From positions 1 through 64,000 of the forward strand of contig NZ_PJMU01000001.1 of assembly GCF_002846395.1 (NCBI RefSeq): a DNA stretch of 64,000 bases. The letters are read 5' to 3'. The number at the start of each line of letters is the position of its first letter. Positions within the stretch are counted from its first letter, which is position 1. Below are positions 1 to 64,000 of this stretch, piece after piece. The DNA is from Pontibacter ramchanderi (GTDB lineage: Bacteria; Bacteroidota; Bacteroidia; Cytophagales; Hymenobacteraceae). A model generated the notes under the pieces. That model saw nothing but the letters and a program-made list of their open reading frames with translations. It had not been told where the DNA came from and made no database searches. The position numbers and the translations under genes are program-made.

Positions 1-165
1 CTATGCTTAGTGTTTTCATATACCATCATGTTTTAGTGGCGAAGGATAACATTGATTACAAAAGTTCTAGTCTATACATTCGTTTAAACCCAACGGCTTG
101 TATAAAAGGCGAACGAGGCATAGCCGAAGTATGACTTGTATACCTTGTTGGCATGTGCCTTTTTA

Positions 166-897
166 TTACTTCTGTTCCATGTAGAGATTCCAAAGCTCTT
201 GTATTGGCACAGCCTTTCTGCTTACCTTATTCAAATCCTTACCTTCTGCTATCCAGAGAAAAGGGAAGCAATGGATGCCTTTCTTACCATCAACTTTTTT
301 TACTTCTTCTCTCCAGTTTTCCCACCTGAGTCCTTCATAAAATTTATCGATGTTACCTGCAAAACAAAAGGATATAAAATCAGAGTAACCTATTCCTAAT
401 GACTCCCACTCCAGATTGTCAGGCGAAAAGTAGAATACCTTCCCAATCTCTTCCTGCCCGAATGCTCCAGCATTTATGGCAAAGAAACCACCAAGCACAT
501 CATCAGCTACCAAAAGAAATGAGGGCTGTTCTCCATCATTCGTATAAGACTTTCCCCTGTTCCACTCCATGATGCTCCTGTCAAGCTTCGCCGAACCTGA
601 GCCTAAGATGCGTATCCAACCATCATCAACCAGTATGCCGCCAGATTCATAAACGATTGCTCCCATCGGTGAGCGGGTAGTGACTTGTAACTGTAACAGG
701 GCGTTCTCCGCCTTCTGCTGTTGTTTAGGTAGAACTTCTACTTTGTTACTCGCTACTTTTAACCAGTCCTGCACTAAAGTCCATCCTGAGTCTTCTTTGT
801 TTATAAGCGCTGATAAAGGGCGAGGACTGCTGCTCTGTGCATTAGCCATAGTTAAAGAAGATAAAAGCAGAAAGGTGGATACAACTATCTTTTTCAA
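166..897 (-). CDS. Secreted DUF2625 family protein
   Basis: Protein of 243 residues with a clear signal peptide (about residues 1-20, ending ANA-Q), so it is exported. The body matches what I recall of the DUF2625 family: the segment 'LQVTTRSPMGAIVYESGG' followed by 'DDGWIRILGSG', 'LLVADDVLGGFFAINAGAFG' and 'GYSDFISFCFAGNIDKFYEGLRW'. The family has no established biochemical role, so no function is given. It starts with ATG directly after a 5' region that carries a small dyad (933-948). It is a lone gene, followed on its strand only by the window edge; the recombinase gene lies upstream on the same strand, 160 bp away. Family assignment is from recognition of conserved blocks; exported location is from the signal peptide. 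Confidence 0.8.
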   Translation of the reverse strand: MKKIVVSTFLLLSSLTMANAQSSSPRPLSALINKEDSGWTLVQDWLKVASNKVEVLPKQQQKAENALLQLQVTTRSPMGAIVYESGGILVDDGWIRILGSGSAKLDRSIMEWNRGKSYTNDGEQPSFLLVADDVLGGFFAINAGAFGQEEIGKVFYFSPDNLEWESLGIGYSDFISFCFAGNIDKFYEGLRWENWREEVKKVDGKKGIHCFPFLWIAEGKDLNKVSRKAVPIQELWNLYMEQK

Positions 898-932
898 TTC
901 ATGATTCAGGTTAATGCCAACTACGTGCTAGC

Positions 933-948
933 AGGAGTACCTACTCCT
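933..948. promoter_or_regulatory. Small dyad upstream of the DUF2625 gene
   Basis: AGGAGTA-CC-TACTCCT is a perfect 7-bp inverted repeat with a 2-bp centre, 36 bp upstream of the DUF2625 start codon. It could be an operator or simply chance; no regulator gene is adjacent. Confidence 0.25.
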
Positions 949-1059
949 ACTATCTGCACTATGTGCGGAGTACTGTTTGGCTCTTTTCTACATGGTCGTT
1001 CAATTTGGGAGCCTGTTATTTTCGTCTTTTCCATAGCGTTACACTAATATAGTTCTTTT

Positions 1060-2514
1060 CTACAGATTGTCAAGCGGGCTCACTATTTTGTCCAGTGCAT
1101 AGGTCGTTACATGCGTGTAAATCTCCGTGGTCTTGCTGCTGCGGTGCCCTAGTAGGGTCTGGATGTAACGCAAATCGGTGCCCTGCTCCAGCAGATGCGT
1201 GGCAAAGGAGTGCCGTAGGGTGTGCGGGGTGGCGCTCGTCTTCACCCCAGCCTTTTTGCGGCAGGCCTGAAACACGTTGCGCAGGCTGTCGGCCGTGTAC
1301 TGGCCCCCGAACTGCCCCTCAAAGAGCCACTCCTTTGGCCTGTACTCCTTGTAGTACAGCCGCAGGTTCTCCAGCAGCTTCTGCGAGAGCACGGTGGTGC
1401 GGTCCTTTTTGCCCTTGCCCCCGCGTATGAGCAGCAGGTTCCTGTCCGACTTCACATCGCTGAGCCTTAGGTTGATCACTTCCCCGATCCTGAGCCCGCC
1501 GGCATACAGCAGCTGCAGCATGCAGCGGTGCTTGAGGTTGTCGGTGGCCAAAAGTATTTTCCTGACCTCCTCTTTGCTGAGCACGGTGGGCAGCCGCTCT
1601 GGCTTCTCGGGGCGCTCCACGTTATGGAGCTGCACCTCGTGGCGACCCAGCACCCGCTGGTAATAGAATTTAACGGCGTTGATCGACTGGTTAATGAACG
1701 AGCAGGAGTAGGCCCCGGCCTGCACCATCTGCCGGTGGTACTGATTAATGTCCTCTTCGGTAAAAGCGTTTACCTGCTCCATCCCCCTGCCTTTGTGGCT
1801 GTTAAGAAAGCGCAATAGCAGCGAATGGTAGGTGCGGATCGTGTTCATGGAGTAGTTGAGCAGGAAGAGCTTCTCCAGGTAGTCGATCGGGCAGGTGATA
1901 TAGTCTGCGCCTTTGCTGTAGGTCTGCTCCCAGAGCCGGCGCAGCAGCAGCACATCGCGCACCACCAGCTCCTGACTCAGCCACAGCCAGCCCAGGCCCT
2001 CCAGCTCCTCGGCCAGCTGCTGTATGTGCTGCCCGCCCTCTGGTATGGCGAAGCACTTGGGCTCGCGCTGCCAGGTGGCCAGCCTGCTGTGCCGCAGGGT
2101 CTCGTATACCTGCTGGCTGTAGCGGAAGGTAACGCTGATCACGGTCTTGTTTTCCTCCACCAGCATCGGCTGCAGCTTCACCACCGGCATGTCGGGCAGC
2201 TTTTGGAGCGGTTCGCCCTGCTGCCCTCCAGCCAGTACCGGCACCAGCTTGCTAGGCTTCAGTCGTTTGGGACGATAAAGATATTGTGTGCTCACTTTCG
2301 CCAACCCCTGAAAGTGCGTGAAGGTCATTTCCATGCTTTGCGGCCGGTGGTGCATCACGAAGCACTTGTAGGTCTTGCTGTACTTGATCCAGCCAGCCTC
2401 CTTCAGCCGCTTTACGATAAATGGGTTAGGCTTGTGCCACAGACGGATGTATTTAACGCCTTCATGCTCCAAGGAGTTGAGATAAATAACAGGCTGATTG
2501 GATGGATATTGCAT
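1060..2514 (-). CDS. Tyrosine recombinase / phage-type integrase
   Basis: Site-specific DNA recombinase of the lambda-integrase/Xer superfamily. The C-terminal catalytic domain shows the family residues: Arg in 'GGLRIGEVINLRL', Lys in 'RGGKGKKDRT', His-x-x-Arg in 'PHTLRHSFATHLL', His in 'LLGHRSS' and the Tyr nucleophile in 'TEIYTHV'. Before it lies a SAM-like core-binding domain ('YHSLLLRFLNSHKG', 'INQSINAVKFYY'), and an extra N-terminal region of about 200 residues that I do not recognise and that is common in Bacteroidota recombinases of this size. I prefer the ATG at 2514 (484 aa); the frame is open to an ATG at 2556 (498 aa). It faces the Zn-ribbon gene divergently across a region with phased TACCCG repeats. 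No phage, transposon or integron cassette genes are visible, so it is a stand-alone recombinase whose target is unknown. Confidence 0.9.
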   Translation of the reverse strand: MQYPSNQPVIYLNSLEHEGVKYIRLWHKPNPFIVKRLKEAGWIKYSKTYKCFVMHHRPQSMEMTFTHFQGLAKVSTQYLYRPKRLKPSKLVPVLAGGQQGEPLQKLPDMPVVKLQPMLVEENKTVISVTFRYSQQVYETLRHSRLATWQREPKCFAIPEGGQHIQQLAEELEGLGWLWLSQELVVRDVLLLRRLWEQTYSKGADYITCPIDYLEKLFLLNYSMNTIRTYHSLLLRFLNSHKGRGMEQVNAFTEEDINQYHRQMVQAGAYSCSFINQSINAVKFYYQRVLGRHEVQLHNVERPEKPERLPTVLSKEEVRKILLATDNLKHRCMLQLLYAGGLRIGEVINLRLSDVKSDRNLLLIRGGKGKKDRTTVLSQKLLENLRLYYKEYRPKEWLFEGQFGGQYTADSLRNVFQACRKKAGVKTSATPHTLRHSFATHLLEQGTDLRYIQTLLGHRSSKTTEIYTHVTTYALDKIVSPLDNL

Positions 2515-2569
2515 CTTGTTTTGAATTAACAACCGCAAATAAACACCTAAATCCAAAGCAGCCGTAAAA

Positions 2570-2614
2570 TACCCGGGTAAGTCCGGCTATACCCGATTTA
2601 GCCGGGTGTACCCG
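2570..2614. promoter_or_regulatory. Phased TACCCG repeats and dyads between divergent genes
   Basis: TACCCG occurs at 2570, 2590 and 2609, i.e. spaced 20 and 19 bp, about two helical turns. The first is part of the 10-bp palindrome TACCCGGGTA (2570-2579), and between the others lies the inverted repeat CCGGCTA-N9-TAGCCGG (2583-2605). The block sits between the divergent recombinase and Zn-ribbon genes, where an operator or recombinase accessory-site role is plausible. Confidence 0.5.
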
Positions 2615-2630
2615 TATAAAACAGAAAAAC

Positions 2631-3005
2631 ATGGAGGAGAGAACTTGTGAAAACTGCGGTGAGGTGCTGAAAGGCAGAATTGATAAGCGGTACTGCAGCG
2701 ACCAGTGCCGTTCAGTAGCCAAAAACAGCCGAAAGACCCAGAATGCAGGTGAGCGCCTGATGAAGGAGATCAACAACAAGCTGCGCCACAACCGCTTCGT
2801 GTTGCAGCGCCACAGCCCCGAGGGCAAGACCACGCTCAGGCGGGAGGTCCTCCAGCTGGCAGGCTTCGACTTCCGCCACTTCACGCACCTCTACCGCACC
2901 AAACAGGGCAATACTTACTACTTCTGCTACGATTATGGCTACCTGCTGCTCGAGGACGAAAAGGTGCTCATCGTGAACTGGCAGCCCTACATGGAGAAGA
3001 GCTAA
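2631..3005 (+). CDS. Zn-ribbon small protein
   Basis: 124-residue protein starting with a CxxC...CxxxC zinc-binding ribbon: 'CENCGEVL' then 'KRYCSDQCRSVAK', like the DUF2116-type ribbons of Bacteroidota. The rest is basic and then ends in an aromatic-rich segment ('RTKQGNTYYFCYDYGYLLLEDEKVLIV'-like; quoted here in part only as 'YYFCYDYGYLL'). The fold suggests nucleic-acid or protein binding, but no function is established. It is divergent from the tyrosine recombinase and separated by the TACCCG array, so shared regulation is possible. It ends at a bidirectional terminator shared with menB. Confidence 0.75.
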   Translation: MEERTCENCGEVLKGRIDKRYCSDQCRSVAKNSRKTQNAGERLMKEINNKLRHNRFVLQRHSPEGKTTLRREVLQLAGFDFRHFTHLYRTKQGNTYYFCYDYGYLLLEDEKVLIVNWQPYMEKS

Positions 3006-3020
3006 GGTAATCCTTAACAA

Positions 3021-3050
3021 AAAAGCCGCTCCAAAACGGAGCGGCTTTTC
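3021..3050. terminator. Bidirectional terminator, Zn-ribbon gene / menB
   Basis: Perfect 9-bp stem AGCCGCTCC / GGAGCGGCT (3024-3032 and 3038-3046) with loop AAAAC, an A-run before and a T-run after. It serves the + strand Zn-ribbon gene and the - strand menB. Confidence 0.85.
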
Positions 3051-3074
3051 TATTCTATACCTGCAGGCTATACC

Positions 3075-3917
3075 TTATGGGATCCACTTGATGTCTGAGA
3101 AGTCTGGTTTGCGCTTCTCCAAGAAAGCATTGCGGCCCTCTTTGGCTTCGTCGGTCATGTAGGCAAGGCGGGTGGCTTCGCCGGCAAACACCTGCTGGCC
3201 TACCATGCCGTCGTCAGTCAGGTTGAAGGCGAATTTGAGCATCTTAATTGAAGTAGGGGACTTGGCCAGGATTTCCTGAGCCCACTCGTAAGCGGTGTCC
3301 TCCAATTCGGCGTGCGGGATCACGGCGTTCACCATGCCCATGTCGAAAGCGTCTTGTGCAGAGTAATTGCGACCCAGGAAGAAGATCTCGCGGGCGCGTT
3401 TCTGGCCCACCATTTTGGCCAGGTAAGCCGAGCCGTAGCCGCCGTCGAAGCTGGTCACGTCGGCATCCGTTTGCTTGAAGATCGCATGCTCTTTGCTGGC
3501 CAGCGTGAGGTCGCATACCACGTGCAGCGAGTGTCCGCCGCCCACGGCCCAGCCCGGCACCACCGCAATCACCACTTTTGGCATAAAGCGGATCAGGCGC
3601 TGCACTTCCAGGATGTTCAGGCGCGGCATCCCGGCCTCGTCCACATAACCCTGATGGCCGCGGGCGTTCTGGTCTCCGCCACTGCAGAAAGAGTAAACAC
3701 CGTCTTTGGTAGAAGGCCCCTCGGCCGAGAAAAGCACCACCCCAATGGAGGTATCTTCGCGGGCATCCAGGAAGGCTTCGAACAACTCCGCTACCGTTTT
3801 GGGGCGGAAGGCATTGCGCACATTGGGCCTGTTGAAGGCAATGCGGGCCACACCGTTAGATTTTTTGTAGGTAATGTCTTCGTATTCTTTAACTGTTACC
3901 CAGTTGGCTTTGCTCAT
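3075..3917 (-). CDS. menB: 1,4-dihydroxy-2-naphthoyl-CoA synthase (menaquinone synthesis)
   Basis: Crotonase-superfamily enzyme that closes the ring of o-succinylbenzoyl-CoA to give 1,4-dihydroxy-2-naphthoyl-CoA in menaquinone synthesis. The 280-residue length and the MenB-type blocks are all present: 'VARIAFNRPNVRNAFRPKT', 'YSFCSGGDQNARG', 'VVPGWAVGGGHSLHVVCDL' and 'DADVTSFDGGYGSAYLAK', the last typical of MenB rather than other crotonases. The ATG start gives the usual MenB N-terminus. It is monocistronic here, with no other men genes in the window, bounded below by the shared terminator. Upstream (3918-3983) a TTTG and a TAATTTTA box about 20 bp apart make a plausible promoter. Confidence 0.95.
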   Translation of the reverse strand: MSKANWVTVKEYEDITYKKSNGVARIAFNRPNVRNAFRPKTVAELFEAFLDAREDTSIGVVLFSAEGPSTKDGVYSFCSGGDQNARGHQGYVDEAGMPRLNILEVQRLIRFMPKVVIAVVPGWAVGGGHSLHVVCDLTLASKEHAIFKQTDADVTSFDGGYGSAYLAKMVGQKRAREIFFLGRNYSAQDAFDMGMVNAVIPHAELEDTAYEWAQEILAKSPTSIKMLKFAFNLTDDGMVGQQVFAGEATRLAYMTDEAKEGRNAFLEKRKPDFSDIKWIP

Positions 3918-3983
3918 TATCGTCAGTTTTTGTTGTAAAATTATCGCATTTTCAGCTTCACAGCAAACTTTGCCGCCAGTGGC

Positions 3984-4847
3984 TTAACTGTTCAGCCTAA
4001 TGGTCAGGTCTTTCCTGGTGAATTTTACGAGATGCGGGAAATCTAAGGTATAGAGGTCGCCCGCCGCTTCGTGCTGGTAGGCCTCTCCAAAAATCCGAAG
4101 CAGGCTGTCGTATTTCTGGTGCATGTCCTTGCTGCTTGCATGCAGTTCTACCACCAATTGCTTGATGTCGGGTAAACGTCCAGATTCGCGCAACTCGGTC
4201 AACAGTTGAAACTCGGCGCCTTCAATGTCCACCTTCACAAAATCGATTTGTTTGTTTTCGGGGAGCAAGCCGGACAGCCTGCAGGCCTGCAGACGCTGTT
4301 TGGTGCCTTTGGCAATGGCGGGGTTAAGCGAACCGTTCAGACCGGCTGTGGCGGCAGGGATGTAGAAGTCTACTTCGCCCTCGGTATCTGACAGCACAAG
4401 GTTAAACAAGCGTATACCTTTCAATTTGTTGGCTTCCACGTTGCGTTGCAGCAAGGCAAAGGCATCCGGGTTCGCTTCAAAGGCCCATACCTCGCCATCG
4501 GGGTACAGCTGCTTAAAATAGAGCACCGACATCCCAATATTAGCGCCGCAGTCAACAATAAATGGCCTTTCGGTGCCCGACTCAAAGCGGTAAACCTGCT
4601 TGATGAAAATATCGGTGTAAAGCTCTGTTAAGGTTACGTAGCTATACCCTGCTATTGTAAAGCCTTCCAGTTTTAATGGAATTAGTCCGCCTGTCTTCTT
4701 GCTGAGCTTGGCCTCGGCATGGATGCGAAGCAAGGTATAGAAGGTGTGCAGTCGGCCTGCCAACTGCGTGTTCTGTCGGCTAAAGGCAAGCTTCCATAAC
4801 CTGAAAAGTGTCAGCATACGCGCGGTGGTTTTGTGCGTGTCTGGCAA
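3984..4847 (-). CDS. FkbM family SAM-dependent methyltransferase
   Basis: 287-residue protein with the FkbM methyltransferase core: 'FIVDCGANIGMSVLYFKQLYP' is the SAM-binding motif I, 'GEVWAFEANPDAFALLQRN' motif II, and 'KQIDFVKVDIEGAEFQLL' the conserved VDIEGAE block. FkbM-type enzymes O-methylate sugars or other small molecules; the substrate cannot be read from sequence. No glycosyltransferases or polysaccharide genes are next to it. The ATG at 4847 gives a basic N-terminus, and no signal peptide is seen, so it should be cytoplasmic. Confidence 0.88.
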   Translation of the reverse strand: MPDTHKTTARMLTLFRLWKLAFSRQNTQLAGRLHTFYTLLRIHAEAKLSKKTGGLIPLKLEGFTIAGYSYVTLTELYTDIFIKQVYRFESGTERPFIVDCGANIGMSVLYFKQLYPDGEVWAFEANPDAFALLQRNVEANKLKGIRLFNLVLSDTEGEVDFYIPAATAGLNGSLNPAIAKGTKQRLQACRLSGLLPENKQIDFVKVDIEGAEFQLLTELRESGRLPDIKQLVVELHASSKDMHQKYDSLLRIFGEAYQHEAAGDLYTLDFPHLVKFTRKDLTIRLNS

Positions 4848-5160
4848 TGGCTATACCTGACACAAAGGCTCCTGTACCACGAAGGTACGCTTTATCGGGT
4901 AAATGCCGCTCATCCGGCCCCTGCACTTCACCCGACATTTTGTCGGTTGCTATACCTTTGGCTTTTTGTTTGCAGAAGTACTAGCTTTAGCGCAAGGCTA
5001 GCTACGGTAGGTAGCAGGGCAAAATCAGTTGCAGGAATGCAGGTGAGTCAGGAGTTTTAACCAAGGTATAATCTGTATATCCAGCGTCTTTTGTCCTTTG
5101 TCTAAAAATTCTTTTGTCACAAAACAGCCGTATACCTTTCACATAAACCAACACACAGCA
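4848..5160. other. Intergenic region with four TATACCT/AGGTATA words
   Basis: No gene seen. It separates the divergent FkbM and hslV genes and carries the TATACCT word at 4852, 4951, 5064 (as AGGTATA) and 5131. No convincing full promoter was identified. Confidence 0.5.
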
Positions 5161-5703
5161 ATGGCAAAAATAAGATCGACTACAGTAGTAGGTATATACC
5201 ACAACGGAGAAGTATGCGTAGGCGCCGACGGACAGGCCACCATGGACAAGCACATCGCCAAGAGCAATGTGAAGAAAATCCGCAAGCTGCTCGACGGCAA
5301 GATCGTAACCGGCTTTGCGGGCTCCACGGCCGATGCCTTCACGCTGCTGGAGCGCTTCGAGGAGAAGCTGAACGCTTACCAGAGCAATATGAAGCGGGCC
5401 GCCATCGAGCTGGCCAAAGACTGGCGCAAAGATCAGTACCTGCGCAAACTCGAGGCCATGATGGTGGTGGCCAACAAAGAAGAGCTGCTCATCATTTCCG
5501 GTACCGGCGACGTGCTGGAGCCTGACAACCAGATCGCGGCCATCGGCTCGGGCAGTATGTTTGCCCATGCAGCGGCCCTGGCCCTGAAGAAGCATGCCCC
5601 GCACCTCACCGCAGAAGAGATGGTGCGCGAGAGTCTCAACATCGCCGCCGACATCTGTATCTACACCAACCACAACCTCATCATCGAGAAACCGGCCAAA
5701 TAA
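5161..5703 (+). CDS. hslV: ATP-dependent protease proteolytic subunit HslV
   Basis: Threonine peptidase of the HslUV (ClpQY) protease. The start is set at the ATG at 5161, giving MAKIRS-TTVVGIYHNG; in the family the first Thr of 'TTVVG' becomes the N-terminal nucleophile after removal of the short propeptide. The rest matches HslV throughout: 'VCVGADGQATMDKHIAKS', 'KIVTGFAGSTADAFTLLERF', 'ELAKDWRKDQYLRKLEAMM', 'AIGSGSMFAHAAALAL', 'ADICIYTNHNLIIEK'. A longer in-frame reading upstream (from 5098) is not family-like. The ATPase partner hslU is not in the window. A Crp/Fnr-type gene follows 17 bp downstream on the same strand, possibly cotranscribed. Confidence 0.95.
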   Translation: MAKIRSTTVVGIYHNGEVCVGADGQATMDKHIAKSNVKKIRKLLDGKIVTGFAGSTADAFTLLERFEEKLNAYQSNMKRAAIELAKDWRKDQYLRKLEAMMVVANKEELLIISGTGDVLEPDNQIAAIGSGSMFAHAAALALKKHAPHLTAEEMVRESLNIAADICIYTNHNLIIEKPAK

Positions 5704-5720
5704 GCTCCGATAAAGCGCAC

Positions 5721-6290
5721 ATGGTGCAGACCATCGAACAGGCCATCCGGCAATTATACCCTATTTCTGATGCTTCTTTTGGGCAGCTCACAGCGCTCAT
5801 GCAGCGGCAGGAGCTGCCCAAAGGAAGTATCCTTTTCCGGGAAGGGGAGATCAGCCACAAGGTGTTTTTCATTGAGAAGGGCATCGCGCGCGCCTTTTGC
5901 TACCGCAACGACCAGGAGGTGACCTTCTGGTTTGGCGCCGAAAGTGATCTCGTGTTTTCCTTCTACAGCTATGTGGCCAACAAGCCCGGCTACGAAACCG
6001 TGGAGCTGCTCGAAAATGCGGTGGTACACGCCATGGACCTGGCGCGTTTGCAAGAGCTATACCTGACCAACATCGAACTGGCGAATTGGGGCCGTAAGCT
6101 AGCCGAGCACGAGCTCATCAAAACAGAGGAGCGCTTTATGGTTTTCCAGTTTCAGTCGGCCACCGAGCGCTACCAGGCCCTGCTGCAGCACAACCCAGCC
6201 CTGATCCAGCGTGTGCCACTCAACCAGATCGCCTCATACCTGGGTGTCACGCAGGTAACACTTAGCCGCATCCGGGCCGAGGTCCGGTGA
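5721..6290 (+). CDS. Crp/Fnr family transcriptional regulator
   Basis: 189-residue one-component regulator. An N-terminal cyclic-nucleotide-binding-type beta roll ('KGSILFREGEISHKVFFIEK', 'EVTFWFGAESDLVFSFYSY') is followed by the long dimer helix and a C-terminal winged HTH ('LNQIASYLGVTQVTLSRIRAE'). There are no Cys residues arranged for an Fe-S cluster, so it is not an Fnr oxygen sensor of the classical kind; Bacteroidota encode many such regulators with unknown ligands. It follows hslV by 17 bp. The SMR transporter gene begins 61 bp downstream and may be its target or simply a neighbour. Confidence 0.85.
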   Translation: MVQTIEQAIRQLYPISDASFGQLTALMQRQELPKGSILFREGEISHKVFFIEKGIARAFCYRNDQEVTFWFGAESDLVFSFYSYVANKPGYETVELLENAVVHAMDLARLQELYLTNIELANWGRKLAEHELIKTEERFMVFQFQSATERYQALLQHNPALIQRVPLNQIASYLGVTQVTLSRIRAEVR

Positions 6291-6351
6291 TTTTTTAACA
6301 TTTGTTAAATTTCTTCTGCCCCGTAGTCCCGACCTTTGTAAAAAAAGCGAA

Positions 6352-6669
6352 ATGGGCTGGATCTATCTGATTATTGCGGGCATGTTCGAGATCGGGTTTA
6401 CCACTTGCCTCAAGCTATCCAATAACTTTAGTGTGCAGAAGTGGTCCGTCGGCTTCTTTCTGTGCATCTCCATGAGCTTTTTCCTGCTTAACAAAGCTAT
6501 CCAAACCATCCCGATGGGCACGGCCTATGCCGTCTGGACAGGTATAGGCGCGGTGGGCACGGTAGTGGTTGGCATGATCCTCTACAAGGAGCCGGCCGAT
6601 TTCTGGCGCCTGTTCTTCATCTTCCTGCTCATTGGCTCTATCATCGGGCTAAAACTGGTGTCGAAGTAG
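6352..6669 (+). CDS. SMR family transporter, SugE/Gdx-like
   Basis: 105-residue inner-membrane protein with four predicted helices, the small multidrug resistance family. The invariant membrane Glu is E13 ('AGMFEIGF'), and 'PMGTAYAVWTGIGAVGTVVVG' is the family's signature. This block and the position of the Glu resemble the SugE/Gdx branch (guanidinium/quaternary ammonium exporters) more than EmrE, but the branch is an inference. SMR proteins work as dimers; no second SMR gene is adjacent, so a homodimer is expected. The start at 6352 directly follows a TTTG-rich leader. Confidence 0.88.
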   Translation: MGWIYLIIAGMFEIGFTTCLKLSNNFSVQKWSVGFFLCISMSFFLLNKAIQTIPMGTAYAVWTGIGAVGTVVVGMILYKEPADFWRLFFIFLLIGSIIGLKLVSK

Positions 6670-6696
6670 GAGGGGTAGGGATGTCGTTTTAAAGCT

Positions 6697-6704
6697 TATA
6701 TTTG
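6697..6704 (+). promoter_or_regulatory. -7 box for the deoxyhypusine-synthase-like gene
   Basis: TATATTTG fits the Bacteroidota -7 consensus TAnnTTTG and lies 80 bp upstream of the start codon. I do not see a clean -33 TTG at the right spacing. Confidence 0.5.
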
Positions 6705-6783
6705 CCGAAAATCATCTTTTCTTAACTCATAGCGAGTTGCAGGAGTATAAACACGAATCAGTAAACAGCATAAACACAAGGAA

Positions 6784-7755
6784 ATGGAAGTATCTAATTT
6801 TTTAAAGAAGCACTACAAGCACTTCAACGCCGCTTCGCTCATCGACGCTGCCGAAGGATATAAGACGCACCTCAACAACGGGGGCAAAATGATGGTCACG
6901 CTGGCAGGCGCCATGTCTACTGCCGAGCTGGGCATCATTCTGGCTGAGATGATCCGCCAGGACAAGGTACACGCGATCTCTTGTACCGGTGCCAACCTCG
7001 AGGAGGATATCTTCAACCTAGTGGCGCACGACTTCTACGAGCGCGTGCCGCACTACCGCGAGCTGTCCGCTGCCGACGAGGAGGAACTCCTGAGCCGCCA
7101 TATGAACCGCGTAACCGATACTTGTATACCTGAGGAAGAGGCCATGCGCCGCATTGAGCACACGGTGCTGAAGTTCTGGGAGAAAGCCGACCAGGCGGGC
7201 GAGTCTTACTTCCCGCACGAGTTCTTCTACCAGATTCTGCTCAGCGGCGAACTGGAGCAGTACTACCAGATCGACCCGAAAAACAGCTGGATGCTGGAAG
7301 CTGCCAAAAAGAACCTGCCGATCATCTGCCCGGGCTGGGAAGATTCTACGCTGGGTAACATCTATGCCGGCCACGTGATCAGTGGCGACGTGAAAAACGT
7401 GCACACCGTTAAGACAGGTATACAGTACATGATGTTCCTGGCCGACTGGTATACCCAGAACGCGAAAGAGGAGTCGACGGTAGGTTTCTTCCAGATCGGC
7501 GGCGGTATAGCCGGCGACTTCCCGATCTGCGTGGTGCCGATGCTGCACCAGGATTTGCAGCGCACGGGCGTTCCGCTTTGGGGTTACTTCGCGCAGATCT
7601 CCGACTCTACCACCAGCTACGGCTCGTACTCAGGCGCTGTGCCGAACGAGAAGATCACCTGGGGCAAGCTCGGCAAGGATACGCCAAAATACATGATCGA
7701 GTCAGACGCTACCATCGTGGCACCGCTTATCTTCGCGCTGGTGCTGGATATGTAG
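6784..7755 (+). CDS. Deoxyhypusine synthase family protein
   Basis: 323-residue protein homologous to deoxyhypusine synthase, the NAD-dependent enzyme that transfers an aminobutyl group from spermidine. Visible family blocks are 'VTLAGAMSTAELGIILAEMI', 'ISCTGANLEEDIF', 'CPGWEDSTLGNIYAGHVISG' and the active-site region 'GAVPNEKITWGKLGKD' containing the lysine that carries the intermediate in the eukaryal/archaeal enzyme. Bacteria do not use eIF5A, and bacterial members have been linked to homospermidine or other polyamine chemistry, so the acceptor here is unknown. Monocistronic, with its own -7 box and a strong downstream terminator. Confidence 0.88.
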   Translation: MEVSNFLKKHYKHFNAASLIDAAEGYKTHLNNGGKMMVTLAGAMSTAELGIILAEMIRQDKVHAISCTGANLEEDIFNLVAHDFYERVPHYRELSAADEEELLSRHMNRVTDTCIPEEEAMRRIEHTVLKFWEKADQAGESYFPHEFFYQILLSGELEQYYQIDPKNSWMLEAAKKNLPIICPGWEDSTLGNIYAGHVISGDVKNVHTVKTGIQYMMFLADWYTQNAKEESTVGFFQIGGGIAGDFPICVVPMLHQDLQRTGVPLWGYFAQISDSTTSYGSYSGAVPNEKITWGKLGKDTPKYMIESDATIVAPLIFALVLDM

Positions 7756-7776
7756 GTTTCAAATAGCATAACAGAG

Positions 7777-7812
7777 AAATGGCCGGTGAGATTTATCACC
7801 GGCCATTTTTTT
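7777..7812 (+). terminator. Terminator after the deoxyhypusine-synthase-like gene
   Basis: Perfect 13-bp stem AAATGGCCGGTGA / TCACCGGCCATTT (7777-7789 and 7796-7808), loop GATTTA, then a T-run. Confidence 0.9.
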
Positions 7813-7860
7813 GATAGGCACCGAATATTTGTCTAAACTTAGACCTGAATCATACTTTAT

Positions 7861-9126
7861 ATGAAAACAATCCTTACCCTTTTTCTGCTGGGTCTATGCA
7901 CGGCTGCTTTTGCACAAAAGAATTTTGTGCCTGGTTATTACATCACACACGAGGGAGAGAAAGTTGAGGTTTATCTCAATGATCTCAACTGGAATAAAAA
8001 CCCCACCTCCATCGAGGTCAGAAAGGATGCGAACAGTTCAGCTTCACAGATGCTTCGTGTCAAGGATATCAAAGGATTTGCTGTTTCGTCTGGCGATGTG
8101 TTTTATTCCTTTGTAGTGGATGTCGATAAGTCGCCGAAGCGGTTGCAGTACATTGAGCTGGGCGCGCAGCCCATCATTACCCGGGATACCGTTTTTCTCC
8201 GGGCCCTGGTAAAAGGCAACACGAGCCTCTATTATTTGAAGGACGAGCATGCGTTGGAGCATTTCTATATTCAAAAAGGCGAAGAGGTACCCGTGGAGTT
8301 GATCAACAGGATTGTAAAGCAAATGAAGGGAGGCAAAACAGGTTATGCGACGCTTCCGATCTACAAAGGCATGTTGCAGGCTAAATTAGTAGATTGCCCG
8401 GAAGTCTCGGAAAAAGCAGACAGAATAGCCTTGAAGCAGAGTGCCCTGAAAAGCATCGTGGAATCCTATAACCAATGCATGGACGGTACCCAAAGCGAAT
8501 ACACGGCTGCCGAAGAGAAAATAAAGCTTAACATTTTTGCACTTGGCGGCATCTTGCAGCACACACTGGATATAGAGGGCACCTCTGACGATGCGTTAAA
8601 CGAAACCGATTTCAAGGGACTGAATTACTCGATCGGGACATCTTTTATTGCCACCTTTCCGAGGGGGCGGGGCAAATTTGCGCTCCTGGCCGAGGCGATG
8701 TACAAATCTTACGAGGTAGAGGGCACCTATATAAAGCGCTATAACAATGCCGGAGACATTTACACCGACACGAAGACCAACTTCGACATGGCTTATGTTG
8801 GCCTCAACACCATGCTGCGCTACAGGCTGATTGATACAGCCATCAAACCATATATCAGCCTTGGCATGGGGAATAATTTTATGGTCTCGCATGAGAGTAA
8901 CCAGGTAATTCTCAACTACACCAGTTCTTCTGAGAGCAGAAGGGAGCGGAAACCTATGGCAGATGTCAGAAAGCATGAGCAGTCGCTGCTATTGGGATTT
9001 GGGGTGGAGGTGAAACGCCTGAGCGCAGAACTTAGATTAGAGAACGGAAACGGTTTTTCCCCTTATAGCGGTGTAGCGTCCAAAAACCACACGCTGGGTC
9101 TTCAGGTAGGCTACTTGCTGAAATAA
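7861..9126 (+). CDS. Exported protein with C-terminal outer-membrane beta-barrel
   Basis: 421 residues with a signal peptide (about 1-18, ending AFA-Q). Residues ~20-200 resemble the N-terminal region of Bacteroidota proteins that begin 'FVPGYYITHEGEKVEVYLND', which binds nothing known. From about residue 215 the sequence has alternating strands typical of an eight- to ten-stranded porin-like barrel ('KLNIFALGGILQHTLDI', 'SIGTSFIATFPRGRGKFALL', 'LGLQVGYLLK' at the end). The final residue is Lys, not the usual Phe. It should sit in the outer membrane; no function can be assigned. The TATACCT word that is common elsewhere is absent from the whole gene. Confidence 0.75.
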   Translation: MKTILTLFLLGLCTAAFAQKNFVPGYYITHEGEKVEVYLNDLNWNKNPTSIEVRKDANSSASQMLRVKDIKGFAVSSGDVFYSFVVDVDKSPKRLQYIELGAQPIITRDTVFLRALVKGNTSLYYLKDEHALEHFYIQKGEEVPVELINRIVKQMKGGKTGYATLPIYKGMLQAKLVDCPEVSEKADRIALKQSALKSIVESYNQCMDGTQSEYTAAEEKIKLNIFALGGILQHTLDIEGTSDDALNETDFKGLNYSIGTSFIATFPRGRGKFALLAEAMYKSYEVEGTYIKRYNNAGDIYTDTKTNFDMAYVGLNTMLRYRLIDTAIKPYISLGMGNNFMVSHESNQVILNYTSSSESRRERKPMADVRKHEQSLLLGFGVEVKRLSAELRLENGNGFSPYSGVASKNHTLGLQVGYLLK

Positions 9127-9130
9127 TAAA

Positions 9131-9168
9131 AAAGAGCTGGCGAATGTGAATAGGCCAGCTCCTTTTTT
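9131..9168. terminator. Bidirectional terminator, beta-barrel gene / M1 peptidase
   Basis: 8-bp stem GAGCTGGC / GCCAGCTC (9134-9141 and 9154-9161) with a 12-nt loop, flanked by A-run and T-run, between convergent genes. Confidence 0.85.
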
Positions 9169-9187
9169 GTCTGTTAACTATTTGCTT

Positions 9188-11791
9188 TTACTGATCACTG
9201 TTTCCTGATAAAATCGTATTCGACCGGAAGACATGGTCCGTGGCCTGCAGAATCTTACCCTTTAGCTTGGGGTTGTAATTCGGGTGCTCGGCCAGGAAAG
9301 TGCGGATCGTCTCGGCGGCCGTTGGGGTTTGGTAATAACCAAAGGTTGATTGCAGCCAATTGGTCGGAAAGAAAATATCGCCGGTGAGCTGTATTTCCTC
9401 TACCAGTTCCAGACTCTCGCGCAGGTACTTCTCGGATGAGTCTACGCGCAGCGGGTGATGCAGGTAGGAGAGGGCCGTGCCAACCCAGGCCTCCTTGTCG
9501 CGGTTGCTGCGGTCTTTGAGCGAGGCGAAGAAGGCGTCGCGTACCTGCTCATCACCCGATAGGGCCGGCAGCAGGAACTGCAGGCGCTTCTGGCGGTCCG
9601 GGTTCTTGATCCGGGTCAGTTGCTGGCGCAGTATACCTTCCGAGTCAGTGTAGTCGCGCACGGCCAGCGAGAGGGCGAGCGAAGTATAGTCGTCTTCGTT
9701 GAGCGTGACACCCGCAGGGGCCTTTTGTGCCTTCCATACCTGGAAAAGGCGGTCTTGTGCCCCCTTGGTCAGGGCAATGTGCTGGTAGGTTTTGAACAGT
9801 AGCTTTTTGGTGTTGCCGGATGATTGCTTCTCCATCGCATCCCACAGGTTTTTCTCAATGGCAGGAGCTATTTCCAGGCGTCTTTCTGGGGTCGTAAATC
9901 TCCAGAAGGTATCACCTAGATAGCCCGTCAGCAATTTCAGATTGAGTTCATCGGTCTCCACGCTTGCCTCCAGCATCATAACGGGCAGTAGAGAAGCAGG
10001 GGTCACTTGCCGATTGTTGAGCATGTTTTCGTACAGGTTGATGTACATAGAGGCGCGCATGACCGGATTGTGCAAACGTTGACTGATACCTGACCTGTAG
10101 CGCAGATCAACCGGGAACACGCCGTAGCCTTGCCCGGAAGAGTTGAAAAGCACAGTGAGCGGAGCGCGTTTCCCAATAGCTTCTGTTAGTGCTACAGCCG
10201 CCTTGTCCATGTTCACGGTGAGTTCCTGCACAGAGTCCGCATACACCAGCGCGACTTCAAAGAGCTGTGGCCAGAGGCGGTCTGAGCCGTCTTCAGCTTT
10301 CTGGGAAACCGCAAAGGAGCTGATCTTGCCGTCTTCCACTTTCAGATCGTAGTCAAATACTGGCCGGCCCGGCTCGTTCACCCATACCTGGTTCCAGGCC
10401 TGCAGGTCTACCGGCGTACGGGCGTCCAGGATCCCGATCAGCTGCGGCCAGGTGGCGTTGCCGTTGGCGTAGGTTTTCAGGTATACCTGCAGCCCTTCCT
10501 GAAAGGCTTTTTCGCCCATCAAGCGCTCCAGTTGCCGCATCATGATCGGGGCTTTGTGGTAGATAATGTGCCCATACAAAGTGCCGGCATCCTGCAGATT
10601 GGCAAGGTCCTGTCGGATCGGGTTGGCGCCAGCGGTGCGGTCCACACTGTAAGCTGCCGGGAAATGGTCGATCAGGAACTTGAGATCATAATTGCTGTCC
10701 TGTACTGTCGTTTTGGAGATTTTGTCGGCCATAAAATTGGCAAACACCTCTTTCATCCACACATCATTGAACCAGCGCATCGTAACAAGGTCGCCAAACC
10801 ACATGTGCGCCGTCTCGTGCGCGATCAGGTTAGAGCGGGCCACGAGTTGGTCCTTGGTAGCGCCTTCGTCCAGAAAGAGGGTAGAAGCCTTGTAATCGAT
10901 CGCGCCCACATGTTCCATGCCCCCATACTGGAAATCAGGTATAGCCACAAAATCGAACTTCTGGAAAGGGTAGGGGATTTGGGTGTAATCCTCCATGAAA
11001 TCCAGCGCATCGCGGTGGATGCTGAAGATCGGTCCGATGCTCCTGAGCTTATCCTCATCAGTTTCGCGATGGTAGAAGTGCATGGCGCGGCCACGCTCGT
11101 TGTTGCTTACCCTGCTGAAATCGCCTGCCACGAAAGAAAAGAGATAGGTCGGGATGGTATCGGAAGGCTGGTAGGTATAAGTCTTGGTGGCACCGGTCAG
11201 CACCGAGTCCTGCAGTGGGGCATTGGCCAGGGCTTTCCAGTTTTGGGGTAGCGTGAGCGAAAGTGTGAATACGGCTTTCAGATCCGGCTGATCGAAGCAG
11301 GGAAACACTGTGCGCGCCCGGTCCGGTACGAGCAAGGTATAGAGGAAGTCTTCGTTGCGGTTAAGTGAGAGGTTACCGGCCGTAAAGTCGATCTGCACGC
11401 TGTTCGTACCAGCTTTTAGCAGTTTTGGGCTTATAACCAAATGTTCGTTCTGGAACGTGAGCGGGGCCTCGCTTCCATTCACCTTTAAACCATGCAGCAT
11501 TTCTGGCTTCTCCTTGAAGTCGATTTGAAGAGGCTGGCTCAGGTCAGAAAGGTCGAAGGTAATTACTTCGGTAGAAGGTATAGGCGCGTCTTTCCCGACC
11601 GGTATTTGCAGTTTGATATTATAATGCACGTTTCGCAGTGTCTGGCTGCGGTGCTCAGCCAGCTGTTGCGAAACACCCGTCTCGACGGGCAAGGTATAGC
11701 TGCTCGAGGCAGGGCCTTTGCTGCAAGCGCCAAGCAGCAGGAGCGACAGGGCCGCCGCGCTTAAGGTATAGTTCAGGTGGTTCATTTGCAT
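9188..11791 (-). CDS. M1 family aminopeptidase, lipoprotein
   Basis: 867-residue zinc metallopeptidase. Lipobox 'LLLLGACSKG' with the lipidated Cys at residue 23 puts it in the periplasm or outer membrane. The catalytic domain has HExxH ('LIAHETAHMWFGD') with the third zinc ligand Glu 18 residues on ('WMKEVFANF'). The exopeptidase motif reads 'GGMEHVGAIDY', a variant of the usual GAMEN. An ERAP1-like helical C-terminal domain fills the last ~350 residues. M1 enzymes remove N-terminal residues from peptides, so a role in periplasmic peptide use is likely. Single gene, no operon partners; ends at the shared terminator. Confidence 0.92.
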   Translation of the reverse strand: MQMNHLNYTLSAAALSLLLLGACSKGPASSSYTLPVETGVSQQLAEHRSQTLRNVHYNIKLQIPVGKDAPIPSTEVITFDLSDLSQPLQIDFKEKPEMLHGLKVNGSEAPLTFQNEHLVISPKLLKAGTNSVQIDFTAGNLSLNRNEDFLYTLLVPDRARTVFPCFDQPDLKAVFTLSLTLPQNWKALANAPLQDSVLTGATKTYTYQPSDTIPTYLFSFVAGDFSRVSNNERGRAMHFYHRETDEDKLRSIGPIFSIHRDALDFMEDYTQIPYPFQKFDFVAIPDFQYGGMEHVGAIDYKASTLFLDEGATKDQLVARSNLIAHETAHMWFGDLVTMRWFNDVWMKEVFANFMADKISKTTVQDSNYDLKFLIDHFPAAYSVDRTAGANPIRQDLANLQDAGTLYGHIIYHKAPIMMRQLERLMGEKAFQEGLQVYLKTYANGNATWPQLIGILDARTPVDLQAWNQVWVNEPGRPVFDYDLKVEDGKISSFAVSQKAEDGSDRLWPQLFEVALVYADSVQELTVNMDKAAVALTEAIGKRAPLTVLFNSSGQGYGVFPVDLRYRSGISQRLHNPVMRASMYINLYENMLNNRQVTPASLLPVMMLEASVETDELNLKLLTGYLGDTFWRFTTPERRLEIAPAIEKNLWDAMEKQSSGNTKKLLFKTYQHIALTKGAQDRLFQVWKAQKAPAGVTLNEDDYTSLALSLAVRDYTDSEGILRQQLTRIKNPDRQKRLQFLLPALSGDEQVRDAFFASLKDRSNRDKEAWVGTALSYLHHPLRVDSSEKYLRESLELVEEIQLTGDIFFPTNWLQSTFGYYQTPTAAETIRTFLAEHPNYNPKLKGKILQATDHVFRSNTILSGNSDQ

Positions 11792-12093
11792 ATGGGTATG
11801 CGTAAAGATAGCGGGATTGTGCTAAATCACAGTTTACCTGAATTTAGTTTTTGATTAAAGGATTGAGGCATAATGTCCCGAAAAAGGATGGAATTGCAGC
11901 CATTGCTACTTTGCAGGTATAAGTACTGTAGTTACAGTATATGTGTGCCCGATTAACTTCTCCTTGCCCTCTTCTTTATCGAGGACCCTACACCTGTAAG
12001 TAGCTAGGCTTAACTTCTCGGGGGTAGAGAGCCCTTTATTTCAAACAAGTTTCTTAACAGAATGACAGCAGATTTCACATGTGCTGTAGAAAG

Positions 12094-12356
12094 TGACCAC
12101 TGGCACGCATCGGAAAACCAACTTGCCCCTTGCGCTATGCAACAAAAAGCTGTGCCAGGTGCACCTAAATGATTACCCACTGTTGGGGGTGAAGGGGTCC
12201 CCCTGTCGAGAGCGTTCAGCGAGTGGGGGTAGGGGCCCTCGATTTGGGGAATCTTGACTTTTTTGCCTACTTTGGGGGTAGGGGCCCTCGATTTGTGTCA
12301 AGACAAAAAGTAGGGCCCGCCCGGCCAGGGCAAGCTATGAAACAGGATAAGTCATG
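12094..12356 (+). repeat. Extragenic repeat, copy A (inverted partner at 17.8-18.1 kb)
   Basis: This stretch aligns almost end to end with the reverse complement of 17822-18055. The best block is 12180-12246 (centre GAAGGGGTCCCCCTGTCGAG and GTGGGGGTAGGGGCCCTCG), with matching flanks 'GGCACGCATCG', 'CAACTTGCCC', 'CAGGTGCACCT' on one side and 'CTTGACTTTTTTGC', 'TGTCAAGACAAAAAG' on the other. CTTGAC and GTCAAG within it can pair. Copy A carries an extra internal duplication of 23 bp (12224-12246 and 12273-12295). No open reading frame or transposase is present. Confidence 0.85.
12224..12295 (+). repeat. 23-bp direct duplication inside repeat copy A
   Basis: TGGGGGTAGGGGCCCTCGAT followed by TTG occurs at 12224-12246 and again at 12273-12295. 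Copy B has it once only, so this is a copy-specific tandem-type duplication. Confidence 0.9.
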
Positions 12357-12378
12357 ATTCAGACAAGCAGCAGCTACG

Positions 12379-12410
12379 CCAGGTATAACCAAAATGCTAG
12401 CTATACCTGG
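12379..12410. repeat. Hairpin made of two inverted TATACCT words
   Basis: CCAGGTATA (12379-12387) and TATACCTGG (12402-12410) form a perfect 9-bp stem with a 14-nt loop. It lies downstream of katE and upstream of the M1 peptidase promoter region. Confidence 0.7.
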
Positions 12411-12485
12411 GCCGGAGGCACCATCCTAATAATCTCGAGTGTGAACGTTCGCGCCATCACGCGTCACGAAAAGAAACAATCTTAA

Positions 12486-12520
12486 AAAGCAAAAGCCGCG
12501 AAACTCGCGGCTCTTGCCCA
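12486..12520 (-). terminator. katE terminator
   Basis: On the minus strand, stem AGCCGCGA / TCGCGGCT (12494-12501 and 12505-12512), loop 3 nt, followed by a T-rich run, 32 bp past the katE stop codon. Confidence 0.8.
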
Positions 12521-12551
12521 AACAAACAATCAATAACAAACATTAGCATCC

Positions 12552-14744
12552 TTAAGCAGGCGTCATAGACTTTTCGCGGTCCCAGTGGCGGTGCTGTTTA
12601 ATTGCCTCAATAAATTTATCTGCGAAACTACCAGCATCAGCATCCGAACCAGCCGTCACCACGCCGCTATGCGACACCACCTTGCCCGATTCCTTGTCCG
12701 CAAAATTCACACCCACTACAAAAGCCTTTTCAAGCAGGTTAATGCCGAAACCTGAGGTCGCGATCGCTTTGCAGTGCTTAAACGCCTCGCTTACAAAATG
12801 AAGTGCATCCCCCAGTCCCATCATCTTGCGCACGCTCTTTTCACCATCCGGAATGTATACGGCATCATACATAATCGAAGCGGTGGTGACATGGCTTTTA
12901 TCTACCTCCAACTCCTGACCAGTACTGGACAGGCGCTTACCCTGAAACTTAGAAACAATTTCGGTCGTGACGCCGGCCGCCTCTAATGCTTCTTTCACCT
13001 GCATTACTTCATTGTAGTCAAAACCATCCTCCAGCAAAATCGCAACTCTTCTGGTTTTCGCTACTTCCTTCTTGTTGCGGTCTATGCTCACAGCCGGAGA
13101 ATCTTTAACAGATTGGCCGCTTGCCATCTTCTTGGAAGCCTCGTCTGCCACATAGTTTCCGGTCGAGATGGAGTCCTCGCCAATTGGCACCTCAACCCCA
13201 ATGCCAGCCGCTACCATGGCGGCAAACTGCGGGTCTACTTTGTGGAAGTTGGCCAGTTGCCTGGCACGTACGGCTTTGGTTTGGACCTTGCCTAGCTCAA
13301 ATCGGGCCGCATCCACCAGGTGTGTTTTCTCATCTTCGGTGAGTGAGTTCCAGAACAGAGTAGACTGTGAGTAGTGATCTTCGAAGCTCTTGCTGCGGGC
13401 CCTGATTTTGTGGCCGTCTACTTTCTCGGCGTAGTGCACGTAGCCTCCCATGTTTTCCGGAGCCATCATCGGGCAGCCGCTGGCCAGGGAGTTGGGCCAA
13501 TAGTTTACCTTGCCTTTGTTGATGGTCTGGCGCATAAAACCGTCCTGCTGGAAGTTGTGCACCGGGCAAACCGGCCGGTTAATCGGAATCTCGGAGAAGT
13601 TCGTGCTGTTGAAACGGTTTAGCTGGGTGTCGAGGTATGAGAACAGCCGCGCCTGCAAAAGCGGGTCGTTTGTCACATCAATGCCGGGTACCAGGTTGCC
13701 CGGGTGAAACGCTACCTGCTCGGTTTCTGCAAAGAAATTGTCCGGGTTGCGGTTCAGCACCATCTTGCCAATAGGCTTTAGCGGCACCAACTCTTCAGGT
13801 ATGATCTTGGTCGCATCGAGCAGATCGAAATCGAACTTGAACTCATCTGCCTCGTCCACCATCTGCACGCAGAGTTCATACTCCGGATAGTTGCCCTGTT
13901 CAATAGCATCCCAGAGATCACGGCGCAGCCAATCCGGATCTTTGCCGGCTAGTTTTTGGGCCTCGTCCCACACGAGCGAGTGTGTACCCATCACCGGTCG
14001 CCAATGGAATTTCACAAAGCGCGCCTTGCCCGCCTCGTTTACGAAACGGAAGGTATGCACGCCAAAGCCTTCCATCATTCTGAAACTTCGGGGGATGGCT
14101 CGGTCGGAGAGCAGCCACATGATCATGTGCGTAGACTCAGGCACCAGGGAAATGAAATCCCAAAAACTGTCCTGGGCGGCAGAGGCCTGGGGTATTTCAT
14201 TGTCTGGGTCCGGCTTCACAGCGTGTACCAGATCGGGGAATTTAATACCATCATGAATAAAGAAGACCGGTATGTTATTGCCTACCAGATCGTAGTTTCC
14301 TTCCTGGGTATAGAACTTGGTAGCGAAGCCCCGGGCATCACGCACGGTGTCCGCTGAACCACGGGAACCGGCCACTGTCGAGAAACGCACAAAAACAGGC
14401 GTTTTAATGCTTGGATCACTCAAAAACTTGGCTTTGGTATAGGCAGCCATCGACTCATAAGGCTGGAAGTAGCCGTGGGCTCCTGCCCCGCGAGCATGCA
14501 CAGCGCGCTCCGGCATCCGCTCGTGGTCAAAGTGGGTCATTTTTTCCCGGAAGTGAAAATCCTCCATCAAAGTCGGCCCACGCTGGCCAGCTTTCAAGGA
14601 GTCATCCGTGTGGTTCACCCTTACCCCCTGATCAGTCGTCATGTACTGGCCTTTGCCGTCTTCCCGGAACTGTTCAAGCTGTTTGTTCTTGCTGTTTTCG
14701 TCTACGCTGTTAGGTTGGGGTTTATTCTGATCTTTCTCTTCCAT
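12552..14744 (-). CDS. katE: Large-subunit catalase HPII (KatE type)
   Basis: 730-residue clade II monofunctional catalase, which dismutates hydrogen peroxide using haem. The catalytic His lies in 'PERAVHARGAGAHGYF', the Asn in 'LVGNNIPVFFIHDG', and the haem-ligand Tyr region is 'LFSYLDTQLNRF'. As expected for the large-subunit class, a C-terminal flavodoxin/DJ-1-like domain follows (from about residue 580: 'RRVAILLEDGFDYNEVMQ', 'AIATSGFGINLLEKAF'). The N-terminus has the charged, disordered extension typical of HPII. Cytoplasmic, tetrameric in known members. Single gene with its own terminator, flanked on both sides by extragenic repeat copies several kb apart. Confidence 0.97.
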   Translation of the reverse strand: MEEKDQNKPQPNSVDENSKNKQLEQFREDGKGQYMTTDQGVRVNHTDDSLKAGQRGPTLMEDFHFREKMTHFDHERMPERAVHARGAGAHGYFQPYESMAAYTKAKFLSDPSIKTPVFVRFSTVAGSRGSADTVRDARGFATKFYTQEGNYDLVGNNIPVFFIHDGIKFPDLVHAVKPDPDNEIPQASAAQDSFWDFISLVPESTHMIMWLLSDRAIPRSFRMMEGFGVHTFRFVNEAGKARFVKFHWRPVMGTHSLVWDEAQKLAGKDPDWLRRDLWDAIEQGNYPEYELCVQMVDEADEFKFDFDLLDATKIIPEELVPLKPIGKMVLNRNPDNFFAETEQVAFHPGNLVPGIDVTNDPLLQARLFSYLDTQLNRFNSTNFSEIPINRPVCPVHNFQQDGFMRQTINKGKVNYWPNSLASGCPMMAPENMGGYVHYAEKVDGHKIRARSKSFEDHYSQSTLFWNSLTEDEKTHLVDAARFELGKVQTKAVRARQLANFHKVDPQFAAMVAAGIGVEVPIGEDSISTGNYVADEASKKMASGQSVKDSPAVSIDRNKKEVAKTRRVAILLEDGFDYNEVMQVKEALEAAGVTTEIVSKFQGKRLSSTGQELEVDKSHVTTASIMYDAVYIPDGEKSVRKMMGLGDALHFVSEAFKHCKAIATSGFGINLLEKAFVVGVNFADKESGKVVSHSGVVTAGSDADAGSFADKFIEAIKQHRHWDREKSMTPA

Positions 14745-14900
14745 GATTTCGTTTGTTTTTGGATATAGGTGAGCTGTCGCTTTAAAGAATCGTGTTCGGA
14801 ATCAATCAACCATACGGGTTACTATTTTGTGTGGTTAAGAAAAAATGAAACTATACAAGATTAAAATGGAATTAAAATAAGACTTTACGGATAGGCTGTA

Positions 14901-14943
14901 CTGGCTATACCTTAGTTATAAGTATAAACACAGGTATAGCCAG
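14901..14943. repeat. Hairpin made of two inverted TATACCT words
   Basis: CTGGCTATACCT (14901-14912) and AGGTATAGCCAG (14932-14943) form a perfect 12-bp stem with a 19-nt loop, in the katE upstream region and just downstream of the RNA ligase-like gene. Confidence 0.75.
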
Positions 14944-14996
14944 CAATCTAAGTAGGAAAATTCGGGGATAGGGAGTAATTGATTGTCAGCCGCTTT

Positions 14997-15548
14997 TTAC
15001 AGACTCAGCTCTTTACGGCCAAAGCCGTACTCGTCTTCCTTCAGGTAGTAGTCGCCGCATTTCTGCAGGATCGTCAGGTTATCCACCGTAATCTCCCAGT
15101 TGAAGTTGTAGTTGAATAGAAACGTTAGGACCGGCCCCAGCACTTCGGGAGTCGTGTCGCCGAGGGCCAGAGAGATGTGGGGGAGCCACATGTTGGGGTT
15201 ATAGTAAACGCCCATCTCGCTGCTCATCTCGGATATGTCGCGGTGCAGGCGGGCGTGCAGCTGGTTGAGCGGCGCTGTACGCAAAACAGGTATGTAAATA
15301 ACGGGCTTTTCTCCCGGAAACACGCCGAGGCCCGTGGTCCGGATGGTAAAAGGTTCTGTCTCGCGGCTCGTTTCGATGAGGTACTGCTGGAGCTCCTCCA
15401 TATCCGGTATTTCGGCCGTGAGCAGGGTCAGGTGCGGATAAGGCGTCATCTTTACCTCGTTGAGGCCAAATTTAGAATCGAGCAACTCGGTCAGTTCGAT
15501 GACACGCGCAGAATGGGAAGGGTCGAGCAGGGAGGTAACTGCGATCAT
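14997..15548 (-). CDS. 2'-5' RNA ligase family protein (2H phosphoesterase fold)
   Basis: 183 residues with two H-x-T/S-x motifs that define the 2H superfamily: 'TPYPHLTLLTAE' and 'MWLPHISLALGD'. Family members act on 2'-5' linkages or 2',3'-cyclic phosphates in RNA or nucleotides; the substrate here is unknown. The start at 15548 gives a normal N-terminus (MIAVTSLLDP). Cytoplasmic. It is divergent from the ABC-F gene and upstream of katE on the same strand, with 252 bp and a hairpin between. Confidence 0.85.
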   Translation of the reverse strand: MIAVTSLLDPSHSARVIELTELLDSKFGLNEVKMTPYPHLTLLTAEIPDMEELQQYLIETSRETEPFTIRTTGLGVFPGEKPVIYIPVLRTAPLNQLHARLHRDISEMSSEMGVYYNPNMWLPHISLALGDTTPEVLGPVLTFLFNYNFNWEITVDNLTILQKCGDYYLKEDEYGFGRKELSL

Positions 15549-15739
15549 AAAAGGTTTGTTTTAAATGCTGTTCTCAACGTCTCGCACACACTTTTCTAAA
15601 AAGCATAAAGCTATAAAACGGGGCACAAGGGATAATGTTTGCCAATGCAGGGCTTTTTACGGCAGGCAACCTTAAGTTTTACGTATGAGGCGGCTTTTGG
15701 TCTGTGGCGCTTTGCGCTGGGGATGTTTCCTAAAATAAG

Positions 15740-15747
15740 TACCTTTG
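15740..15747 (+). promoter_or_regulatory. -7 box for the ABC-F gene
   Basis: TACCTTTG matches TAnnTTTG exactly, 21 bp before the start codon. A TTTG at 15711 is the nearest -33 candidate, but the 25-bp spacing is somewhat long. Confidence 0.55.
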
Positions 15748-15767
15748 TAGCTTAGCTTTCCGAATCT

Positions 15768-17696
15768 ATGATCTCTATCAATAACCTCAGTTTCCATTTT
15801 GGCAGCCGCCCCATGTACGAGGATGCCAACCTGCACATCAAACCCAAAGACAAAATTGCGTTGATCGGCCTGAACGGTACCGGTAAGTCCACGCTGCTGC
15901 GCATTATTGTGGGGGAGTACAAACCCGATGGCGGCAGCATCCAGATGAGCCGCGACACCACGATCGGCTTCCTGAACCAGGACCTGCTCAGCTACGAGAC
16001 CCACGAGAGCATTCTGTCGGTGGCGATGCAGGCCTTTGATGAAGCCATCTCGCTGCAGAAGGAAATAGACCAGGTGCTGGTAGAGTTCGAGAACAACTTT
16101 CATGATAAGCTGGTGGACAAACTGGCGGCCTTGCAGGAGCGTTTCGAGGCGCTGGGCGGCTATACCATGCAGGCCGAGGCCGAGTCGATTCTGGAGGGCC
16201 TTGGCTTTACAACCGAGGAATTGAAGCAGCCGCTGGCCTCGTTCTCAGGTGGCTGGCGCATGCGCGTGATGCTGGCTAAGATCCTTTTGCAGAAACCCTC
16301 GCTGCTGCTGCTCGATGAACCCACCAACCACCTGGACCTACCGTCCATCAAGTGGCTCGAATCCTACCTCGACCGCTTTGAGGGAGCCGTCGTGATCGTG
16401 TCGCACGACCGCGAGTTCCTGGACAAGACCACCAACATCACGGTAGAGGTATCAGGCGCGAAACTGAACGTCTACCCGGGCAACTACAGTTTTTATGTGG
16501 AAGAAAAAGCCCTGCGCAACGAAATTCAGAAAGGTGCTTACGAGAACCAGCAGGCCCAGATACGCCAGACCGAGCGCTTCATAGAGCGATTCAAGGCCAA
16601 AGCCACCAAAGCCAAACAGGCCCAGAGCCGCATGAAGCAGCTTGAGCGTATGGAGCGTATCGAGGAGGTGACAGGAGAGGCCGCAAAGGTTAATTTCAGC
16701 TTCCGCTTCAACGTGCAGCCGGGCCGCCATATTTTCAGGCTCGAGCACATGAGCAAGAGCTTCGGCAGCAAGCTTATTTTTAGGGATACCAACGTGCACG
16801 TAGAGCGCGGCGATAAAATTGCGCTGATCGGCGCGAACGGTAAAGGTAAGTCCACGCTACTGCGTATCATAGCCGGCACGGAGCCAATTCAGGGCAAGCG
16901 CGAGATGGGACATAACGTGATCATGTCTTTCTACGCGCAGCACCAGTTGGAGGCCCTGAACGTCGAGAACGAGATTCTGCAGGAACTGCAGCAGGCCGGC
17001 TCCGGCAAAACGGAGGTGGAACTTCGTACCTTGCTGGGTTCCTTCCTGTTTACCGGCGACGATGTGTTCAAAAAGATCAAGGTGCTGTCGGGAGGAGAGA
17101 AGAGCCGTGTGGCGCTGGCCAAAACGCTGATCTCAGAGGCCAACTTCCTGATGCTCGACGAACCGACCAACCACCTCGACATGCAGTCGGTGAACATTCT
17201 CATCCAGGCGCTCGAGCAGTACGAGGGTACTTTCATCATCATCTCGCACGACCGCTATTTTGTGGAGAACGTGGCCACCAAGATCTGGTACATCGAAGAC
17301 TACCAACTTAAGGAGTATCCGGGCACTTACCACGAGTATGAGGCTTTCCAGGAGAAGCGCGAGAAGGAGATCAAACGCGATGCCGCTGCGGCGCCTGTTG
17401 CCAAGAAAGAAGAGCCTAAGCCAAAGCGTGACAACAGCGAGTACAATGCCCTGAACAACCAGCTCAAGCAGGTAAACCGTCAGATAAGTGAGTTGGAGAA
17501 ACAGGTGCAGCAGTTGGAGCAGGAACTCGCCAAACACGAAACCGAACTGGCGGATCCCAAGGTATACGGCAACCCGAATCTGCTGCAGGAAACCTCGCAA
17601 AAGTTTGAGGCGGTGCAAAAGGAGTTGAATGTTATCAACGGGAAATGGGAGAGTTTGATGCTGGAAGCGGAGGAGCTAGAGGGAAAGCTGGGGTAA
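15768..17696 (+). CDS. ABC-F family ATPase (ribosome-associated type)
   Basis: 642-residue soluble protein with two ABC cassettes and no membrane segments. Cassette 1: Walker A 'GLNGTGKST', signature 'FSGGWRMRV', Walker B 'LLLLDEPTNHLDL'. Cassette 2: 'GANGKGKST', 'LSGGEKSRV', 'FLMLDEPTNHLDM'. Between them is the ABC-F linker ('FIERFKAKATKAKQAQSRMK'), and the C-terminus is a long charged coiled coil ('QLKQVNRQISELEKQVQQLE'). The layout fits the Uup/YdiF-like branch. ABC-F proteins act on the ribosome, as translation factors or in antibiotic resistance; which applies here cannot be told. The coiled coil suggests a housekeeping Uup-like role. Confidence 0.93.
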   Translation: MISINNLSFHFGSRPMYEDANLHIKPKDKIALIGLNGTGKSTLLRIIVGEYKPDGGSIQMSRDTTIGFLNQDLLSYETHESILSVAMQAFDEAISLQKEIDQVLVEFENNFHDKLVDKLAALQERFEALGGYTMQAEAESILEGLGFTTEELKQPLASFSGGWRMRVMLAKILLQKPSLLLLDEPTNHLDLPSIKWLESYLDRFEGAVVIVSHDREFLDKTTNITVEVSGAKLNVYPGNYSFYVEEKALRNEIQKGAYENQQAQIRQTERFIERFKAKATKAKQAQSRMKQLERMERIEEVTGEAAKVNFSFRFNVQPGRHIFRLEHMSKSFGSKLIFRDTNVHVERGDKIALIGANGKGKSTLLRIIAGTEPIQGKREMGHNVIMSFYAQHQLEALNVENEILQELQQAGSGKTEVELRTLLGSFLFTGDDVFKKIKVLSGGEKSRVALAKTLISEANFLMLDEPTNHLDMQSVNILIQALEQYEGTFIIISHDRYFVENVATKIWYIEDYQLKEYPGTYHEYEAFQEKREKEIKRDAAAAPVAKKEEPKPKRDNSEYNALNNQLKQVNRQISELEKQVQQLEQELAKHETELADPKVYGNPNLLQETSQKFEAVQKELNVINGKWESLMLEAEELEGKLG

Positions 17697-18580
17697 TGGT
17701 TTTGGTGCGGGCGTCCACGCTCGTGTTTACTGTCGTGTGGCCTCTGGTCGAGGTGAAGCTGGTAGCACAGCTATACCTATACCTGGCGTAGCTGTTGCTT
17801 AGCTATACCTTAACTGTTTTGTTCTATAGCTTCGCCTGTGCGGCGGGCACTTCCTTTTTGTCTTGACACAAAAAGGAAGCAAAAAAGTCAAGACCCTCCA
17901 AATCGAGGGCCCCTACCCCCACTCGCTGACCGCTCTTGACAGGGGGACCCCTTCACCCCCAACAGTGGAGTGTCGTAAAGTGCACCTGGCTAAGGTGATT
18001 TGTAGCATAGCCCAATGGGCAAGTTAGTCTTTCGATGCGTGGCAGTGGTTTGTGAAAGTAACTACAGCGCCTATACCTGTTGGTTGGCAATTAAAGGGAA
18101 GTCCCACTTAGGGAAGGGGCCCTGACAAAGAAGGGGGCAGAGGATTGTTAATTGTGCACAGGTATGCAATAGCTATACTGCCTATACCTGTAAAATGACA
18201 ATGGCAGAAGTTCCGCTCTTAAAGTAGGGCCTTCTACAACAAGACAGGAAGGCGGGTATTAAATCTCAAGATAATATCCCTACCAACAACTTTTATAACA
18301 ATACAGAAGCTGCCACCCTCCTGCTTTGTGCTAATCCAACTCTCACTGGCAAAGCAGATCAGGCACAACAAATCCAGCAAGCGGTATAGGAGACAATTTC
18401 AATAACGGACAAGCTGCTGATATTAGATCCGGATTGTGCTATTCCTGTGCCATTATGTTGACAGTCAGGGCGTGGTTTAATATTTAAGCAATTTTTAATG
18501 CAAAATGCAGGTATAAGAAAATTGTACTTTGAGATAAAGTGCTGATTTGCTATATTGATCCGCATTCGAACCTGAACCCT
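17697..18580. other. Long intergenic region with extragenic repeat copy B
   Basis: No gene seen in 884 bp. It holds six TATACCT/AGGTATA words (17772, 17778, 17804, 18072, 18183, 18509), the repeat copy B, and a partial word dyad ACAGGTAT/ATACCTGT (18158-18165 and 18184-18191). Confidence 0.6.
17822..18062 (-). repeat. Extragenic repeat, copy B (inverted partner of copy A)
   Basis: Reverse complement of copy A. Conserved pieces in order on the + strand are a CTTTTTGTCTTGACACAAAA block (with nested dyads CTTCCTTTTT/AAAAAGGAAG), GTCAAGACC, AATCGAGGGCCCCTACCCCC, ACTCGCTGACCGCTCTTGAC, AGGGGGACCCCTTCACCCCC AACAGTGG, GTGCACCTGG, GGGCAAGTT and CGATGCGTGGCAGTGG. No coding potential. It lies 125 bp beyond the ABC-F stop codon. 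Confidence 0.85.
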
Positions 18581-19063
18581 ATGAAAACTTACTTTCTTTT
18601 GTTGCTGCTTGGTTTCAGCAGCTTTTTTAGTGCAGCCAGCGCGCAGACTGGCGGTGAGATTATTGTACAGAAAAAAGGGCTTGGCTTTGCCTATTACCAA
18701 CAGGGTAGTCAAATAAGTAAAAAACAGTTATTGCACGTTTTGGAGCAACATCCGGAGGCACGAAAAGAACTCCAGAAAGGCTACCGCAATGCGTTGCCCG
18801 CCGCTGCGCTCTCCTATGTAGGGGCGCTCCTCATCAGTTACCCCTTGAGCAAACAACTGGCCGGCAACCAACCCAACTGGCTTGTCTCCGGCGCAGGGGC
18901 GGGGCTCCTCACCTTCAGTGTGCCTTTTGCGGGTGCCAGAATGAAACGGGAGCATCTTGCTATTCATGCTTACAACGAAGGACAGTACCTAGCCAAACGG
19001 CCGGAAACGGATCTGCGCATAGGCTATGCCTATAACCGGGCCTCTTTCGTATTCACTTTCTGA
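18581..19063 (+). CDS. Small exported protein, unknown function
   Basis: 160 residues from the ATG at 18581, which gives a clean signal peptide (MKTYFLLLLLGFSSFFSAAS-AQ); an upstream in-frame extension to 18539 would bury it. The mature part has a charged N-terminal third ('QISKKQLLHVLEQHPEARKE') and two hydrophobic segments ('AALSYVGALLISYPLS' and 'SGAGAGLLTFSVPFAGA'), then an Asn/Tyr-rich end ('HLAIHAYNEGQYL') and a terminal Phe. I do not recognise a family with certainty. It is probably an envelope protein. The next gene (DUF2490) converges on it 23 bp away. Confidence 0.7.
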   Translation: MKTYFLLLLLGFSSFFSAASAQTGGEIIVQKKGLGFAYYQQGSQISKKQLLHVLEQHPEARKELQKGYRNALPAAALSYVGALLISYPLSKQLAGNQPNWLVSGAGAGLLTFSVPFAGARMKREHLAIHAYNEGQYLAKRPETDLRIGYAYNRASFVFTF

Positions 19064-19086
19064 TAGGTATTCCGTCGCTTCCTGCT

Positions 19087-19851
19087 TCAGTGCTGCTGCT
19101 CCTGTTTCCGCCAGTCCAGGGTATGGAACAACCAGATCACCAGGGTATGGTTGCTGGTAAATCGACCGGGTGTTGCGGCCTGTACGTAGCGGTTCATATA
19201 CCCTGTCTGTAGCATCAGGCTCCGGTAGCGGGCAGCGGCCATCAGTGAAATGCGGTTCTGGTCGAAAGGGGCCGGTGCCTCATCTCCCAGATTCATCAGT
19301 AACTCGTTGCTCAGCGCCAGGCTGGGCAGTATTCCTTTAAAGGAGAGTGTGGGGAAGTTGCGCCGCAACACGGTTTGGATGCGGGCACGGTGCAGAAAGG
19401 TATAGCCGTCTGTTACTTCGCCGGCCTCTACCTGTTGCCGGAAGCGCAGATCCCAGCGCAGGCGGTGCTGCAACGTAAAATTACCGCCAAGCGGGGTCGG
19501 GATGACTACCTGCGCCCAGGGACGGTGCTCCCGGCGTCGGAGCTCGCCGCCCACCGGCAGCCACGCATGGGCATAGCCAGCCGTCAGGTCAATGCGATGC
19601 GGGAAATGCGCCGTGAGGCCGGTGCGTGCCACACCAAATCCACCCGGAATGTAATGCAGGTCGTTCCAGATAGAAAAGCGCTCTGAAACCCGCACAGAGC
19701 TCATATAGCCTACCCAGAACTGCTCCTCGTGCTGCACTTCCTTCTGCTGGGCCACCATAGTAAGCGGCGCTAGCAGCAACACGCTGATAGCGAGGTAGTA
19801 GGCCAACCGCTTCGGGGTTTGGGGCAATGTCATACGGGCCAGGTACAGCAT
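19087..19851 (-). CDS. DUF2490 family envelope protein
   Basis: 254 residues; with the second Met (19833) as start it has a typical signal peptide ending in 'VAQQK'. The mature protein shows DUF2490 hallmarks: 'EEQFWVGYMSSVRVSERFSI', 'HRIDLTAGYAHAWLP', 'REHRPWAQVVIPTPLG', 'LRWDLRFRQ', 'SLMAAARYRSLMLQTGYMNR' and a C-terminal 'NHTLVIWLFHTLDWR'. Alternating strands suggest a 10- to 12-stranded outer-membrane barrel. No function is established for this family. It converges on the preceding gene and is divergent from the sensor kinase gene. Confidence 0.85.
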   Translation of the reverse strand: MLYLARMTLPQTPKRLAYYLAISVLLLAPLTMVAQQKEVQHEEQFWVGYMSSVRVSERFSIWNDLHYIPGGFGVARTGLTAHFPHRIDLTAGYAHAWLPVGGELRRREHRPWAQVVIPTPLGGNFTLQHRLRWDLRFRQQVEAGEVTDGYTFLHRARIQTVLRRNFPTLSFKGILPSLALSNELLMNLGDEAPAPFDQNRISLMAAARYRSLMLQTGYMNRYVQAATPGRFTSNHTLVIWLFHTLDWRKQEQQH

Positions 19852-19925
19852 ACAACGAAGATAGCAGAAAGTAGTGAGAATAGCGCTTTTGTCAACATAC
19901 CACCCGGTGCCCCGTATCTACAACA

Positions 19926-21023
19926 ATGCTAACGCCCCTCGCTATGGACCATTTAGATACAATTCATCAAATAGGACAACAGAGTGCAAAAGTCTTGTTT
20001 CAGTATAATTTAACGCAGCAGCAGTTCGACTACCTTTCGCCCGCTTTTCATGATTTGTGGGATATGGACGAGGCCCGGTTACAAAAAAGTGCCCTGCAAC
20101 TGCTCGACACGGTGGTAGAGGACGACCGCCCGGCGGTGCTGCGCTGCTGGCATAAGCTACTCAAAGGCGACCATGTGGATGAGATTGTGCGGGTGCAGCA
20201 GCACGGGCGGCTCCGGCACATCCGCTACATTGTGTACCCGATCTGCAACGCGGCACAGAAGGTGGTGGCTGTGGCAGGTATGGCCGAAAACGTAACCCGG
20301 CAGCAGGACTTCATTAACTACCTGGCGGAGTTTGGACAGCGCAAGGACAGCGTGCTCGAAATCGTGTCGCATGACCTGCGCGGTCCTTTGGCTGTTGTGA
20401 AGAGCGTGGCAGGCCTCATACGGAGGGAGGTGCACGAAAACACACGGCAGGAGATAGAGCACTACACCGACATCATCGAAAAAGCCTGCATCCAGTGCAC
20501 CGACCTGATCCAGGACCTGCTGAGCGAGGAGCACCTGCGCTCTCCGGAGGTATACGTGCACAAAACACGCGTTGATCTTAACGACCAGATCCGGAATGTG
20601 GCTGAGCTATACCAGAAAGGCCAGATGGTGCAGCAGCAATTTATCCTGCAGCTGCCCCAGGAGCCGCTGATGTTGGAACTCGACCAGATCAAATTTTCGC
20701 AGATCATGAATAACCTGATCTCCAACTCCATTAAGTTCACACCGAAAGAGGGGAGTATCACCATTCGCGCTTTTCAGGAGGGCGACGAGGCCGTGGTGGA
20801 GCATAGCGACACGGGCATAGGCATACCGGAGCACCTGCTCTCCAAGCTTTTTGAGCGCCGTGGTGTCGCTTCCCGGCAAGGTCTGAACGGAGAGGAGTCG
20901 CGTGGGTTGGGGCTTTCGATCGTATATGAGCTGGTGCGGCTGCAGGGGGGCAGCATCGAGGTGCAAAGCAACGGTCAGCACGGCACCTGCTTTACAGTCA
21001 GGTTGCCCCTGTATGCCGATTAG
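19926..21023 (+). CDS. PAS-domain sensor histidine kinase (soluble)
   Basis: 365 residues (or 359 from the ATG at 19944). An N-terminal PAS-like fold (residues ~15-125, ending 'AVAGMAENVTRQQDF') is followed by a HisKA dimerisation helix with the phospho-acceptor His in 'EIVSHDLRGPLAVVKS' and a HATPase domain with N box 'MNNLISNSIKFTPKEG', G1 'DTGIGIPEHLL' and G2 'GLGLSIVYELV'. No membrane segments, so it senses something in the cytoplasm. Its 3' end overlaps the response regulator gene tail-to-tail by 4 bp. Confidence 0.92.
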   Translation: MLTPLAMDHLDTIHQIGQQSAKVLFQYNLTQQQFDYLSPAFHDLWDMDEARLQKSALQLLDTVVEDDRPAVLRCWHKLLKGDHVDEIVRVQQHGRLRHIRYIVYPICNAAQKVVAVAGMAENVTRQQDFINYLAEFGQRKDSVLEIVSHDLRGPLAVVKSVAGLIRREVHENTRQEIEHYTDIIEKACIQCTDLIQDLLSEEHLRSPEVYVHKTRVDLNDQIRNVAELYQKGQMVQQQFILQLPQEPLMLELDQIKFSQIMNNLISNSIKFTPKEGSITIRAFQEGDEAVVEHSDTGIGIPEHLLSKLFERRGVASRQGLNGEESRGLGLSIVYELVRLQGGSIEVQSNGQHGTCFTVRLPLYAD

Positions 21024-21418
21024 GCCAGGCCCTTGCGAGTCTGCCTGATATAATTCAGGCTTTCCTCATCCAGCGGTTTATGCAGGAACCCGCGCACAAG
21101 CGGGTACTCGCGCGACTGATCCTGATCGCTCACGGCGATGGAGGAGGTCAGAATAAACACATCCAGTTTACCTTTCAGCGTCTCCTCGTGGGGGCGCAAT
21201 ACATTCAGAAAATCCCAGCCGCTCTTAACGGGCATGTTCAGGTCGAGCAGGATCAGGTCTGGCAAGGCTGTGGAAGCCGTCAGGGGCAGATCGGCCAGCG
21301 CATCATCGGCCGAGGTATAGGTACAGATCTCGTGTGCAAAGCCTGCTTCCTCCAGCACCAGCGAGGTCAGGTAAATACTGATGTCATCATCATCAATTAT
21401 GTAAACCTTGCTGACCAT
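21020..21418 (-). CDS. Single-domain response regulator
   Basis: 132-residue receiver domain only, without an output domain. Acidic pocket 'YIIDDDD', phospho-acceptor Asp in 'LILLDLNMPVKSGWDF', Thr/Ser in 'FILTSSIAV' and Lys in 'GFLHKPLDEE' are all present. It starts inside the 3' end of the upstream hybrid-length kinase gene (26-bp overlap in another frame), so the two are translationally coupled and cognate. Its own 3' end overlaps the other kinase gene by 4 bp. As a stand-alone receiver it may act in a phosphorelay or by protein binding. Confidence 0.93.
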   Translation of the reverse strand: MVSKVYIIDDDDISIYLTSLVLEEAGFAHEICTYTSADDALADLPLTASTALPDLILLDLNMPVKSGWDFLNVLRPHEETLKGKLDVFILTSSIAVSDQDQSREYPLVRGFLHKPLDEESLNYIRQTRKGLA

Positions 21419-23630
21419 AGGTTGCTTGCTTAAAGTGTAAGATGAAGGTCGTGCCAGTTTCTGGTTGACTGTTTACCTCTATTTCGCCACCAATGGCGTT
21501 CACTTGCATTTTTACCAGGTATAGGCCGATGCCCTTGCCGTCGGGTCCTGCATGAAAGCGCTTATATAGCTGGAACAAATGGGGCCGCACTTTCTCCAGG
21601 TCCATGCCAATGCCATTGTCGCTTATGCTTAGTTGCAAACCGTCTTTTTTCCTTACGCTGTTTACCTCAATAAGTAAGTCTCGCTGCGCAGATTTATACT
21701 TAATTGCGTTGGAAATCAGGTTGTGCAGGATGCTGTACACATAGGCGCGGTTGGCCCAGAGCAGGTCATCCTCCTGTAGCTGTATTTCAATTTTTCCGTT
21801 GATCGGGGTGAGCAGGTGCTGCAGGCTACTGATTACCTCGGAGGCCACTTCGCTCACGTTCACCATTTCCTTGGCAACCTGCAGGGTGGAGGAGCGCACC
21901 GCCAGGATCTTGTTCAGGTCGCTGATCACGTCGTCGAGCCGGCGGGCGGATGTCTCGAGGTTTTGCAGGCCCTGCATAAAGCGGGCGCTGTTGCGGTCGA
22001 GTTTCTGCAGTATGGCCGAGAGGCCCACCAGGTTCGCGACAGGTGCCCGCAGGTTGTGCGACACAATGTAGTTGAACTGCTTCAGGTCCTGGTTTTGGTG
22101 GTAGAGGTGCTCGGTGGTTTTCAGCAGCTGCTCCTGGTCCAGTTTGCGCTCCGTGATGTCGGTATGAATGTACACATACTTCTCGATCTGGCCCTGTTCA
22201 TTGGCAATAGGCGAGATAGTGACATCGGCCCACACCAAGTCCCCGTTTTTCTTGTAGCTGCGCAGTTCTTTGCGCATCGGTATACCTTTGGCCAGCTGCG
22301 CGCGCACCCAATTGATCTCGCGCGGGTCAGTGTCGGCAGTGGTCAGGATATCGCTTGGGCGCTTGCCGGCAATTTCCTCCAGCTCATAGCCGGTCACCTG
22401 ACTGAAGGCCTCGTTCACCCACTCAATCTCCAGCCGGCTGTTGGTGATGATCACGCCATTGGTGGTTTTACTGGCCACCAACGAAAGTGTGCGTACTTCC
22501 TCCTCTGCAGCCCGTTGCCGGGTAATGTCGACAAACGACACCAGAAGGCCGTCGGAGAAGGGGCTGAGCGTGAACCGCAGCTCTGCGCCATAGTTGCAGA
22601 ACTGCTCGTCAAACTGAACTGTCTTTTGGGTACGGGCCACCTCCAGGCATTTCTGTTGAAACTGTGTGCCGGTCAGGATCGGGTATTCATCCCAGATGGT
22701 GCGGTTCATCAGCTCCTGCAGGGGGCGGCCCAGGAAGTTGGCAAACACCGAGTTGCCGAAGCTGTAGCGCCACTCGCTGTCCAACGCGAAAAAGCCTTCG
22801 GTAATGCCCTCCAGTATATTGTGCAGGCGCTGCGCATGGGCCTGCACCAACAGGTTGGCCTCTTTCTCGCTGGTGCAGTCCTTGGCAATGCACTGCACGG
22901 CCAGTATGCGGCCTTCGAGCACCACAGGCACAAAGGTAGCCGACAAAAAGCGCCTGGAGCCGTCGTGGTGCCGGATGCTGGTATCGAGCGTGCTGGATTG
23001 GCCGGTCAGGGCCTTGTGAAATGCCGACAGCGTTACGTCCTGATACTCGGGCAATACGAAATCAGTGAAATGGCTTTCGGGAAACGCTTCGCGCGTGTAA
23101 CCCGACAGGGCAACTACTGCATCGTTGCAGGCCTGCACCTGTCCACTCGTGCTTAGTGTAAAAACCAGGTCGGGGTTGTTGAAGAACAGTGCCTTGTAAT
23201 AGGCCCGGCTTTCTTTTTTCTGCCGCATGGTCTCCATCTGGTGTGTTACATCGCGGGAGTTTGTCACAATGCCACGCACGTGGGGGTTGTCCAGCATGTT
23301 GGTAGACACGCAGCTGAGCCAGCGCCAGTCGCCACTCTTGGCCCTGTAGCGGAAAGGGGAGAGCGACACCTGTTTTACGCCACCATAGGTCAGGTTGTGC
23401 AGCTCTTGCTGAATCATGGCCACATCGTCGGGGTGGATGTGCTCCAGGACTGGCGTACCCAGTAATTCTTCAGGCTGGTAGCCCATTTCGGAGCTAATTG
23501 AGTCCGAAATATACTGGTACTGCCCATCCCAGTTCAGCACCGTAATGAGTTCAGAGCCATGACGTACGATCGAGCTATAAAAATCTGGTGTCAGGACCAG
23601 CTGTTCAGGCGGCGTAAAATTTACCTGCAT
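21393..23630 (-). CDS. Multi-PAS sensor histidine kinase
   Basis: 745-residue soluble kinase with four PAS folds in series (about residues 10-130, 145-265, 270-385 and 390-505; typical ends are 'GIVTNSRDVTHQ', 'AVQCIAKDCTSE', 'VSFVDITRQRA' and 'VYIHTDITERK'), a His-containing helix 'FNYIVSHNLRAPVANLVG' and a HATPase domain ('LHNLISNAIKYKS', 'ISDNGIGMD', 'GIGLYLVKMQVNA'). No transmembrane segment. The four PAS domains suggest integration of several signals. It lies directly upstream of, and overlaps, its response regulator gene. Confidence 0.93.
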   Translation of the reverse strand: MQVNFTPPEQLVLTPDFYSSIVRHGSELITVLNWDGQYQYISDSISSEMGYQPEELLGTPVLEHIHPDDVAMIQQELHNLTYGGVKQVSLSPFRYRAKSGDWRWLSCVSTNMLDNPHVRGIVTNSRDVTHQMETMRQKKESRAYYKALFFNNPDLVFTLSTSGQVQACNDAVVALSGYTREAFPESHFTDFVLPEYQDVTLSAFHKALTGQSSTLDTSIRHHDGSRRFLSATFVPVVLEGRILAVQCIAKDCTSEKEANLLVQAHAQRLHNILEGITEGFFALDSEWRYSFGNSVFANFLGRPLQELMNRTIWDEYPILTGTQFQQKCLEVARTQKTVQFDEQFCNYGAELRFTLSPFSDGLLVSFVDITRQRAAEEEVRTLSLVASKTTNGVIITNSRLEIEWVNEAFSQVTGYELEEIAGKRPSDILTTADTDPREINWVRAQLAKGIPMRKELRSYKKNGDLVWADVTISPIANEQGQIEKYVYIHTDITERKLDQEQLLKTTEHLYHQNQDLKQFNYIVSHNLRAPVANLVGLSAILQKLDRNSARFMQGLQNLETSARRLDDVISDLNKILAVRSSTLQVAKEMVNVSEVASEVISSLQHLLTPINGKIEIQLQEDDLLWANRAYVYSILHNLISNAIKYKSAQRDLLIEVNSVRKKDGLQLSISDNGIGMDLEKVRPHLFQLYKRFHAGPDGKGIGLYLVKMQVNAIGGEIEVNSQPETGTTFILHFKQATYGQQGLHN

Positions 23631-23871
23631 AAAGGAGTATTAAATAAAACTTCCTGAATGTAATTGTAATCAGGCAATATGGGTTCAATTAGCCGCTGAA
23701 ATTTTTTAAATTATTCTAAATGTAGAAATGTGGCTTTTTTATATCCTATATCCAGGTATAATGGCTTCAGGTTTACAGCGAATGGCTTAAGTAAGAGTAG
23801 TTCTATTTTTGTACTTAAATTAGATAATTCTCAAGGTTTAGCTCACATAAATTGGACAGTTTTAGAAAAGA

Positions 23872-23906
23872 AAAAGCCGGACTGCTATTACACAGTCCGG
23901 CTTTTG
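23872..23906 (-). terminator. Terminator of the subtilase gene
   Basis: Stem AAAAGCCGGACTG / CAGTCCGGCTTTT (23872-23884 and 23893-23905) with an 8-nt loop and T-run on both strands. The rest of the 23631-23925 gap is AT-rich and holds one AGGTATA (23754). Confidence 0.85.
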
Positions 23907-23925
23907 TTATGAGTATGAGAATTAT

Positions 23926-25464
23926 TTATTCCGTCACAGCTCGCAGGGCGTTTACGCGGCCATAACCGTAGTAAGGATCGCGTCCGGGTTTGCCCAGGTC
24001 ATCGGCAGTGGCGCGCAGTTTGGCCAGCACATGGGCCGGGTCCATTTTGCCACCGTTCTTACCGATGATGAGTGCCGCTACGCCTGCTGCGTGCGGGCCT
24101 GCCATACTGGTGCCAACTGACCAGTAATAAGAGGCTGTACCAGGTTTCAGGTTGCTTCCTGTGCTGAATACGTAGTCGAAAACATAGGCAGGTTGACTAG
24201 TGGGGCCTACTGTAACTACATTAAGACCATTAGGCTCATATGCAAATATATAATCACCGCCTGGAGCCGCAAACTGAATATCGGAGGTGCCGTAGTTGGA
24301 GTAAGAGGCAAAGTCATCCATGAAGGTGCTGAATGGATTAAGCGCCCAGCCACGAGGTGCCGTAGCCGAGATCGAGATTACACCAGTTGAGGCGGACGGA
24401 ATGTGCAACAGCGACTTGTCAGCGTTCCCGTCATTGGCTGCGTTACCAGCAGATGCAATAACGGTAACCCCATTTTTAGTAGCATAGCTGGTGGCGCGGT
24501 TTATAGCGATCAGCAGTTCCTGTACAGCTTTTGTATCGTTTTCGATAAAGTCATCGGAAGGGTCCTCCGGTGTGCCGTTGTCGTTCAGGAACCTGCCGTT
24601 GCGCGGAATGGCCGCCCCAAGGCTCATGTTGATGACATTGGCATTTTGTTGCGTGGCATGTATAATGCCATTGATCATCCAGCTAAACGAGCCCGAACCA
24701 GAGTCGCGGAGCACTTTCACCAGAATTAGTTTCGCTTCGGGTGCCACACCAATAATACCGATTCCGTTATCGGCGGCGGCAATGGTACCGGCCGTGTGTG
24801 TGCCGTGGCTGCCTACACCTGCCAGGGCGTAGCCCAGGTTCTCTCCTGTTACGAAGTTTCTGCTGGCCGCCATATCAATATTTGGAAGCAGGTCCGGATG
24901 ATCGAGGTCGAAGCCACTGTCCAACACGGCTACACGTGCGCCATTGCCACGCTGGCCTGAGTTCCAGGCTTGTGAAGCCTTTATGGCCGCATGTCCCCAC
25001 TGCAAGTCGAAAAAGCGGTCGTTGTCGCCACTTGCCGGCGGTGTGCCCACATCGGCCAATTCTACAATCTTCATGTCGTCTGGGTTGTACCACTGTACTT
25101 CCAGGTCGCGCACGACAGAGCGCACACCATTGATCTTAGAGGCTTTTGCGGCAAACGCAGGGTCGTCTGAATACACCGTGGCAACCCCAACCTGCTCCAT
25201 CAAGCTCGTTACCTCACCGTTGGCAGCGGTTAGTTCGGCTGCTATACCTGCAGGTAAGGTTTCGCTGCTCGACAGCACCACATAATGGTTGTTGCGCAAC
25301 TTCACATTCGATTTCGGGTGAACGCCCTGCGACAAGAGGGTAGCGTCTGCGCTCAACTCCGTTGACGGATTCATGTCTTCTTCCGGGTTACAGCCAACCA
25401 GGGCCATAAAAGCCAGCATTGCTGGAAAGATAAACTTCTTGCTCGTAAAGGTTTTGTTGATCAT
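23926..25464 (-). CDS. S8 family serine peptidase, lipoprotein
   Basis: 512 residues. Lipobox 'FMALVGCNPEE' with Cys25, so exported and lipid-anchored. An I9-like propeptide (residues ~55-125) precedes the subtilisin domain. Catalytic triad: Asp182 ('AVLDSGFDLDHPDL'), His220 ('GSHGTHTAGTIAA') and Ser453 ('VGTSMAGPHAAGVAALI'); the oxyanion Asn is in 'VIASAGNAAND'. The domain ends 'PYYGYGRVNALRAV', with no C-terminal extra domain. It degrades proteins in the periplasm or at the cell surface. Monocistronic, with a long upstream untranslated region. The ATG at 25464 is the only start that leaves a normal signal sequence. Confidence 0.94.
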   Translation of the reverse strand: MINKTFTSKKFIFPAMLAFMALVGCNPEEDMNPSTELSADATLLSQGVHPKSNVKLRNNHYVVLSSSETLPAGIAAELTAANGEVTSLMEQVGVATVYSDDPAFAAKASKINGVRSVVRDLEVQWYNPDDMKIVELADVGTPPASGDNDRFFDLQWGHAAIKASQAWNSGQRGNGARVAVLDSGFDLDHPDLLPNIDMAASRNFVTGENLGYALAGVGSHGTHTAGTIAAADNGIGIIGVAPEAKLILVKVLRDSGSGSFSWMINGIIHATQQNANVINMSLGAAIPRNGRFLNDNGTPEDPSDDFIENDTKAVQELLIAINRATSYATKNGVTVIASAGNAANDGNADKSLLHIPSASTGVISISATAPRGWALNPFSTFMDDFASYSNYGTSDIQFAAPGGDYIFAYEPNGLNVVTVGPTSQPAYVFDYVFSTGSNLKPGTASYYWSVGTSMAGPHAAGVAALIIGKNGGKMDPAHVLAKLRATADDLGKPGRDPYYGYGRVNALRAVTE

Positions 25465-26497
25465 CTTATGTTTGTTTAAATAAAGGTTTACAAAGGTTGC
25501 TGGTACAGACAGAATCAGAACCAGGTAGCGCGATAGCTGTAGAGTTATCGCAGCATATGAAATTTTTTAATAGTTTATTTTTTCTCACACCCTGTTGAGG
25601 AAGGCAGAGAATAGAGGACTAACGGCGCTTTGTAAGAGGTAAACCCTGCCAGTTGGTTGGCCAGTATACCTAAGATGTAAGTATAGGTGTTGTTACAAAT
25701 ATGTAATTATCCAATTACGGAGTATTTAAAAATTAAGTTATGATTAATTTTATATTTTTAAAATACCACTAAATATTTTTTTTGTCTTTTTTTGAAGAAG
25801 TCAGGGGGCAGTGCCTGTAACCAGGGTAGGGTGGCTAACAACACGGGGCATCGTATTTTGCTGGTATTATATTCATAAATTTTCTTGTAGACTTCTTACG
25901 CTATTGCTTAACTTGCTTTGTTACTGCATGGCTTTACTTTTGCAAAAACCACCATATGCCCCCAACAGGCTCTCACCAAAGCCTATCTGCGACTTGAAAA
26001 CTGCCTGAAACGACATGGAGCGCTTTAAGGCGGCGCTGCGCACCCTGCTTAACACCCTCGTCCTGTATGAGATAGCGGAACATGGGAAGAACCATTAGTG
26101 AGGTTTCCTGAAGTGTGCTGGAAACACATATCAGGGGAGAAGTATTCCAAACATGCAGTTACCATAACACCTATACCGACAACAGCCAGACCTACCCGCT
26201 GCGGCAGGCGCACAAAACCAGCAACGGAGCAGAGCAGCACTTCACCTATACAAATTCAAAGGGCTGGGTATAAGAACACTCCAGAAGTGGCGGGCCAGGC
26301 ATCAGGAAAATTGCACTGTATTTGACGAGGCGCTGCAACAAATACAGCGAAAGTCCGGTTAAAGGAACCGTGCAGAATGGGGTCGTTCTGAATCAGACAC
26401 CAGTCTGCCAACCGAATCCACGGGCTTTACCCTGTTGTCCAGGGGCAGGCCTTTTCCCCACCGCTGTGCGCTACGTTTTACCGACTAATTTTTCTGC
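25465..26497. other. 1 kb intergenic region, AT-rich then coding-like
   Basis: The first ~350 bp are strongly AT-rich with poly-T runs. From about 25980 base composition becomes gene-like. A 27-residue ORF (26014-26097, MERFKAALRTLLNTLVLYEI...) and an open stretch ending at 26273 (with 'SQTYPLRQAHKTSNGAEQHF') look like fragments, but I could not join them into one gene or match a family. The TATACCT word occurs once, at 25665. Probably decayed coding sequence or a long leader; uncertain. Confidence 0.4.
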
Positions 26498-26920
26498 ATG
26501 CAGCTACAGCGTACCTTACCTCTCACAGAACACCTTCCTCAGACGGGCTACTATACCTTCGACGTGCCCCACATACACCAAAGCAACATAGCAGATGTAA
26601 AGAAAAGCATCGATGCGTATCTGGCCCTCATCAAAACCGAAAACATACGGCACGTGCTGCTCAACTTTTCTCAAACCGAGGTATCGGTCGCGGACGAAAC
26701 CTTCCGGCTGGTGCTCAACTACCTCATCATCGGCCTGAAATACACCGAGGCCAGCCGTATCGCCCGTATCTCTGTGGCAGATGCTGGCCGGGAGCACATT
26801 GCCCTGGCAGCTTTTTCGCAGTCCGCCGTTCTTTTGCACCACCACGTGCAACTAGGCTATTTCAAGAGCATGCACGAAGCGCAGCGTTGGCTGGGCTCCG
26901 CCCCCTATAAGGCGCGCTGA
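26498..26920 (+). CDS. STAS/SpoIIAA-like small protein
   Basis: 140 residues, no signal peptide or membrane segment. The pattern is alternating strand-helix ('YYTFDVPHIHQSNIADVKKS', 'IRHVLLNFSQTEVSVADETF', 'ASRIARISVAD') ending in 'MHEAQRWLGS', the same plan as three other proteins in this window (29232, 29896, 36176), each of about 135 residues with a central 'LL/LID' strand and a C-terminal '...A..WL'. That suggests a STAS- or SpoIIAA-like fold, used elsewhere for protein-protein signalling; family membership is inferred from pattern only. A strong terminator follows, and kaiC begins 479 bp downstream. Confidence 0.75.
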   Translation: MQLQRTLPLTEHLPQTGYYTFDVPHIHQSNIADVKKSIDAYLALIKTENIRHVLLNFSQTEVSVADETFRLVLNYLIIGLKYTEASRIARISVADAGREHIALAAFSQSAVLLHHHVQLGYFKSMHEAQRWLGSAPYKAR

Positions 26921-27050
26921 GTGGGTGGGGGCTTTCGAGGGCAGGCACAGGGCAAATCCGGAAAAATATATTCTGAAATATAAAACCTTGCTATATACCT
27001 ATACGTATATACAGGTAGCAAAGCGAAAGCTCATTTTGTGGATGATAGTA

Positions 27051-27088
27051 GCGGCTCCGGGGGTGAACGACCGGGGCCGCTTTTTTTG
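27051..27088 (+). terminator. Terminator after the first STAS-like gene
   Basis: Stem GCGGCTCCGG / CCGGGGCCGC (27051-27060 and 27071-27080, one G-T pair) with a 10-nt loop followed by seven T. Confidence 0.85.
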
Positions 27089-27192
27089 TGCCTATACCTA
27101 CTTGCAAGGGAAATCCGATCATGTAAAATTATTGTACCAAAAGCCGTGCGGACTGCTCAAATCCTACCCATTGCATATTTTTAAACAAAACC

Positions 27193-27222
27193 TTTGCGCT
27201 ACGTATTTATTCCTTACATTTG
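27193..27222 (+). promoter_or_regulatory. kaiC promoter (TTTG-N18-TACATTTG)
   Basis: TTTG at 27193-27196 and TACATTTG at 27215-27222, 18 bp apart, match the Bacteroidota -33/-7 consensus TTTG and TAnnTTTG fully. This is the cleanest promoter in the window and lies ~178 bp before the kaiC ATG. Confidence 0.7.
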
Positions 27223-27399
27223 ATGCATGAAACGTTAAAAAGACGTACGGTATCTTAAAACCTACTGCTACCTTTCGCGGTATACGAAGTAGATTTAATA
27301 GACCGTTTTCACTCCTCATAAAGCATCCGCTTACGCATCACTTTCCCCGGCAAGGTTAGTCCTGTGAGTTCCTTTTTTTATCACCGCTAACCAACCATC

Positions 27400-28863
27400 A
27401 TGAACATTGAAAAACTGCCAACCGGCATAGAAGCTTTTGATCACATTTCCGACGGAGGATTGCCTCTCGGCAGAACAACCCTCATAGCAGGCAGTTCGGG
27501 TAGTGCCAAGACCCTGTTTGGGGCTCAGTTTCTGGCCATGGGCATTATGCTGTTTGACCAGTCAGGTGTGTTTGTCACTTTTGAAGAGCAGGTAGACGAC
27601 ATCCGCAAAAATCTGCGTAGCTTCAACTGGGACATCGATACCTGGGAGAAAGAAGGCAAGTGGGTCTTTGTGGACGGCTCTCCGAAAGAGGAAGACTCCA
27701 TTACGGTCGGCGACTACGACCTGAGCGCCTTCCGCATCAGACTGGAGCATGCCATCAACAAAATCAAAGCACAGCGCGTTGTCATCGACTCCATCGGCAG
27801 CGTGTTCACGCAGTTTCCGGATATGCACACCATCCGGCGCGAGCTCTTTAAAGTCGCCATGACATTGCGTCGCCTTCACGCCACTTCCATCATCACGGCG
27901 GAGCGAACCGAAGAGTATGGCGAAATATCCCGCTTCGGAGTAGAGGAATTCCTGGCCGACAACGTGATCATCCTGCGCAACGTGCTCAACAAGGAGAAGC
28001 GAAGACGCACCATCGAGATACTCAAGTTCAGGGGCAGCAACCACATCAAAGGCGAGAACCCCTTTACCATTATACCTGACAAAGCCATCGTCATTATTCC
28101 GCTTTCAGCAATGGAGCTGAAGCAGCGTTCCTCGCACGTGCGGGTGACCTCGGGCGTACCTAAACTCGACGACATGTGCGGTGGCGGTTTTTACCGCGAT
28201 TCTATCATACTTGTATCGGGGGCGACGGGTGCCGGTAAAACCCTGTTGGTAGCCAATTTCATCAACGGCATCCGCGAGAAAGGAGAGCGATGCCTGCTAA
28301 TGGCCTTTGAAGAAAGCCGTGAGCAACTTTTCCGCAACGCCAAGGGCTGGGGACAGGACTTTGAAAAACTTGAAGAAGACGGCTATTTGAAAGTTGTATG
28401 TATTTACCCGGAAGTTTCTTCGCTGGAGGACCACTTCATCAACATTCAAGAGATCGTTAAATCCTTCAAGCCAGATCGCATTGCCATCGACAGCCTGTCT
28501 GCTCTGACGCGCACCTCATCCGAAAAGGGTTTCCGGGAATTTATCATTGCATTGACTTCGTTTTTAAAGCACGAGGAGATCACGGGGATGTTTACGGCAA
28601 CCACGCCGCTCCTGACAGGAGGCGCCTCGGTTACGGAAGGTAATATCTCCACCATCACCGATACGATTATACTGTTGCGCTATGTGGAAGTATATGGCGA
28701 AATGCAGCGTGCTATTTCGGTGCTCAAAATGCGCGGCTCGAAGCACGATGCCGCTATTCGCCAGTTCACGATCGACAGCCAGGGCATGAACATTGGAGAG
28801 CCTTTTAACGGCGTAAGCGGCATATTGACTGGAAACCCGGTTGTAGTGAAGCAAAACAACTAG
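27400..28863 (+). CDS. kaiC: KaiC-type clock ATPase/autokinase
   Basis: 487 residues with two RecA-like domains, CI and CII, as in cyanobacterial KaiC. CI: P-loop 'AGSSGSAKTLF' (residues 31-38; the usual Gly before Lys is Ala), catalytic Glu pair E62/E63 ('FVTFEEQVDDI'). CII: P-loop 'SGATGAGKTLL' (274-281), Glu pair E304/E305 ('MAFEESREQL'), and the phosphorylation region 'SVTEGNISTITDTIILLRY' in which S417 and T418 (and T412) align with S431, T432 and T426 of Synechococcus KaiC. The C-terminal tail is short, consistent with the lack of a KaiA-binding tail. It begins at ATG 27400, after a perfect promoter, and is followed 24-36 bp later by kaiB. No kaiA is present. Confidence 0.95.
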   Translation: MNIEKLPTGIEAFDHISDGGLPLGRTTLIAGSSGSAKTLFGAQFLAMGIMLFDQSGVFVTFEEQVDDIRKNLRSFNWDIDTWEKEGKWVFVDGSPKEEDSITVGDYDLSAFRIRLEHAINKIKAQRVVIDSIGSVFTQFPDMHTIRRELFKVAMTLRRLHATSIITAERTEEYGEISRFGVEEFLADNVIILRNVLNKEKRRRTIEILKFRGSNHIKGENPFTIIPDKAIVIIPLSAMELKQRSSHVRVTSGVPKLDDMCGGGFYRDSIILVSGATGAGKTLLVANFINGIREKGERCLLMAFEESREQLFRNAKGWGQDFEKLEEDGYLKVVCIYPEVSSLEDHFINIQEIVKSFKPDRIAIDSLSALTRTSSEKGFREFIIALTSFLKHEEITGMFTATTPLLTGGASVTEGNISTITDTIILLRYVEVYGEMQRAISVLKMRGSKHDAAIRQFTIDSQGMNIGEPFNGVSGILTGNPVVVKQNN

Positions 28864-28899
28864 TATTTAGAAGGAAGAGAGAGGCATTTGAAGGAATAT

Positions 28900-29211
28900 A
28901 TGGGTGTAAAAACCCTCCAATCAAAAATGGGCAAACACATCCTAGAGCTCTATGTCAACGGTAGCAGCCTTACTTCGGTAGAGGCCATTGAGACTTTGCA
29001 GAACATCTGTGAAGAGCATCTGCACGGGAATTGTGAAGTTGAGATAGTAGATGTACTGAAAAATCCGGAGCGTGCCGAGGAGGCGGGTATACTGGCTATA
29101 CCTACCTTGATTCGGAAATGGCCACTACCGGAAAGCCGCATCATTGGGGCGCTCACGATCAAAAGCCGTGTGTTGGCGGGCCTGGGAATCACAAACGGGA
29201 ACACACACTAA
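28900..29211 (+). CDS. kaiB: KaiB-like thioredoxin-fold protein
   Basis: 103 residues from the ATG at 28900 (MGVKTLQ...); a TTG at 28888 would add four residues. The KaiB pattern is clear: 'HILELYVNGSSLTSVEAIET' at the start, 'EVEIVDVLKNPERAEEAGIL' in the middle, then the cis-Pro strand 'AIPTLIRKWPLPESRIIGAL'. KaiB binds KaiC CI in the clock complex after changing fold. The gene follows kaiC by 36 bp on the same strand, so the two are one operon. The next gene converges from 20 bp away with no obvious terminator between. Confidence 0.93.
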   Translation: MGVKTLQSKMGKHILELYVNGSSLTSVEAIETLQNICEEHLHGNCEVEIVDVLKNPERAEEAGILAIPTLIRKWPLPESRIIGALTIKSRVLAGLGITNGNTH

Positions 29212-29231
29212 GCTATACCTGAGCATGCGCG

Positions 29232-29639
29232 CTAAGCCTTGAGCCAGGCCAGTGCGTCATCGGGTGTGGAAAAGGTAGCTACTTCATAGGACAATAAGCC
29301 TGCTTTGCGGGCCTCTTCTATATTATGCTGGGCACGGGCCTCTCTTTCAGGGTCGTATGGCTGTATGCGGGCAATTTTTACCAGGCGTGTCTTCGCTAGC
29401 ATTGCCACCAATTCCATGGTAAGCTGTCGGTTTTCATCCTCCTCAATTTCTACGGCCGTGGTGCGGGCATCGAGCAGGAGTTTGCGCACATCATAGTTTC
29501 GGATCGTTTCCACCATGACATGCAAGCTGTGCCTGATCTCCGACATATGAAAGCGTTGCAGATCCGGGTAGCGTACCTGCAGTATGTCAGTGGCCGGGTT
29601 GTACTCTAATCGCAATATGCTGTTTTGCAAGAGAATCAT
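29232..29639 (-). CDS. STAS/SpoIIAA-like small protein
   Basis: 135 residues from the ATG at 29639 (MILLQNSILRLEY...); an upstream ATG (29711) adds 24 residues that do not fit the paralogues. Features shared with its relatives in this window: an N-terminal hairpin ('LRLEYNPATDILQVRY'), helix, central 'VRKLLLDARTTAVEIEED', another 'LVKIARIQPYD' strand and the end 'STPDDALAWLKA'. Cytoplasmic. It converges on kaiB, and is divergent from another paralogue gene, so it sits in the kaiBC neighbourhood. Function unknown. Confidence 0.78.
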   Translation of the reverse strand: MILLQNSILRLEYNPATDILQVRYPDLQRFHMSEIRHSLHVMVETIRNYDVRKLLLDARTTAVEIEEDENRQLTMELVAMLAKTRLVKIARIQPYDPEREARAQHNIEEARKAGLLSYEVATFSTPDDALAWLKA

Positions 29640-29895
29640 GAACGATAAATTAGGCTGAAAAAACCCGAAATGGAAACGACACAAGTTACTAAGCGAGTAC
29701 TGAACACACAAGGGGATGTACAGTAAAAGCGAAAATTTATACTAAACTTAAGAAGGGGTTTTGATTTCAAAAATGGAAACTGTTTATTGCAAACCCTTGT
29801 CAAAAATACTGAATAGGAGCGTACTGGCTGAATAAAACTGGAAACGATGTATCCGATGTTATAGTGCCTGTACGAGAGTTAAGAAGCGTACCGCA

Positions 29896-30297
29896 ATGAT
29901 AATATACAAAAAAGACTATATCAGCATTGCCTATTACGAGGCTGAAAAACTGCTTGAGATTACCTGGCTGGCCTACGCGCCCAGCGGCGCCTACCGCGAG
30001 GCCATGCTACATTACCTGCACGCGCTCCAGCACTACGACATAAAACGCTGGCTCATCGACTACCGCCTGTCGCGGGTGGTGCGCCCCTCCGACCAGGAGT
30101 GGACGAGGAATGAGTGGCTGCCCCGGTTTATAGAGCAGTCGCAGCAACTGGAGAAACTGGCCCGTGTTAAGTCCACTGACATATCGGCCCGCATCAGTTC
30201 CGAGAACATGCTGCGCCACATCGACCGGAGTCAGCTCCCTTACAAGTTCATGGAGTTCGAGTACTACGGCGAAGCCCGCAGCTGGCTACTTGCCTAA
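29896..30297 (+). CDS. STAS/SpoIIAA-like small protein
   Basis: 133 residues, cytoplasmic. It aligns well with the protein at 36176: N-terminal 'ISIAYYEAEKLLEITWLAYA', then 'SGAYREAMLHYLHALQHYDI', 'KRWLIDYRLSRVV', 'SDQEWTRNEWLPRF', 'QLEKLARVKSTDIS' and the end 'GEARSWLLA'. The central 'WLIDYR' strand and terminal 'WL' are the common marks of this group. Divergent from the 29232 paralogue; the creatininase-like gene follows 41 bp downstream. Function unknown, but proximity to kaiBC suggests a possible signalling partner (inference). Confidence 0.78.
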   Translation: MIIYKKDYISIAYYEAEKLLEITWLAYAPSGAYREAMLHYLHALQHYDIKRWLIDYRLSRVVRPSDQEWTRNEWLPRFIEQSQQLEKLARVKSTDISARISSENMLRHIDRSQLPYKFMEFEYYGEARSWLLA

Positions 30298-30338
30298 ACC
30301 TACAAAACCAAACCTATCAGCAACCTATATTTAAAATA

Positions 30339-31106
30339 ATGCGCCCCTACATACTTGCCGAATCGAACTGGAAAGCCATTAAAGAGCAGCACATAGACGT
30401 AGCCGTGCTCCCCTGGGGCGCTACCGAAGCCCACAACTACCACCTGCCCTATGGCACCGACAATTACGAGGCCGAAGCGGTGGCGGCAGAGGCGGCCCGC
30501 CTGGCCTGGGAAGCCGGCGCCAAAGTAACGGTGTTGCCGGTTATCCCCTTTGGCGTAAACACCGGCCAGGCCGATATCACGCTCGACATCAACCTCAACC
30601 CCAGTACACAGCTACTGATTCTCCGCGACATCGTGGAAGTGCTCAACCGGCAGGGCATCCGCAAACTGCTGGTACTTAACAGCCATGGCGGCAATGACTT
30701 TAAACCGATCCTGCGTGAGTTGGGCCTCCGGTTCCCGGAAATGTTTTTGCTGACCTGCAACTGGTTTCTGGCCGCCGACCGCAAAGCCTACTTCGATAGC
30801 CCCGGCGACCACGCCGACGAGGTGGAGACCAGCATCATGCAGTACCTGCGCCCCGATCTGGTGTTGCCGCTGAGCGAAGCAGGAGAGGGCAAAGAGTATA
30901 AGTCCAAACTAATAGGTATACGGCAGGGCTGGGCCTGGTCAGAGCGCCTCTGGTCGCAGGTGAGCGACGACACGGGCATTGGCAGCCCGGCAGCCGCCAC
31001 GCCCGCCAAAGGCCAGGCCTTCTTCGAAGCCACCACCCGCAACATCGCCCAGTTGCTGCAGGAGCTAGCTGTCGTAGATACTAAAGATAGGTATGAGAGG
31101 GGGTAG
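30339..31106 (+). CDS. Creatininase family protein
   Basis: 255-residue metal-dependent amidohydrolase of the creatininase family. The metal-binding and active-site segments are 'AVLPWGATEAHNYHLPYGTD', 'LLVLNSHGGNDFKPIL' and 'GDHADEVETSIMQYL'. Members open cyclic amides such as creatinine or the formamide of pyrimidine/flavin precursors; the substrate here is unknown. Cytoplasmic. It follows the STAS-like gene by 41 bp, perhaps cotranscribed, and ends at the bidirectional terminator shared with mscL. Confidence 0.9.
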   Translation: MRPYILAESNWKAIKEQHIDVAVLPWGATEAHNYHLPYGTDNYEAEAVAAEAARLAWEAGAKVTVLPVIPFGVNTGQADITLDINLNPSTQLLILRDIVEVLNRQGIRKLLVLNSHGGNDFKPILRELGLRFPEMFLLTCNWFLAADRKAYFDSPGDHADEVETSIMQYLRPDLVLPLSEAGEGKEYKSKLIGIRQGWAWSERLWSQVSDDTGIGSPAAATPAKGQAFFEATTRNIAQLLQELAVVDTKDRYERG

Positions 31107-31215
31107 TTTTAATTTGGTAATTGCCTATTTGTTGAATTGTTGATTGTCGCGATGTGCGAATAATCCCTGACGTGTGGCAATGAATGACCATTAATTAATC
31201 TTTAGAAATCAAAAA

Positions 31216-31260
31216 AACGATGTTGCGTGAGGCCTTTCCAGCCTGCGCAACATCGTTTTT
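31216..31260. terminator. Bidirectional terminator, creatininase-like gene / mscL
   Basis: Stem AACGATGTTGCG / CGCAACATCGTT (31216-31227 and 31246-31257) with an inner small stem AGGC/GCCT, flanked by A- and T-runs. Confidence 0.88.
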
Positions 31261-31277
31261 TATGTTTCAGGTATAGG

Positions 31278-31712
31278 CTACTTGGCGGCGATGGTTCGCA
31301 GGGCGTCGCGCATTTCGGTGAGGAGTACTTCTTCTTTGGTTGGGGCAGGCGGTACAGAAGGCGCCTCTACTTTCTTGCGCTTCAAGCGGTTCATGCCCTT
31401 CACGATCATAAAAATGATGAAAGCAAGGATCAGGAAGTTCAGCACCACGGTGACAAAGTTACCCCAGGCAAATACGGCCCCCAGTTTACGCGCCTCTTCC
31501 AGTGCCAGGCCTGTCGGCACTGCATCGGAGAGCGGCACATAGAGGTTCGAGAAGTCCATGTCGCCGATGGCCGTGCCTACCAGCGGCATGATCAGGTCGT
31601 TTACAACGGAGTTAACCAGACCGCTGAAGGCACCACCGATGATGATACCGATCGCCAGGTCCATAACATTGCCACGCATGGCAAATTCTTTGAATTCTTT
31701 CATCATGCTCAT
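31278..31712 (-). CDS. mscL: Large-conductance mechanosensitive channel MscL
   Basis: 144-residue inner-membrane channel that opens on membrane tension and releases solutes after osmotic downshock. The family N-terminus 'MKEFKEFAMRGNVMDLAIG' (start possibly Met3 or Met4), TM1 'AIGIIIGGAFSGLVNSVVND' with the gating Gly residues, and TM2 'VTVVLNFLILAFIIFMIVKG' are all present, followed by the charged C-terminal bundle. Works as a pentamer. Monocistronic, next to a strong terminator. Confidence 0.95.
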   Translation of the reverse strand: MSMMKEFKEFAMRGNVMDLAIGIIIGGAFSGLVNSVVNDLIMPLVGTAIGDMDFSNLYVPLSDAVPTGLALEEARKLGAVFAWGNFVTVVLNFLILAFIIFMIVKGMNRLKRKKVEAPSVPPAPTKEEVLLTEMRDALRTIAAK

Positions 31713-31830
31713 AAGCCGGATTGTTTAAGGTGAAAGGTTTGATTGGTTTTTAGATATGTAAATATATTCATTTGATTGTATAAAACAACTACTTTCTTAT
31801 TAAGTATTTACCGGGGGCAGTCCGCATAAA

Positions 31831-31872
31831 AAACCCGTTGCTATACCTGCGACAAGGTATAGCAACGGGTTT
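31831..31872. terminator. 18-bp stem hairpin with TATACCT words
   Basis: AAACCCGTTGCTATACCT (31831-31848) and AGGTATAGCAACGGGTTT (31855-31872), perfect over 18 bp, loop GCGACA. A- and T-tails on either side allow termination in both directions (below the phosphoesterase gene on the minus strand). Its inner stem is the recurrent word. Confidence 0.8.
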
Positions 31873-31938
31873 CTAAAGTCAGAGCTTCCGGCTCAGGATT
31901 AGCAGTATAGTCTAAGCTATAGCACGTACCAGCTCGTG

Positions 31939-32688
31939 CTATACCTCATACAGGAAGAAAGGCTTTTCGTAATCGGACTTCTGCAGCACAGGTTTCGATA
32001 CGTTGAACACCTTGACCCCGGTGCTCGTTTCGCCGGCCAGTGTGCCTACGTGGGCATGCCCGTGAAAGGCGGCCTCCACGTTGCGTCGGTTCAGTGGCTC
32101 CTCGAGGCGGGAGCAGCCCAGGAAGGGGTGAATAGCATCCGGCTCGCCCTCTATCGTGGCCTGAATTGGGGAGTAGTGCAGAATCGCTATTTTCTTCAGG
32201 TCGCTCTGCTCGCTGTCGATCTGCGCCAGGGCGGCGTCCAGCTTCAGGGCCTCTGTCACGGCCTCCTGCACAAAATCTTTGTTCAGTTGCTCTCCGAACA
32301 TACCTAGCATGTACCTGTCGAAGCCGCCGCCAAAGCCTTTCACGCCCGCAAAGCCCACATGCCCGATCACGGTGAAGTCGCCGTCGAGCAGTTTGAGGTT
32401 GGTCGGGGCGAAGATCTTGCGCAGCTTTTTCACCTGGTCGTGGTCATAGTCGTGGTTGCCCAGCACGGCCAGCACAGGTATAGAACAGGCTTTCAGTTCT
32501 TCTGCCAACACCTCGGCTTCGCTTTCGCGGCCGGTATCGGTCAGGTCGCCGCAGAGCAGCAGCACATCCGCCTCTTCCGATGCCTGCCTGAAAAAATCGG
32601 TCCACTTGCCTGCGTCCTGTTCACTCACATGTATATCGCCTACGGCTGCTATGCGTAGTTTCTTGGGTTCTGTATTCGCGTCTTCCAT
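31939..32688 (-). CDS. Metallophosphoesterase
   Basis: 249 residues from the ATG at 32688 (MEDANTEPKKLRIAAVGDIH); a longer reading from 32751 adds residues without similarity to the family. The five metal-binding blocks of calcineurin-like phosphoesterases are seen: 'GDIHVSE', 'LLLCGDLTDTG', 'AVLGNHDYDHD', a histidine in 'KKIAILHYSPI' and 'AAFHGHAHVGTLAG'. It hydrolyses phosphoesters with two metal ions; substrate unknown. Cytoplasmic. A small stem (31918-31926 with 31935-31943) overlaps its stop codon. Confidence 0.9.
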   Translation of the reverse strand: MEDANTEPKKLRIAAVGDIHVSEQDAGKWTDFFRQASEEADVLLLCGDLTDTGRESEAEVLAEELKACSIPVLAVLGNHDYDHDQVKKLRKIFAPTNLKLLDGDFTVIGHVGFAGVKGFGGGFDRYMLGMFGEQLNKDFVQEAVTEALKLDAALAQIDSEQSDLKKIAILHYSPIQATIEGEPDAIHPFLGCSRLEEPLNRRNVEAAFHGHAHVGTLAGETSTGVKVFNVSKPVLQKSDYEKPFFLYEV

Positions 32689-32826
32689 CGTGTTTCTTTT
32701 TATTGAATGTAATACTACGTGCCAAGCCGGCTTCGGGATAGAAAAGAGCACTTATACCTGGGCACAAAAGAAACAGCCCCCACACTTCGGGTGCGGGGGC
32801 TGAGTTAGCTAACAAGTACTATTTAT

Positions 32827-35259
32827 CTAATTTCCGGTTCTGTTGATCTCCTCCAGGTTGGTGTTGCGGCGCTTGCTTTCAAACTCCTTGCCCCTGGCAT
32901 AATTGTAACGCAGGTTGATGCGGATGCTTTGCGTGCCCTGGTATTGGTCTATGGCGTTGAGGTTGCCATCCTGCACGGTTTTCACTTTCAGTTCACGGGT
33001 CTTGAAGATGTCGGTCGCGTTCAGGGCCAGTGTCAGGCGGTCGTCCATAAAGGTGCGCTTCAGGCCGGCATCCAGCCACCACTGGCTATCGATCTCGTAG
33101 AGACCGTACACGGCTGGTCCCTGGAAGCCCGCGTTCAGCTCCATGCGGATGCTCTTGGGGAGCTGAATGTTCTGGTTCGACTGTATATAGAACAGCACTT
33201 CGTCGTTCACCACATCCTGGGCGTTCACTTCTTTGGAGTAGCGCTGGTAGGCCAGGGTGGCCGTGTTGTTCATTTCCCACTTGCCCGAGATCCGCACCGG
33301 TGCTACCAGCGTAGCGTACAGGTTCTTGTAGTTCTCGATGTTGCGCTGGCTGAACACGGTTGTGTTGTCTTCGCTGTTGTAAGTGGGCACCTCGCCGATA
33401 AAGTCTGTCGTGATCGAGTAACCGGCCATCAGGTTGTAGCGCTCTTTCAGGGTCTGCGTGATCTCAAACGAGTTGGTGTACTGTGGCTTCAGGTTCGGGT
33501 AGCCCTGCGACCAGGTATAAGGGTCGAGGTAGAAGATGAACGGATTCAGCTGACCATAGTAAGGGCGATTGATGCGGCGGCTGTACTTGTAGCTCACCTG
33601 GTAATTGTCACTCACTTTCTGCTGCAGGAACAGGCTTGGGAACAGGTCCAGGTAGTCGCGCTTGGTAATGTCGTCCAGCGTGATGGAGTTGCCGTTTGAG
33701 GAGGTGCGCTCGGCACGCAGACCCGCCATGATCTTCCAGGTATCGCTCAGCTTGTTGGAGTAGTTGGCATAACCTGCCAAGATGTTCTCCTTGTAGATGA
33801 AGTGGCTCGTGCGGCGTGGATCCAACACCTCTCTGCCATCCGATACCTCGTAGAACAGCAACTCGTTGTCTGACACCACATGGCTGGCCTTGGCGCCCAG
33901 TTCCAGTTTGCCATCCTTACCCAATTTCTTCGTAAAATCCACCTTACCAGAGAGGATGTCGTAGCCAGTTGGGTTGTGGCTGGTGAGGTGCTCCTGGCTA
34001 ACCAGGTCATTTGTGCCCAGCACATACTGTCTGTTCTTGAACACGAAGTCTGTCTCGTCAGTAATACGGGCATAGTCTATGTCGGCAGAGAAGGTAGTGC
34101 CCAGTGTGTCGAGTTTGCCATTGTAGTGCAGGTTGAACGTGCCGTTGCGGTATGTGCTCTCGTGCTCGTTGGTGGCTGAAATCTGGCGGCTGTCAGCGGC
34201 TACCGGTCGGCGCAGGTCAGACTCGGTGTTGAAGATGCCTTCGTTCGCGTTGTAATACAGATTGCTCATAAAACCCACACTGTGGCGCTCGTTGATATCA
34301 TAGTCGGTGCCCAGGCGCAGGGTAGGGTTTACGCGCTTGCGTTCTTCTATACCTACCTGGTCGAAGAAGCTGCGTCCGGCCGGGTCGTTGAAGATGCGCT
34401 CCATCTCCATGTCCCGGAAATTCTGGCGACGTGAAAAGTCCATACCGGCGGTTGTGCTCCACTTGCCTGCTTTGTGGTTTAGGTCAAAACCGGTGTTGTA
34501 TGAGCTGAAGCGGTTGTACTGAAAGCCGGCGTACACGTTGCCGTTCATGCCAAAGGATTCGTTCTTTTTCAGGTTGATGTTGATGATGCCGGAAGCGCCC
34601 TCGGCGTCGTAGCGGGAAGAAGGGTTGGTGATGATCTCCAGGTCCTTCAGGTTTTCGGCGGACATGCCTTGCAGCAGGTTCTGCAGCTGTTTACCCGACA
34701 GGTACGACTGCTTACCGTTGATCATGACCTGCACACCGGGCTTGCCGTTGAGGGTGATGTTGCCATCCTGGTCGATCCAAACGCCGGGAGATTTTTCGAG
34801 CACTTCGTAGGCGGTGCTGCCTTGCGCCAGCCCTGTGCCCTCCACGCTCACCACCATCTTCTCTGCGTCGTTGGTTATGGTCGGGCGCATGGTCTGGATG
34901 GTGACCTCTTTCAAAGTTTTAACGTCGGGCTTTACCTGTAGCTTCCCGAAGTCATGGCTGAAGTCAGGCCCACTTACCTGGAACACCTCGCTGACGAGAG
35001 GCAGATAGCCCAGGCCGCTCAGCTTCAGTTTGTAGCTGCCCTTTGCCGGTGTTTTGATGCGGAAGGAGCCGTCCATCTCCGCAATGGCTCCTGTCACCAC
35101 CGCGTCGGTGGAGGAGAGCACCGCCACGTTCACAAACCCAAGGTCTTCCCCCTTCTCATCCGATACTTTCCCCGTTAGCCAACCTTCTTGCTGTGCTAAG
35201 CTGTTGTGTGACAAAGTAATAAGGAACGTAAGTGCAATGGAGTAGAATAACTTTTTCAT
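32827..35259 (-). CDS. TonB-receptor-type outer-membrane protein (OMP_b-brl_3 type)
   Basis: 810 residues with a signal peptide ending 'NSLAQQE'. After it come a carboxypeptidase-regulatory-like domain (residues ~25-105: 'GWLTGKVSDEKGEDLGFVNV'), a plug domain ('AYEVLEKSPGVWIDQDGNIT', 'DLEIITNPSSRYDAEGASGI') and a ~550-residue beta-barrel. This is the layout of the outer-membrane barrel family close to TonB-dependent receptors, found widely in Bacteroidota. It has no obvious TonB box I can point to, and no SusD partner is adjacent, so the ligand is unknown. Upstream, TTG-N20-TAGCTTTA is a plausible promoter. Confidence 0.9.
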   Translation of the reverse strand: MKKLFYSIALTFLITLSHNSLAQQEGWLTGKVSDEKGEDLGFVNVAVLSSTDAVVTGAIAEMDGSFRIKTPAKGSYKLKLSGLGYLPLVSEVFQVSGPDFSHDFGKLQVKPDVKTLKEVTIQTMRPTITNDAEKMVVSVEGTGLAQGSTAYEVLEKSPGVWIDQDGNITLNGKPGVQVMINGKQSYLSGKQLQNLLQGMSAENLKDLEIITNPSSRYDAEGASGIININLKKNESFGMNGNVYAGFQYNRFSSYNTGFDLNHKAGKWSTTAGMDFSRRQNFRDMEMERIFNDPAGRSFFDQVGIEERKRVNPTLRLGTDYDINERHSVGFMSNLYYNANEGIFNTESDLRRPVAADSRQISATNEHESTYRNGTFNLHYNGKLDTLGTTFSADIDYARITDETDFVFKNRQYVLGTNDLVSQEHLTSHNPTGYDILSGKVDFTKKLGKDGKLELGAKASHVVSDNELLFYEVSDGREVLDPRRTSHFIYKENILAGYANYSNKLSDTWKIMAGLRAERTSSNGNSITLDDITKRDYLDLFPSLFLQQKVSDNYQVSYKYSRRINRPYYGQLNPFIFYLDPYTWSQGYPNLKPQYTNSFEITQTLKERYNLMAGYSITTDFIGEVPTYNSEDNTTVFSQRNIENYKNLYATLVAPVRISGKWEMNNTATLAYQRYSKEVNAQDVVNDEVLFYIQSNQNIQLPKSIRMELNAGFQGPAVYGLYEIDSQWWLDAGLKRTFMDDRLTLALNATDIFKTRELKVKTVQDGNLNAIDQYQGTQSIRINLRYNYARGKEFESKRRNTNLEEINRTGN

Positions 35260-35597
35260 AGTATTATTTTGTTAGCATGTATTGTAATAGGATGTTGTAA
35301 AGCTAGTCTATAGTACTTTGTAATGCAAGGTACTGTTTAGTTTATTATATGAACTAGCTGAAATTATCCGTAAACAGGTCTGGAAATCCGACGAATGGGT
35401 AGGCTTATTTGGTTGAAGTCGATGAACACAGGAGCTGGTACAAACCTTACTCGCCAGGTACGACAGATAGATGGTAAACCCGCAACGATGGTTGCATGGC
35501 CATATCGGTATTTAGAGGGAATTCACAAAAAACCTCCTGTCTGCCATTGAAGGCAAATAGGAGGCGAAGGCATGTAGGGGATACAAAGAGATGAAAG
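35260..35597. other. Intergenic region upstream of the receptor gene
   Basis: Contains the likely promoter of the receptor (on the minus strand TTG, 20 bp, TAGCTTTA, around 35308-35338). Otherwise nothing recognised. Confidence 0.4.
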
Positions 35598-35864
35598 CTA
35601 TGCTTTGTTTTTTATAGGGCAAAGACGGCCATACTGTTTGGGATGTTTACTTTTGACCACTCTCAGCATAAAGCGAAACACGAAATACCGTTCGCGCTTG
35701 CGCTCTTCTCTGCCCAACGACTCCCGATAATCTAATGTAGCCAGTAAACTGTCCGTATCCTGGTACAGGAGGTAGCTGTATACCTTGTAAAAACATTTTC
35801 TGGCGCTTTCTCTCTTCACTGCTGTTCCGGTCTCTTCGACCAAGGCACATCTCAAATTCTCCAT
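35598..35864 (-). CDS. Hypothetical 88-residue protein
   Basis: Basic protein with Arg/Lys-rich segments ('YRESLGREERKRERYFVFRF') and several Tyr. No signal peptide or membrane segment, and no family recognised. Starts with ATG. It could be a genuine small gene or a chance ORF; there is no clear promoter and no conserved neighbour. It contains one TATACCT word (35779). Confidence 0.4.
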   Translation of the reverse strand: MENLRCALVEETGTAVKRESARKCFYKVYSYLLYQDTDSLLATLDYRESLGREERKRERYFVFRFMLRVVKSKHPKQYGRLCPIKNKA

Positions 35865-36175
35865 TCCTAGCTACCTTTAGAGGGTTAGTAAATTGTATCT
35901 CACTGCATATCTTGACGTTATAAGCTTAAAACTAAGCATTGCCCATAAACCATAAAATGACGTTCGTCATTTTTGAGGTGAAGTGGTTTTGAATTTTAGT
36001 GAATGCCATAGCATAACTACAGGCCAGCAGGATCGTGCTCTTTGTCATTGGCTTCACATTGAAAATAAGTGGGTTAGTATGACTATTCAATGATTTTCAC
36101 GTAATAGGGACAACAGCCTACGTATTTATACGTTATATAATTTTAGCATTAAATTATAGACTGTTATTGATAAAT
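35865..36175. other. Intergenic region with a TGACG-type palindrome
   Basis: No gene seen between the divergent 88-residue ORF and the fourth STAS-like gene; it contains the dyad at 35954-35973. Confidence 0.5.
35954..35973. promoter_or_regulatory. 20-bp palindrome AAAATGACG-TT-CGTCATTTT
   Basis: A perfect 9-bp inverted repeat with a 2-bp centre. The arms TGACG/CGTCA resemble TetR-type operators in general form. It lies 203 bp before the STAS-like gene and 90 bp before the divergent ORF. No TetR gene is nearby. Confidence 0.45.
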
Positions 36176-36607
36176 ATGGCATCACCTCCCTATCTGAAAT
36201 TAAGCTACGACCGCAAGCGTGACTTACTCTCGAGCCAGTGGTTACGTGTTGTGAACAGCAAGGAGTACCGCCAGGCTATTTTAAGAATTTGTAAACAGTT
36301 GCAAAAAAGTAATGCATCGGGTTGGTTGATCGACATCAGCCGTATGGCCACACTGAACATGAGCGACCAGCATTGGACCATTGAGATGTTGGGGCATGAG
36401 CTACCACAGACCAAACTCCGCAAGCTGGCGCTCGTGCTGCCAGATGACCTGTTTCTGGAGGTGGTGGTAGAGAAGGTGAGTAATAGCCTACTGCATATGT
36501 TCAGACCTGATTTCCAGATTGCCCACTTCAGTGATCCCACGGCCGCTCAAAAGTGGCTTATTTCCTCCAACGACCCTTATGAGGGCTTATTCAGCCATGC
36601 CTCCTAA
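36176..36607 (+). CDS. STAS/SpoIIAA-like small protein
   Basis: 143 residues from the ATG at 36176 (MASPPYLKLSYDRK); a TTG at 36167 adds three residues. Closest in this window to the 29896 protein: 'LKLSYDRKRDLLSSQWLRVV', 'KEYRQAILRICKQLQ', 'SGWLIDISRM', 'MSDQHWTIEMLGHELP', 'KLRKLALVLPDD' and 'DPTAAQKWLISS'. Cytoplasmic, function unknown. Unlike the other three it is about 7 kb from kaiBC and stands alone. A short acidic/aromatic tail extends past the common end. Confidence 0.78.
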   Translation: MASPPYLKLSYDRKRDLLSSQWLRVVNSKEYRQAILRICKQLQKSNASGWLIDISRMATLNMSDQHWTIEMLGHELPQTKLRKLALVLPDDLFLEVVVEKVSNSLLHMFRPDFQIAHFSDPTAAQKWLISSNDPYEGLFSHAS

Positions 36608-36811
36608 TGCTGGCACTTGCAAGCTGCGCACTTGCCAAATAACTGATGATGAGTGCTAACACCGTGGCGCGCCTCTTTTAAGTTTAAGGTACTCCGTACC
36701 CCTTTCCGTTTATTTGAAAAAATTAAGAAATAACTTGAAATATTTGTGAACTTTTTAGGAGTAGAACATGTAATAAACTTGCTATTAAGTTATAATCCTT
36801 TGCACAAACAC

Positions 36812-37087
36812 ATGACTATGAAAGAGCTCGAGCGAATCCAGAAAGCACTCCGGCACAGCAACACCCTTGTTTTGAAAGACCGTGAGAAGAAAGTAGAGTG
36901 TTCTTTTATAAAAGAAGGCCTTGTTTACGAAAATTTTCAGATTGAAAACAATGTACTGGCCACTGCGTTGCAGGAAGCCAGCGTGAACGGCATTGTGGAG
37001 GGTTTGCATTTTGAGCGCCTGAAAAATACATACGAGTGGTTTGCGCTACGCGTAAAATCCAGGATGCTGCTGGATGCTTTGAAATAG
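36812..37087 (+). CDS. Hypothetical 91-residue protein
   Basis: From the ATG at 36812 (MTMKELERIQKALRHS); a GTG upstream (36746) would add 22 residues without support. Mixed helix/strand, charged, no signal or membrane segment, no family recognised. It is followed by a good terminator, which supports it as a real transcript. Confidence 0.55.
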   Translation: MTMKELERIQKALRHSNTLVLKDREKKVECSFIKEGLVYENFQIENNVLATALQEASVNGIVEGLHFERLKNTYEWFALRVKSRMLLDALK

Positions 37088-37107
37088 AGACTTCCTTTAA
37101 GCATATA

Positions 37108-37145
37108 AAAAGCCCTTCGCTTTAGCAGGCGAAGGGCTTTTTTGT
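37108..37145 (+). terminator. Terminator after the 91-residue gene
   Basis: Stem AAAAGCCCTTCGC / GCGAAGGGCTTTT (37108-37120 and 37129-37141), 8-nt loop, T-run after. Confidence 0.9.
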
Positions 37146-37192
37146 GTACAGGCATTTAGTAACCAATCCGCGGCCTACACAGTACCTGCTGT

Positions 37193-37501
37193 ATGACTTT
37201 GTCTTTTGCGATCCATATTATACTGCACATGTCCGTTCCTGTACTGGTGGCGGCACTGTTTTATCGGGAGCAACTCCGCTTTGCATCGCTTATGATGCTG
37301 GCAGGCTGGCTGATTGACTTTGACCACTTACTGGTAACCCCCATCATCGACCAGGACAGGTGCAGCGTTGGTTTTCATTTGCTACACCGTTACTGGCTTT
37401 TGCCTTTCTACCTGACCCTTGCGCTTATCCCCAAAACACGACTGATTGGCCTGGGACTGCTCATCCATATCGTACTGGACTGGACGGATTGTTATTTTTG
37501 A
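37193..37501 (+). CDS. DUF6122 family membrane protein
   Basis: 102 residues with three or four membrane segments. The family marks are 'IHIILHMSVPVLVAALFY' near the start, 'GWLIDFDHLLVTPIIDQDRC', 'SVGFHLLHRYWLLPFYL' and the ending 'LGLLIHIVLDWTDC'. The His and Asp residues resemble those of membrane metal-dependent hydrolases, but no activity is known. Located in the inner membrane. Confidence 0.85.
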   Translation: MTLSFAIHIILHMSVPVLVAALFYREQLRFASLMMLAGWLIDFDHLLVTPIIDQDRCSVGFHLLHRYWLLPFYLTLALIPKTRLIGLGLLIHIVLDWTDCYF

Positions 37502-37676
37502 TTTAGTGATGGAGTAAATGAGTGATTTCTGATTTAGTGTTTGTAAACGAGAAATTGTGTGGCAGTGATAAATTCTGAGAAAGCTAAAAACCAAAAAGAG
37601 CTGATCAATAACTTGATCAGCTCTTCTATTTTCTAGCGAATTAAAACTCACTCACTCCATCACTCCATCACTAAAT
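37501..37676. repeat. 15-bp inverted repeat enclosing a hairpin terminator
   Basis: ATTTAGTGATGGAGT (37501-37515) is repeated inverted at 37662-37676. The two ends begin at the stop of the DUF6122 gene and end at the stop of the DUF3347 gene, and enclose the hairpin at 37597-37624. The outer arm is part of a short TGATGGAGTGA-like tandem. Confidence 0.7.
37597..37630. terminator. Terminator between DUF6122 and DUF3347 genes
   Basis: Stem AGAGCTGATCA / TGATCAGCTCT (37597-37607 and 37614-37624) with an A-run before and T-rich after; works for both convergent genes. Confidence 0.8.
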
Positions 37677-38317
37677 TAGTTAAGCACCTCTTCGTTGCTG
37701 CCGCACTTGAGCATGCTGCTGCCGAAGTATGGGTTGCGGATTTCGGAGTTGGTGCTTACCCAGTAGGCTCCCTGGTTGTTGTTCACCATCGGGCAGTGCT
37801 GGTAGTATACCTTCTGGTCTGTGGCGCCAAAGGCTTTGGTCAGGGAGAACACCGCTTCTGACAGGTCTTCCAGATGGTTACGCTGCTCGCCCAGGTCGTT
37901 AGTGGCGGCAATGACTGCAGAGGCCTGACGTACTTTTTCAATCTGCTCTTCAGCAAACGTCTTTTGCTCCGGTACCTGCAGAGAGGCTACTGGCATGGCA
38001 TTCGCGGAGTTGAGCACCGTACTGGCAGCTTCTTTGGCCGTTTCCGCGTTTGACTCGACCATGGCGTCTTTCAGGGCTATGTACTCGTCGAGCAGCTGGG
38101 CCAGATTACGTTTCATAGGCTCTGCTACCGAGTCAAAGGTGGGTGTCTCCACCACTACAGTGCCGGCGGCCGGCAGGTTGTCGCCGTGCGCCATGCCGTC
38201 GTGGTGCTCATGATCGTGCTCCTCTGTGGTTTCAGCCTGTTGCTGGTTATTGTCAGATGAACAGGAAGCGAAGGCAAACATAGCCACCAGTGCTGCAAAT
38301 ACGGTTGTCTTTTTCAT
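37676..38317 (-). CDS. DUF3347 domain lipoprotein
   Basis: 213 residues. Lipobox 'AFASCSSD' with Cys19; then a His-rich stretch ('TEEHDHEHHDGMAHGDN', residues ~35-50) that could bind metal. The DUF3347 domain fills the rest, with 'LLDEYIALKDAMVESNAETA' and the end 'YYQHCPMVNNNQGAYWVS' and 'EIRNPYFGSSMLKCGS'. DUF3347 proteins often neighbour copper efflux proteins, and the conserved Cys/Met/His residues would suit copper binding (inference); no such genes are adjacent. Confidence 0.88.
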   Translation of the reverse strand: MKKTTVFAALVAMFAFASCSSDNNQQQAETTEEHDHEHHDGMAHGDNLPAAGTVVVETPTFDSVAEPMKRNLAQLLDEYIALKDAMVESNAETAKEAASTVLNSANAMPVASLQVPEQKTFAEEQIEKVRQASAVIAATNDLGEQRNHLEDLSEAVFSLTKAFGATDQKVYYQHCPMVNNNQGAYWVSTNSEIRNPYFGSSMLKCGSNEEVLN

Positions 38318-38456
38318 AATGGTTTATTAGGAAATAGTAAGATTTTACAAATCATTCAAAATCAGATAAGCCAGACGGGCCATCTTTTTTGCAAAGGTAA
38401 GCTTTTTGCCGGAATGACAGAAACGAACCCACATCAGCCTATCAGTGGCTTTTACG

Positions 38457-38464
38457 TATCTTTG
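38457..38464 (+). promoter_or_regulatory. -7 box for the ArsC-like gene
   Basis: TATCTTTG fits TAnnTTTG, 21 bp before the ATG. No clear -33 TTG. Confidence 0.5.
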
Positions 38465-38484
38465 ACCAAACAAATCCAGACGCC

Positions 38485-38826
38485 ATGGTAACGATCTATC
38501 ATAACAACAGGTGCAGCAAGAGCCGGCAGACGCTGGAACTACTGCGCGACAAAGGAGAGGAACTGCAAGTGGTTGAGTACCTCAAGGACACGCCCACTAC
38601 CGAAGAACTCAAAACTGTGCTCCACAAATTGGGCTTAAAACCCGAGGAGCTACTGCGAAAAGGGGAGCAGGTATACAAAGAGCAGTTTGCGGGCAAAAGC
38701 TACACCGACGACGAATGGCTCCGGATCATGACAGAGAACCCGGTACTGATCGAGCGGCCGATTGTGGTGAAAGGCGACAAAGCGGCCATCGGCCGTCCGC
38801 CCGAAAAAGTGCTGGAGATCCTGTAA
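38485..38826 (+). CDS. ArsC family reductase (glutaredoxin-dependent type)
   Basis: 113 residues, thioredoxin fold. The active-site Cys is in 'YHNNRCSKSRQTLELL' at the N-terminus, and 'ENPVLIERPIVVKGDKAAIG' with the conserved Arg is the ArsC/Spx-type second half; 'RPPEKVLEIL' ends the protein as in the family. ArsC reduces arsenate to arsenite, but many ArsC-like proteins (YffB) are not arsenate reductases, and no ars operon is present. A TATACCT-word hairpin follows. Confidence 0.85.
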   Translation: MVTIYHNNRCSKSRQTLELLRDKGEELQVVEYLKDTPTTEELKTVLHKLGLKPEELLRKGEQVYKEQFAGKSYTDDEWLRIMTENPVLIERPIVVKGDKAAIGRPPEKVLEIL

Positions 38827-38837
38827 CATAGGTATAG

Positions 38838-38872
38838 CCGCTGTCAGGTATAGCCGTTATACCTGACAGCGG
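38838..38872. terminator. 15-bp stem hairpin with TATACCT words
   Basis: CCGCTGTCAGGTATA (38838-38852) and TATACCTGACAGCGG (38858-38872), perfect, with loop GCCGT. It lies between the convergent ArsC-like and tamL genes. A further AGGTATA sits just outside (38830). There is little T-run, so termination is possible rather than certain. Confidence 0.7.
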
Positions 38873-38875
38873 TGC

Positions 38876-41257
38876 TTAAAATGGATACCCGATGGCTATG
38901 TTGAGCACGATGCCATGCTGGCCCGGTTTGGGGTTGAAACCGAATTTAAAATCGTCGAGCACGAAGCGATCGCCTTCAGGCAGGTAGGGCACCCGCACCG
39001 GTATACCCAGATCAAAGCGGATGACAAAGAACTCAATGTCCACGCGTAAGCCAAAGCCGGTACCGACAGCCAGCTCCTGAAAGAGATTGCTGGCCTTGAA
39101 CTTAGGCTTTTCGAGGCTGCCATTGCGGTCGTAGGTTTCGTTGATGAGCCAGATATTGCCGGCATCCAGGAAAACAGCCCCTCTGAAGAACCCGAAAATC
39201 GGGAACCGGTACTCGGCGTTTGCCTCCAGTTTGATGTCACCCACCTGGTCGAAGAACGAGAAGGCCAGCGTATCGGGCACGTTATAGGTGCCCGGCCCGA
39301 TGCTGCGCGCCCGGAAAGCCCGGATACTGTTCGGCCCGCCTATCGAAAACTGCTTGACATAGGGCATCGTCACGGAATTGCCATAAGGGTAGCCCACGCC
39401 GGCGATCAGGCGGGTGGCCAGCTGGCTTGTCTTCGAGAAGTTGTAGTAGTACCTAAAATCGTTGTCGATGCGGGTATACTGCGAGTAAGGCTGGTTAAAG
39501 ATGGTACGCGCCGGCACAGGCGGGTCAGCCTGGTCATCGCGCTTTTCGTTCCCCAGCAGCGACTGCAAACCGCTCACCACGTTGCCCGATACATCGAGGG
39601 TAGTGGCGTTAAAGAACTGATGTTTCTTGTTTTCTAGACCCAGTGTGCTGAAGGTATGCTGGTAGATGGAACCGATGATGAACTGCTCCTCGAAACTGCT
39701 TCTCAGAAAAGGATTGTTGTTCAGCAGCGAATCAAACTCGGCGGTTGTGTTCCCCAGCCGCACGTACTGCAGGTTGATAGGCGTAAAGTCGTGCGTGATG
39801 GTTTGCTTCGGTCGCCAGTTATACCCATAGGAGGCGTTGAACGAGTTCATTTGAAAGAACTGCACCCTGTTCAGGAAGTTGTAGCCGAGCGAGATGCGCG
39901 TTTTCGGCACAAAGGCCGAGCGCAGGTTTGGCAGATTGAAAGGAGCCACCAGCCTGGGGAAGGTAAGGCTGGCCTGTGCCCCCAGTTCGTAGGAGTTAAG
40001 CCCTGCCGTGTTCTCCGATGCCGACTCGCCGCTGGCAACAGCCCGCTGGCCGCCCACCTGGTTTTCAAATCGACCGGTGAGGTCCAGCGTGAGCACTTCA
40101 GACCCTTTAAAGGCATTGCGGTTCCGGAAAGACACAGAGATGCCCGGACCCGCCAGGTTGTTGGATTTACTCACCATCTGAGCCTCTGCCCGCAGTGATT
40201 TCTTCATGTCTGGGGTCATGTAAATGAAGGCGTCCAGGCGGTCGTCCTTCAAAGTGTCGCGCTCGTACTGCAGGTTCACAAACTTATAGGCGCTCAGTCC
40301 CGACAGCCGGCTAACCGTAAGCAAGTGGTTTCGACGGCTGTACACACTGTCCTTGGCCACAAACAGGCCCGGTACAATATGCTTTGCCCGTACATAGTTT
40401 TCGTTCGGAATGTAGTTGTAGGCATCAAAGCGCAAGGTATCGCTTACAGAGAGGCTGTCATTCAGAACAAAGTTGGCATTGATGAAAATGTCGTCGATTT
40501 TGTATGGTTTCAGGGCATGCGCGGGCAAGTCGTGTTTCAAACGCAGCAGCACATCCACCTGTTTGTTTCCTACTGTGGTGTCGGCACTGAAAATGAGCAT
40601 ATTGGGTGCAAAGAAATAATAGCCCCTGTTTTTCAGTACCTGGTCGATGCGGCCGCGCTCAGCAATCATTTTGTCCAGGTCGTAAGGCTCTCCTTTTTTG
40701 AGGAGCGAGTTGGCAATCGTCTTTTTGATCTCAGTCTGGATGGGGAGCGAGTCGCTGGCAGTATAGGCAATTTGTCGGATACGGTATGGCTCGTGCACGG
40801 TCGCGTTCCAGTCGATGGTGGCTTTCTTCTTCTTGATGGTTGTATCGCTCTGCACAGTGCTGTAGAAATAGCCCCGGTTGTGCAGGCGGGCCTGCATCAC
40901 TTCGTTTATGCTGCTTGTATCCACTTCGGAGAGCAGCACCGGTGGCTCGCCCAGCTTGTTCTGTATCCAGTTTTTGAGCCCTTTTTCTTTTTCGGTGTAA
41001 AAGGCATTGTATATCCAGAGTTTAGGGCGCATCCCCAGTATAGAGGCGTTGGGCTTGGGGCGAACAGTGTTGCTGAGTTCGGTTTCCAGCGCTTTTCCGC
41101 GTTTGCTGCTGTCCTTTTCATCGTTCACCTTCACATTGTAGCCTGCAAACAGGGCATCACCTTCCGGTACAGTTTTAGAGCTGCTGCAACCAGGTAGTAC
41201 CCAGCTCAGCACCAGACAACATATAGCAACCAGGGTATAGCGTAAAGCTGTGGTCAT
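38876..41257 (-). CDS. tamL: TamL: lipidated TamA/Omp85-family assembly protein
   Basis: 793 residues. Lipobox 'VLPGCSSSKT' with Cys24, followed by POTRA-like repeats (to about residue 370; e.g. 'YNVKVNDEKDSSKRG', 'TVHEPYRIRQIAYTASDSLP', 'YKIDDIFINANFVL') and a C-terminal 16-stranded Omp85 barrel with 'FSIGGPNSIRAFRARSIGPG' and 'GLRVDIEFFVIRFDLGIPV'. In Bacteroidota the TamA equivalent is a lipoprotein called TamL, working with TamB in outer-membrane protein assembly or lipid transport. Its gene follows tamB by 13 bp on the same strand, so the two are one operon. The last residue is Phe, as in most outer-membrane barrels. Confidence 0.9.
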   Translation of the reverse strand: MTTALRYTLVAICCLVLSWVLPGCSSSKTVPEGDALFAGYNVKVNDEKDSSKRGKALETELSNTVRPKPNASILGMRPKLWIYNAFYTEKEKGLKNWIQNKLGEPPVLLSEVDTSSINEVMQARLHNRGYFYSTVQSDTTIKKKKATIDWNATVHEPYRIRQIAYTASDSLPIQTEIKKTIANSLLKKGEPYDLDKMIAERGRIDQVLKNRGYYFFAPNMLIFSADTTVGNKQVDVLLRLKHDLPAHALKPYKIDDIFINANFVLNDSLSVSDTLRFDAYNYIPNENYVRAKHIVPGLFVAKDSVYSRRNHLLTVSRLSGLSAYKFVNLQYERDTLKDDRLDAFIYMTPDMKKSLRAEAQMVSKSNNLAGPGISVSFRNRNAFKGSEVLTLDLTGRFENQVGGQRAVASGESASENTAGLNSYELGAQASLTFPRLVAPFNLPNLRSAFVPKTRISLGYNFLNRVQFFQMNSFNASYGYNWRPKQTITHDFTPINLQYVRLGNTTAEFDSLLNNNPFLRSSFEEQFIIGSIYQHTFSTLGLENKKHQFFNATTLDVSGNVVSGLQSLLGNEKRDDQADPPVPARTIFNQPYSQYTRIDNDFRYYYNFSKTSQLATRLIAGVGYPYGNSVTMPYVKQFSIGGPNSIRAFRARSIGPGTYNVPDTLAFSFFDQVGDIKLEANAEYRFPIFGFFRGAVFLDAGNIWLINETYDRNGSLEKPKFKASNLFQELAVGTGFGLRVDIEFFVIRFDLGIPVRVPYLPEGDRFVLDDFKFGFNPKPGQHGIVLNIAIGYPF

Positions 41258-41270
41258 ATAGGGTTTGTTC

Positions 41271-44200
41271 TTATTCTTCTTCTTTGATGACTTCTTCTAC
41301 TTTTTGTTCAGCTTCCTGCTCTTCTTTGCGCTTCTCCTTTCTGTTAAACTCTATGGCTTCTTCCAGGCGGCGTTCTTCTCGGCGGATCTCCCGTCTCTCG
41401 AGACTGCGGAACAGATCCGAGAAGTTGTCGTAGTCGCGCACGAAGATCAGCGCGAGGCCTGTGGCCCGTACATCGCCCTCCAGAAAGCCTTCATACTGGT
41501 TGCGTTGAAAGCCACGCACCCGCAGACGGCCGTCTTTTGTAAGCGAATACTCCACCGACACGTCGCCGCCGAAGCCGCCCATGTTGCGCTGCTGTTCGTT
41601 CTGGCCTTCCAGTCCGATGTCCGTACCGACGCGCACCGTCAGGCGGTCGTCCAGGAACTGCTGGCGCATGGCTACGTTCAGGTCTGTTCTGCCTTCGGCC
41701 GAGCCCGATGAGTAATCTTCGTAAGAGCTGACACCCAGTTCCAGGCCAAGCCCGCCGGCATAGCGGTTTGTCAGCTGGTTTAGCTGATCGGTCATCACCT
41801 GGCTGAGGCTGTTGCGGGCCGTAGAGCCCAACCCGCCGCCACCGGAACTGGCCAGCGGGTCCTGCGCCAGGAAGCGCCCCAGAACCAGAAGCGAGAACAC
41901 CTGCTTGTTCAGCTCTGATTCATCCTGGCGCAAGGCGGCCAAGCGGCTCTCAACGGTACCATCCAAGGCCCCGCGCCGTTGCTCCTCCAGTTGTATGTCA
42001 AAGCCGATCTCGGGCTTAAGCAGCTCACCGTTCAGATTTACAAAGACTTCGAACGGCAATTGGTTGCGGTAACGGTTAAGGGAAGCCTGGTCTGCATCCA
42101 CCTGGTCGACCACGAGTTCCATGGGGGCCGCCTGTAAGCGGTAAATAGCGGATATCTGCATGTTGGCCTGCATCGGATCACCGGTCCAGTTGATGTAGCT
42201 GCCTTTGGCAATGTCGAGTTGCCGCGACACCAGGTCATAGAAGTCCATGCTATACCTGCCTTCTGTTATTTCGTAGCGGCCACTCATACTGATCTGCCCA
42301 CTCGGGGTGATGCCGATGTACAGCGGGGAGGCGCTGCCGCGCACTACCAGGTTGTCGCCCGTGGTCGGGTCGATGACAATGGTGACAGTGGTCGCATCGG
42401 TCACGGTGATCTGGGCATCAATATTGGCCCCTACAAAGCCGGCGGAAGTGGTTTCCTCAATTGCCCGCTGCAAGATGGCGTTGAGGGAATCGTTTAGTGT
42501 GACGTATTCTACCACCCCGTCGCGCTCTGCCGCGGCTACGCCATCTGCCGGGATCACGGTGGTGAAGGTGGAGCCGTCGAGCACGGTGACAAACACCTCA
42601 ATGTTCGGCTCAAGCATACTGCCGGTGATGGCAGCCTTCATGGCCATCTGCACATTGCCGTAAAACAGGTCGTTGTCGTTGGCAGTGGAGTTCATGGCCA
42701 GGAAGCGGTCGGTTCGGGCGCGCAGATCAAAGGTGTAGTCAGTATAATTTTGAGTCAGGATCTGCCCGTTGATGTCGAGTGTATTGCCCAACGAGTCGGT
42801 CAGCGTGAAGTCGCGCATGCCGATGCCCCGCTCGTTGAACTCCAGCCGCTCGTTCTGCAAGGTATAGCGTGTGTTGAGCATGGTCGGGTTGAACTGCGCC
42901 TCGTTGAAATCCAGACTTCCCCGAACGGCAGGCTGTGTGAGCGGGCCGGTGATGCGCAACCTGCCGTTGGCACTGCCGGCCAGGTCCTTCACCATACCTT
43001 GCGTGAAGCCGCCAAAGGAGGCCAGGTTCAGATTGGCAATGTTGGCATCCAGGTTGAGCAGGCTGGTTTCGGGCTGCATCTCGTAAGTGCCGCTAACAAG
43101 TACTTCGTTGCCATTTCCGGTGAGCGCCATGTTCAGGTTGTAGCGGTTGGCGCCTGCTGTGTTGGCTTTCAGGGCGATGTCACCGATCGGTATACCAGTG
43201 TAGGCGAACTCGGTCAGTGTAAGGTCTGCCGTGAAAGCAGGGTTGCCGGCCATCAGGTCTGTGACGGTGGCTGTGCCGTTCAAAACACCGGTCATCACGC
43301 TGTCCTGTTGCTGAAACGAAGCCATGATCTGACCGATCTCAAGGTTGCCGAACTCTACCTGCAGGGGTGCATTGGAGCTTACCGGGCCGGTGCTGTTCAG
43401 GAGCAGGTAATTGCCGTTGCGTTCCAGCCGGATGTTCTGCGCATAGAGCAGATTCGTATCGAACTGCAGGTAATTGTCTTGCGGTACGGACCACGCTTCC
43501 CCGTTGATTACGAGCTGCTCCGGGTTAAAGGCAAAACGGTAGCCTGGCCCGAGGCTGTTGAGTACGCCACCTACCACAAACTGCTCTACGCTGTCGGTGC
43601 CGGCTATGGCCAGTCGTGTGACAAGGTCATTGTCGCGGGCGGCCCCGTTCAGGTTCACGTTGTTGAGGAGCAGGGAAGGGGAGCGGATTTCGCGCACCCC
43701 CAGATCATAGCCCATCTGTTCGCGGTTGCCACGCACCTGCAGGGCCATATCCCGGATGTTGTATTCGGTATAGGTGAGCTGGCTAACATTTGCATCCATG
43801 GCGAATTCCTGCGTTTCGCCGTTATAAGATGCCGTAACCGGACCGTTTACCTGCAAATCTTCCAGACCAGGCACAAACGAGGCAATGATATCCGGGCGTC
43901 GGACCAGCATCGTGGCTTCAAAGTCGCCCAGATTCAGGTTGGCCGGGTAAGGCGGATCGGGTTGCAGGTCGAAGTAAGCGGAGAAGTGCTTGGCCAGCGC
44001 AGTGGGTAGTTCTGCCAGGTCGTTTGCGAAACGCATGTCGGCGTTCAGGATGCTGGAGTTAAGTGCAATCGCTGTGCCCGGCATTTTCTGGTTCAGAGTC
44101 AGTTGCAGCGAGTCGATCGGGTAGGAGACACCCTGCAGGCGCACCCGCACCTGGTCCCCCTCTAGTGTGCCGCTTATATCGCTGGCGTCCTTGCCGGCAA

Positions 44201-46328
44201 AGCGTCCGCGCAGTTGGCCCCGTATACCCAGGTCCTCTTCGTAGAAATTGAGGGCTTTCAGATCCACACCTTTCAGGTCCAGGTCAAAGACATACTCACC
44301 CCGCTCGGTATTGCGCAGGTTAAAGTCGCCTTTCAGGTCAAAGTTCAGGTTCTCGTCGCGGGCGCGGGCCGCCACCTGGTACAGGTTACGATCGATACGG
44401 GCATCCACATCCACATTATTATAGGCGTAGTTGTTGTAATTCGCTTCTTTGATGCGGGCTTTCACATCGGCGCGCATGGTTTCAGGACTCAGGCCTGTGC
44501 CCTGCGCGGTCGCCTCGAACGCAACCCGGCCCACGCCATAGTCCTCGGTAAAGAGCTGCTTCAGATCAAAGCCGGATGTCCTGACCGTCGCCCGGAAAGG
44601 CTCGGCACCTGCGGGACCTGCGTCCATGTCTACCACGGCATTCAGGTTGCCGAAGGAGCTGCTGATGGCCGCGTTCAGATCGAAGTTGGTGAGTGTGCCG
44701 CTATACCTGCCCGTCATGCTCAGGTTGTTGGGGATCCTGATCTCAGGCGGAATGGTACCTGGAGGAGCCAATGCCAGGATGTCGGTACGGGTGGTGGCAA
44801 GGCGGTTGATGTCGAGGTTCATGGACAGGCGCTCAGGGTCCATGGCGTTGCGCACGTTGCCTGTCACGTTCACGGTGGTGCCCTGCAGACCCGCTACCTG
44901 CAGCTGCTGAATGCTGATGTTGTCCAGCCGGCCCTGTGCGCGACCGTCCAAACGTATGGTGGAATTGGCGATCTTGCGGAACGATGGGTTGTCGGCGAGG
45001 TTGGGTGCGAATATAAGCGCATCCTGCATGCCGATGCGCGAGTTGTCAATGTCAAGGTCCAGTTGTACGGCGTCCAGGTTGTCGGTCAGGTCATCCCAGG
45101 AGGTATAGCGCAGGGCCAGGTCTTTGCTGATGCGGCTGTTGCCAGTCTGCAGGTCAAGGTCGGCCAGTCGGGCGTGGGTCGAGTCCAGCGTGATAGCCGA
45201 CTGGAAATTGTTGACCCGGAACCCGCTTTGCTCTTCGAGCTTGAGCTGGTTGAGCTGCATGCCCATCTGGTTCAGGCTATACCTGACGTCCTCGGCATCC
45301 AGTTCGATGTTGGAGAAACGCAGGTGGTTGTAGTCCATGCCTCTTTTCTGGCGCGGTGCGTCGGCGTTATCCATACCTGCCTCCAGGCCGGTCACGTTCA
45401 GCTTGCCCAGGTTCACAACCCACTTCACCGGCTGTCCCTGCGTCTTCTCCACCGACTCATCAAGCTTGCGTATGGTTTCGGCCGGGTTTACCGCCAGCGA
45501 GTCGGTCGGTTTCATTTTCTCCTGCACATAAAGCACTTTCGAATTGTGCAGATCGAAGCTGCGCAGGTCAATACGGGCGTTCGGCAGATCGATGTTATCG
45601 ACGGTCAGTTCCGACTTGCCTAGTTTCAGCTCGATGCGCTGGTCGGCAGGTATACTGACGTAGTTCAGGCCAAAATTTTCAACTTCCACCCCGTTCATGC
45701 CAAAGTTAAAGGTGATCGGCTGCGGCTCTTCGTCGGGCGGAAGCTTGGTCTGTACATAGCTTATACCTGTGTTGCGCAGTTCAATTTCATCCAGGCGGTA
45801 GATCTCCTCCTCCAGGTTCAACTCTTCCATGGTGGTGGTGAGCTGGCCGACCCTGGCCCTGATGTGGTTGCCCCCCGCCTCATCGTTGAAGTTTACATAC
45901 ACGTTTTCCAGGTTGATCAGCCCCAGATCAAACTGCATGGCGCCAGTTGTGTCGGCGGGCTGAGAAGCGGTGGTATCGGTGGCGAAAGCCTCGGCCAGAA
46001 AGTCGAAGTTGGAAGTAGAGTCGGGTCGGATGTGCAGGTTGAGCGTGGCCTGCTGCAGGTCTATTTTGCTGATGTTCACTGTGCCTCTCAGCAACGACCA
46101 TATTTTAAGGTCCAACCCCAGGCGCTGGCTATACCAAAGGGTATCCTGCTGCTGGTCTTCCAGGTATACATCCTCCAGCACAATGGCATTGCGCCAATCC
46201 GTTTTGAAGCGGCCGATCTCCACCCGGGTATCGAGCATGCCGGCCAGGTATGAGGCCCCTTTTTGGGCAGCAAAATTTTGCACTTTCGGAATCTGCAGCG
46301 CGATAATGATAAGCAATAACAAGCCCAC
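41271..46328 (-). CDS. tamB: TamB: translocation and assembly module inner-membrane protein
   Basis: 1685 residues from GTG 46328. An N-terminal membrane segment ('LLLLIIIALQIPKVQNF') is followed by a very long beta-helical region that spans the periplasm and a C-terminal DUF490 (TamB) domain near 'SAEGRTDLNVAMRQQFLDDR' and 'RVGTDIGLEG'. The protein ends in a charged Glu/Lys coiled segment. TamB/AsmA-like proteins form lipid- or protein-conducting bridges to the outer membrane. The start is uncertain: the frame stays open 30 codons further upstream, through a more complete membrane helix, but has no ATG, GTG or TTG there. It is cotranscribed with tamL, 13 bp downstream. Confidence 0.92.
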   Translation of the reverse strand: MGLLLLIIIALQIPKVQNFAAQKGASYLAGMLDTRVEIGRFKTDWRNAIVLEDVYLEDQQQDTLWYSQRLGLDLKIWSLLRGTVNISKIDLQQATLNLHIRPDSTSNFDFLAEAFATDTTASQPADTTGAMQFDLGLINLENVYVNFNDEAGGNHIRARVGQLTTTMEELNLEEEIYRLDEIELRNTGISYVQTKLPPDEEPQPITFNFGMNGVEVENFGLNYVSIPADQRIELKLGKSELTVDNIDLPNARIDLRSFDLHNSKVLYVQEKMKPTDSLAVNPAETIRKLDESVEKTQGQPVKWVVNLGKLNVTGLEAGMDNADAPRQKRGMDYNHLRFSNIELDAEDVRYSLNQMGMQLNQLKLEEQSGFRVNNFQSAITLDSTHARLADLDLQTGNSRISKDLALRYTSWDDLTDNLDAVQLDLDIDNSRIGMQDALIFAPNLADNPSFRKIANSTIRLDGRAQGRLDNISIQQLQVAGLQGTTVNVTGNVRNAMDPERLSMNLDINRLATTRTDILALAPPGTIPPEIRIPNNLSMTGRYSGTLTNFDLNAAISSSFGNLNAVVDMDAGPAGAEPFRATVRTSGFDLKQLFTEDYGVGRVAFEATAQGTGLSPETMRADVKARIKEANYNNYAYNNVDVDARIDRNLYQVAARARDENLNFDLKGDFNLRNTERGEYVFDLDLKGVDLKALNFYEEDLGIRGQLRGRFAGKDASDISGTLEGDQVRVRLQGVSYPIDSLQLTLNQKMPGTAIALNSSILNADMRFANDLAELPTALAKHFSAYFDLQPDPPYPANLNLGDFEATMLVRRPDIIASFVPGLEDLQVNGPVTASYNGETQEFAMDANVSQLTYTEYNIRDMALQVRGNREQMGYDLGVREIRSPSLLLNNVNLNGAARDNDLVTRLAIAGTDSVEQFVVGGVLNSLGPGYRFAFNPEQLVINGEAWSVPQDNYLQFDTNLLYAQNIRLERNGNYLLLNSTGPVSSNAPLQVEFGNLEIGQIMASFQQQDSVMTGVLNGTATVTDLMAGNPAFTADLTLTEFAYTGIPIGDIALKANTAGANRYNLNMALTGNGNEVLVSGTYEMQPETSLLNLDANIANLNLASFGGFTQGMVKDLAGSANGRLRITGPLTQPAVRGSLDFNEAQFNPTMLNTRYTLQNERLEFNERGIGMRDFTLTDSLGNTLDINGQILTQNYTDYTFDLRARTDRFLAMNSTANDNDLFYGNVQMAMKAAITGSMLEPNIEVFVTVLDGSTFTTVIPADGVAAAERDGVVEYVTLNDSLNAILQRAIEETTSAGFVGANIDAQITVTDATTVTIVIDPTTGDNLVVRGSASPLYIGITPSGQISMSGRYEITEGRYSMDFYDLVSRQLDIAKGSYINWTGDPMQANMQISAIYRLQAAPMELVVDQVDADQASLNRYRNQLPFEVFVNLNGELLKPEIGFDIQLEEQRRGALDGTVESRLAALRQDESELNKQVFSLLVLGRFLAQDPLASSGGGGLGSTARNSLSQVMTDQLNQLTNRYAGGLGLELGVSSYEDYSSGSAEGRTDLNVAMRQQFLDDRLTVRVGTDIGLEGQNEQQRNMGGFGGDVSVEYSLTKDGRLRVRGFQRNQYEGFLEGDVRATGLALIFVRDYDNFSDLFRSLERREIRREERRLEEAIEFNRKEKRKEEQEAEQKVEEVIKEEE

Positions 46329-46636
46329 TACAATGGCCAGGAACCATAGTATTATCTTGGCAATGGTCTTTCCGATATGTTTAGCTGATGCGATAGGATT
46401 CTTATTTACAGTTTGACTTTACGAAAGATTGCTAACAAGGATAGAATTTTTTACTAATGATAATCGAACGCAAGTGGAGAGAGTGGGAGGCAGGCATACG
46501 ACGGCCCTTTGATAGTGCTGAGAATTGTATTAGGGTTGAGGGCTATTTTTAGTGAAAGCACCCTACTAACTATCTAATTTACAAACAACTATCATGATGT
46601 TGAGTAAAATAGATTAGCGGCTAATCGAGTTTACTT

Positions 46637-47932
46637 ATGGCAACTTCGGCTATACCTCCAGGTTTTGAGCAAATGTTGGGTTTTGGGTTGGTGGAGGCTT
46701 TATTGGGTCGCCGTTCCCGTCGCTTTTTCATGGGAGCGGAGATTCCGGACGGAGTCTTTGCCTACAAATCAAAGCATGCGCCACTGCCGCTCTCCGAACT
46801 GGAAAAACTGCTGGTCGTGACGGCCTGCGCTGGCAACACAGGCTGGCACAACATGATCTATAGGGCGCAGCGTTACGCACCGCACCTTTCCAATTACGCC
46901 GCCGCTGCCGGCGGGCGCACCTTTCCTTCCGCGGCAGGTTTCCATACCTCCACGACCTTTTTTACAGACGATACCGGGGTATATGTACTCAACAACCGCG
47001 ATGCGCCAGCAGCTGCTGACAGGAAAGCAGATGGCGCTTTGGAATTGGAACGTGTACTGGAGGCCATGCAAGGACAGGTAACTAAGTTACAGGACGGACG
47101 TCTGAAACTTCCAGCTGAAGTTCCTTTCGTAGAAGCGCACAACACCTGGGTCACAAACCAGCCCGGCACGCTTCTGGTCATTCCGGTGGCCGACCTGGCC
47201 CAGCATGTGCTGTTGGCGCTTTGCTACATGCTGCAAAACGGGCTCGTGCTGTACGACGACATGCACAAACGCGCTATTCCAGGTATAGCGCAGTTTGGGG
47301 AGCTGGTTGACGTGCATAATGTCTGGCCAATTACTTTTGTAGAGCAACTTTCGCTGGCCGAGGTAACCGCTGAGATGGCAACCTCATGCTATGCTGGCGC
47401 TTTGATGCTGCAGGCGATGGGGCTTGGCGGATGGATGTACGATGGCATTGATCCTTTCAGTGTGCTGGGTGCAAGCGGCGTGGCCGGAGTGGAGGGGCTG
47501 GGGTTTCGGTACGATACAGATGAGCGCTGGCCATACCCGAATCCGACAGGTCTGGCAGGCGTGATGGAGGGATTTTGTCCGCCTCACTACCCCACAATGC
47601 GGGCGGCGGTGGATGCGGTTTGTGAGCGAAAATTCGGGGCAGGTGGTCCGTTCAATAAGGAAACGCCCGGGCCCTGGCTACAAAATGCAAAAGTAAGAGG
47701 AGCAGCCCAGGTGCACGACGAGGCTTTCAGGGAGTGTGTGGCCTTGCAGGCGCAGTATGTGTATGATACCTTCGGTAAGTTTCCGGGCACAGTGCCGTCC
47801 ATGTTCATCTGCACCTATCTGCAAGCCCACCACCTCGATCTGGATTTTTATGACAAGTTTTACCAGCCCCGAGCCTATTTACATACCCATGCCCATCACA
47901 TGGCCCAGTGGCACCCCGCTACGCCATCATAA
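46637..47932 (+). CDS. Nitroreductase-like protein, function unknown
   Basis: 431 residues, cytoplasmic. The N-terminal 'LGRRSRRFFMGAEIPDGVF' looks like the 'R-R-S-x-R' start of nitroreductase-fold flavoproteins, and 'ACAGNTGWHNMIY' and the later 'GWMYDGIDPFSVLGASGVAG' fit a nitroreductase-type helix/sheet arrangement. It is about twice the length of typical nitroreductases, so it may be a two-domain or duplicated member. No cofactor residue can be proved. The gene overlaps the 3' end of the PEBP-family gene by 14 bp, tail to tail. Assignment is tentative. Confidence 0.55.
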   Translation: MATSAIPPGFEQMLGFGLVEALLGRRSRRFFMGAEIPDGVFAYKSKHAPLPLSELEKLLVVTACAGNTGWHNMIYRAQRYAPHLSNYAAAAGGRTFPSAAGFHTSTTFFTDDTGVYVLNNRDAPAAADRKADGALELERVLEAMQGQVTKLQDGRLKLPAEVPFVEAHNTWVTNQPGTLLVIPVADLAQHVLLALCYMLQNGLVLYDDMHKRAIPGIAQFGELVDVHNVWPITFVEQLSLAEVTAEMATSCYAGALMLQAMGLGGWMYDGIDPFSVLGASGVAGVEGLGFRYDTDERWPYPNPTGLAGVMEGFCPPHYPTMRAAVDAVCERKFGAGGPFNKETPGPWLQNAKVRGAAQVHDEAFRECVALQAQYVYDTFGKFPGTVPSMFICTYLQAHHLDLDFYDKFYQPRAYLHTHAHHMAQWHPATPS

Positions 47933-48389
47933 CATTGTAGCGGCTGTACACCCCCATCAGTTCGCCCATGGCGAGCACGTGTGGCCCGAGTACGCGGAGC
48001 AATGCCTGGCGGCCGGTTCCTTCCTTAATATTAAGCATCACATCGAGGGCGTATATCCGGAAGTAGTAGTGGTGTAGCCCTTGGGGAGGGCAGGGGCCAC
48101 CATAGTGCAGCCTCCCAAAATCATTGGTTCCCTGTATACCCGGCACTTCTCCTTCCTCAATCAGGTTGGAGGGCGGTATGTTCCACATTAACCAGTGCGT
48201 CCAGATGCCGCGCGGGGCATCCGGGTCCTCCACAATCACCACGATGCTCTCGGTATACTTGGGCAGGTTCCTGATCTCCAGCGGCGGACTGATATTCTCC
48301 CCATCGCAGGTATAGCGGGTGGGAATTCGCTCGCCCTGCGAGAAGGCGGGACTTGTAAGGTATAGCTTTCCTTGGTTTCTTGACTGCAT
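47919..48389 (-). CDS. YbhB/YbcL family (PEBP / RKIP-like) protein
   Basis: 156 residues of the phosphatidylethanolamine-binding protein fold. Family marks are 'PTRYTCDGENISPPLEI', 'VVIVEDPDAPRGIWTHWLMW', 'GTNDFGRLHYGGPCPPQG' and 'HHYYFRIYALD', which form the anion-binding pocket. No signal peptide. In bacteria the role is not settled. Converges with, and overlaps by 14 bp, the nitroreductase-like gene. Confidence 0.92.
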   Translation of the reverse strand: MQSRNQGKLYLTSPAFSQGERIPTRYTCDGENISPPLEIRNLPKYTESIVVIVEDPDAPRGIWTHWLMWNIPPSNLIEEGEVPGIQGTNDFGRLHYGGPCPPQGLHHYYFRIYALDVMLNIKEGTGRQALLRVLGPHVLAMGELMGVYSRYNVMMA

Positions 48390-48697
48390 AATATTTCAGT
48401 TCCTTTCAAGTGGTTAAGGGTATGCTGTTCAGAAGGGTGGAGCGTGACCGGAGCATTTCAAGTTATCAGTTTTATAATTATATAATAACTTCGTATCCTT
48501 ATAAAGGTTGATTTTTCTAATAAAAAAAAGCATATATTTACTAATTATTTTATTAATTATGGTATAAATTCAACTTATAGCAGGCTGATTAGTCGGCAAT
48601 GGCTGCGATCAGAAGATTTTTGAAAAGATTTTTTTATAAATAATTGAGAATTAGCCAGAACCTACTAACTTTCGTATATTAGGCAACTCGGATAAAA
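48390..48697. other. AT-rich intergenic region
   Basis: Very AT-rich, no gene seen. A box TAACTTTC (near 48666) resembles the -7 consensus for the small downstream ORF. Confidence 0.4.
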
Positions 48698-48826
48698 ATG
48701 CATCAGGTTATGGAGAAATTTATCATCTTAACAGTACTGGCAGTTTATGGGGTAGGCTACCTTTTGTACTACATGTATGGGAAGGAAGACCGAAAGAGCC
48801 GCAAGTACGATCGCTATCAACTGTAA
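48698..48826 (+). CDS. 42-residue single-span membrane protein
   Basis: Short ORF with ATG at 48698 (MHQVMEKFIILTVLAVYGVG, a second Met at 48710), one hydrophobic segment 'FIILTVLAVYGVGYLLYYMY' and a basic tail ('KEDRKSRKYDRYQL'). This orientation suggests a small inner-membrane protein. A strong terminator follows 57 bp later, which supports transcription. No family recognised. Confidence 0.5.
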   Translation: MHQVMEKFIILTVLAVYGVGYLLYYMYGKEDRKSRKYDRYQL

Positions 48827-48882
48827 GGGGAAGAAACTGTTTGTGTTGCCAGCCCGCGGACTTCGCCCGCGACTGACGCCAT

Positions 48883-48918
48883 AAAAAAAGGTGCAGGACA
48901 TTATCCTGCACCTTTTTT
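48883..48918. terminator. Bidirectional terminator, 42-residue ORF / ACP-like gene
   Basis: Stem AGGTGCAGGA / TCCTGCACCT (48889-48898 and 48904-48913), 5-nt loop, flanked by A- and T-runs. Confidence 0.88.
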
Positions 48919-48946
48919 GGCATAAATCATATGGGAAATTTTCAGC

Positions 48947-49189
48947 TTATCTGACAGTGCTTAACTGCAGATAATTCACCAGGTCGTCAATTGAGTAGAC
49001 CGGTACCTCGTCCGGAATCACGACATTAAACCGCTTTTCTACCGCCAGAATAATGTCCACCACATCCACTATGTCCATCCCATTTTCCCAAAGCCCTTTG
49101 GGGCCCGAGAGTTTATGGGGAGCTATTGCTTTTAACCTGCTTACCAAATTTATCACCTCTTTGTACAGGATAGTTCTAGGATCTGCCAT
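48947..49189 (-). CDS. Acyl-carrier-protein-like protein lacking the carrier serine
   Basis: 80 residues with the four-helix ACP pattern: 'YKEVINLVSRLKAIAPHKLS', then 'NGMDIVDVVDIILAVEKRFN', 'VVIPDEVPVYSIDDLVNYL'. Aligned with ACP 'DSLDTVELVMALEEEF', the Ser that carries phosphopantetheine is Ile (codon ATA, about 49063-49065). So it cannot be modified in the normal way and may be a degenerate or regulatory ACP-like protein. Neighbours are the RND operon end and the small membrane protein, giving no clue. Confidence 0.75.
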   Translation of the reverse strand: MADPRTILYKEVINLVSRLKAIAPHKLSGPKGLWENGMDIVDVVDIILAVEKRFNVVIPDEVPVYSIDDLVNYLQLSTVR

Positions 49190-49282
49190 AAGTATAAAAA
49201 TTTAACAGTAGTATTGAACTTCGCATTTCCCTTAGCTGCTCCTGCCTGAAACGGCAGGAGCAGTGGGGTTAGGTTTAAGTTC

Positions 49283-52200
49283 TTAGTGCGCAAACTCGTG
49301 CGCCATTTTCTTTTCTTCGAGCTCGCGTGTCTCGTGCTCCAATTCTTCCAGCGACTTCTCTTCCAGCTCGATCACGGTCTTCTTGTCCCAGCCGAACTTA
49401 GCCAGGATGCGGTCGAAGCCGTAGTAGATGATCGGCACCACGATCAGGGTCAGGAACATCGAAGAGCTCAGACCCCCGATCAAAGCCCATGCCAGACCGT
49501 TCTTGGTGGCGGCCACAGAGCCACCCGCCAATGCGATCGGCAACATACCGATCACCATTGCCAGTGTTGTCATCAGGATCGGACGGAAACGGATTCTCAC
49601 GGCTTCAGTCAGGGCTTCTTTCACTTCCACGCCCTCGGCTTTGAGCTTGTTCGTGAAGTCCACCACCATGATGGCGTTCTTCGCTACCAGACCGATCATC
49701 ATGATGATACCCAGGATCGAGAAGATACTCAGGGCCTGCGATGCCAGCGCGAGGGCCAGCAAGGCACCAATGATCGCCAACGGGATAGAAAAGAGTACCA
49801 CCAGTGGATACACGTACGAGTCGTAAAGGGCGACCATGATCAGGTACACGAAAATGATCGAGGCCAACAGGGCAATACCCAGCGTACCGAAACCCTCGCT
49901 CTGGTTTTTCATGTCGCCACCGAACTCGAAGCTAACGCCTTTCGGAATTTCCACTGCGGCCAGTTTCTCCTGAATCTCGGCACCGATCGAACCGGACGGA
50001 CGACCGATTACCTGTGAGTTCACGTTCACGGATGTCACGCGGTTGTAGCGCTCCAACTGAGAAGGACCCGTAGACTGGCGGATGTCGGCAAATTGACCGA
50101 GGCGCACCAGTTGTCCGGTATTGTTCACGAAGGACAGGTTGGCAATGTCGGTTACGCTGCGACGGTCAAACTCGTCGAGTCGAATGTTGATGTCGTAGTC
50201 TTCGGTGCCGGAGCGGAAGGTCACATCGGAGTTACCGTTAAAGGCCAGCTGCATGCTCGCACCCACGTTCTCCAGCGACAGGCCTACGTTGGCCATCTTG
50301 TCTCGGTCCACTACTACTTCAATCTCCGGGTTACCACCCTCTACCGACATTTCCACGTCGGCCGTACCAGCTACGCCTTCCACGATACCCATTACCTGCT
50401 GTGAGAAAGCCATCACGTTGTCCAGGTTAGAGCCCGAGATAATCAGCTGGATAGGGGACTGTGAGTTACCTACCAGACCAACCGGCACCGGCGTTACTTC
50501 CACGTTCGGCAGCTTGCTCTCAATATCGGCCTTGGCCTGGCGGCTGAACTGGTCGGTGCTGAACGTACGCTCTTTCACGTCTACCAGCGTCACCGATACT
50601 TCTGATTTATAGGCCGTGTTCTGGCCCTGCTGAGCAGAAGAGGTAGTACCTACTGTGGTAAATACTTTCTCCACTTCCGGAAAAGTCTCCAGGTATTGCT
50701 CCACCTGGCGCGTTGCAAAGTTGGTTTGCTCTACTGTCGAGTTCTTCGGCAATTCGAGCTGCAAGCTCACCTCACCACGGTCACCGGCAGGTATAAACGC
50801 CGATCCGATATAGCCCAGCGGCACCAGTGCAAACGAAGCGACCAGTAAGATCATCGTTACCCCCAGGGTAATGAACTTGTGGTTGAAGGCCCATTGAAGC
50901 GCTGCCGTAAAGCCATCAATGATGCGGTCGAGGACACGCTCAAAGGCCAGGATGAAACGTCCGAAGATGTTTTTGTCAGACAAGTGCTCCAGGCGTGAGA
51001 AACGGCTGGCCAGCAGCGGAATCAGGGTGAAGGCTACGAAAAGCGAGATCATCGTCGACACGGCCACCACCACCGCAAACTGGCGGAGAATATCGGATAC
51101 CAGACCCGATGAAAGGGCAATCGGGATGAACACTACCGTAATTACCAGTGTGATCGAGGTTACAGTCGCCATGATCTCCCTGATACCGTCGTAGGCAGCC
51201 TGCGCAGGCTTTTTGCCCATCTCCATGTGGCGGTGAATGTTCTCAATTACCACAATGGCGTCGTCCACCAGAATACCTACCACCAGTGAAAGGGCAAGCA
51301 GCGACATCAGGTTAAGCGAGTAGCCGAACAAGTACATGAAGATGCAAGTCGCCACCAAGGAGGCAGGTATAGAGATCATCACAATCACAGCGTTGCGGAA
51401 GGAGTGCAGGAAGAGTAGCATCACCACCGCCACCAGGATCACCGCGATCATCAGGTCATGGATCACTGAGTCAGCAGCCTCCAGCGTAAAGTCAGAGGAG
51501 TCGTTGGCGATGTTAAAGCTCAGCCCCACATCGGCGTACGTTTTCTCCAGGTTAGCCAGCGCTTCTTTTGTCAGACGGCTCACCTCCACGGCGTTGGCGT
51601 CCGATTGCTTCTGTATGGTGATACCCACTGAGGGGCTGCTGTTCACGCGGGTCAGTACTTCAATGTCTTTCTGCGTGTCCTGTACTTCGGCTACGTCGGC
51701 CAGGCGCACGATGCCGTTCTGGTCTTCCCGCACGATGAGGTTGCGCAGCTGGTCCAGCGACTGGAACTTACCTGCCAGACGGATCTGCGTCTGGCCGCTT
51801 TCCTGCTTGATCTTACCGGTAGGGAAGTCGAGGTTTGAGTTACGGATCTTCTGTTGTACCTGCAGGATGGAGAGGTTATAAGCCTCCAGTTTGTTGGCAT
51901 CGATGTTCACCTTGATCTCACGCTCCTGGCCACCCAGAATTTTGATGGCAGCCATACCTGGTATGCGCGAAAGCTCCGGCTTGATCTTTTTGTCGATCAG
52001 GTCATAGAACTCGGTCGGCGACATGTTGGCCGTGGCACCCATCTTGATGATCGGGAGGTCGTCGAGGTCAAACTTGTTCAGGGTAGGCGACTCGGCATCA
52101 TCCGGCAGGTTAGCCAGAATGGTGTTTATCTTACGTTGCGCGTCCTGCAGGGCCAGGTCTACGTTCGTGCCCTGGTTCAGTTCCACTACAATGATGGAGA

Positions 52201-52462
52201 AGCTCTCCAGCGAGGTGCTTCGCATCGTTTTCACGTTCTCGAGTGCCGAGAGGGCTTCCTCTATCTCTTTGGTCACGGAGTTCTCCACCTCGTTAGGGGA
52301 GGCACCCGGGTAAATGGTAGAGATGGTCAGTACCGGCGGGTTGAACTTCGGAAGAAGTTCATAATTCAGCGCCTGATAGCTCACTATACCCAGCAGTGTG
52401 AGCACCGTGAAAACCACCACCACCAGGGTGGAGCGCTGTATGGATATTTTGGTTATGTTCAT
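49283..52462 (-). CDS. RND efflux pump permease (HAE1/AcrB-like)
   Basis: 1059-residue inner-membrane proton antiporter with 12 helices and two large periplasmic loops. Family marks: 'PVLTISTIYPGASPNEVENS' near the start, the double Asp in TM4 ('VVGILVDDAIVVIENIHRHM') used for proton transfer, and 'IFSILGIIMMIGLVAKNAIM' in the second half. It works with the adaptor and TolC proteins encoded upstream to expel toxic compounds to the outside. Third structural gene of an operon with a MarR/GbsR regulator at its head. Ends in a charged Glu-rich tail. Confidence 0.95.
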   Translation of the reverse strand: MNITKISIQRSTLVVVVFTVLTLLGIVSYQALNYELLPKFNPPVLTISTIYPGASPNEVENSVTKEIEEALSALENVKTMRSTSLESFSIIVVELNQGTNVDLALQDAQRKINTILANLPDDAESPTLNKFDLDDLPIIKMGATANMSPTEFYDLIDKKIKPELSRIPGMAAIKILGGQEREIKVNIDANKLEAYNLSILQVQQKIRNSNLDFPTGKIKQESGQTQIRLAGKFQSLDQLRNLIVREDQNGIVRLADVAEVQDTQKDIEVLTRVNSSPSVGITIQKQSDANAVEVSRLTKEALANLEKTYADVGLSFNIANDSSDFTLEAADSVIHDLMIAVILVAVVMLLFLHSFRNAVIVMISIPASLVATCIFMYLFGYSLNLMSLLALSLVVGILVDDAIVVIENIHRHMEMGKKPAQAAYDGIREIMATVTSITLVITVVFIPIALSSGLVSDILRQFAVVVAVSTMISLFVAFTLIPLLASRFSRLEHLSDKNIFGRFILAFERVLDRIIDGFTAALQWAFNHKFITLGVTMILLVASFALVPLGYIGSAFIPAGDRGEVSLQLELPKNSTVEQTNFATRQVEQYLETFPEVEKVFTTVGTTSSAQQGQNTAYKSEVSVTLVDVKERTFSTDQFSRQAKADIESKLPNVEVTPVPVGLVGNSQSPIQLIISGSNLDNVMAFSQQVMGIVEGVAGTADVEMSVEGGNPEIEVVVDRDKMANVGLSLENVGASMQLAFNGNSDVTFRSGTEDYDINIRLDEFDRRSVTDIANLSFVNNTGQLVRLGQFADIRQSTGPSQLERYNRVTSVNVNSQVIGRPSGSIGAEIQEKLAAVEIPKGVSFEFGGDMKNQSEGFGTLGIALLASIIFVYLIMVALYDSYVYPLVVLFSIPLAIIGALLALALASQALSIFSILGIIMMIGLVAKNAIMVVDFTNKLKAEGVEVKEALTEAVRIRFRPILMTTLAMVIGMLPIALAGGSVAATKNGLAWALIGGLSSSMFLTLIVVPIIYYGFDRILAKFGWDKKTVIELEEKSLEELEHETRELEEKKMAHEFAH

Positions 52463-52494
52463 TTCTAAATGTTCTTAAGAAAGAAGAATGTCTG

Positions 52495-53550
52495 TTACTT
52501 CAGCACGGTCACTTTCATGCCTTCGCGCAGGTTGATCTGGCCGCTTTTCACGATCTGCTCGCCTGGCTGCACGCCATCCAGTATCTCTACCTTGTCCTGC
52601 GTTACCACGCCTACACGTACCGGGCGCTGACTGGCAAGGCCGTCTTTCACCACATACACCAACGGGTTCTGGATACTGCCTACTATGGCTTCACGCGGCA
52701 ACAGCATGGCGTCGCGCTGGTCAGCCACATCGAAGAAAGCGGTACCGTACATACCGGCACGCAGGTTGTTGTTCGCGGCGTTCTTCACTTCCACCTCCAC
52801 GTCAAACTTCAGGGTAGGGTCAGCCTGGGCAGCGATGGCCGTTACCACGCCTTCGTACTCCTGGCCTGCACCAGCGTCGGCTTTTACTTTTACTTTGTCG
52901 CCTTTGTTGATCAGCAGCACTTCGCTTTCAGAGGCTTTTACTTTCAGTTTCAGCTTGTCCACGTTCACAATGTCGTACAGCTTGGTACCTGGGTTCAGGT
53001 ATGAGCCAACCTCCACGTAAATCTCGTTGATCTCGCCGCTGATAGGGGCTGTGATGCGGGTCTTGGTTAAGCGCTGTCGGGCAGCTACCAGCTGTGCTTC
53101 TGTTGCCTTGGCATTGAGTCGTGCGTCTTCCAGTTGGCGCTTGGTGATCGCATCGCCGGCAGCCAGGTTCTCGAAACGCTCCAGGTCGCGCTTGGCCTTT
53201 TCAGCATTTGTCTGTGCCGTAGCCAGGTCAGCGGCCATGGTGTTGCTCTCTACCTGCACCAGCAGTTCGCCGGCTTTCACTTTGTCGCCTTTGCGCTTGA
53301 GCACGCTTTTGATCTGGCCCTGCGTTTCGGAGAGCAGCGTCAGGCTCTGGATCGGGGCGAAGTTACCTTGCGCCGTAAAAGACTTATCGAGTTTGGCAGA
53401 GGCTACTTCGGTAATGGTAACAGGTATAGCTTCGCTCTTGATGGAGGCTACGGCTGCGTTGGCGGCCATCTGCTCTTTGTTGCTCGACAGCTTAAAGCCT
53501 ATAGCGCCCAGAATAGCAATAACAACTACGATATAAATCAGCTTTTTCAT
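52495..53550 (-). CDS. RND efflux periplasmic adaptor (membrane fusion protein)
   Basis: 351 residues. N-terminal single membrane segment or signal ('LIYIVVVIAILGAIGFKL'), lipoyl/hairpin region 'SLTLLSETQGQIKSVLKRKG' and 'VKAGELLVQVES', coiled-coil 'RDLERFENLAAGDAITKRQL', and beta-barrel domain 'ITAPISGEINEIYVEVGSYL'. It bridges the RND permease and TolC in the periplasm. It lies 32 bp upstream of the permease gene on the minus strand and 17 bp downstream of the TolC-type gene. Confidence 0.93.
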   Translation of the reverse strand: MKKLIYIVVVIAILGAIGFKLSSNKEQMAANAAVASIKSEAIPVTITEVASAKLDKSFTAQGNFAPIQSLTLLSETQGQIKSVLKRKGDKVKAGELLVQVESNTMAADLATAQTNAEKAKRDLERFENLAAGDAITKRQLEDARLNAKATEAQLVAARQRLTKTRITAPISGEINEIYVEVGSYLNPGTKLYDIVNVDKLKLKVKASESEVLLINKGDKVKVKADAGAGQEYEGVVTAIAAQADPTLKFDVEVEVKNAANNNLRAGMYGTAFFDVADQRDAMLLPREAIVGSIQNPLVYVVKDGLASQRPVRVGVVTQDKVEILDGVQPGEQIVKSGQINLREGMKVTVLK

Positions 53551-53567
53551 TTTATTCTTTGTGATGC

Positions 53568-54920
53568 TTATTTAATTAATGTGTTTAGGTCGCCGGTTGC
53601 TTTCAGGTAGCCGAGTTGGGCCAACTGATACTTCAGCATTTCGTTGTTCAGATTTGTTTTTGCTTCGCGCAGGCTCACCTCTGCCTCCAGCAAGTCAGTC
53701 AGCGGAGAGATGCCTTCTTTGTAGAGTTCATTGGTGGTGTCGTATACCTCCTGGGCCAGGGCCACATTCTGCTCCTGCGCCGCAATGGACGAAGAGCTGT
53801 TCTTCAGCTGGCTGATCGAGTTCTCCAGTTCCACTTCCAGGTTTTTGGTCAGTTTCTGACGGTCCGCCTCCAGCGACTTCAGCGTATACTCAGTCTGTTT
53901 CACCTGCGCGTGCTTGCGCATGCCGTCGAAGATCGGGATGTTAAGCTGCAGCCCCACAATGCCAGTACTAAACCAAGGCTGACTAGAGTCGAAGAAGTTG
54001 AACTCCTTGCGCATGGCGTTGTACTGGAAAGTACCGGTGGCGGATAGGGTAGGGTAGTACCCCGACTTGATGTTCTGCAACTGCAAATCGGTCAGTTCGG
54101 TCTGTTTGCTGAGCAGCTCCAGTTGCGTTTGTCCCTGCACCAGGTCCTTGCTGCTGTTGAAGGCGGCAACCCCCGTATCGAGTGTGATCGCAGCGTCGGT
54201 CAGTGCAATGCCCTCTTCCAGCGGCATGCCCATGAAAAACTTCAGCACGTTCATCTGCTGGTCGAGCGCACTGGTAAGCGTTTGTAGCTGTGTTTCCAGG
54301 TTGGTCTTGTTTACCTTGATGCGGTTCACATCCACCTTGCGGGCCAGGTCGTTCTCGTACTGCAGCTGCAGGATCTTGTTCAATTGGTCCAGGCGGGCCA
54401 GGTTGGCGTTGATGATCTCGAACTGCTCTTTGGTCTGCAGAATCTGGAAATAAGAAGAGCTTACGTTGTACATTACTTCCTCTTCCGTCATGGTCTTGCG
54501 CAAGCGGTACAGGTCCTCGCTGCTCTTGGCGGCTTTTAACCCCACAAAGTACGACTGGTTGAACAGCAGCTGGGAAAGCTGTATACCGCCAGAGGCGTTG
54601 TATTTGGTGCCGAACTGCACCGGGATCATCTCGTCTGGCTTGCCCTCAAACACATTGGGGATCACCTGCACCGGTATGGCCGGGTACATATTGAAGTTAC
54701 CGAAGGCATTTATCTGCGGCAAGCCACTGCTTTTGGCCTCCTTGACCATGTATTTGGCGCTCAGTTGGTCATACGAAGCCTTTTGCATGTCCTCGTTATG
54801 CTCCAGCGCATAGGTAATGGCCTCCTGCAGACTCAGCGTCCGCACATCGGGCTTTTCCTGCGCCACAACCGGCTTCACGAAAAGCATGGCCAATCCGACT
54901 ACTAAATATTTGATTTTCAC
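53568..54920 (-). CDS. TolC family outer-membrane efflux protein
   Basis: 450 residues with a signal peptide ending 'VVAQEK' and the TolC repeat pattern: two copies of long coiled-coil helices interrupted by barrel strands ('LSLQEAITYALEHNEDMQKA', 'LQLNIPIFDGMRKHAQVKQT', 'YKEGISPLTDLLEAEVSLRE'). It forms the outer-membrane channel of the RND pump. Start codon is GTG at 54920; the operator site 2 lies 35 bp upstream. Confidence 0.93.
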   Translation of the reverse strand: MKIKYLVVGLAMLFVKPVVAQEKPDVRTLSLQEAITYALEHNEDMQKASYDQLSAKYMVKEAKSSGLPQINAFGNFNMYPAIPVQVIPNVFEGKPDEMIPVQFGTKYNASGGIQLSQLLFNQSYFVGLKAAKSSEDLYRLRKTMTEEEVMYNVSSSYFQILQTKEQFEIINANLARLDQLNKILQLQYENDLARKVDVNRIKVNKTNLETQLQTLTSALDQQMNVLKFFMGMPLEEGIALTDAAITLDTGVAAFNSSKDLVQGQTQLELLSKQTELTDLQLQNIKSGYYPTLSATGTFQYNAMRKEFNFFDSSQPWFSTGIVGLQLNIPIFDGMRKHAQVKQTEYTLKSLEADRQKLTKNLEVELENSISQLKNSSSSIAAQEQNVALAQEVYDTTNELYKEGISPLTDLLEAEVSLREAKTNLNNEMLKYQLAQLGYLKATGDLNTLIK

Positions 54921-54954
54921 GTTGTTGGTTTATTGTGTTTAGATGTAATTAGTA

Positions 54955-54974
54955 AGTTCTGAAATTATAGAACT
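54955..54974. promoter_or_regulatory. Operator site 2, AGTTC-N10-GAACT, upstream of tolC-like gene
   Basis: AGTTC (54955-54959), 10-bp AT-rich spacer TGAAATTATA, GAACT (54970-54974). It matches site 1 (55510-55529), with the same arm sequence, spacing and near-identical spacer, and lies 35 bp before the TolC-type gene. Likely target of the adjacent MarR/GbsR-type regulator. Confidence 0.8.
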
Positions 54975-54989
54975 AAGTAAACAAAAAAA

Positions 54990-55451
54990 TTAGGTTCTGG
55001 ATTTCTCCCACTCGGTAATCAGGGATGGCATTCTGTCTTTCAAATAATCCATGAAGCTGATGAAATCATTCAGCTTAGCGTCATAAATAGGCAGCTCCCG
55101 ATTCCTTACTTCCAGCACGCGTTTCAGAAGCCCGTTCAGGTAGCTCAAGTCTTGCATTTTCTTTTCAAAAAGATCACGCCAGTTAGACGACTTGATGCGG
55201 AAATAACGCTTGCGATCGCCTGAGAAGGTAGTGTACTCGATATGACCGGTGTTCAGCAACATGTTAAGGGCATTGCTGGTGGCGCTTTTGCTGATATTGA
55301 GTGCCTCACTGATTTCATCAAAGGTAAGCTCTGCACGATCGCTTACGAGCAGAAGTCCCATGACACGGGCTACAGCTGGCTGAAAGCCATTGTTCTCCTG
55401 ATAAATGCCGAATTCCTCAATTAGTTGCCTTTGTTCGTTGCTTAATGTCAT
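54990..55451 (-). CDS. MarR/GbsR-type transcriptional regulator of the RND operon
   Basis: 153 residues from the ATG at 55451 (MTLSNEQRQLIEEFGIY); a longer reading from 55508 runs into the operator and is disfavoured. Winged-helix DNA-binding fold: 'LTFDEISEALNISKSATSNA' is the HTH, 'LLNTGHIEYTTFSGDRKRYF' the wing, and a long C-terminal helix for dimerisation. It is first in the operon with the TolC, adaptor and RND genes, and two matching dyads bracket it, so autoregulation and control of the pump are very likely. Probably a repressor that responds to a pump substrate (inference). Confidence 0.9.
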   Translation of the reverse strand: MTLSNEQRQLIEEFGIYQENNGFQPAVARVMGLLLVSDRAELTFDEISEALNISKSATSNALNMLLNTGHIEYTTFSGDRKRYFRIKSSNWRDLFEKKMQDLSYLNGLLKRVLEVRNRELPIYDAKLNDFISFMDYLKDRMPSLITEWEKSRT

Positions 55452-55486
55452 GTCCTTTGTTTTCTCTTTACATAGATTAAACGATG

Positions 55487-55494
55487 CAAAGGTA
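55487..55494 (-). promoter_or_regulatory. -7 box of the regulator gene promoter
   Basis: On the minus strand TACCTTTG, a perfect TAnnTTTG, 36 bp before the regulator's ATG. Operator site 1 lies just upstream, over the expected -33 region, which fits repression by steric block. Confidence 0.6.
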
Positions 55495-55509
55495 GTGGTT
55501 AGTTTCATT

Positions 55510-55529
55510 AGTTCATAATTTACAGAACT
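55510..55529. promoter_or_regulatory. Operator site 1, AGTTC-N10-GAACT, upstream of the regulator gene
   Basis: AGTTC (55510-55514), 10-bp spacer, GAACT (55525-55529), extended to ATTAGTTC/GAACTAAT. On the minus strand the spacer reads TGTAAATTAT versus TGAAATTATA in site 2. It overlaps the -33 region of the regulator promoter. Confidence 0.8.
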
Positions 55530-55565
55530 AATTTTTTCTATTATTTTCTCTCTGCATTCATTAAC

Positions 55566-56006
55566 CTACTCCAACATGCGCCGGAGGTAATTGATCTGGC
55601 CAAGGTGGTAGTTCAGATGGCCGTAGAGATGGATCAGGAAATAACCGACCGTCGTGTCAAAACCCAACACCTCCTGCGGGTAAGTTTCCTGTAACTGCTC
55701 AGGTACGATAGAACCAAGTGTGTGGGACACAATTTCTTTGACATCCGCAATCTGTTCGAGCAACTCTTTTCTGGGAAGATTGCGGAGGTTGAATTCCGCT
55801 TCGCGATTTCTTATATAGCCGCTCTGCCCCAGTATGGCCCCAATGTAGGTATTGAGGTTGCCGACCAAGTGCAGGCAGAGGTTGCCGGCCGTATTGCTTA
55901 TCTGCCCCTCGGTTTTCCATAAACTTTCCTCTTGTTCAAAAGCCCGGATCTCTTCTGTGAGCCTGTCCAGTTCCCGCTCGAACAAAGTGCGAAGTTCTGT
56001 TGTCAT
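55566..56006 (-). CDS. DinB-like protein
   Basis: 146 residues, four-helix bundle type. The metal-binding His of the DinB/YfiT superfamily appear as 'GNLCLHLVGNLNTYIGAIL' and 'GYFLIHLYGHLNYHLGQINY'. Several members are thiol-S-transferases or metal-dependent enzymes; the activity here is unknown. Lone gene between the RND cluster and treZ. Confidence 0.85.
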   Translation of the reverse strand: MTTELRTLFERELDRLTEEIRAFEQEESLWKTEGQISNTAGNLCLHLVGNLNTYIGAILGQSGYIRNREAEFNLRNLPRKELLEQIADVKEIVSHTLGSIVPEQLQETYPQEVLGFDTTVGYFLIHLYGHLNYHLGQINYLRRMLE

Positions 56007-56056
56007 ATGCTGCCGGATTTGTTTCTGTCATTTTTTTATCATCAACTGCATCCTCG

Positions 56057-57904
56057 TTATACCTGTCCAGCTTCAAACATCAGCACCGCCAGTGGAGGAA
56101 TCTGTATGGGCGCGTTTGACTTTTCTTTGTCAGGTATAGGCTCACCGGGGCTCTTTTTCCGGAGCTGCCACTTGGCTGCGGTGGAGTCCAGCAGGAGTTG
56201 CCAGGTTGGGGACCAGTCGGGCAGGGGGCAGGAGAGGGGGCGCTCTGAAAAGTTGAACAGGCAAACCAGATGCTGCTGGCCGTCCTCGGTTTGGCGGTGC
56301 AGCATTAGTCCTTGGCTGCCGATCACGTGCGCCCGCACACTGTTTTTGCTGACCTCCTGCAATACCGGGTGCGTACGACGCAGTTTGATGAGCTCCCGGT
56401 GCCAGTCCAGCAACAGGCGGTGCTTACCATGCCGCCGCTTTTCCCAATGCAGCTTAGAACTTTCAAAAGTCTCCACGGCCTGAGCATCGGGTGGTTCTGT
56501 TTCCCATTTGTAACTGGCGAATTCTTTTCGCCGGCCTTCGCGCACGGCGTGTATCAGGTCTTTGTCGGAGTGACTCACGAAATAGAAAAAAGGTGCCTCC
56601 TCGGCATACTCTTCTCCCATAAACAGCAGCGGCACATAGGGGGAAAGCAGCAAAGCCGCTGCGGCCAGTTTCAGCCTTTCAGTGTTCACCAGCACTGAAA
56701 GCCTTTCGCCTTTGGCCCGGTTGCCAGCCTGGTCATGGTTGAGGTTAAAGGCAACGAACCGATCGCCGGGTATACCTGCCGAGGAAGCCCCGTGCCGTCT
56801 CTTCCGGAAACTGACGTACTCGCCGCTATGCACAAACCCATCGTTATAGGCTTTGACCAATTGCTCCATCTTGCCGAAATCGATGTAGCGTTCCTGCCCT
56901 TTTTTGTCGAGCAGTACGTACAGGGCATGGTGAAAATCGTCGAGCCACTGGGCATCGAAGCCAAAGCCACCCATTTCTGGCGTCTTCACCACACGCGGAC
57001 TATTGTAATCGCTTTCGGCGGTCAGGTATAGCCGGCGGCCCAGGCGCTGCTCGAGCTTCTTTACTTGCTGGTGGATCTGCTCCCAGATATGCACCGCGCC
57101 GTTGTCGATCACGGCATGGATGGCGTCGAAACGAAGGCCGTCGAGGTGATAGTGCTCAAACCAGTACAGCGGATTTTCTGAGATATAGGAACGCACCCCA
57201 TCTGACCATCCCCCGTCGAAATTCAGGGCATCTCCCCAGGGGGATTTATAATGATCTGTGAAGTAAGGCCCGAACTGTGACAGGTAATTACCTTCGGGCC
57301 CGAGGTGGTTGTATACCACATCCAGAAAAACAGCTATACCTCTGGCGTGGCAGGCATCTACCAAAAGTTTCAGGCCCTCCGGTCCGCCGTAGGAATTTTG
57401 CACCGCATAAGGGTATACCCCGTCGTAGCCCCAGTTGCGACTCCCCGGGAACTGGGCTACCGGCATCAGTTCGATCGCATTTATACCTGTCTCGGCCAGC
57501 TCCTCCAGGCGTGGGATAATGGCTGCAAATGTGCCTTCGGGGGTAAAGGTGCCCACATGGAGTTCGTAAAGCACCAGGTCCTGGAAGGGGAGTCCGCGCC
57601 AGTTACTGTCCTGCCAGGTATAGGCGGCATGGTCCACTACTGCCGAGGCCAGGTGCACGCCGTCCGGCTGATGAAAAGAGGCCGGGTCAGGGTAATCCCG
57701 CTTGCCGTCGGGCATGTAAAAGTAGCGGGTACCCGGATAGGCGGCCTCCACTTCCAGGGTAAGGTAGCCCCCACCATCTGGCTGCATCGGCAGTTTGCGA
57801 TCCTCCGGATGAACCAGGTGGAGCAACATTTGCTGCTTCTCCGGCGCCCACACCGTGAACCGGCACCTGCCATGGCCCAGATATATTGCCCCCGCTTTTT
57901 TCAT
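56057..57904 (-). CDS. treZ: Malto-oligosyltrehalose trehalohydrolase
   Basis: 615-residue GH13 enzyme that releases trehalose from maltooligosyl trehalose. An N-terminal CBM48-like domain (~1-100: 'CRFTVWAPEKQQMLLHLVHP') leads into the barrel with 'LYELHVGTFTPEGTFAAIIP', 'DVVYNHLGPEGNYLSQFGPY', nucleophile region 'HLDGLRFDAIHAVIDNGAVH', acid region 'YLTAESDYNSPRV' and 'FVAFNLNHDQAGNRAKGERL'. In the usual pathway it works with TreY, which is not in the window. The downstream GH13 enzyme (57976) is a glucosidase, not TreY. The genes are 71 bp apart on the same strand. Confidence 0.93.
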   Translation of the reverse strand: MKKAGAIYLGHGRCRFTVWAPEKQQMLLHLVHPEDRKLPMQPDGGGYLTLEVEAAYPGTRYFYMPDGKRDYPDPASFHQPDGVHLASAVVDHAAYTWQDSNWRGLPFQDLVLYELHVGTFTPEGTFAAIIPRLEELAETGINAIELMPVAQFPGSRNWGYDGVYPYAVQNSYGGPEGLKLLVDACHARGIAVFLDVVYNHLGPEGNYLSQFGPYFTDHYKSPWGDALNFDGGWSDGVRSYISENPLYWFEHYHLDGLRFDAIHAVIDNGAVHIWEQIHQQVKKLEQRLGRRLYLTAESDYNSPRVVKTPEMGGFGFDAQWLDDFHHALYVLLDKKGQERYIDFGKMEQLVKAYNDGFVHSGEYVSFRKRRHGASSAGIPGDRFVAFNLNHDQAGNRAKGERLSVLVNTERLKLAAAALLLSPYVPLLFMGEEYAEEAPFFYFVSHSDKDLIHAVREGRRKEFASYKWETEPPDAQAVETFESSKLHWEKRRHGKHRLLLDWHRELIKLRRTHPVLQEVSKNSVRAHVIGSQGLMLHRQTEDGQQHLVCLFNFSERPLSCPLPDWSPTWQLLLDSTAAKWQLRKKSPGEPIPDKEKSNAPIQIPPLAVLMFEAGQV

Positions 57905-57975
57905 AGCTGTGCTGTAGGTATAGGATTTTAATTCAAAGCTTATTTATAATGTCAATGCAGGGTGCTATACCTGTG

Positions 57976-59586
57976 CTAAGCCGTGTTCAGCCGGATGATC
58001 ATCCCCTCGTCTCCACTCAGGCTTACATGCTTTCTCACTTTTCCTCCCTCGCGTTCGGGCAAGGTGTCGATCACAATGGTCCCTTCAAAACTGAAGTGCT
58101 CCGGCGCAAAATGGCAGGGCTTGTGGCTCAGGTTTAGCAGAATCAGGAAGCGCTGCTCCCCGGTGTAGCGCAGGTAGGCCAAAAGCGGACCAGTAGCTAC
58201 CACGGGCCTGTAACTCCCGATGTGCAGGGCCGGCTCATCCTGGCGCAGCTTGATCAGGCGTTTGTAAAGTGCATAGATCGAGAACTCATCTTCCAGTTGT
58301 GCCTTCACGTTCACGCGGCGGTAGTCTTCGGGCAGGCGTAACCAGGGTTTGCTTTGGGTGAACCCGGCGTTCTCGCTGTTGTCCCACTGCATGGGGGTGC
58401 GCTGCGGGTCACGGCTCAGGTTGAGGCCTGGCATGTTGAGCCCCTGCGGGTCCTGAATTTCGTCCGGCGGAATGGGCACGTCCCGCATCCCGATCTCATC
58501 GCCATAGTAAATGGTGGGCGTGCCGCGCAGAGTGAGCAGCAGCATGGCCGCAACCCGGGCCTGCGCCTTGCCCACCCGGCTCGTGATGCGAGGCTGATCG
58601 TGGTTGCCCAGCACCCAGTTCGGCCAGCCGCCATCCGGCAGGGCGCCTTCATACTGGTTTATGTTCGAGGAGATCTCCGTGGCGTCCCAGTCGATGGAGA
58701 GCAGCAGGAAGTTAAAAGGCAGGTGCGCCCCGTTTTTGTCAGTGCCATAGTAGGTCATCAGTTTATGGATGGGCAGGTAGATCTCACCGATCATCATGCG
58801 CTCATCGTAGCTGTCGAGCACCCTGCGCATTTTGTGCACAATGTCGTGCACCTCGGGCTGGTCGGTGGAGTAGGCCGGAATCAATTTTTCGTAGGTGGCT
58901 TGGTGCGCTTTGTAGTTCGGGTTCACCGGGTTGTCGCGCAGCTGGTCGTCCTTGATCATGTGCCACATCACGTCTACCCTAAAACCGTCCACGCCCTTGT
59001 CGAGCCAGAAGCGCATGACATTCAGCATGGCCTCCTGCACCTCGGGATTGCGCCAGTTCAGGTCGGGCTGCTCTTTCAGGAAAGCGTGATAGTAGTACTG
59101 CCCGGTTTTCTCATCCCACTCCCAGGCGCTGCCGCCAAACACACTAAGCCAGTTATTCGGTTCAGAACCATCTGCATTGGCATCCTGCCAGATGTACCAG
59201 TTGCGCTTCGGGTTGTCTTTGGATGAGCGGGACTCTTTGAACCAGGGATGCTCGTCGGAGGTATGGTTGGGCACCAGGTCAAGGATCAGTTTCATATCGC
59301 GCTCGTGCACGGCCTGCAGCAGCTCGTCGAAATCGTCCATGGTGCCGAACAGCGGGTGGATATCGCAGTAGTCAGAGATGTCGTAGCCAAAATCGGCCAT
59401 GGGGGAGGAGAAGATCGGAGAGATCCAGATGGCCTTTATACCCAGCGACTTGATATGGTCGAGCCGCTGAATGATGCCCTGCAGGTCGCCTACGCCATCG
59501 CCGTTGCTGTCCTGGTAGGATCGGGGGTAGATCTGGTAAATAACTCCTTCCTGCCACCACAGGTGTTTTTGTTCCGCGTCTTTCAT
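57976..59586 (-). CDS. GH13 alpha-glucosidase (oligo-1,6-glucosidase-like)
   Basis: 536 residues, cytoplasmic. The GH13 conserved regions: 'LILDLVPNHTSDEHPWF', nucleophile Asp in 'GFRVDVMWHMIKDD', acid Glu in 'MIGEIYLPIHKL' and 'WVLGNHDQPRITSRVGKAQA'. The plan is that of alpha-glucosidases and oligo-1,6-glucosidases; the residues do not allow me to choose between alpha-1,4 and alpha-1,6 bonds or isomaltose/trehalose. It lies upstream of treZ on the same strand, with a TATACCT word at 57966, so the two likely serve alpha-glucan or trehalose metabolism. Confidence 0.92.
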   Translation of the reverse strand: MKDAEQKHLWWQEGVIYQIYPRSYQDSNGDGVGDLQGIIQRLDHIKSLGIKAIWISPIFSSPMADFGYDISDYCDIHPLFGTMDDFDELLQAVHERDMKLILDLVPNHTSDEHPWFKESRSSKDNPKRNWYIWQDANADGSEPNNWLSVFGGSAWEWDEKTGQYYYHAFLKEQPDLNWRNPEVQEAMLNVMRFWLDKGVDGFRVDVMWHMIKDDQLRDNPVNPNYKAHQATYEKLIPAYSTDQPEVHDIVHKMRRVLDSYDERMMIGEIYLPIHKLMTYYGTDKNGAHLPFNFLLLSIDWDATEISSNINQYEGALPDGGWPNWVLGNHDQPRITSRVGKAQARVAAMLLLTLRGTPTIYYGDEIGMRDVPIPPDEIQDPQGLNMPGLNLSRDPQRTPMQWDNSENAGFTQSKPWLRLPEDYRRVNVKAQLEDEFSIYALYKRLIKLRQDEPALHIGSYRPVVATGPLLAYLRYTGEQRFLILLNLSHKPCHFAPEHFSFEGTIVIDTLPEREGGKVRKHVSLSGDEGMIIRLNTA

Positions 59587-59809
59587 AGTTTGTTGGTTTC
59601 GTGTGCCGATCGGCCATGAGCCGATCCACTTATTAAATTTCCGTGTACGATAGAATCAGCAGGCCAGGTATAGATTTGCCCTAAAGTACAGCTGTTCCAG
59701 GTGTTGTGGCCACTGGCATAGTTGCAACCTACTCTTGCGCCCTCAAGGTATAGGGACAGCCTGAACCAGACAACAGCGCCTGCGTTATAACTAACTGATC
59801 TGGAAAGCT

Positions 59810-60040
59810 ATGGAGCAAAGTTTCTCATCCTTTTTCACGGGCCTTGGCCTCATCGGCATCCTGACGGGAATCGTGTTGCTGGTATTTGTGGTGTGGAGCG
59901 TCATCTGGTCTTATTACGATGCCCGCCGCAGGGGCAAGTCTCCCTGGTTGGTGGCCCTGATGGTGCTGCTCATGGTATGGCCTGTCGGCCTGGTGCTCTG
60001 GCTACTGCTCCGGCCCATGAAGCCAGAGCGGCAGGTATAG
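59810..60040 (+). CDS. Small membrane protein with two spans
   Basis: 76 residues with two hydrophobic segments ('GLGLIGILTGIVLLVFVVWS' and 'LVALMVLLMVWPVGLVLWLL') flanking a basic loop ('YYDARRRGKSPW') and a basic tail. The layout resembles short PLDc_N-like membrane proteins, but no catalytic motif is seen. Converges on the GNAT gene (1 bp gap between stop codons). Confidence 0.65.
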   Translation: MEQSFSSFFTGLGLIGILTGIVLLVFVVWSVIWSYYDARRRGKSPWLVALMVLLMVWPVGLVLWLLLRPMKPERQV

Positions 60041-60041
60041 C

Positions 60042-60320
60042 TTAGTCCCAATTTACGATGTCATCGTACTCTTTGTGCCGCTTCACGTAGGCTTCCACGA
60101 CAGGGCAGGAGGGCACGATCATGCATTTGCAGGCCCTGGCATGCTCCAGGCCCTCTTTCACCAGTCGGTCGGCTATGCCCTGGCCGCGGTGTTGCTCGGG
60201 CACATAGGTATGGTCGAAGTCCATGTGGCCATTGTCGGTGATGGTGTAGGTGAGCTCGGCCTCGCCGCCATCGAGGGTCATGTAAAAGCGGGTGTCTTCT
60301 TCGTCGTGAATGATTTCCAT
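60042..60320 (-). CDS. GNAT-like N-acetyltransferase (YjdJ-type)
   Basis: 92 residues, the small GNAT branch. The acetyl-CoA-binding segment 'YVPEQHRGQGIADRLVKEGL' and 'CMIVPSCPVVEAYVKRHKEY' are typical. It is one of the short acetyltransferases in the YjdJ group; substrate unknown. Ends next to the small membrane protein gene, convergent. Confidence 0.87.
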   Translation of the reverse strand: MEIIHDEEDTRFYMTLDGGEAELTYTITDNGHMDFDHTYVPEQHRGQGIADRLVKEGLEHARACKCMIVPSCPVVEAYVKRHKEYDDIVNWD

Positions 60321-60488
60321 GGGATTGGGTAAGTGGTTCGGAACAGGTATACGTCCGGCCGGTGTAAGGTGTTAACAGATCCGTTTCGGGAGAAATTAAT
60401 TTTTAATGTAATTTGCAGACAGATATTTATAACCCGTGGCGGATTGATGGAGTACAATCAGCGGTCCCTCACTATTCATCCCTTATAA

Positions 60489-62660
<2,172 letters not shown>

Positions 62661-62702
62661 GCTTGCGTTTGAAAAAGGATTTTTTGACAAAAGACTAAAG
62701 AC

Positions 62703-62740
62703 AAAGAGCGCCGTGCAGGAATGTGCGGCGCTCTTTTTTT
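62703..62740 (+). terminator. GH97 gene terminator
   Basis: Stem AAAGAGCGCCG / CGGCGCTCTTT (62703-62713 and 62726-62736), 12-nt loop, T-run after. Confidence 0.9.
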
Positions 62741-62810
62741 GGCTATAATCGAATTATTTTAAGGTATAGTTTGTATCTTATTGATATGTAAACTTTTAGC
62801 CATTTTACCT

Positions 62811-63005
62811 ATGAACCCAGACGAATTTGAAGAAAATTATACGCAAATCCTTCACACCCTCCTAAAGGCTTTTGCCAACAGCTCTGAAGTGGCGCCCGGA
62901 AAGTTTTTCGACCTGGCCAAGACCATCGAAAACCTGCGTGAGGCCAGCCCTGCGCTTTACGAAGCCATCAAAACGTTAGAAGACGAAAAACGCGAAGCCG
63001 CTTAG
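62811..63005 (+). CDS. Hypothetical 64-residue protein
   Basis: From the ATG at 62811 (MNPDEFEENYTQILHTLLKA); an upstream ATG (62781) adds ten less typical residues. Helical, acidic, no membrane or signal segment, no family recognised. The AGGTATA word (62762) lies upstream. Confidence 0.6.
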   Translation: MNPDEFEENYTQILHTLLKAFANSSEVAPGKFFDLAKTIENLREASPALYEAIKTLEDEKREAA

Positions 63006-63053
63006 TTTCAGACCAGGCTAACAGTGCTGTAATAACCTGTATGAACAGGGCTT

Positions 63054-64000
63054 TTACAGCACTGTCAGCTTTTTGGTGATCAGGCCCCGCTCCGTCTGTA
63101 TCTGCAGGAAGTACAGACCTGCTTTGGCAGAGGGCAGGTTGATTTCTACCGCCTCAGGTCTCGGACCGGCGATGTGCGTCTGGTGCAGGCGCTTGCCCAG
63201 GGCATCGTATACCTCTAATCTTTGCACGTCAAAGTCGGCGTGGCGCAGGCTAACTGTAAACTCTCCCTTGTTTGGGTTCGGGTAAATACTGATCGCCTCA
63301 GCTGGACTTAGCTCCTCCACTACAAAGTCGGTGCTGCTGTGAGCTTTGCCGCCGAAACCCGTAATGGTCACTTTGCCGGTAGAAGCGCCCCTTGGTACCC
63401 GCACTTTATACTTGTTGCCTTCGCTCTCCAGCACCAGCGCCTGCTGCCCGTTAAAGGCAATCACATCCTGCTGACCCATGATGCCGAAGTGCTCGCCGGA
63501 GATTTCTACAACTGTTCCCACCATGCCTTTACCTGGCTGCATGGCCGTAAACTTTGGTCCCGGAATCACCTCAAATAGGGTAGCGGCTGTTGTTTTTCCT
63601 CCAGGCGTCTCCAGCGAAATGAAGCCCGACTCGGCACCTTCCGGTACTCGCACGGTTAGTTGCTGCGTGCTCGCCTCGAGTACCTCCGCCAGAGCCTGTC
63701 CAAAGCGGACCTTGTTGCGTGTCTTGTCTGTAGCAAAGTTCTCACCCCTGATCACGATACTTGCGCCAACAATGTCGGTCTCTTTGCTTATCCCTGTTAT
63801 ACCTGGGACATACCACACGGCATAGGCTGAACTACTAATTGCTTCGCCACCTTTGGTATTGATCTGGAAGCTGCCTGTCCTGGCTTCAGCCGGCACGCGC
63901 ACCGTTACTCTGCTTCCGTTGTTGCTTAGGATCTCACAAGACAGATCGCCGAGTCTGATTTCTTCGATCAGTTCTGCCTGCAGGTGTTCGCCGGTAAGTG
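63054..64000 (-). CDS. Secreted IPT/TIG-repeat protein with T9SS sorting domain (partial)
   Basis: The 3' part of a gene whose 5' end lies beyond the window edge: the frame is open to position 64000. The visible 315 residues hold IPT/TIG-type Ig-like repeats ('VPGITGISKETDIVGASIVI' with 'RGENF', 'AMQPGKGMVGTVVEISGEHF', 'RVPRGASTGKVTITGFGGKA') and end in a type IX secretion C-terminal sorting domain ('ISIYPNPNKGEFTVSLRHAD', then 'AKAGLYFLQIQTERGLITKK'). So the protein is exported across the outer membrane by the T9SS and probably anchored or released at the cell surface. Total length and the N-terminal activity are unknown. Confidence 0.9.
   Translation of the reverse strand, partial: LTGEHLQAELIEEIRLGDLSCEILSNNGSRVTVRVPAEARTGSFQINTKGGEAISSSAYAVWYVPGITGISKETDIVGASIVIRGENFATDKTRNKVRFGQALAEVLEASTQQLTVRVPEGAESGFISLETPGGKTTAATLFEVIPGPKFTAMQPGKGMVGTVVEISGEHFGIMGQQDVIAFNGQQALVLESEGNKYKVRVPRGASTGKVTITGFGGKAHSSTDFVVEELSPAEAISIYPNPNKGEFTVSLRHADFDVQRLEVYDALGKRLHQTHIAGPRPEAVEINLPSAKAGLYFLQIQTERGLITKKLTVL

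Follow-up and report, generated by a model that had tools for sequence, protein, structure and literature searches.

The DNA uptake sequence of Neisseriaceae, DUS, was described as having eight dialects around a constant core, with one genome carrying two dialects (accessible portion of Frye 2013), and as stringently conserved, occurring at permissive core sites and absent from recently acquired genes (accessible portion of Treangen 2008); the latter source also presented spread by drive versus selection as a self label as an open question for uptake sequences. The uptake sequence of Pasteurellaceae, USS, was used as terminators in Haemophilus (available text of PMC5217627), and the parts of PMC7811141 and PMC1939737 that were accessible named uptake sequences only for Pasteurellaceae and Neisseriaceae. 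The HIPs were palindromes linked to specific methyltransferases, HIP1 being dense genome-wide in cyanobacteria and replaced by alternates in some species (available text of Elhai 2015). Within Bacteroidetes, Riemerella transforms with ComEC, DprA, ComF, and RecA plus proteins unlike known machinery, such proteins being used at the outer-membrane step (available text of PMC8459023).

The window, i.e., the whole stretch of 64,000 nucleotides analyzed here, was from Pontibacter ramchanderi and contained AGGTATA/TATACCT 100 times (Table 1): 51 AGGTATA and 49 TATACCT as spelled on the + strand. The 100 dinucleotide-preserving shuffles of the window gave a mean of 3.79 (sd 2.06, maximum 9) and none reached 100, while simple arithmetic on base composition alone gave about 7. 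A preliminary description had reported about 99 copies against an expectation of about 7; the exact count is 100, the expectation agreed with our recalculation, every coordinate quoted for the word was recovered in the full position list, and the palindrome placed at 10478 was found as AGGTATA at 10479 and TATACCT at 10482. The Omp85-family gene of the window served as the single-copy marker for locating orthologous regions in 50/50 genus genomes, and its adjoining 1685-aa ORF was used in codon alignments.

Table 1. Words and marker genes in the 64-kb window (first bases are given for single words)
Feature	Position	Strand	Basis or remark
AGGTATA/TATACCT set, 100 words	139..63804	both	exact search
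AGGTATA, part 1	4046, 4733, 5064, 5190, 6540, 7416, 10479, 10937, 11173, 11335, 11576, 11692, 11764	+	
AGGTATA, part 2	11915, 12381, 14932, 17560, 18509, 19398, 20548, 21313, 21517, 23754, 30914, 31269, 31855	+	
AGGTATA, part 3	32476, 33513, 38669, 38830, 38846, 42860, 45101, 45648, 46162, 47281, 48308, 48358, 50789	+	
AGGTATA, part 4	51365, 53422, 56132, 57024, 57616, 57916, 59666, 59746, 60033, 60345, 62132, 62762	+	
AGGTATA (TATACCT on +), part 1	139, 2105, 3056, 3069, 4413, 4852, 4951, 5131, 6058, 7125, 9632, 10482, 12402	-	
AGGTATA (TATACCT on +), part 2	14906, 17772, 17778, 17804, 18072, 18183, 22281, 25243, 25665, 26552, 26994, 27093, 28071	-	
AGGTATA (TATACCT on +), part 3	29097, 29214, 31842, 31940, 32753, 34348, 35779, 37806, 38858, 42251, 44702, 45278	-	
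AGGTATA (TATACCT on +), part 4	45762, 46651, 53743, 56058, 56771, 57335, 57482, 57966, 61836, 63208, 63798	-	
AGGTATACCT, overlapping word pair, orientations opposite	10479..10488	both	within palindrome CAGGTATACCTG starting at 10478
Overlapping word pair, same orientation (TATACCTATACCT on +)	17772..17784	-	position list
Word pair in opposite orientation, 13 between first bases	31842..31861	both	position list
Omp85-family gene, 793 aa	38876..41257	-	Pfam PF01103
1685-aa ORF adjoining the Omp85 gene	41271..46328	-	TamB-like by position and size only

The whole genome (4,427,107 bases in 14 contigs, the window being C1:1-64000) harbored 3,973 forward and 3,895 reverse copies of AGGTATA, 7,868 in total or one per 563 bp, against 120 + 110 = 230 for the word read backwards as control. 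The codon test was applied to 367.5 kb (window plus L001-L016) with coding sequences taken by a simple longest-ORF rule: 436 coding words were observed against a mean of 55.1 and a maximum of 63 in 20 synonymous-codon shuffles within genes, and codon usage thus failed to account for the word. Density in this sample rose from 1.42 words per kb inside coding sequences to 2.79 per kb outside them, all six frame/orientation classes were occupied (26 to 104 words each), and the coding words comprised 248 antisense and 188 sense ones. Spacing was near random (595 gaps, CV 1.11); close pairs (≤40 bases) numbered 62 against 41 expected and were split evenly over the four orientations, whereby inverted-pair terminators were rejected. 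The favored unit is the DNA word itself, and the earlier suggestion of pressure on the word rather than on codons was borne out by the shuffles and the six occupied classes; the genome-wide count upheld the enrichment, and the spacing and genome-wide spread showed that the word is no single local repeat.

The motif profile was derived from 862 sites in the own genome and in nine stretches from other AGGTATA-clade genomes. The base before the word (-1) was rarely G (8%) and commonly C (52%), the base after it (+7) was rarely T (3%) and commonly G (54%), and C was favored at +8 (44%); the unit was graded and slightly longer than 7 bp, only the adjoining bases being informative beyond the core. 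A palindromic word was rejected, AGGTATA differing from its own complement. One-off variants at the first letter were enriched 3.0-5.5 fold and AGGTATG 4.4 fold, and variants of the central T and A stood at 0.55-1.28 fold. This gradient is compatible with an uptake sequence but not specific to one, because graded one-off enrichment was described both for uptake sequences and for other frequent words (available text of Bakkali 2007).

The words of the window were aligned in 11 same-clade genomes, and 177/259 were exact, against 13-28% per genome for all 7-mers. At 21 coding sites, the exact word was present in 112/142 comparisons in which the three encoded residues were constant; for the 11 sites having matched controls (same phase and same residues without the word), 46/65 were exact against 8.0 expected, and all non-word 7-mers stood at 33%. 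The word is kept beyond the level of its surroundings. Between dialects, most word places turned over: another dialect's own word was found at 8/52 AGGTATA places in a genome of that dialect. Strong in-place conversion between dialects is not claimed because of this direct table, the ratios of the pairwise conversion test being inflated by a nearly empty shifted control.

Pontibacter is a member of Hymenobacteraceae, the family named in the preliminary description, and copies of three words were tallied across the 50 genomes of the genus: (i) AGGTATA, with 5,748-9,303 copies in 12 genomes and 720-3,132 in the remaining 38; (ii) AAGTATA, with 4,114-11,818 copies in 23 genomes and at most 2,905 in the others; and (iii) AACTATA, with 3,531-13,168 copies in 8 genomes and at most 1,969 in the others. 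These main words were abundant in 39/50 genomes (AGGTATA in 12, AAGTATA alone in 19, AACTATA alone in 4, and AAGTATA plus AACTATA in the 4 genomes G159, G161, G191, and G195), leaving 11 outside; word density across dialect genomes was one per 330-770 bp, and TATA or TATG followed by not-T was common to the three main dialects in the 39 genomes. G181 contained ATATATA 74 times against 2.4 expected (60 kb), and G187 contained AGGTATA 41 times and CGGTATA 42 times against about 3 each (59 kb). The genus has several dialects, three main and probably five (AGGTATA, AAGTATA, AACTATA, TATATA-type, and [AC]GGTATA). An unbiased search over 40-60 kb of each of nine other Pontibacter genomes, which a rare or long word could escape, found no clear word; G163, one of these, displayed weak AAGTATA (32 against 6.6).

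The dialects were clustered on the ComEC tree of 50 genomes, on which the seven labels required 10 changes against 27.4 after shuffling: a branch (68/99) set the AGGTATA genomes apart, with the AAGTATA genome G178 close by, and AACTATA genomes together with three two-dialect genomes fell on another branch (100/100). When genomes were ranked by Omp85 identity to the own genome, the other 11 of the 12 AGGTATA genomes came first (77-90%), and the next one stood at 67%. In 154 genomes from the family's other genera, the count of AGGTATA did not rise above roughly 3 times that of its control, and no comparable word was seen in ten 20-kb stretches of four other genera. As side observations, GAGGTAGA had 16 copies in 40 kb of G179 (L148, L197), where 0.6 were expected, being either another word or a local repeat, and eight genomes having no clear word (G154, G160, G174, G176, G179, G182, G183, and G193) were 5.2-6.5 Mb in size, large for the genus, compared with 3.8-5.5 Mb for the 39 in which the main words are abundant.

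Among 68 stretches from word-bearing genomes, two (L044 and L005) had less than half of the expected words. L044 (P. virosus G194, G194:C1:20001-40000) contained 1 word against 31 expected in 20 kb, carried genes for a MobA/VirD2-type relaxase, heavy-metal efflux, MerT, an MmeI-type restriction-modification enzyme, and AbiEii, and is a mobile island; word scarcity in acquired DNA is represented by this one clear island, a single 20-kb stretch. L005 (1-20000, from an AGGTATA genome) covered a core cytochrome oxidase cluster and had 13 words against 35 expected, and its paucity counts against the simple rule that foreign DNA is word-poor. The word-poor part of L021 (8827-20000, from the AAGTATA genome G152) had ORF sizes and order very similar to those of L005 and is probably the same cluster. 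The longest other word gap, 8.1 kb in L046, lay mostly inside a 2,398-aa ORF.

The observations to be accounted for were enrichment, site conservation, clade dialects, two-dialect genomes, weak or no polarity, the word-poor island, and competence genes. On genome comparison, a DNA uptake sequence with AGGTATA as its core is the probable explanation, and the same likely reading has most Pontibacter species naturally transformable now or until recently; reading of the word in uptake, a receptor, molecular drive, and competence are what we infer under it. A putative receptor would prefer double-stranded DNA bearing [not G]AGGTATA[not T], and the word-bearing DNA would cross the inner membrane via ComEC and be recombined in, aided by DprA and RecA. 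As relatives' word-bearing DNA is taken up and recombined again and again, the word would accumulate and be preserved at permissive places, an accumulation that would constitute molecular drive, perhaps plus selection for self recognition, and a shift in receptor specificity, chiefly affecting letters two and three, would allow a new dialect (AAGTATA, AACTATA) to spread.

The Pontibacter words and the neisserial DUS shared thousands of strand-balanced asymmetric copies and clade dialects around a constant core, but they differed in phylum, in sequence, and in core length (7 bp in Pontibacter and 10-12 bp in the DUS); moreover, the DUS is read by the pilin ComP, whereas no full-length type IV pilus ATPase was found in Pontibacter. 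The USS was likewise a short asymmetric word with thousands of copies in coding and non-coding DNA, but it has more extended flanks, those in Pontibacter being informative over only 1-2 bases. Inverted-pair terminators, known for DUS and USS, had no sign in Pontibacter. The USS sequence AAGTGCGGT was unrelated (available text of PMC5217627). Strong site conservation was common to the DUS and the Pontibacter word (available text of Treangen 2008), and two-dialect genomes numbered four in Pontibacter and one, Simonsiella muelleri, for the DUS (available text of Frye 2013).

Two rival explanations invoke a protein acting on the resident DNA, and both are improbable to the same degree. One of them has an asymmetric methyltransferase (orphan, type III, IIG, or BREX-like) marking the word, with methylation-linked repair or function creating and keeping it and with dialects following changes in the target domain of the enzyme. 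It draws on HIP1, the best known non-uptake word having alternates in some species, which is likewise very dense genome-wide (available text of Elhai 2015), and on matches to PF07669 (Eco57I) in 38/39 genomes rich in the main words; HIPs are palindromic, however, AGGTATA is asymmetric, and the methyltransferase link of HIP1 had no parallel in PF01555, which was rejected as the common cause because 13/39 word-rich genomes lacked it, among them the four that had AACTATA as their only main word. In this survey of two methyltransferase families, PF01555 and PF07669, the latter also matched in 8/9 genomes without a clear word, and many matches were partial, in frames of 72 to 1,869 aa, so that no one shared PF07669 enzyme was evident from these unaligned matches. 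Conversion to one word would moreover deplete one-off forms, most of which were enriched. The resemblance to HIP1-type words raised in the preliminary description is therefore less supported: density and alternates speak for it, but palindromy and the PF01555 link are missing. An uptake sequence fits better than HIP1 because of the dialects, the two-dialect genomes, and the scarcity in the mobile island.

The other of these two unlikely explanations has the word read on the cell's own DNA by a chromosomal protein, be it RecBCD/AddAB, a condensin loader, or a nucleoid protein. The word is Chi-like in being asymmetric, species-specific, frequent, and scarce in one island (L044), and AGGTATA was slightly in excess on the G-rich strand (743/1,393, 53.3%, z 2.5). 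Chi and KOPS words are clearly polarized along the replichore, whereas the Pontibacter words were hardly so, the two other dialects having 657/1,373 (47.9%) and 453/942 (48.1%) on the G-rich strand; this orientation test used 15-38 stretches per dialect, and GC skew was weak (mean 0.02) and thus a weak proxy of replication. Chi in E. coli is also far sparser than the one word per 330-770 bp seen here. That codon or amino-acid usage, or else a single local or mobile repeat, produced the word as a side effect is hardly conceivable: certain residue strings were frequent at words (Leu-Tyr-Leu at 48/436 and Val-Tyr-Leu at 32/436), but the excess over shuffled codons, the occupation of every frame, and the higher non-coding density argue against usage, and informative flanks of only 1-2 bases per side and genome-wide dispersal argue against a repeat.

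Returning to the uptake-sequence reading, we lean, less firmly than towards that reading as such, towards an independent Bacteroidota system having three main (probably five) dialects and a non-pilus putative receptor of a new kind, which would represent a third origin of uptake sequences. Among the open-access titles and abstracts listed, none described a frequent word or an uptake sequence for Pontibacter or other Bacteroidetes. The question of drive versus self label has so far been studied in two families. Pontibacter, whose 50 sequenced species include several dialects, intermediates carrying two of them, and relatives in which no word stands out clearly, would repeat the case independently in a different phylum. 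Such a system would further offer a handle on the DNA receptor of Bacteroidetes competence and a guide to marking donor DNA for Pontibacter genetics.

The competence machinery was surveyed in the same 50 genomes, no record of competence in Pontibacter having been found among the open-access papers listed. ComEC (PF03772) and DprA (PF02481) had matches in 50/50 genomes, and an HHH protein (ComEA-like) of 304-346 aa was listed for 49/50, G167 having pieces of 87 and 75 aa. In G167 and G186, several stops plus a frame change interrupted ComEC with neighboring genes open, and DprA was broken in these two genomes only (broken competence loci: L196, L208, and L209 in G167; L192 and L207 in G186); the HHH protein of G186 was open, and ComEC of G184 was split over two frames, perhaps by an assembly error. 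The co-loss of ComEC and DprA suggests one dispensable pathway, kept by most Pontibacter. Evidence for word decay after competence loss was mixed: G167 had AAGTATA at about 1,000 per Mb, the lowest in its nine-genome subclade (others 1,240-2,310), yet its one-off excess per word equaled that of its sister G171 (1.28 and 1.27), and G186 had AGGTATA at about 2,020 per Mb, the second highest of 12, so that decay was not established. The presence of ComEC and DprA does not decide the uptake reading, because the nine genomes without a clear word retain both.

Only fragments of the type IV pilus motor PF00437, spanning about 60/370 positions, were found in each of the 50 genomes, three of which were barely over the cut-off (25.0-25.9 against 24.9 bits) with the same ~60-position fragment; no type IV pilus motor was therefore seen, and a pilus route was rejected for want of a full-length ATPase. 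No gene among ComEC neighbors (19 neighborhoods, four as reference) was both shared by all word-rich genomes and absent from word-less ones. We know of no uptake word in Riemerella anatipestifer, which is likewise a member of Bacteroidetes. A pilus-free route is plausible because Riemerella, of the same phylum, transforms with proteins unlike known machinery, and ComEC, DprA, and an HHH protein occur in both (available text of PMC8459023). Its DUF5689 family differed in distribution, being found in 22/50 Pontibacter genomes and absent from the own genome, and was rejected as the receptor. The DUF5689 proteins (L166-L175) came in two size classes: twelve genomes had short forms (413-450 aa) and ten had long forms (1,099-1,299 aa), five of these ten lacking a clear word.
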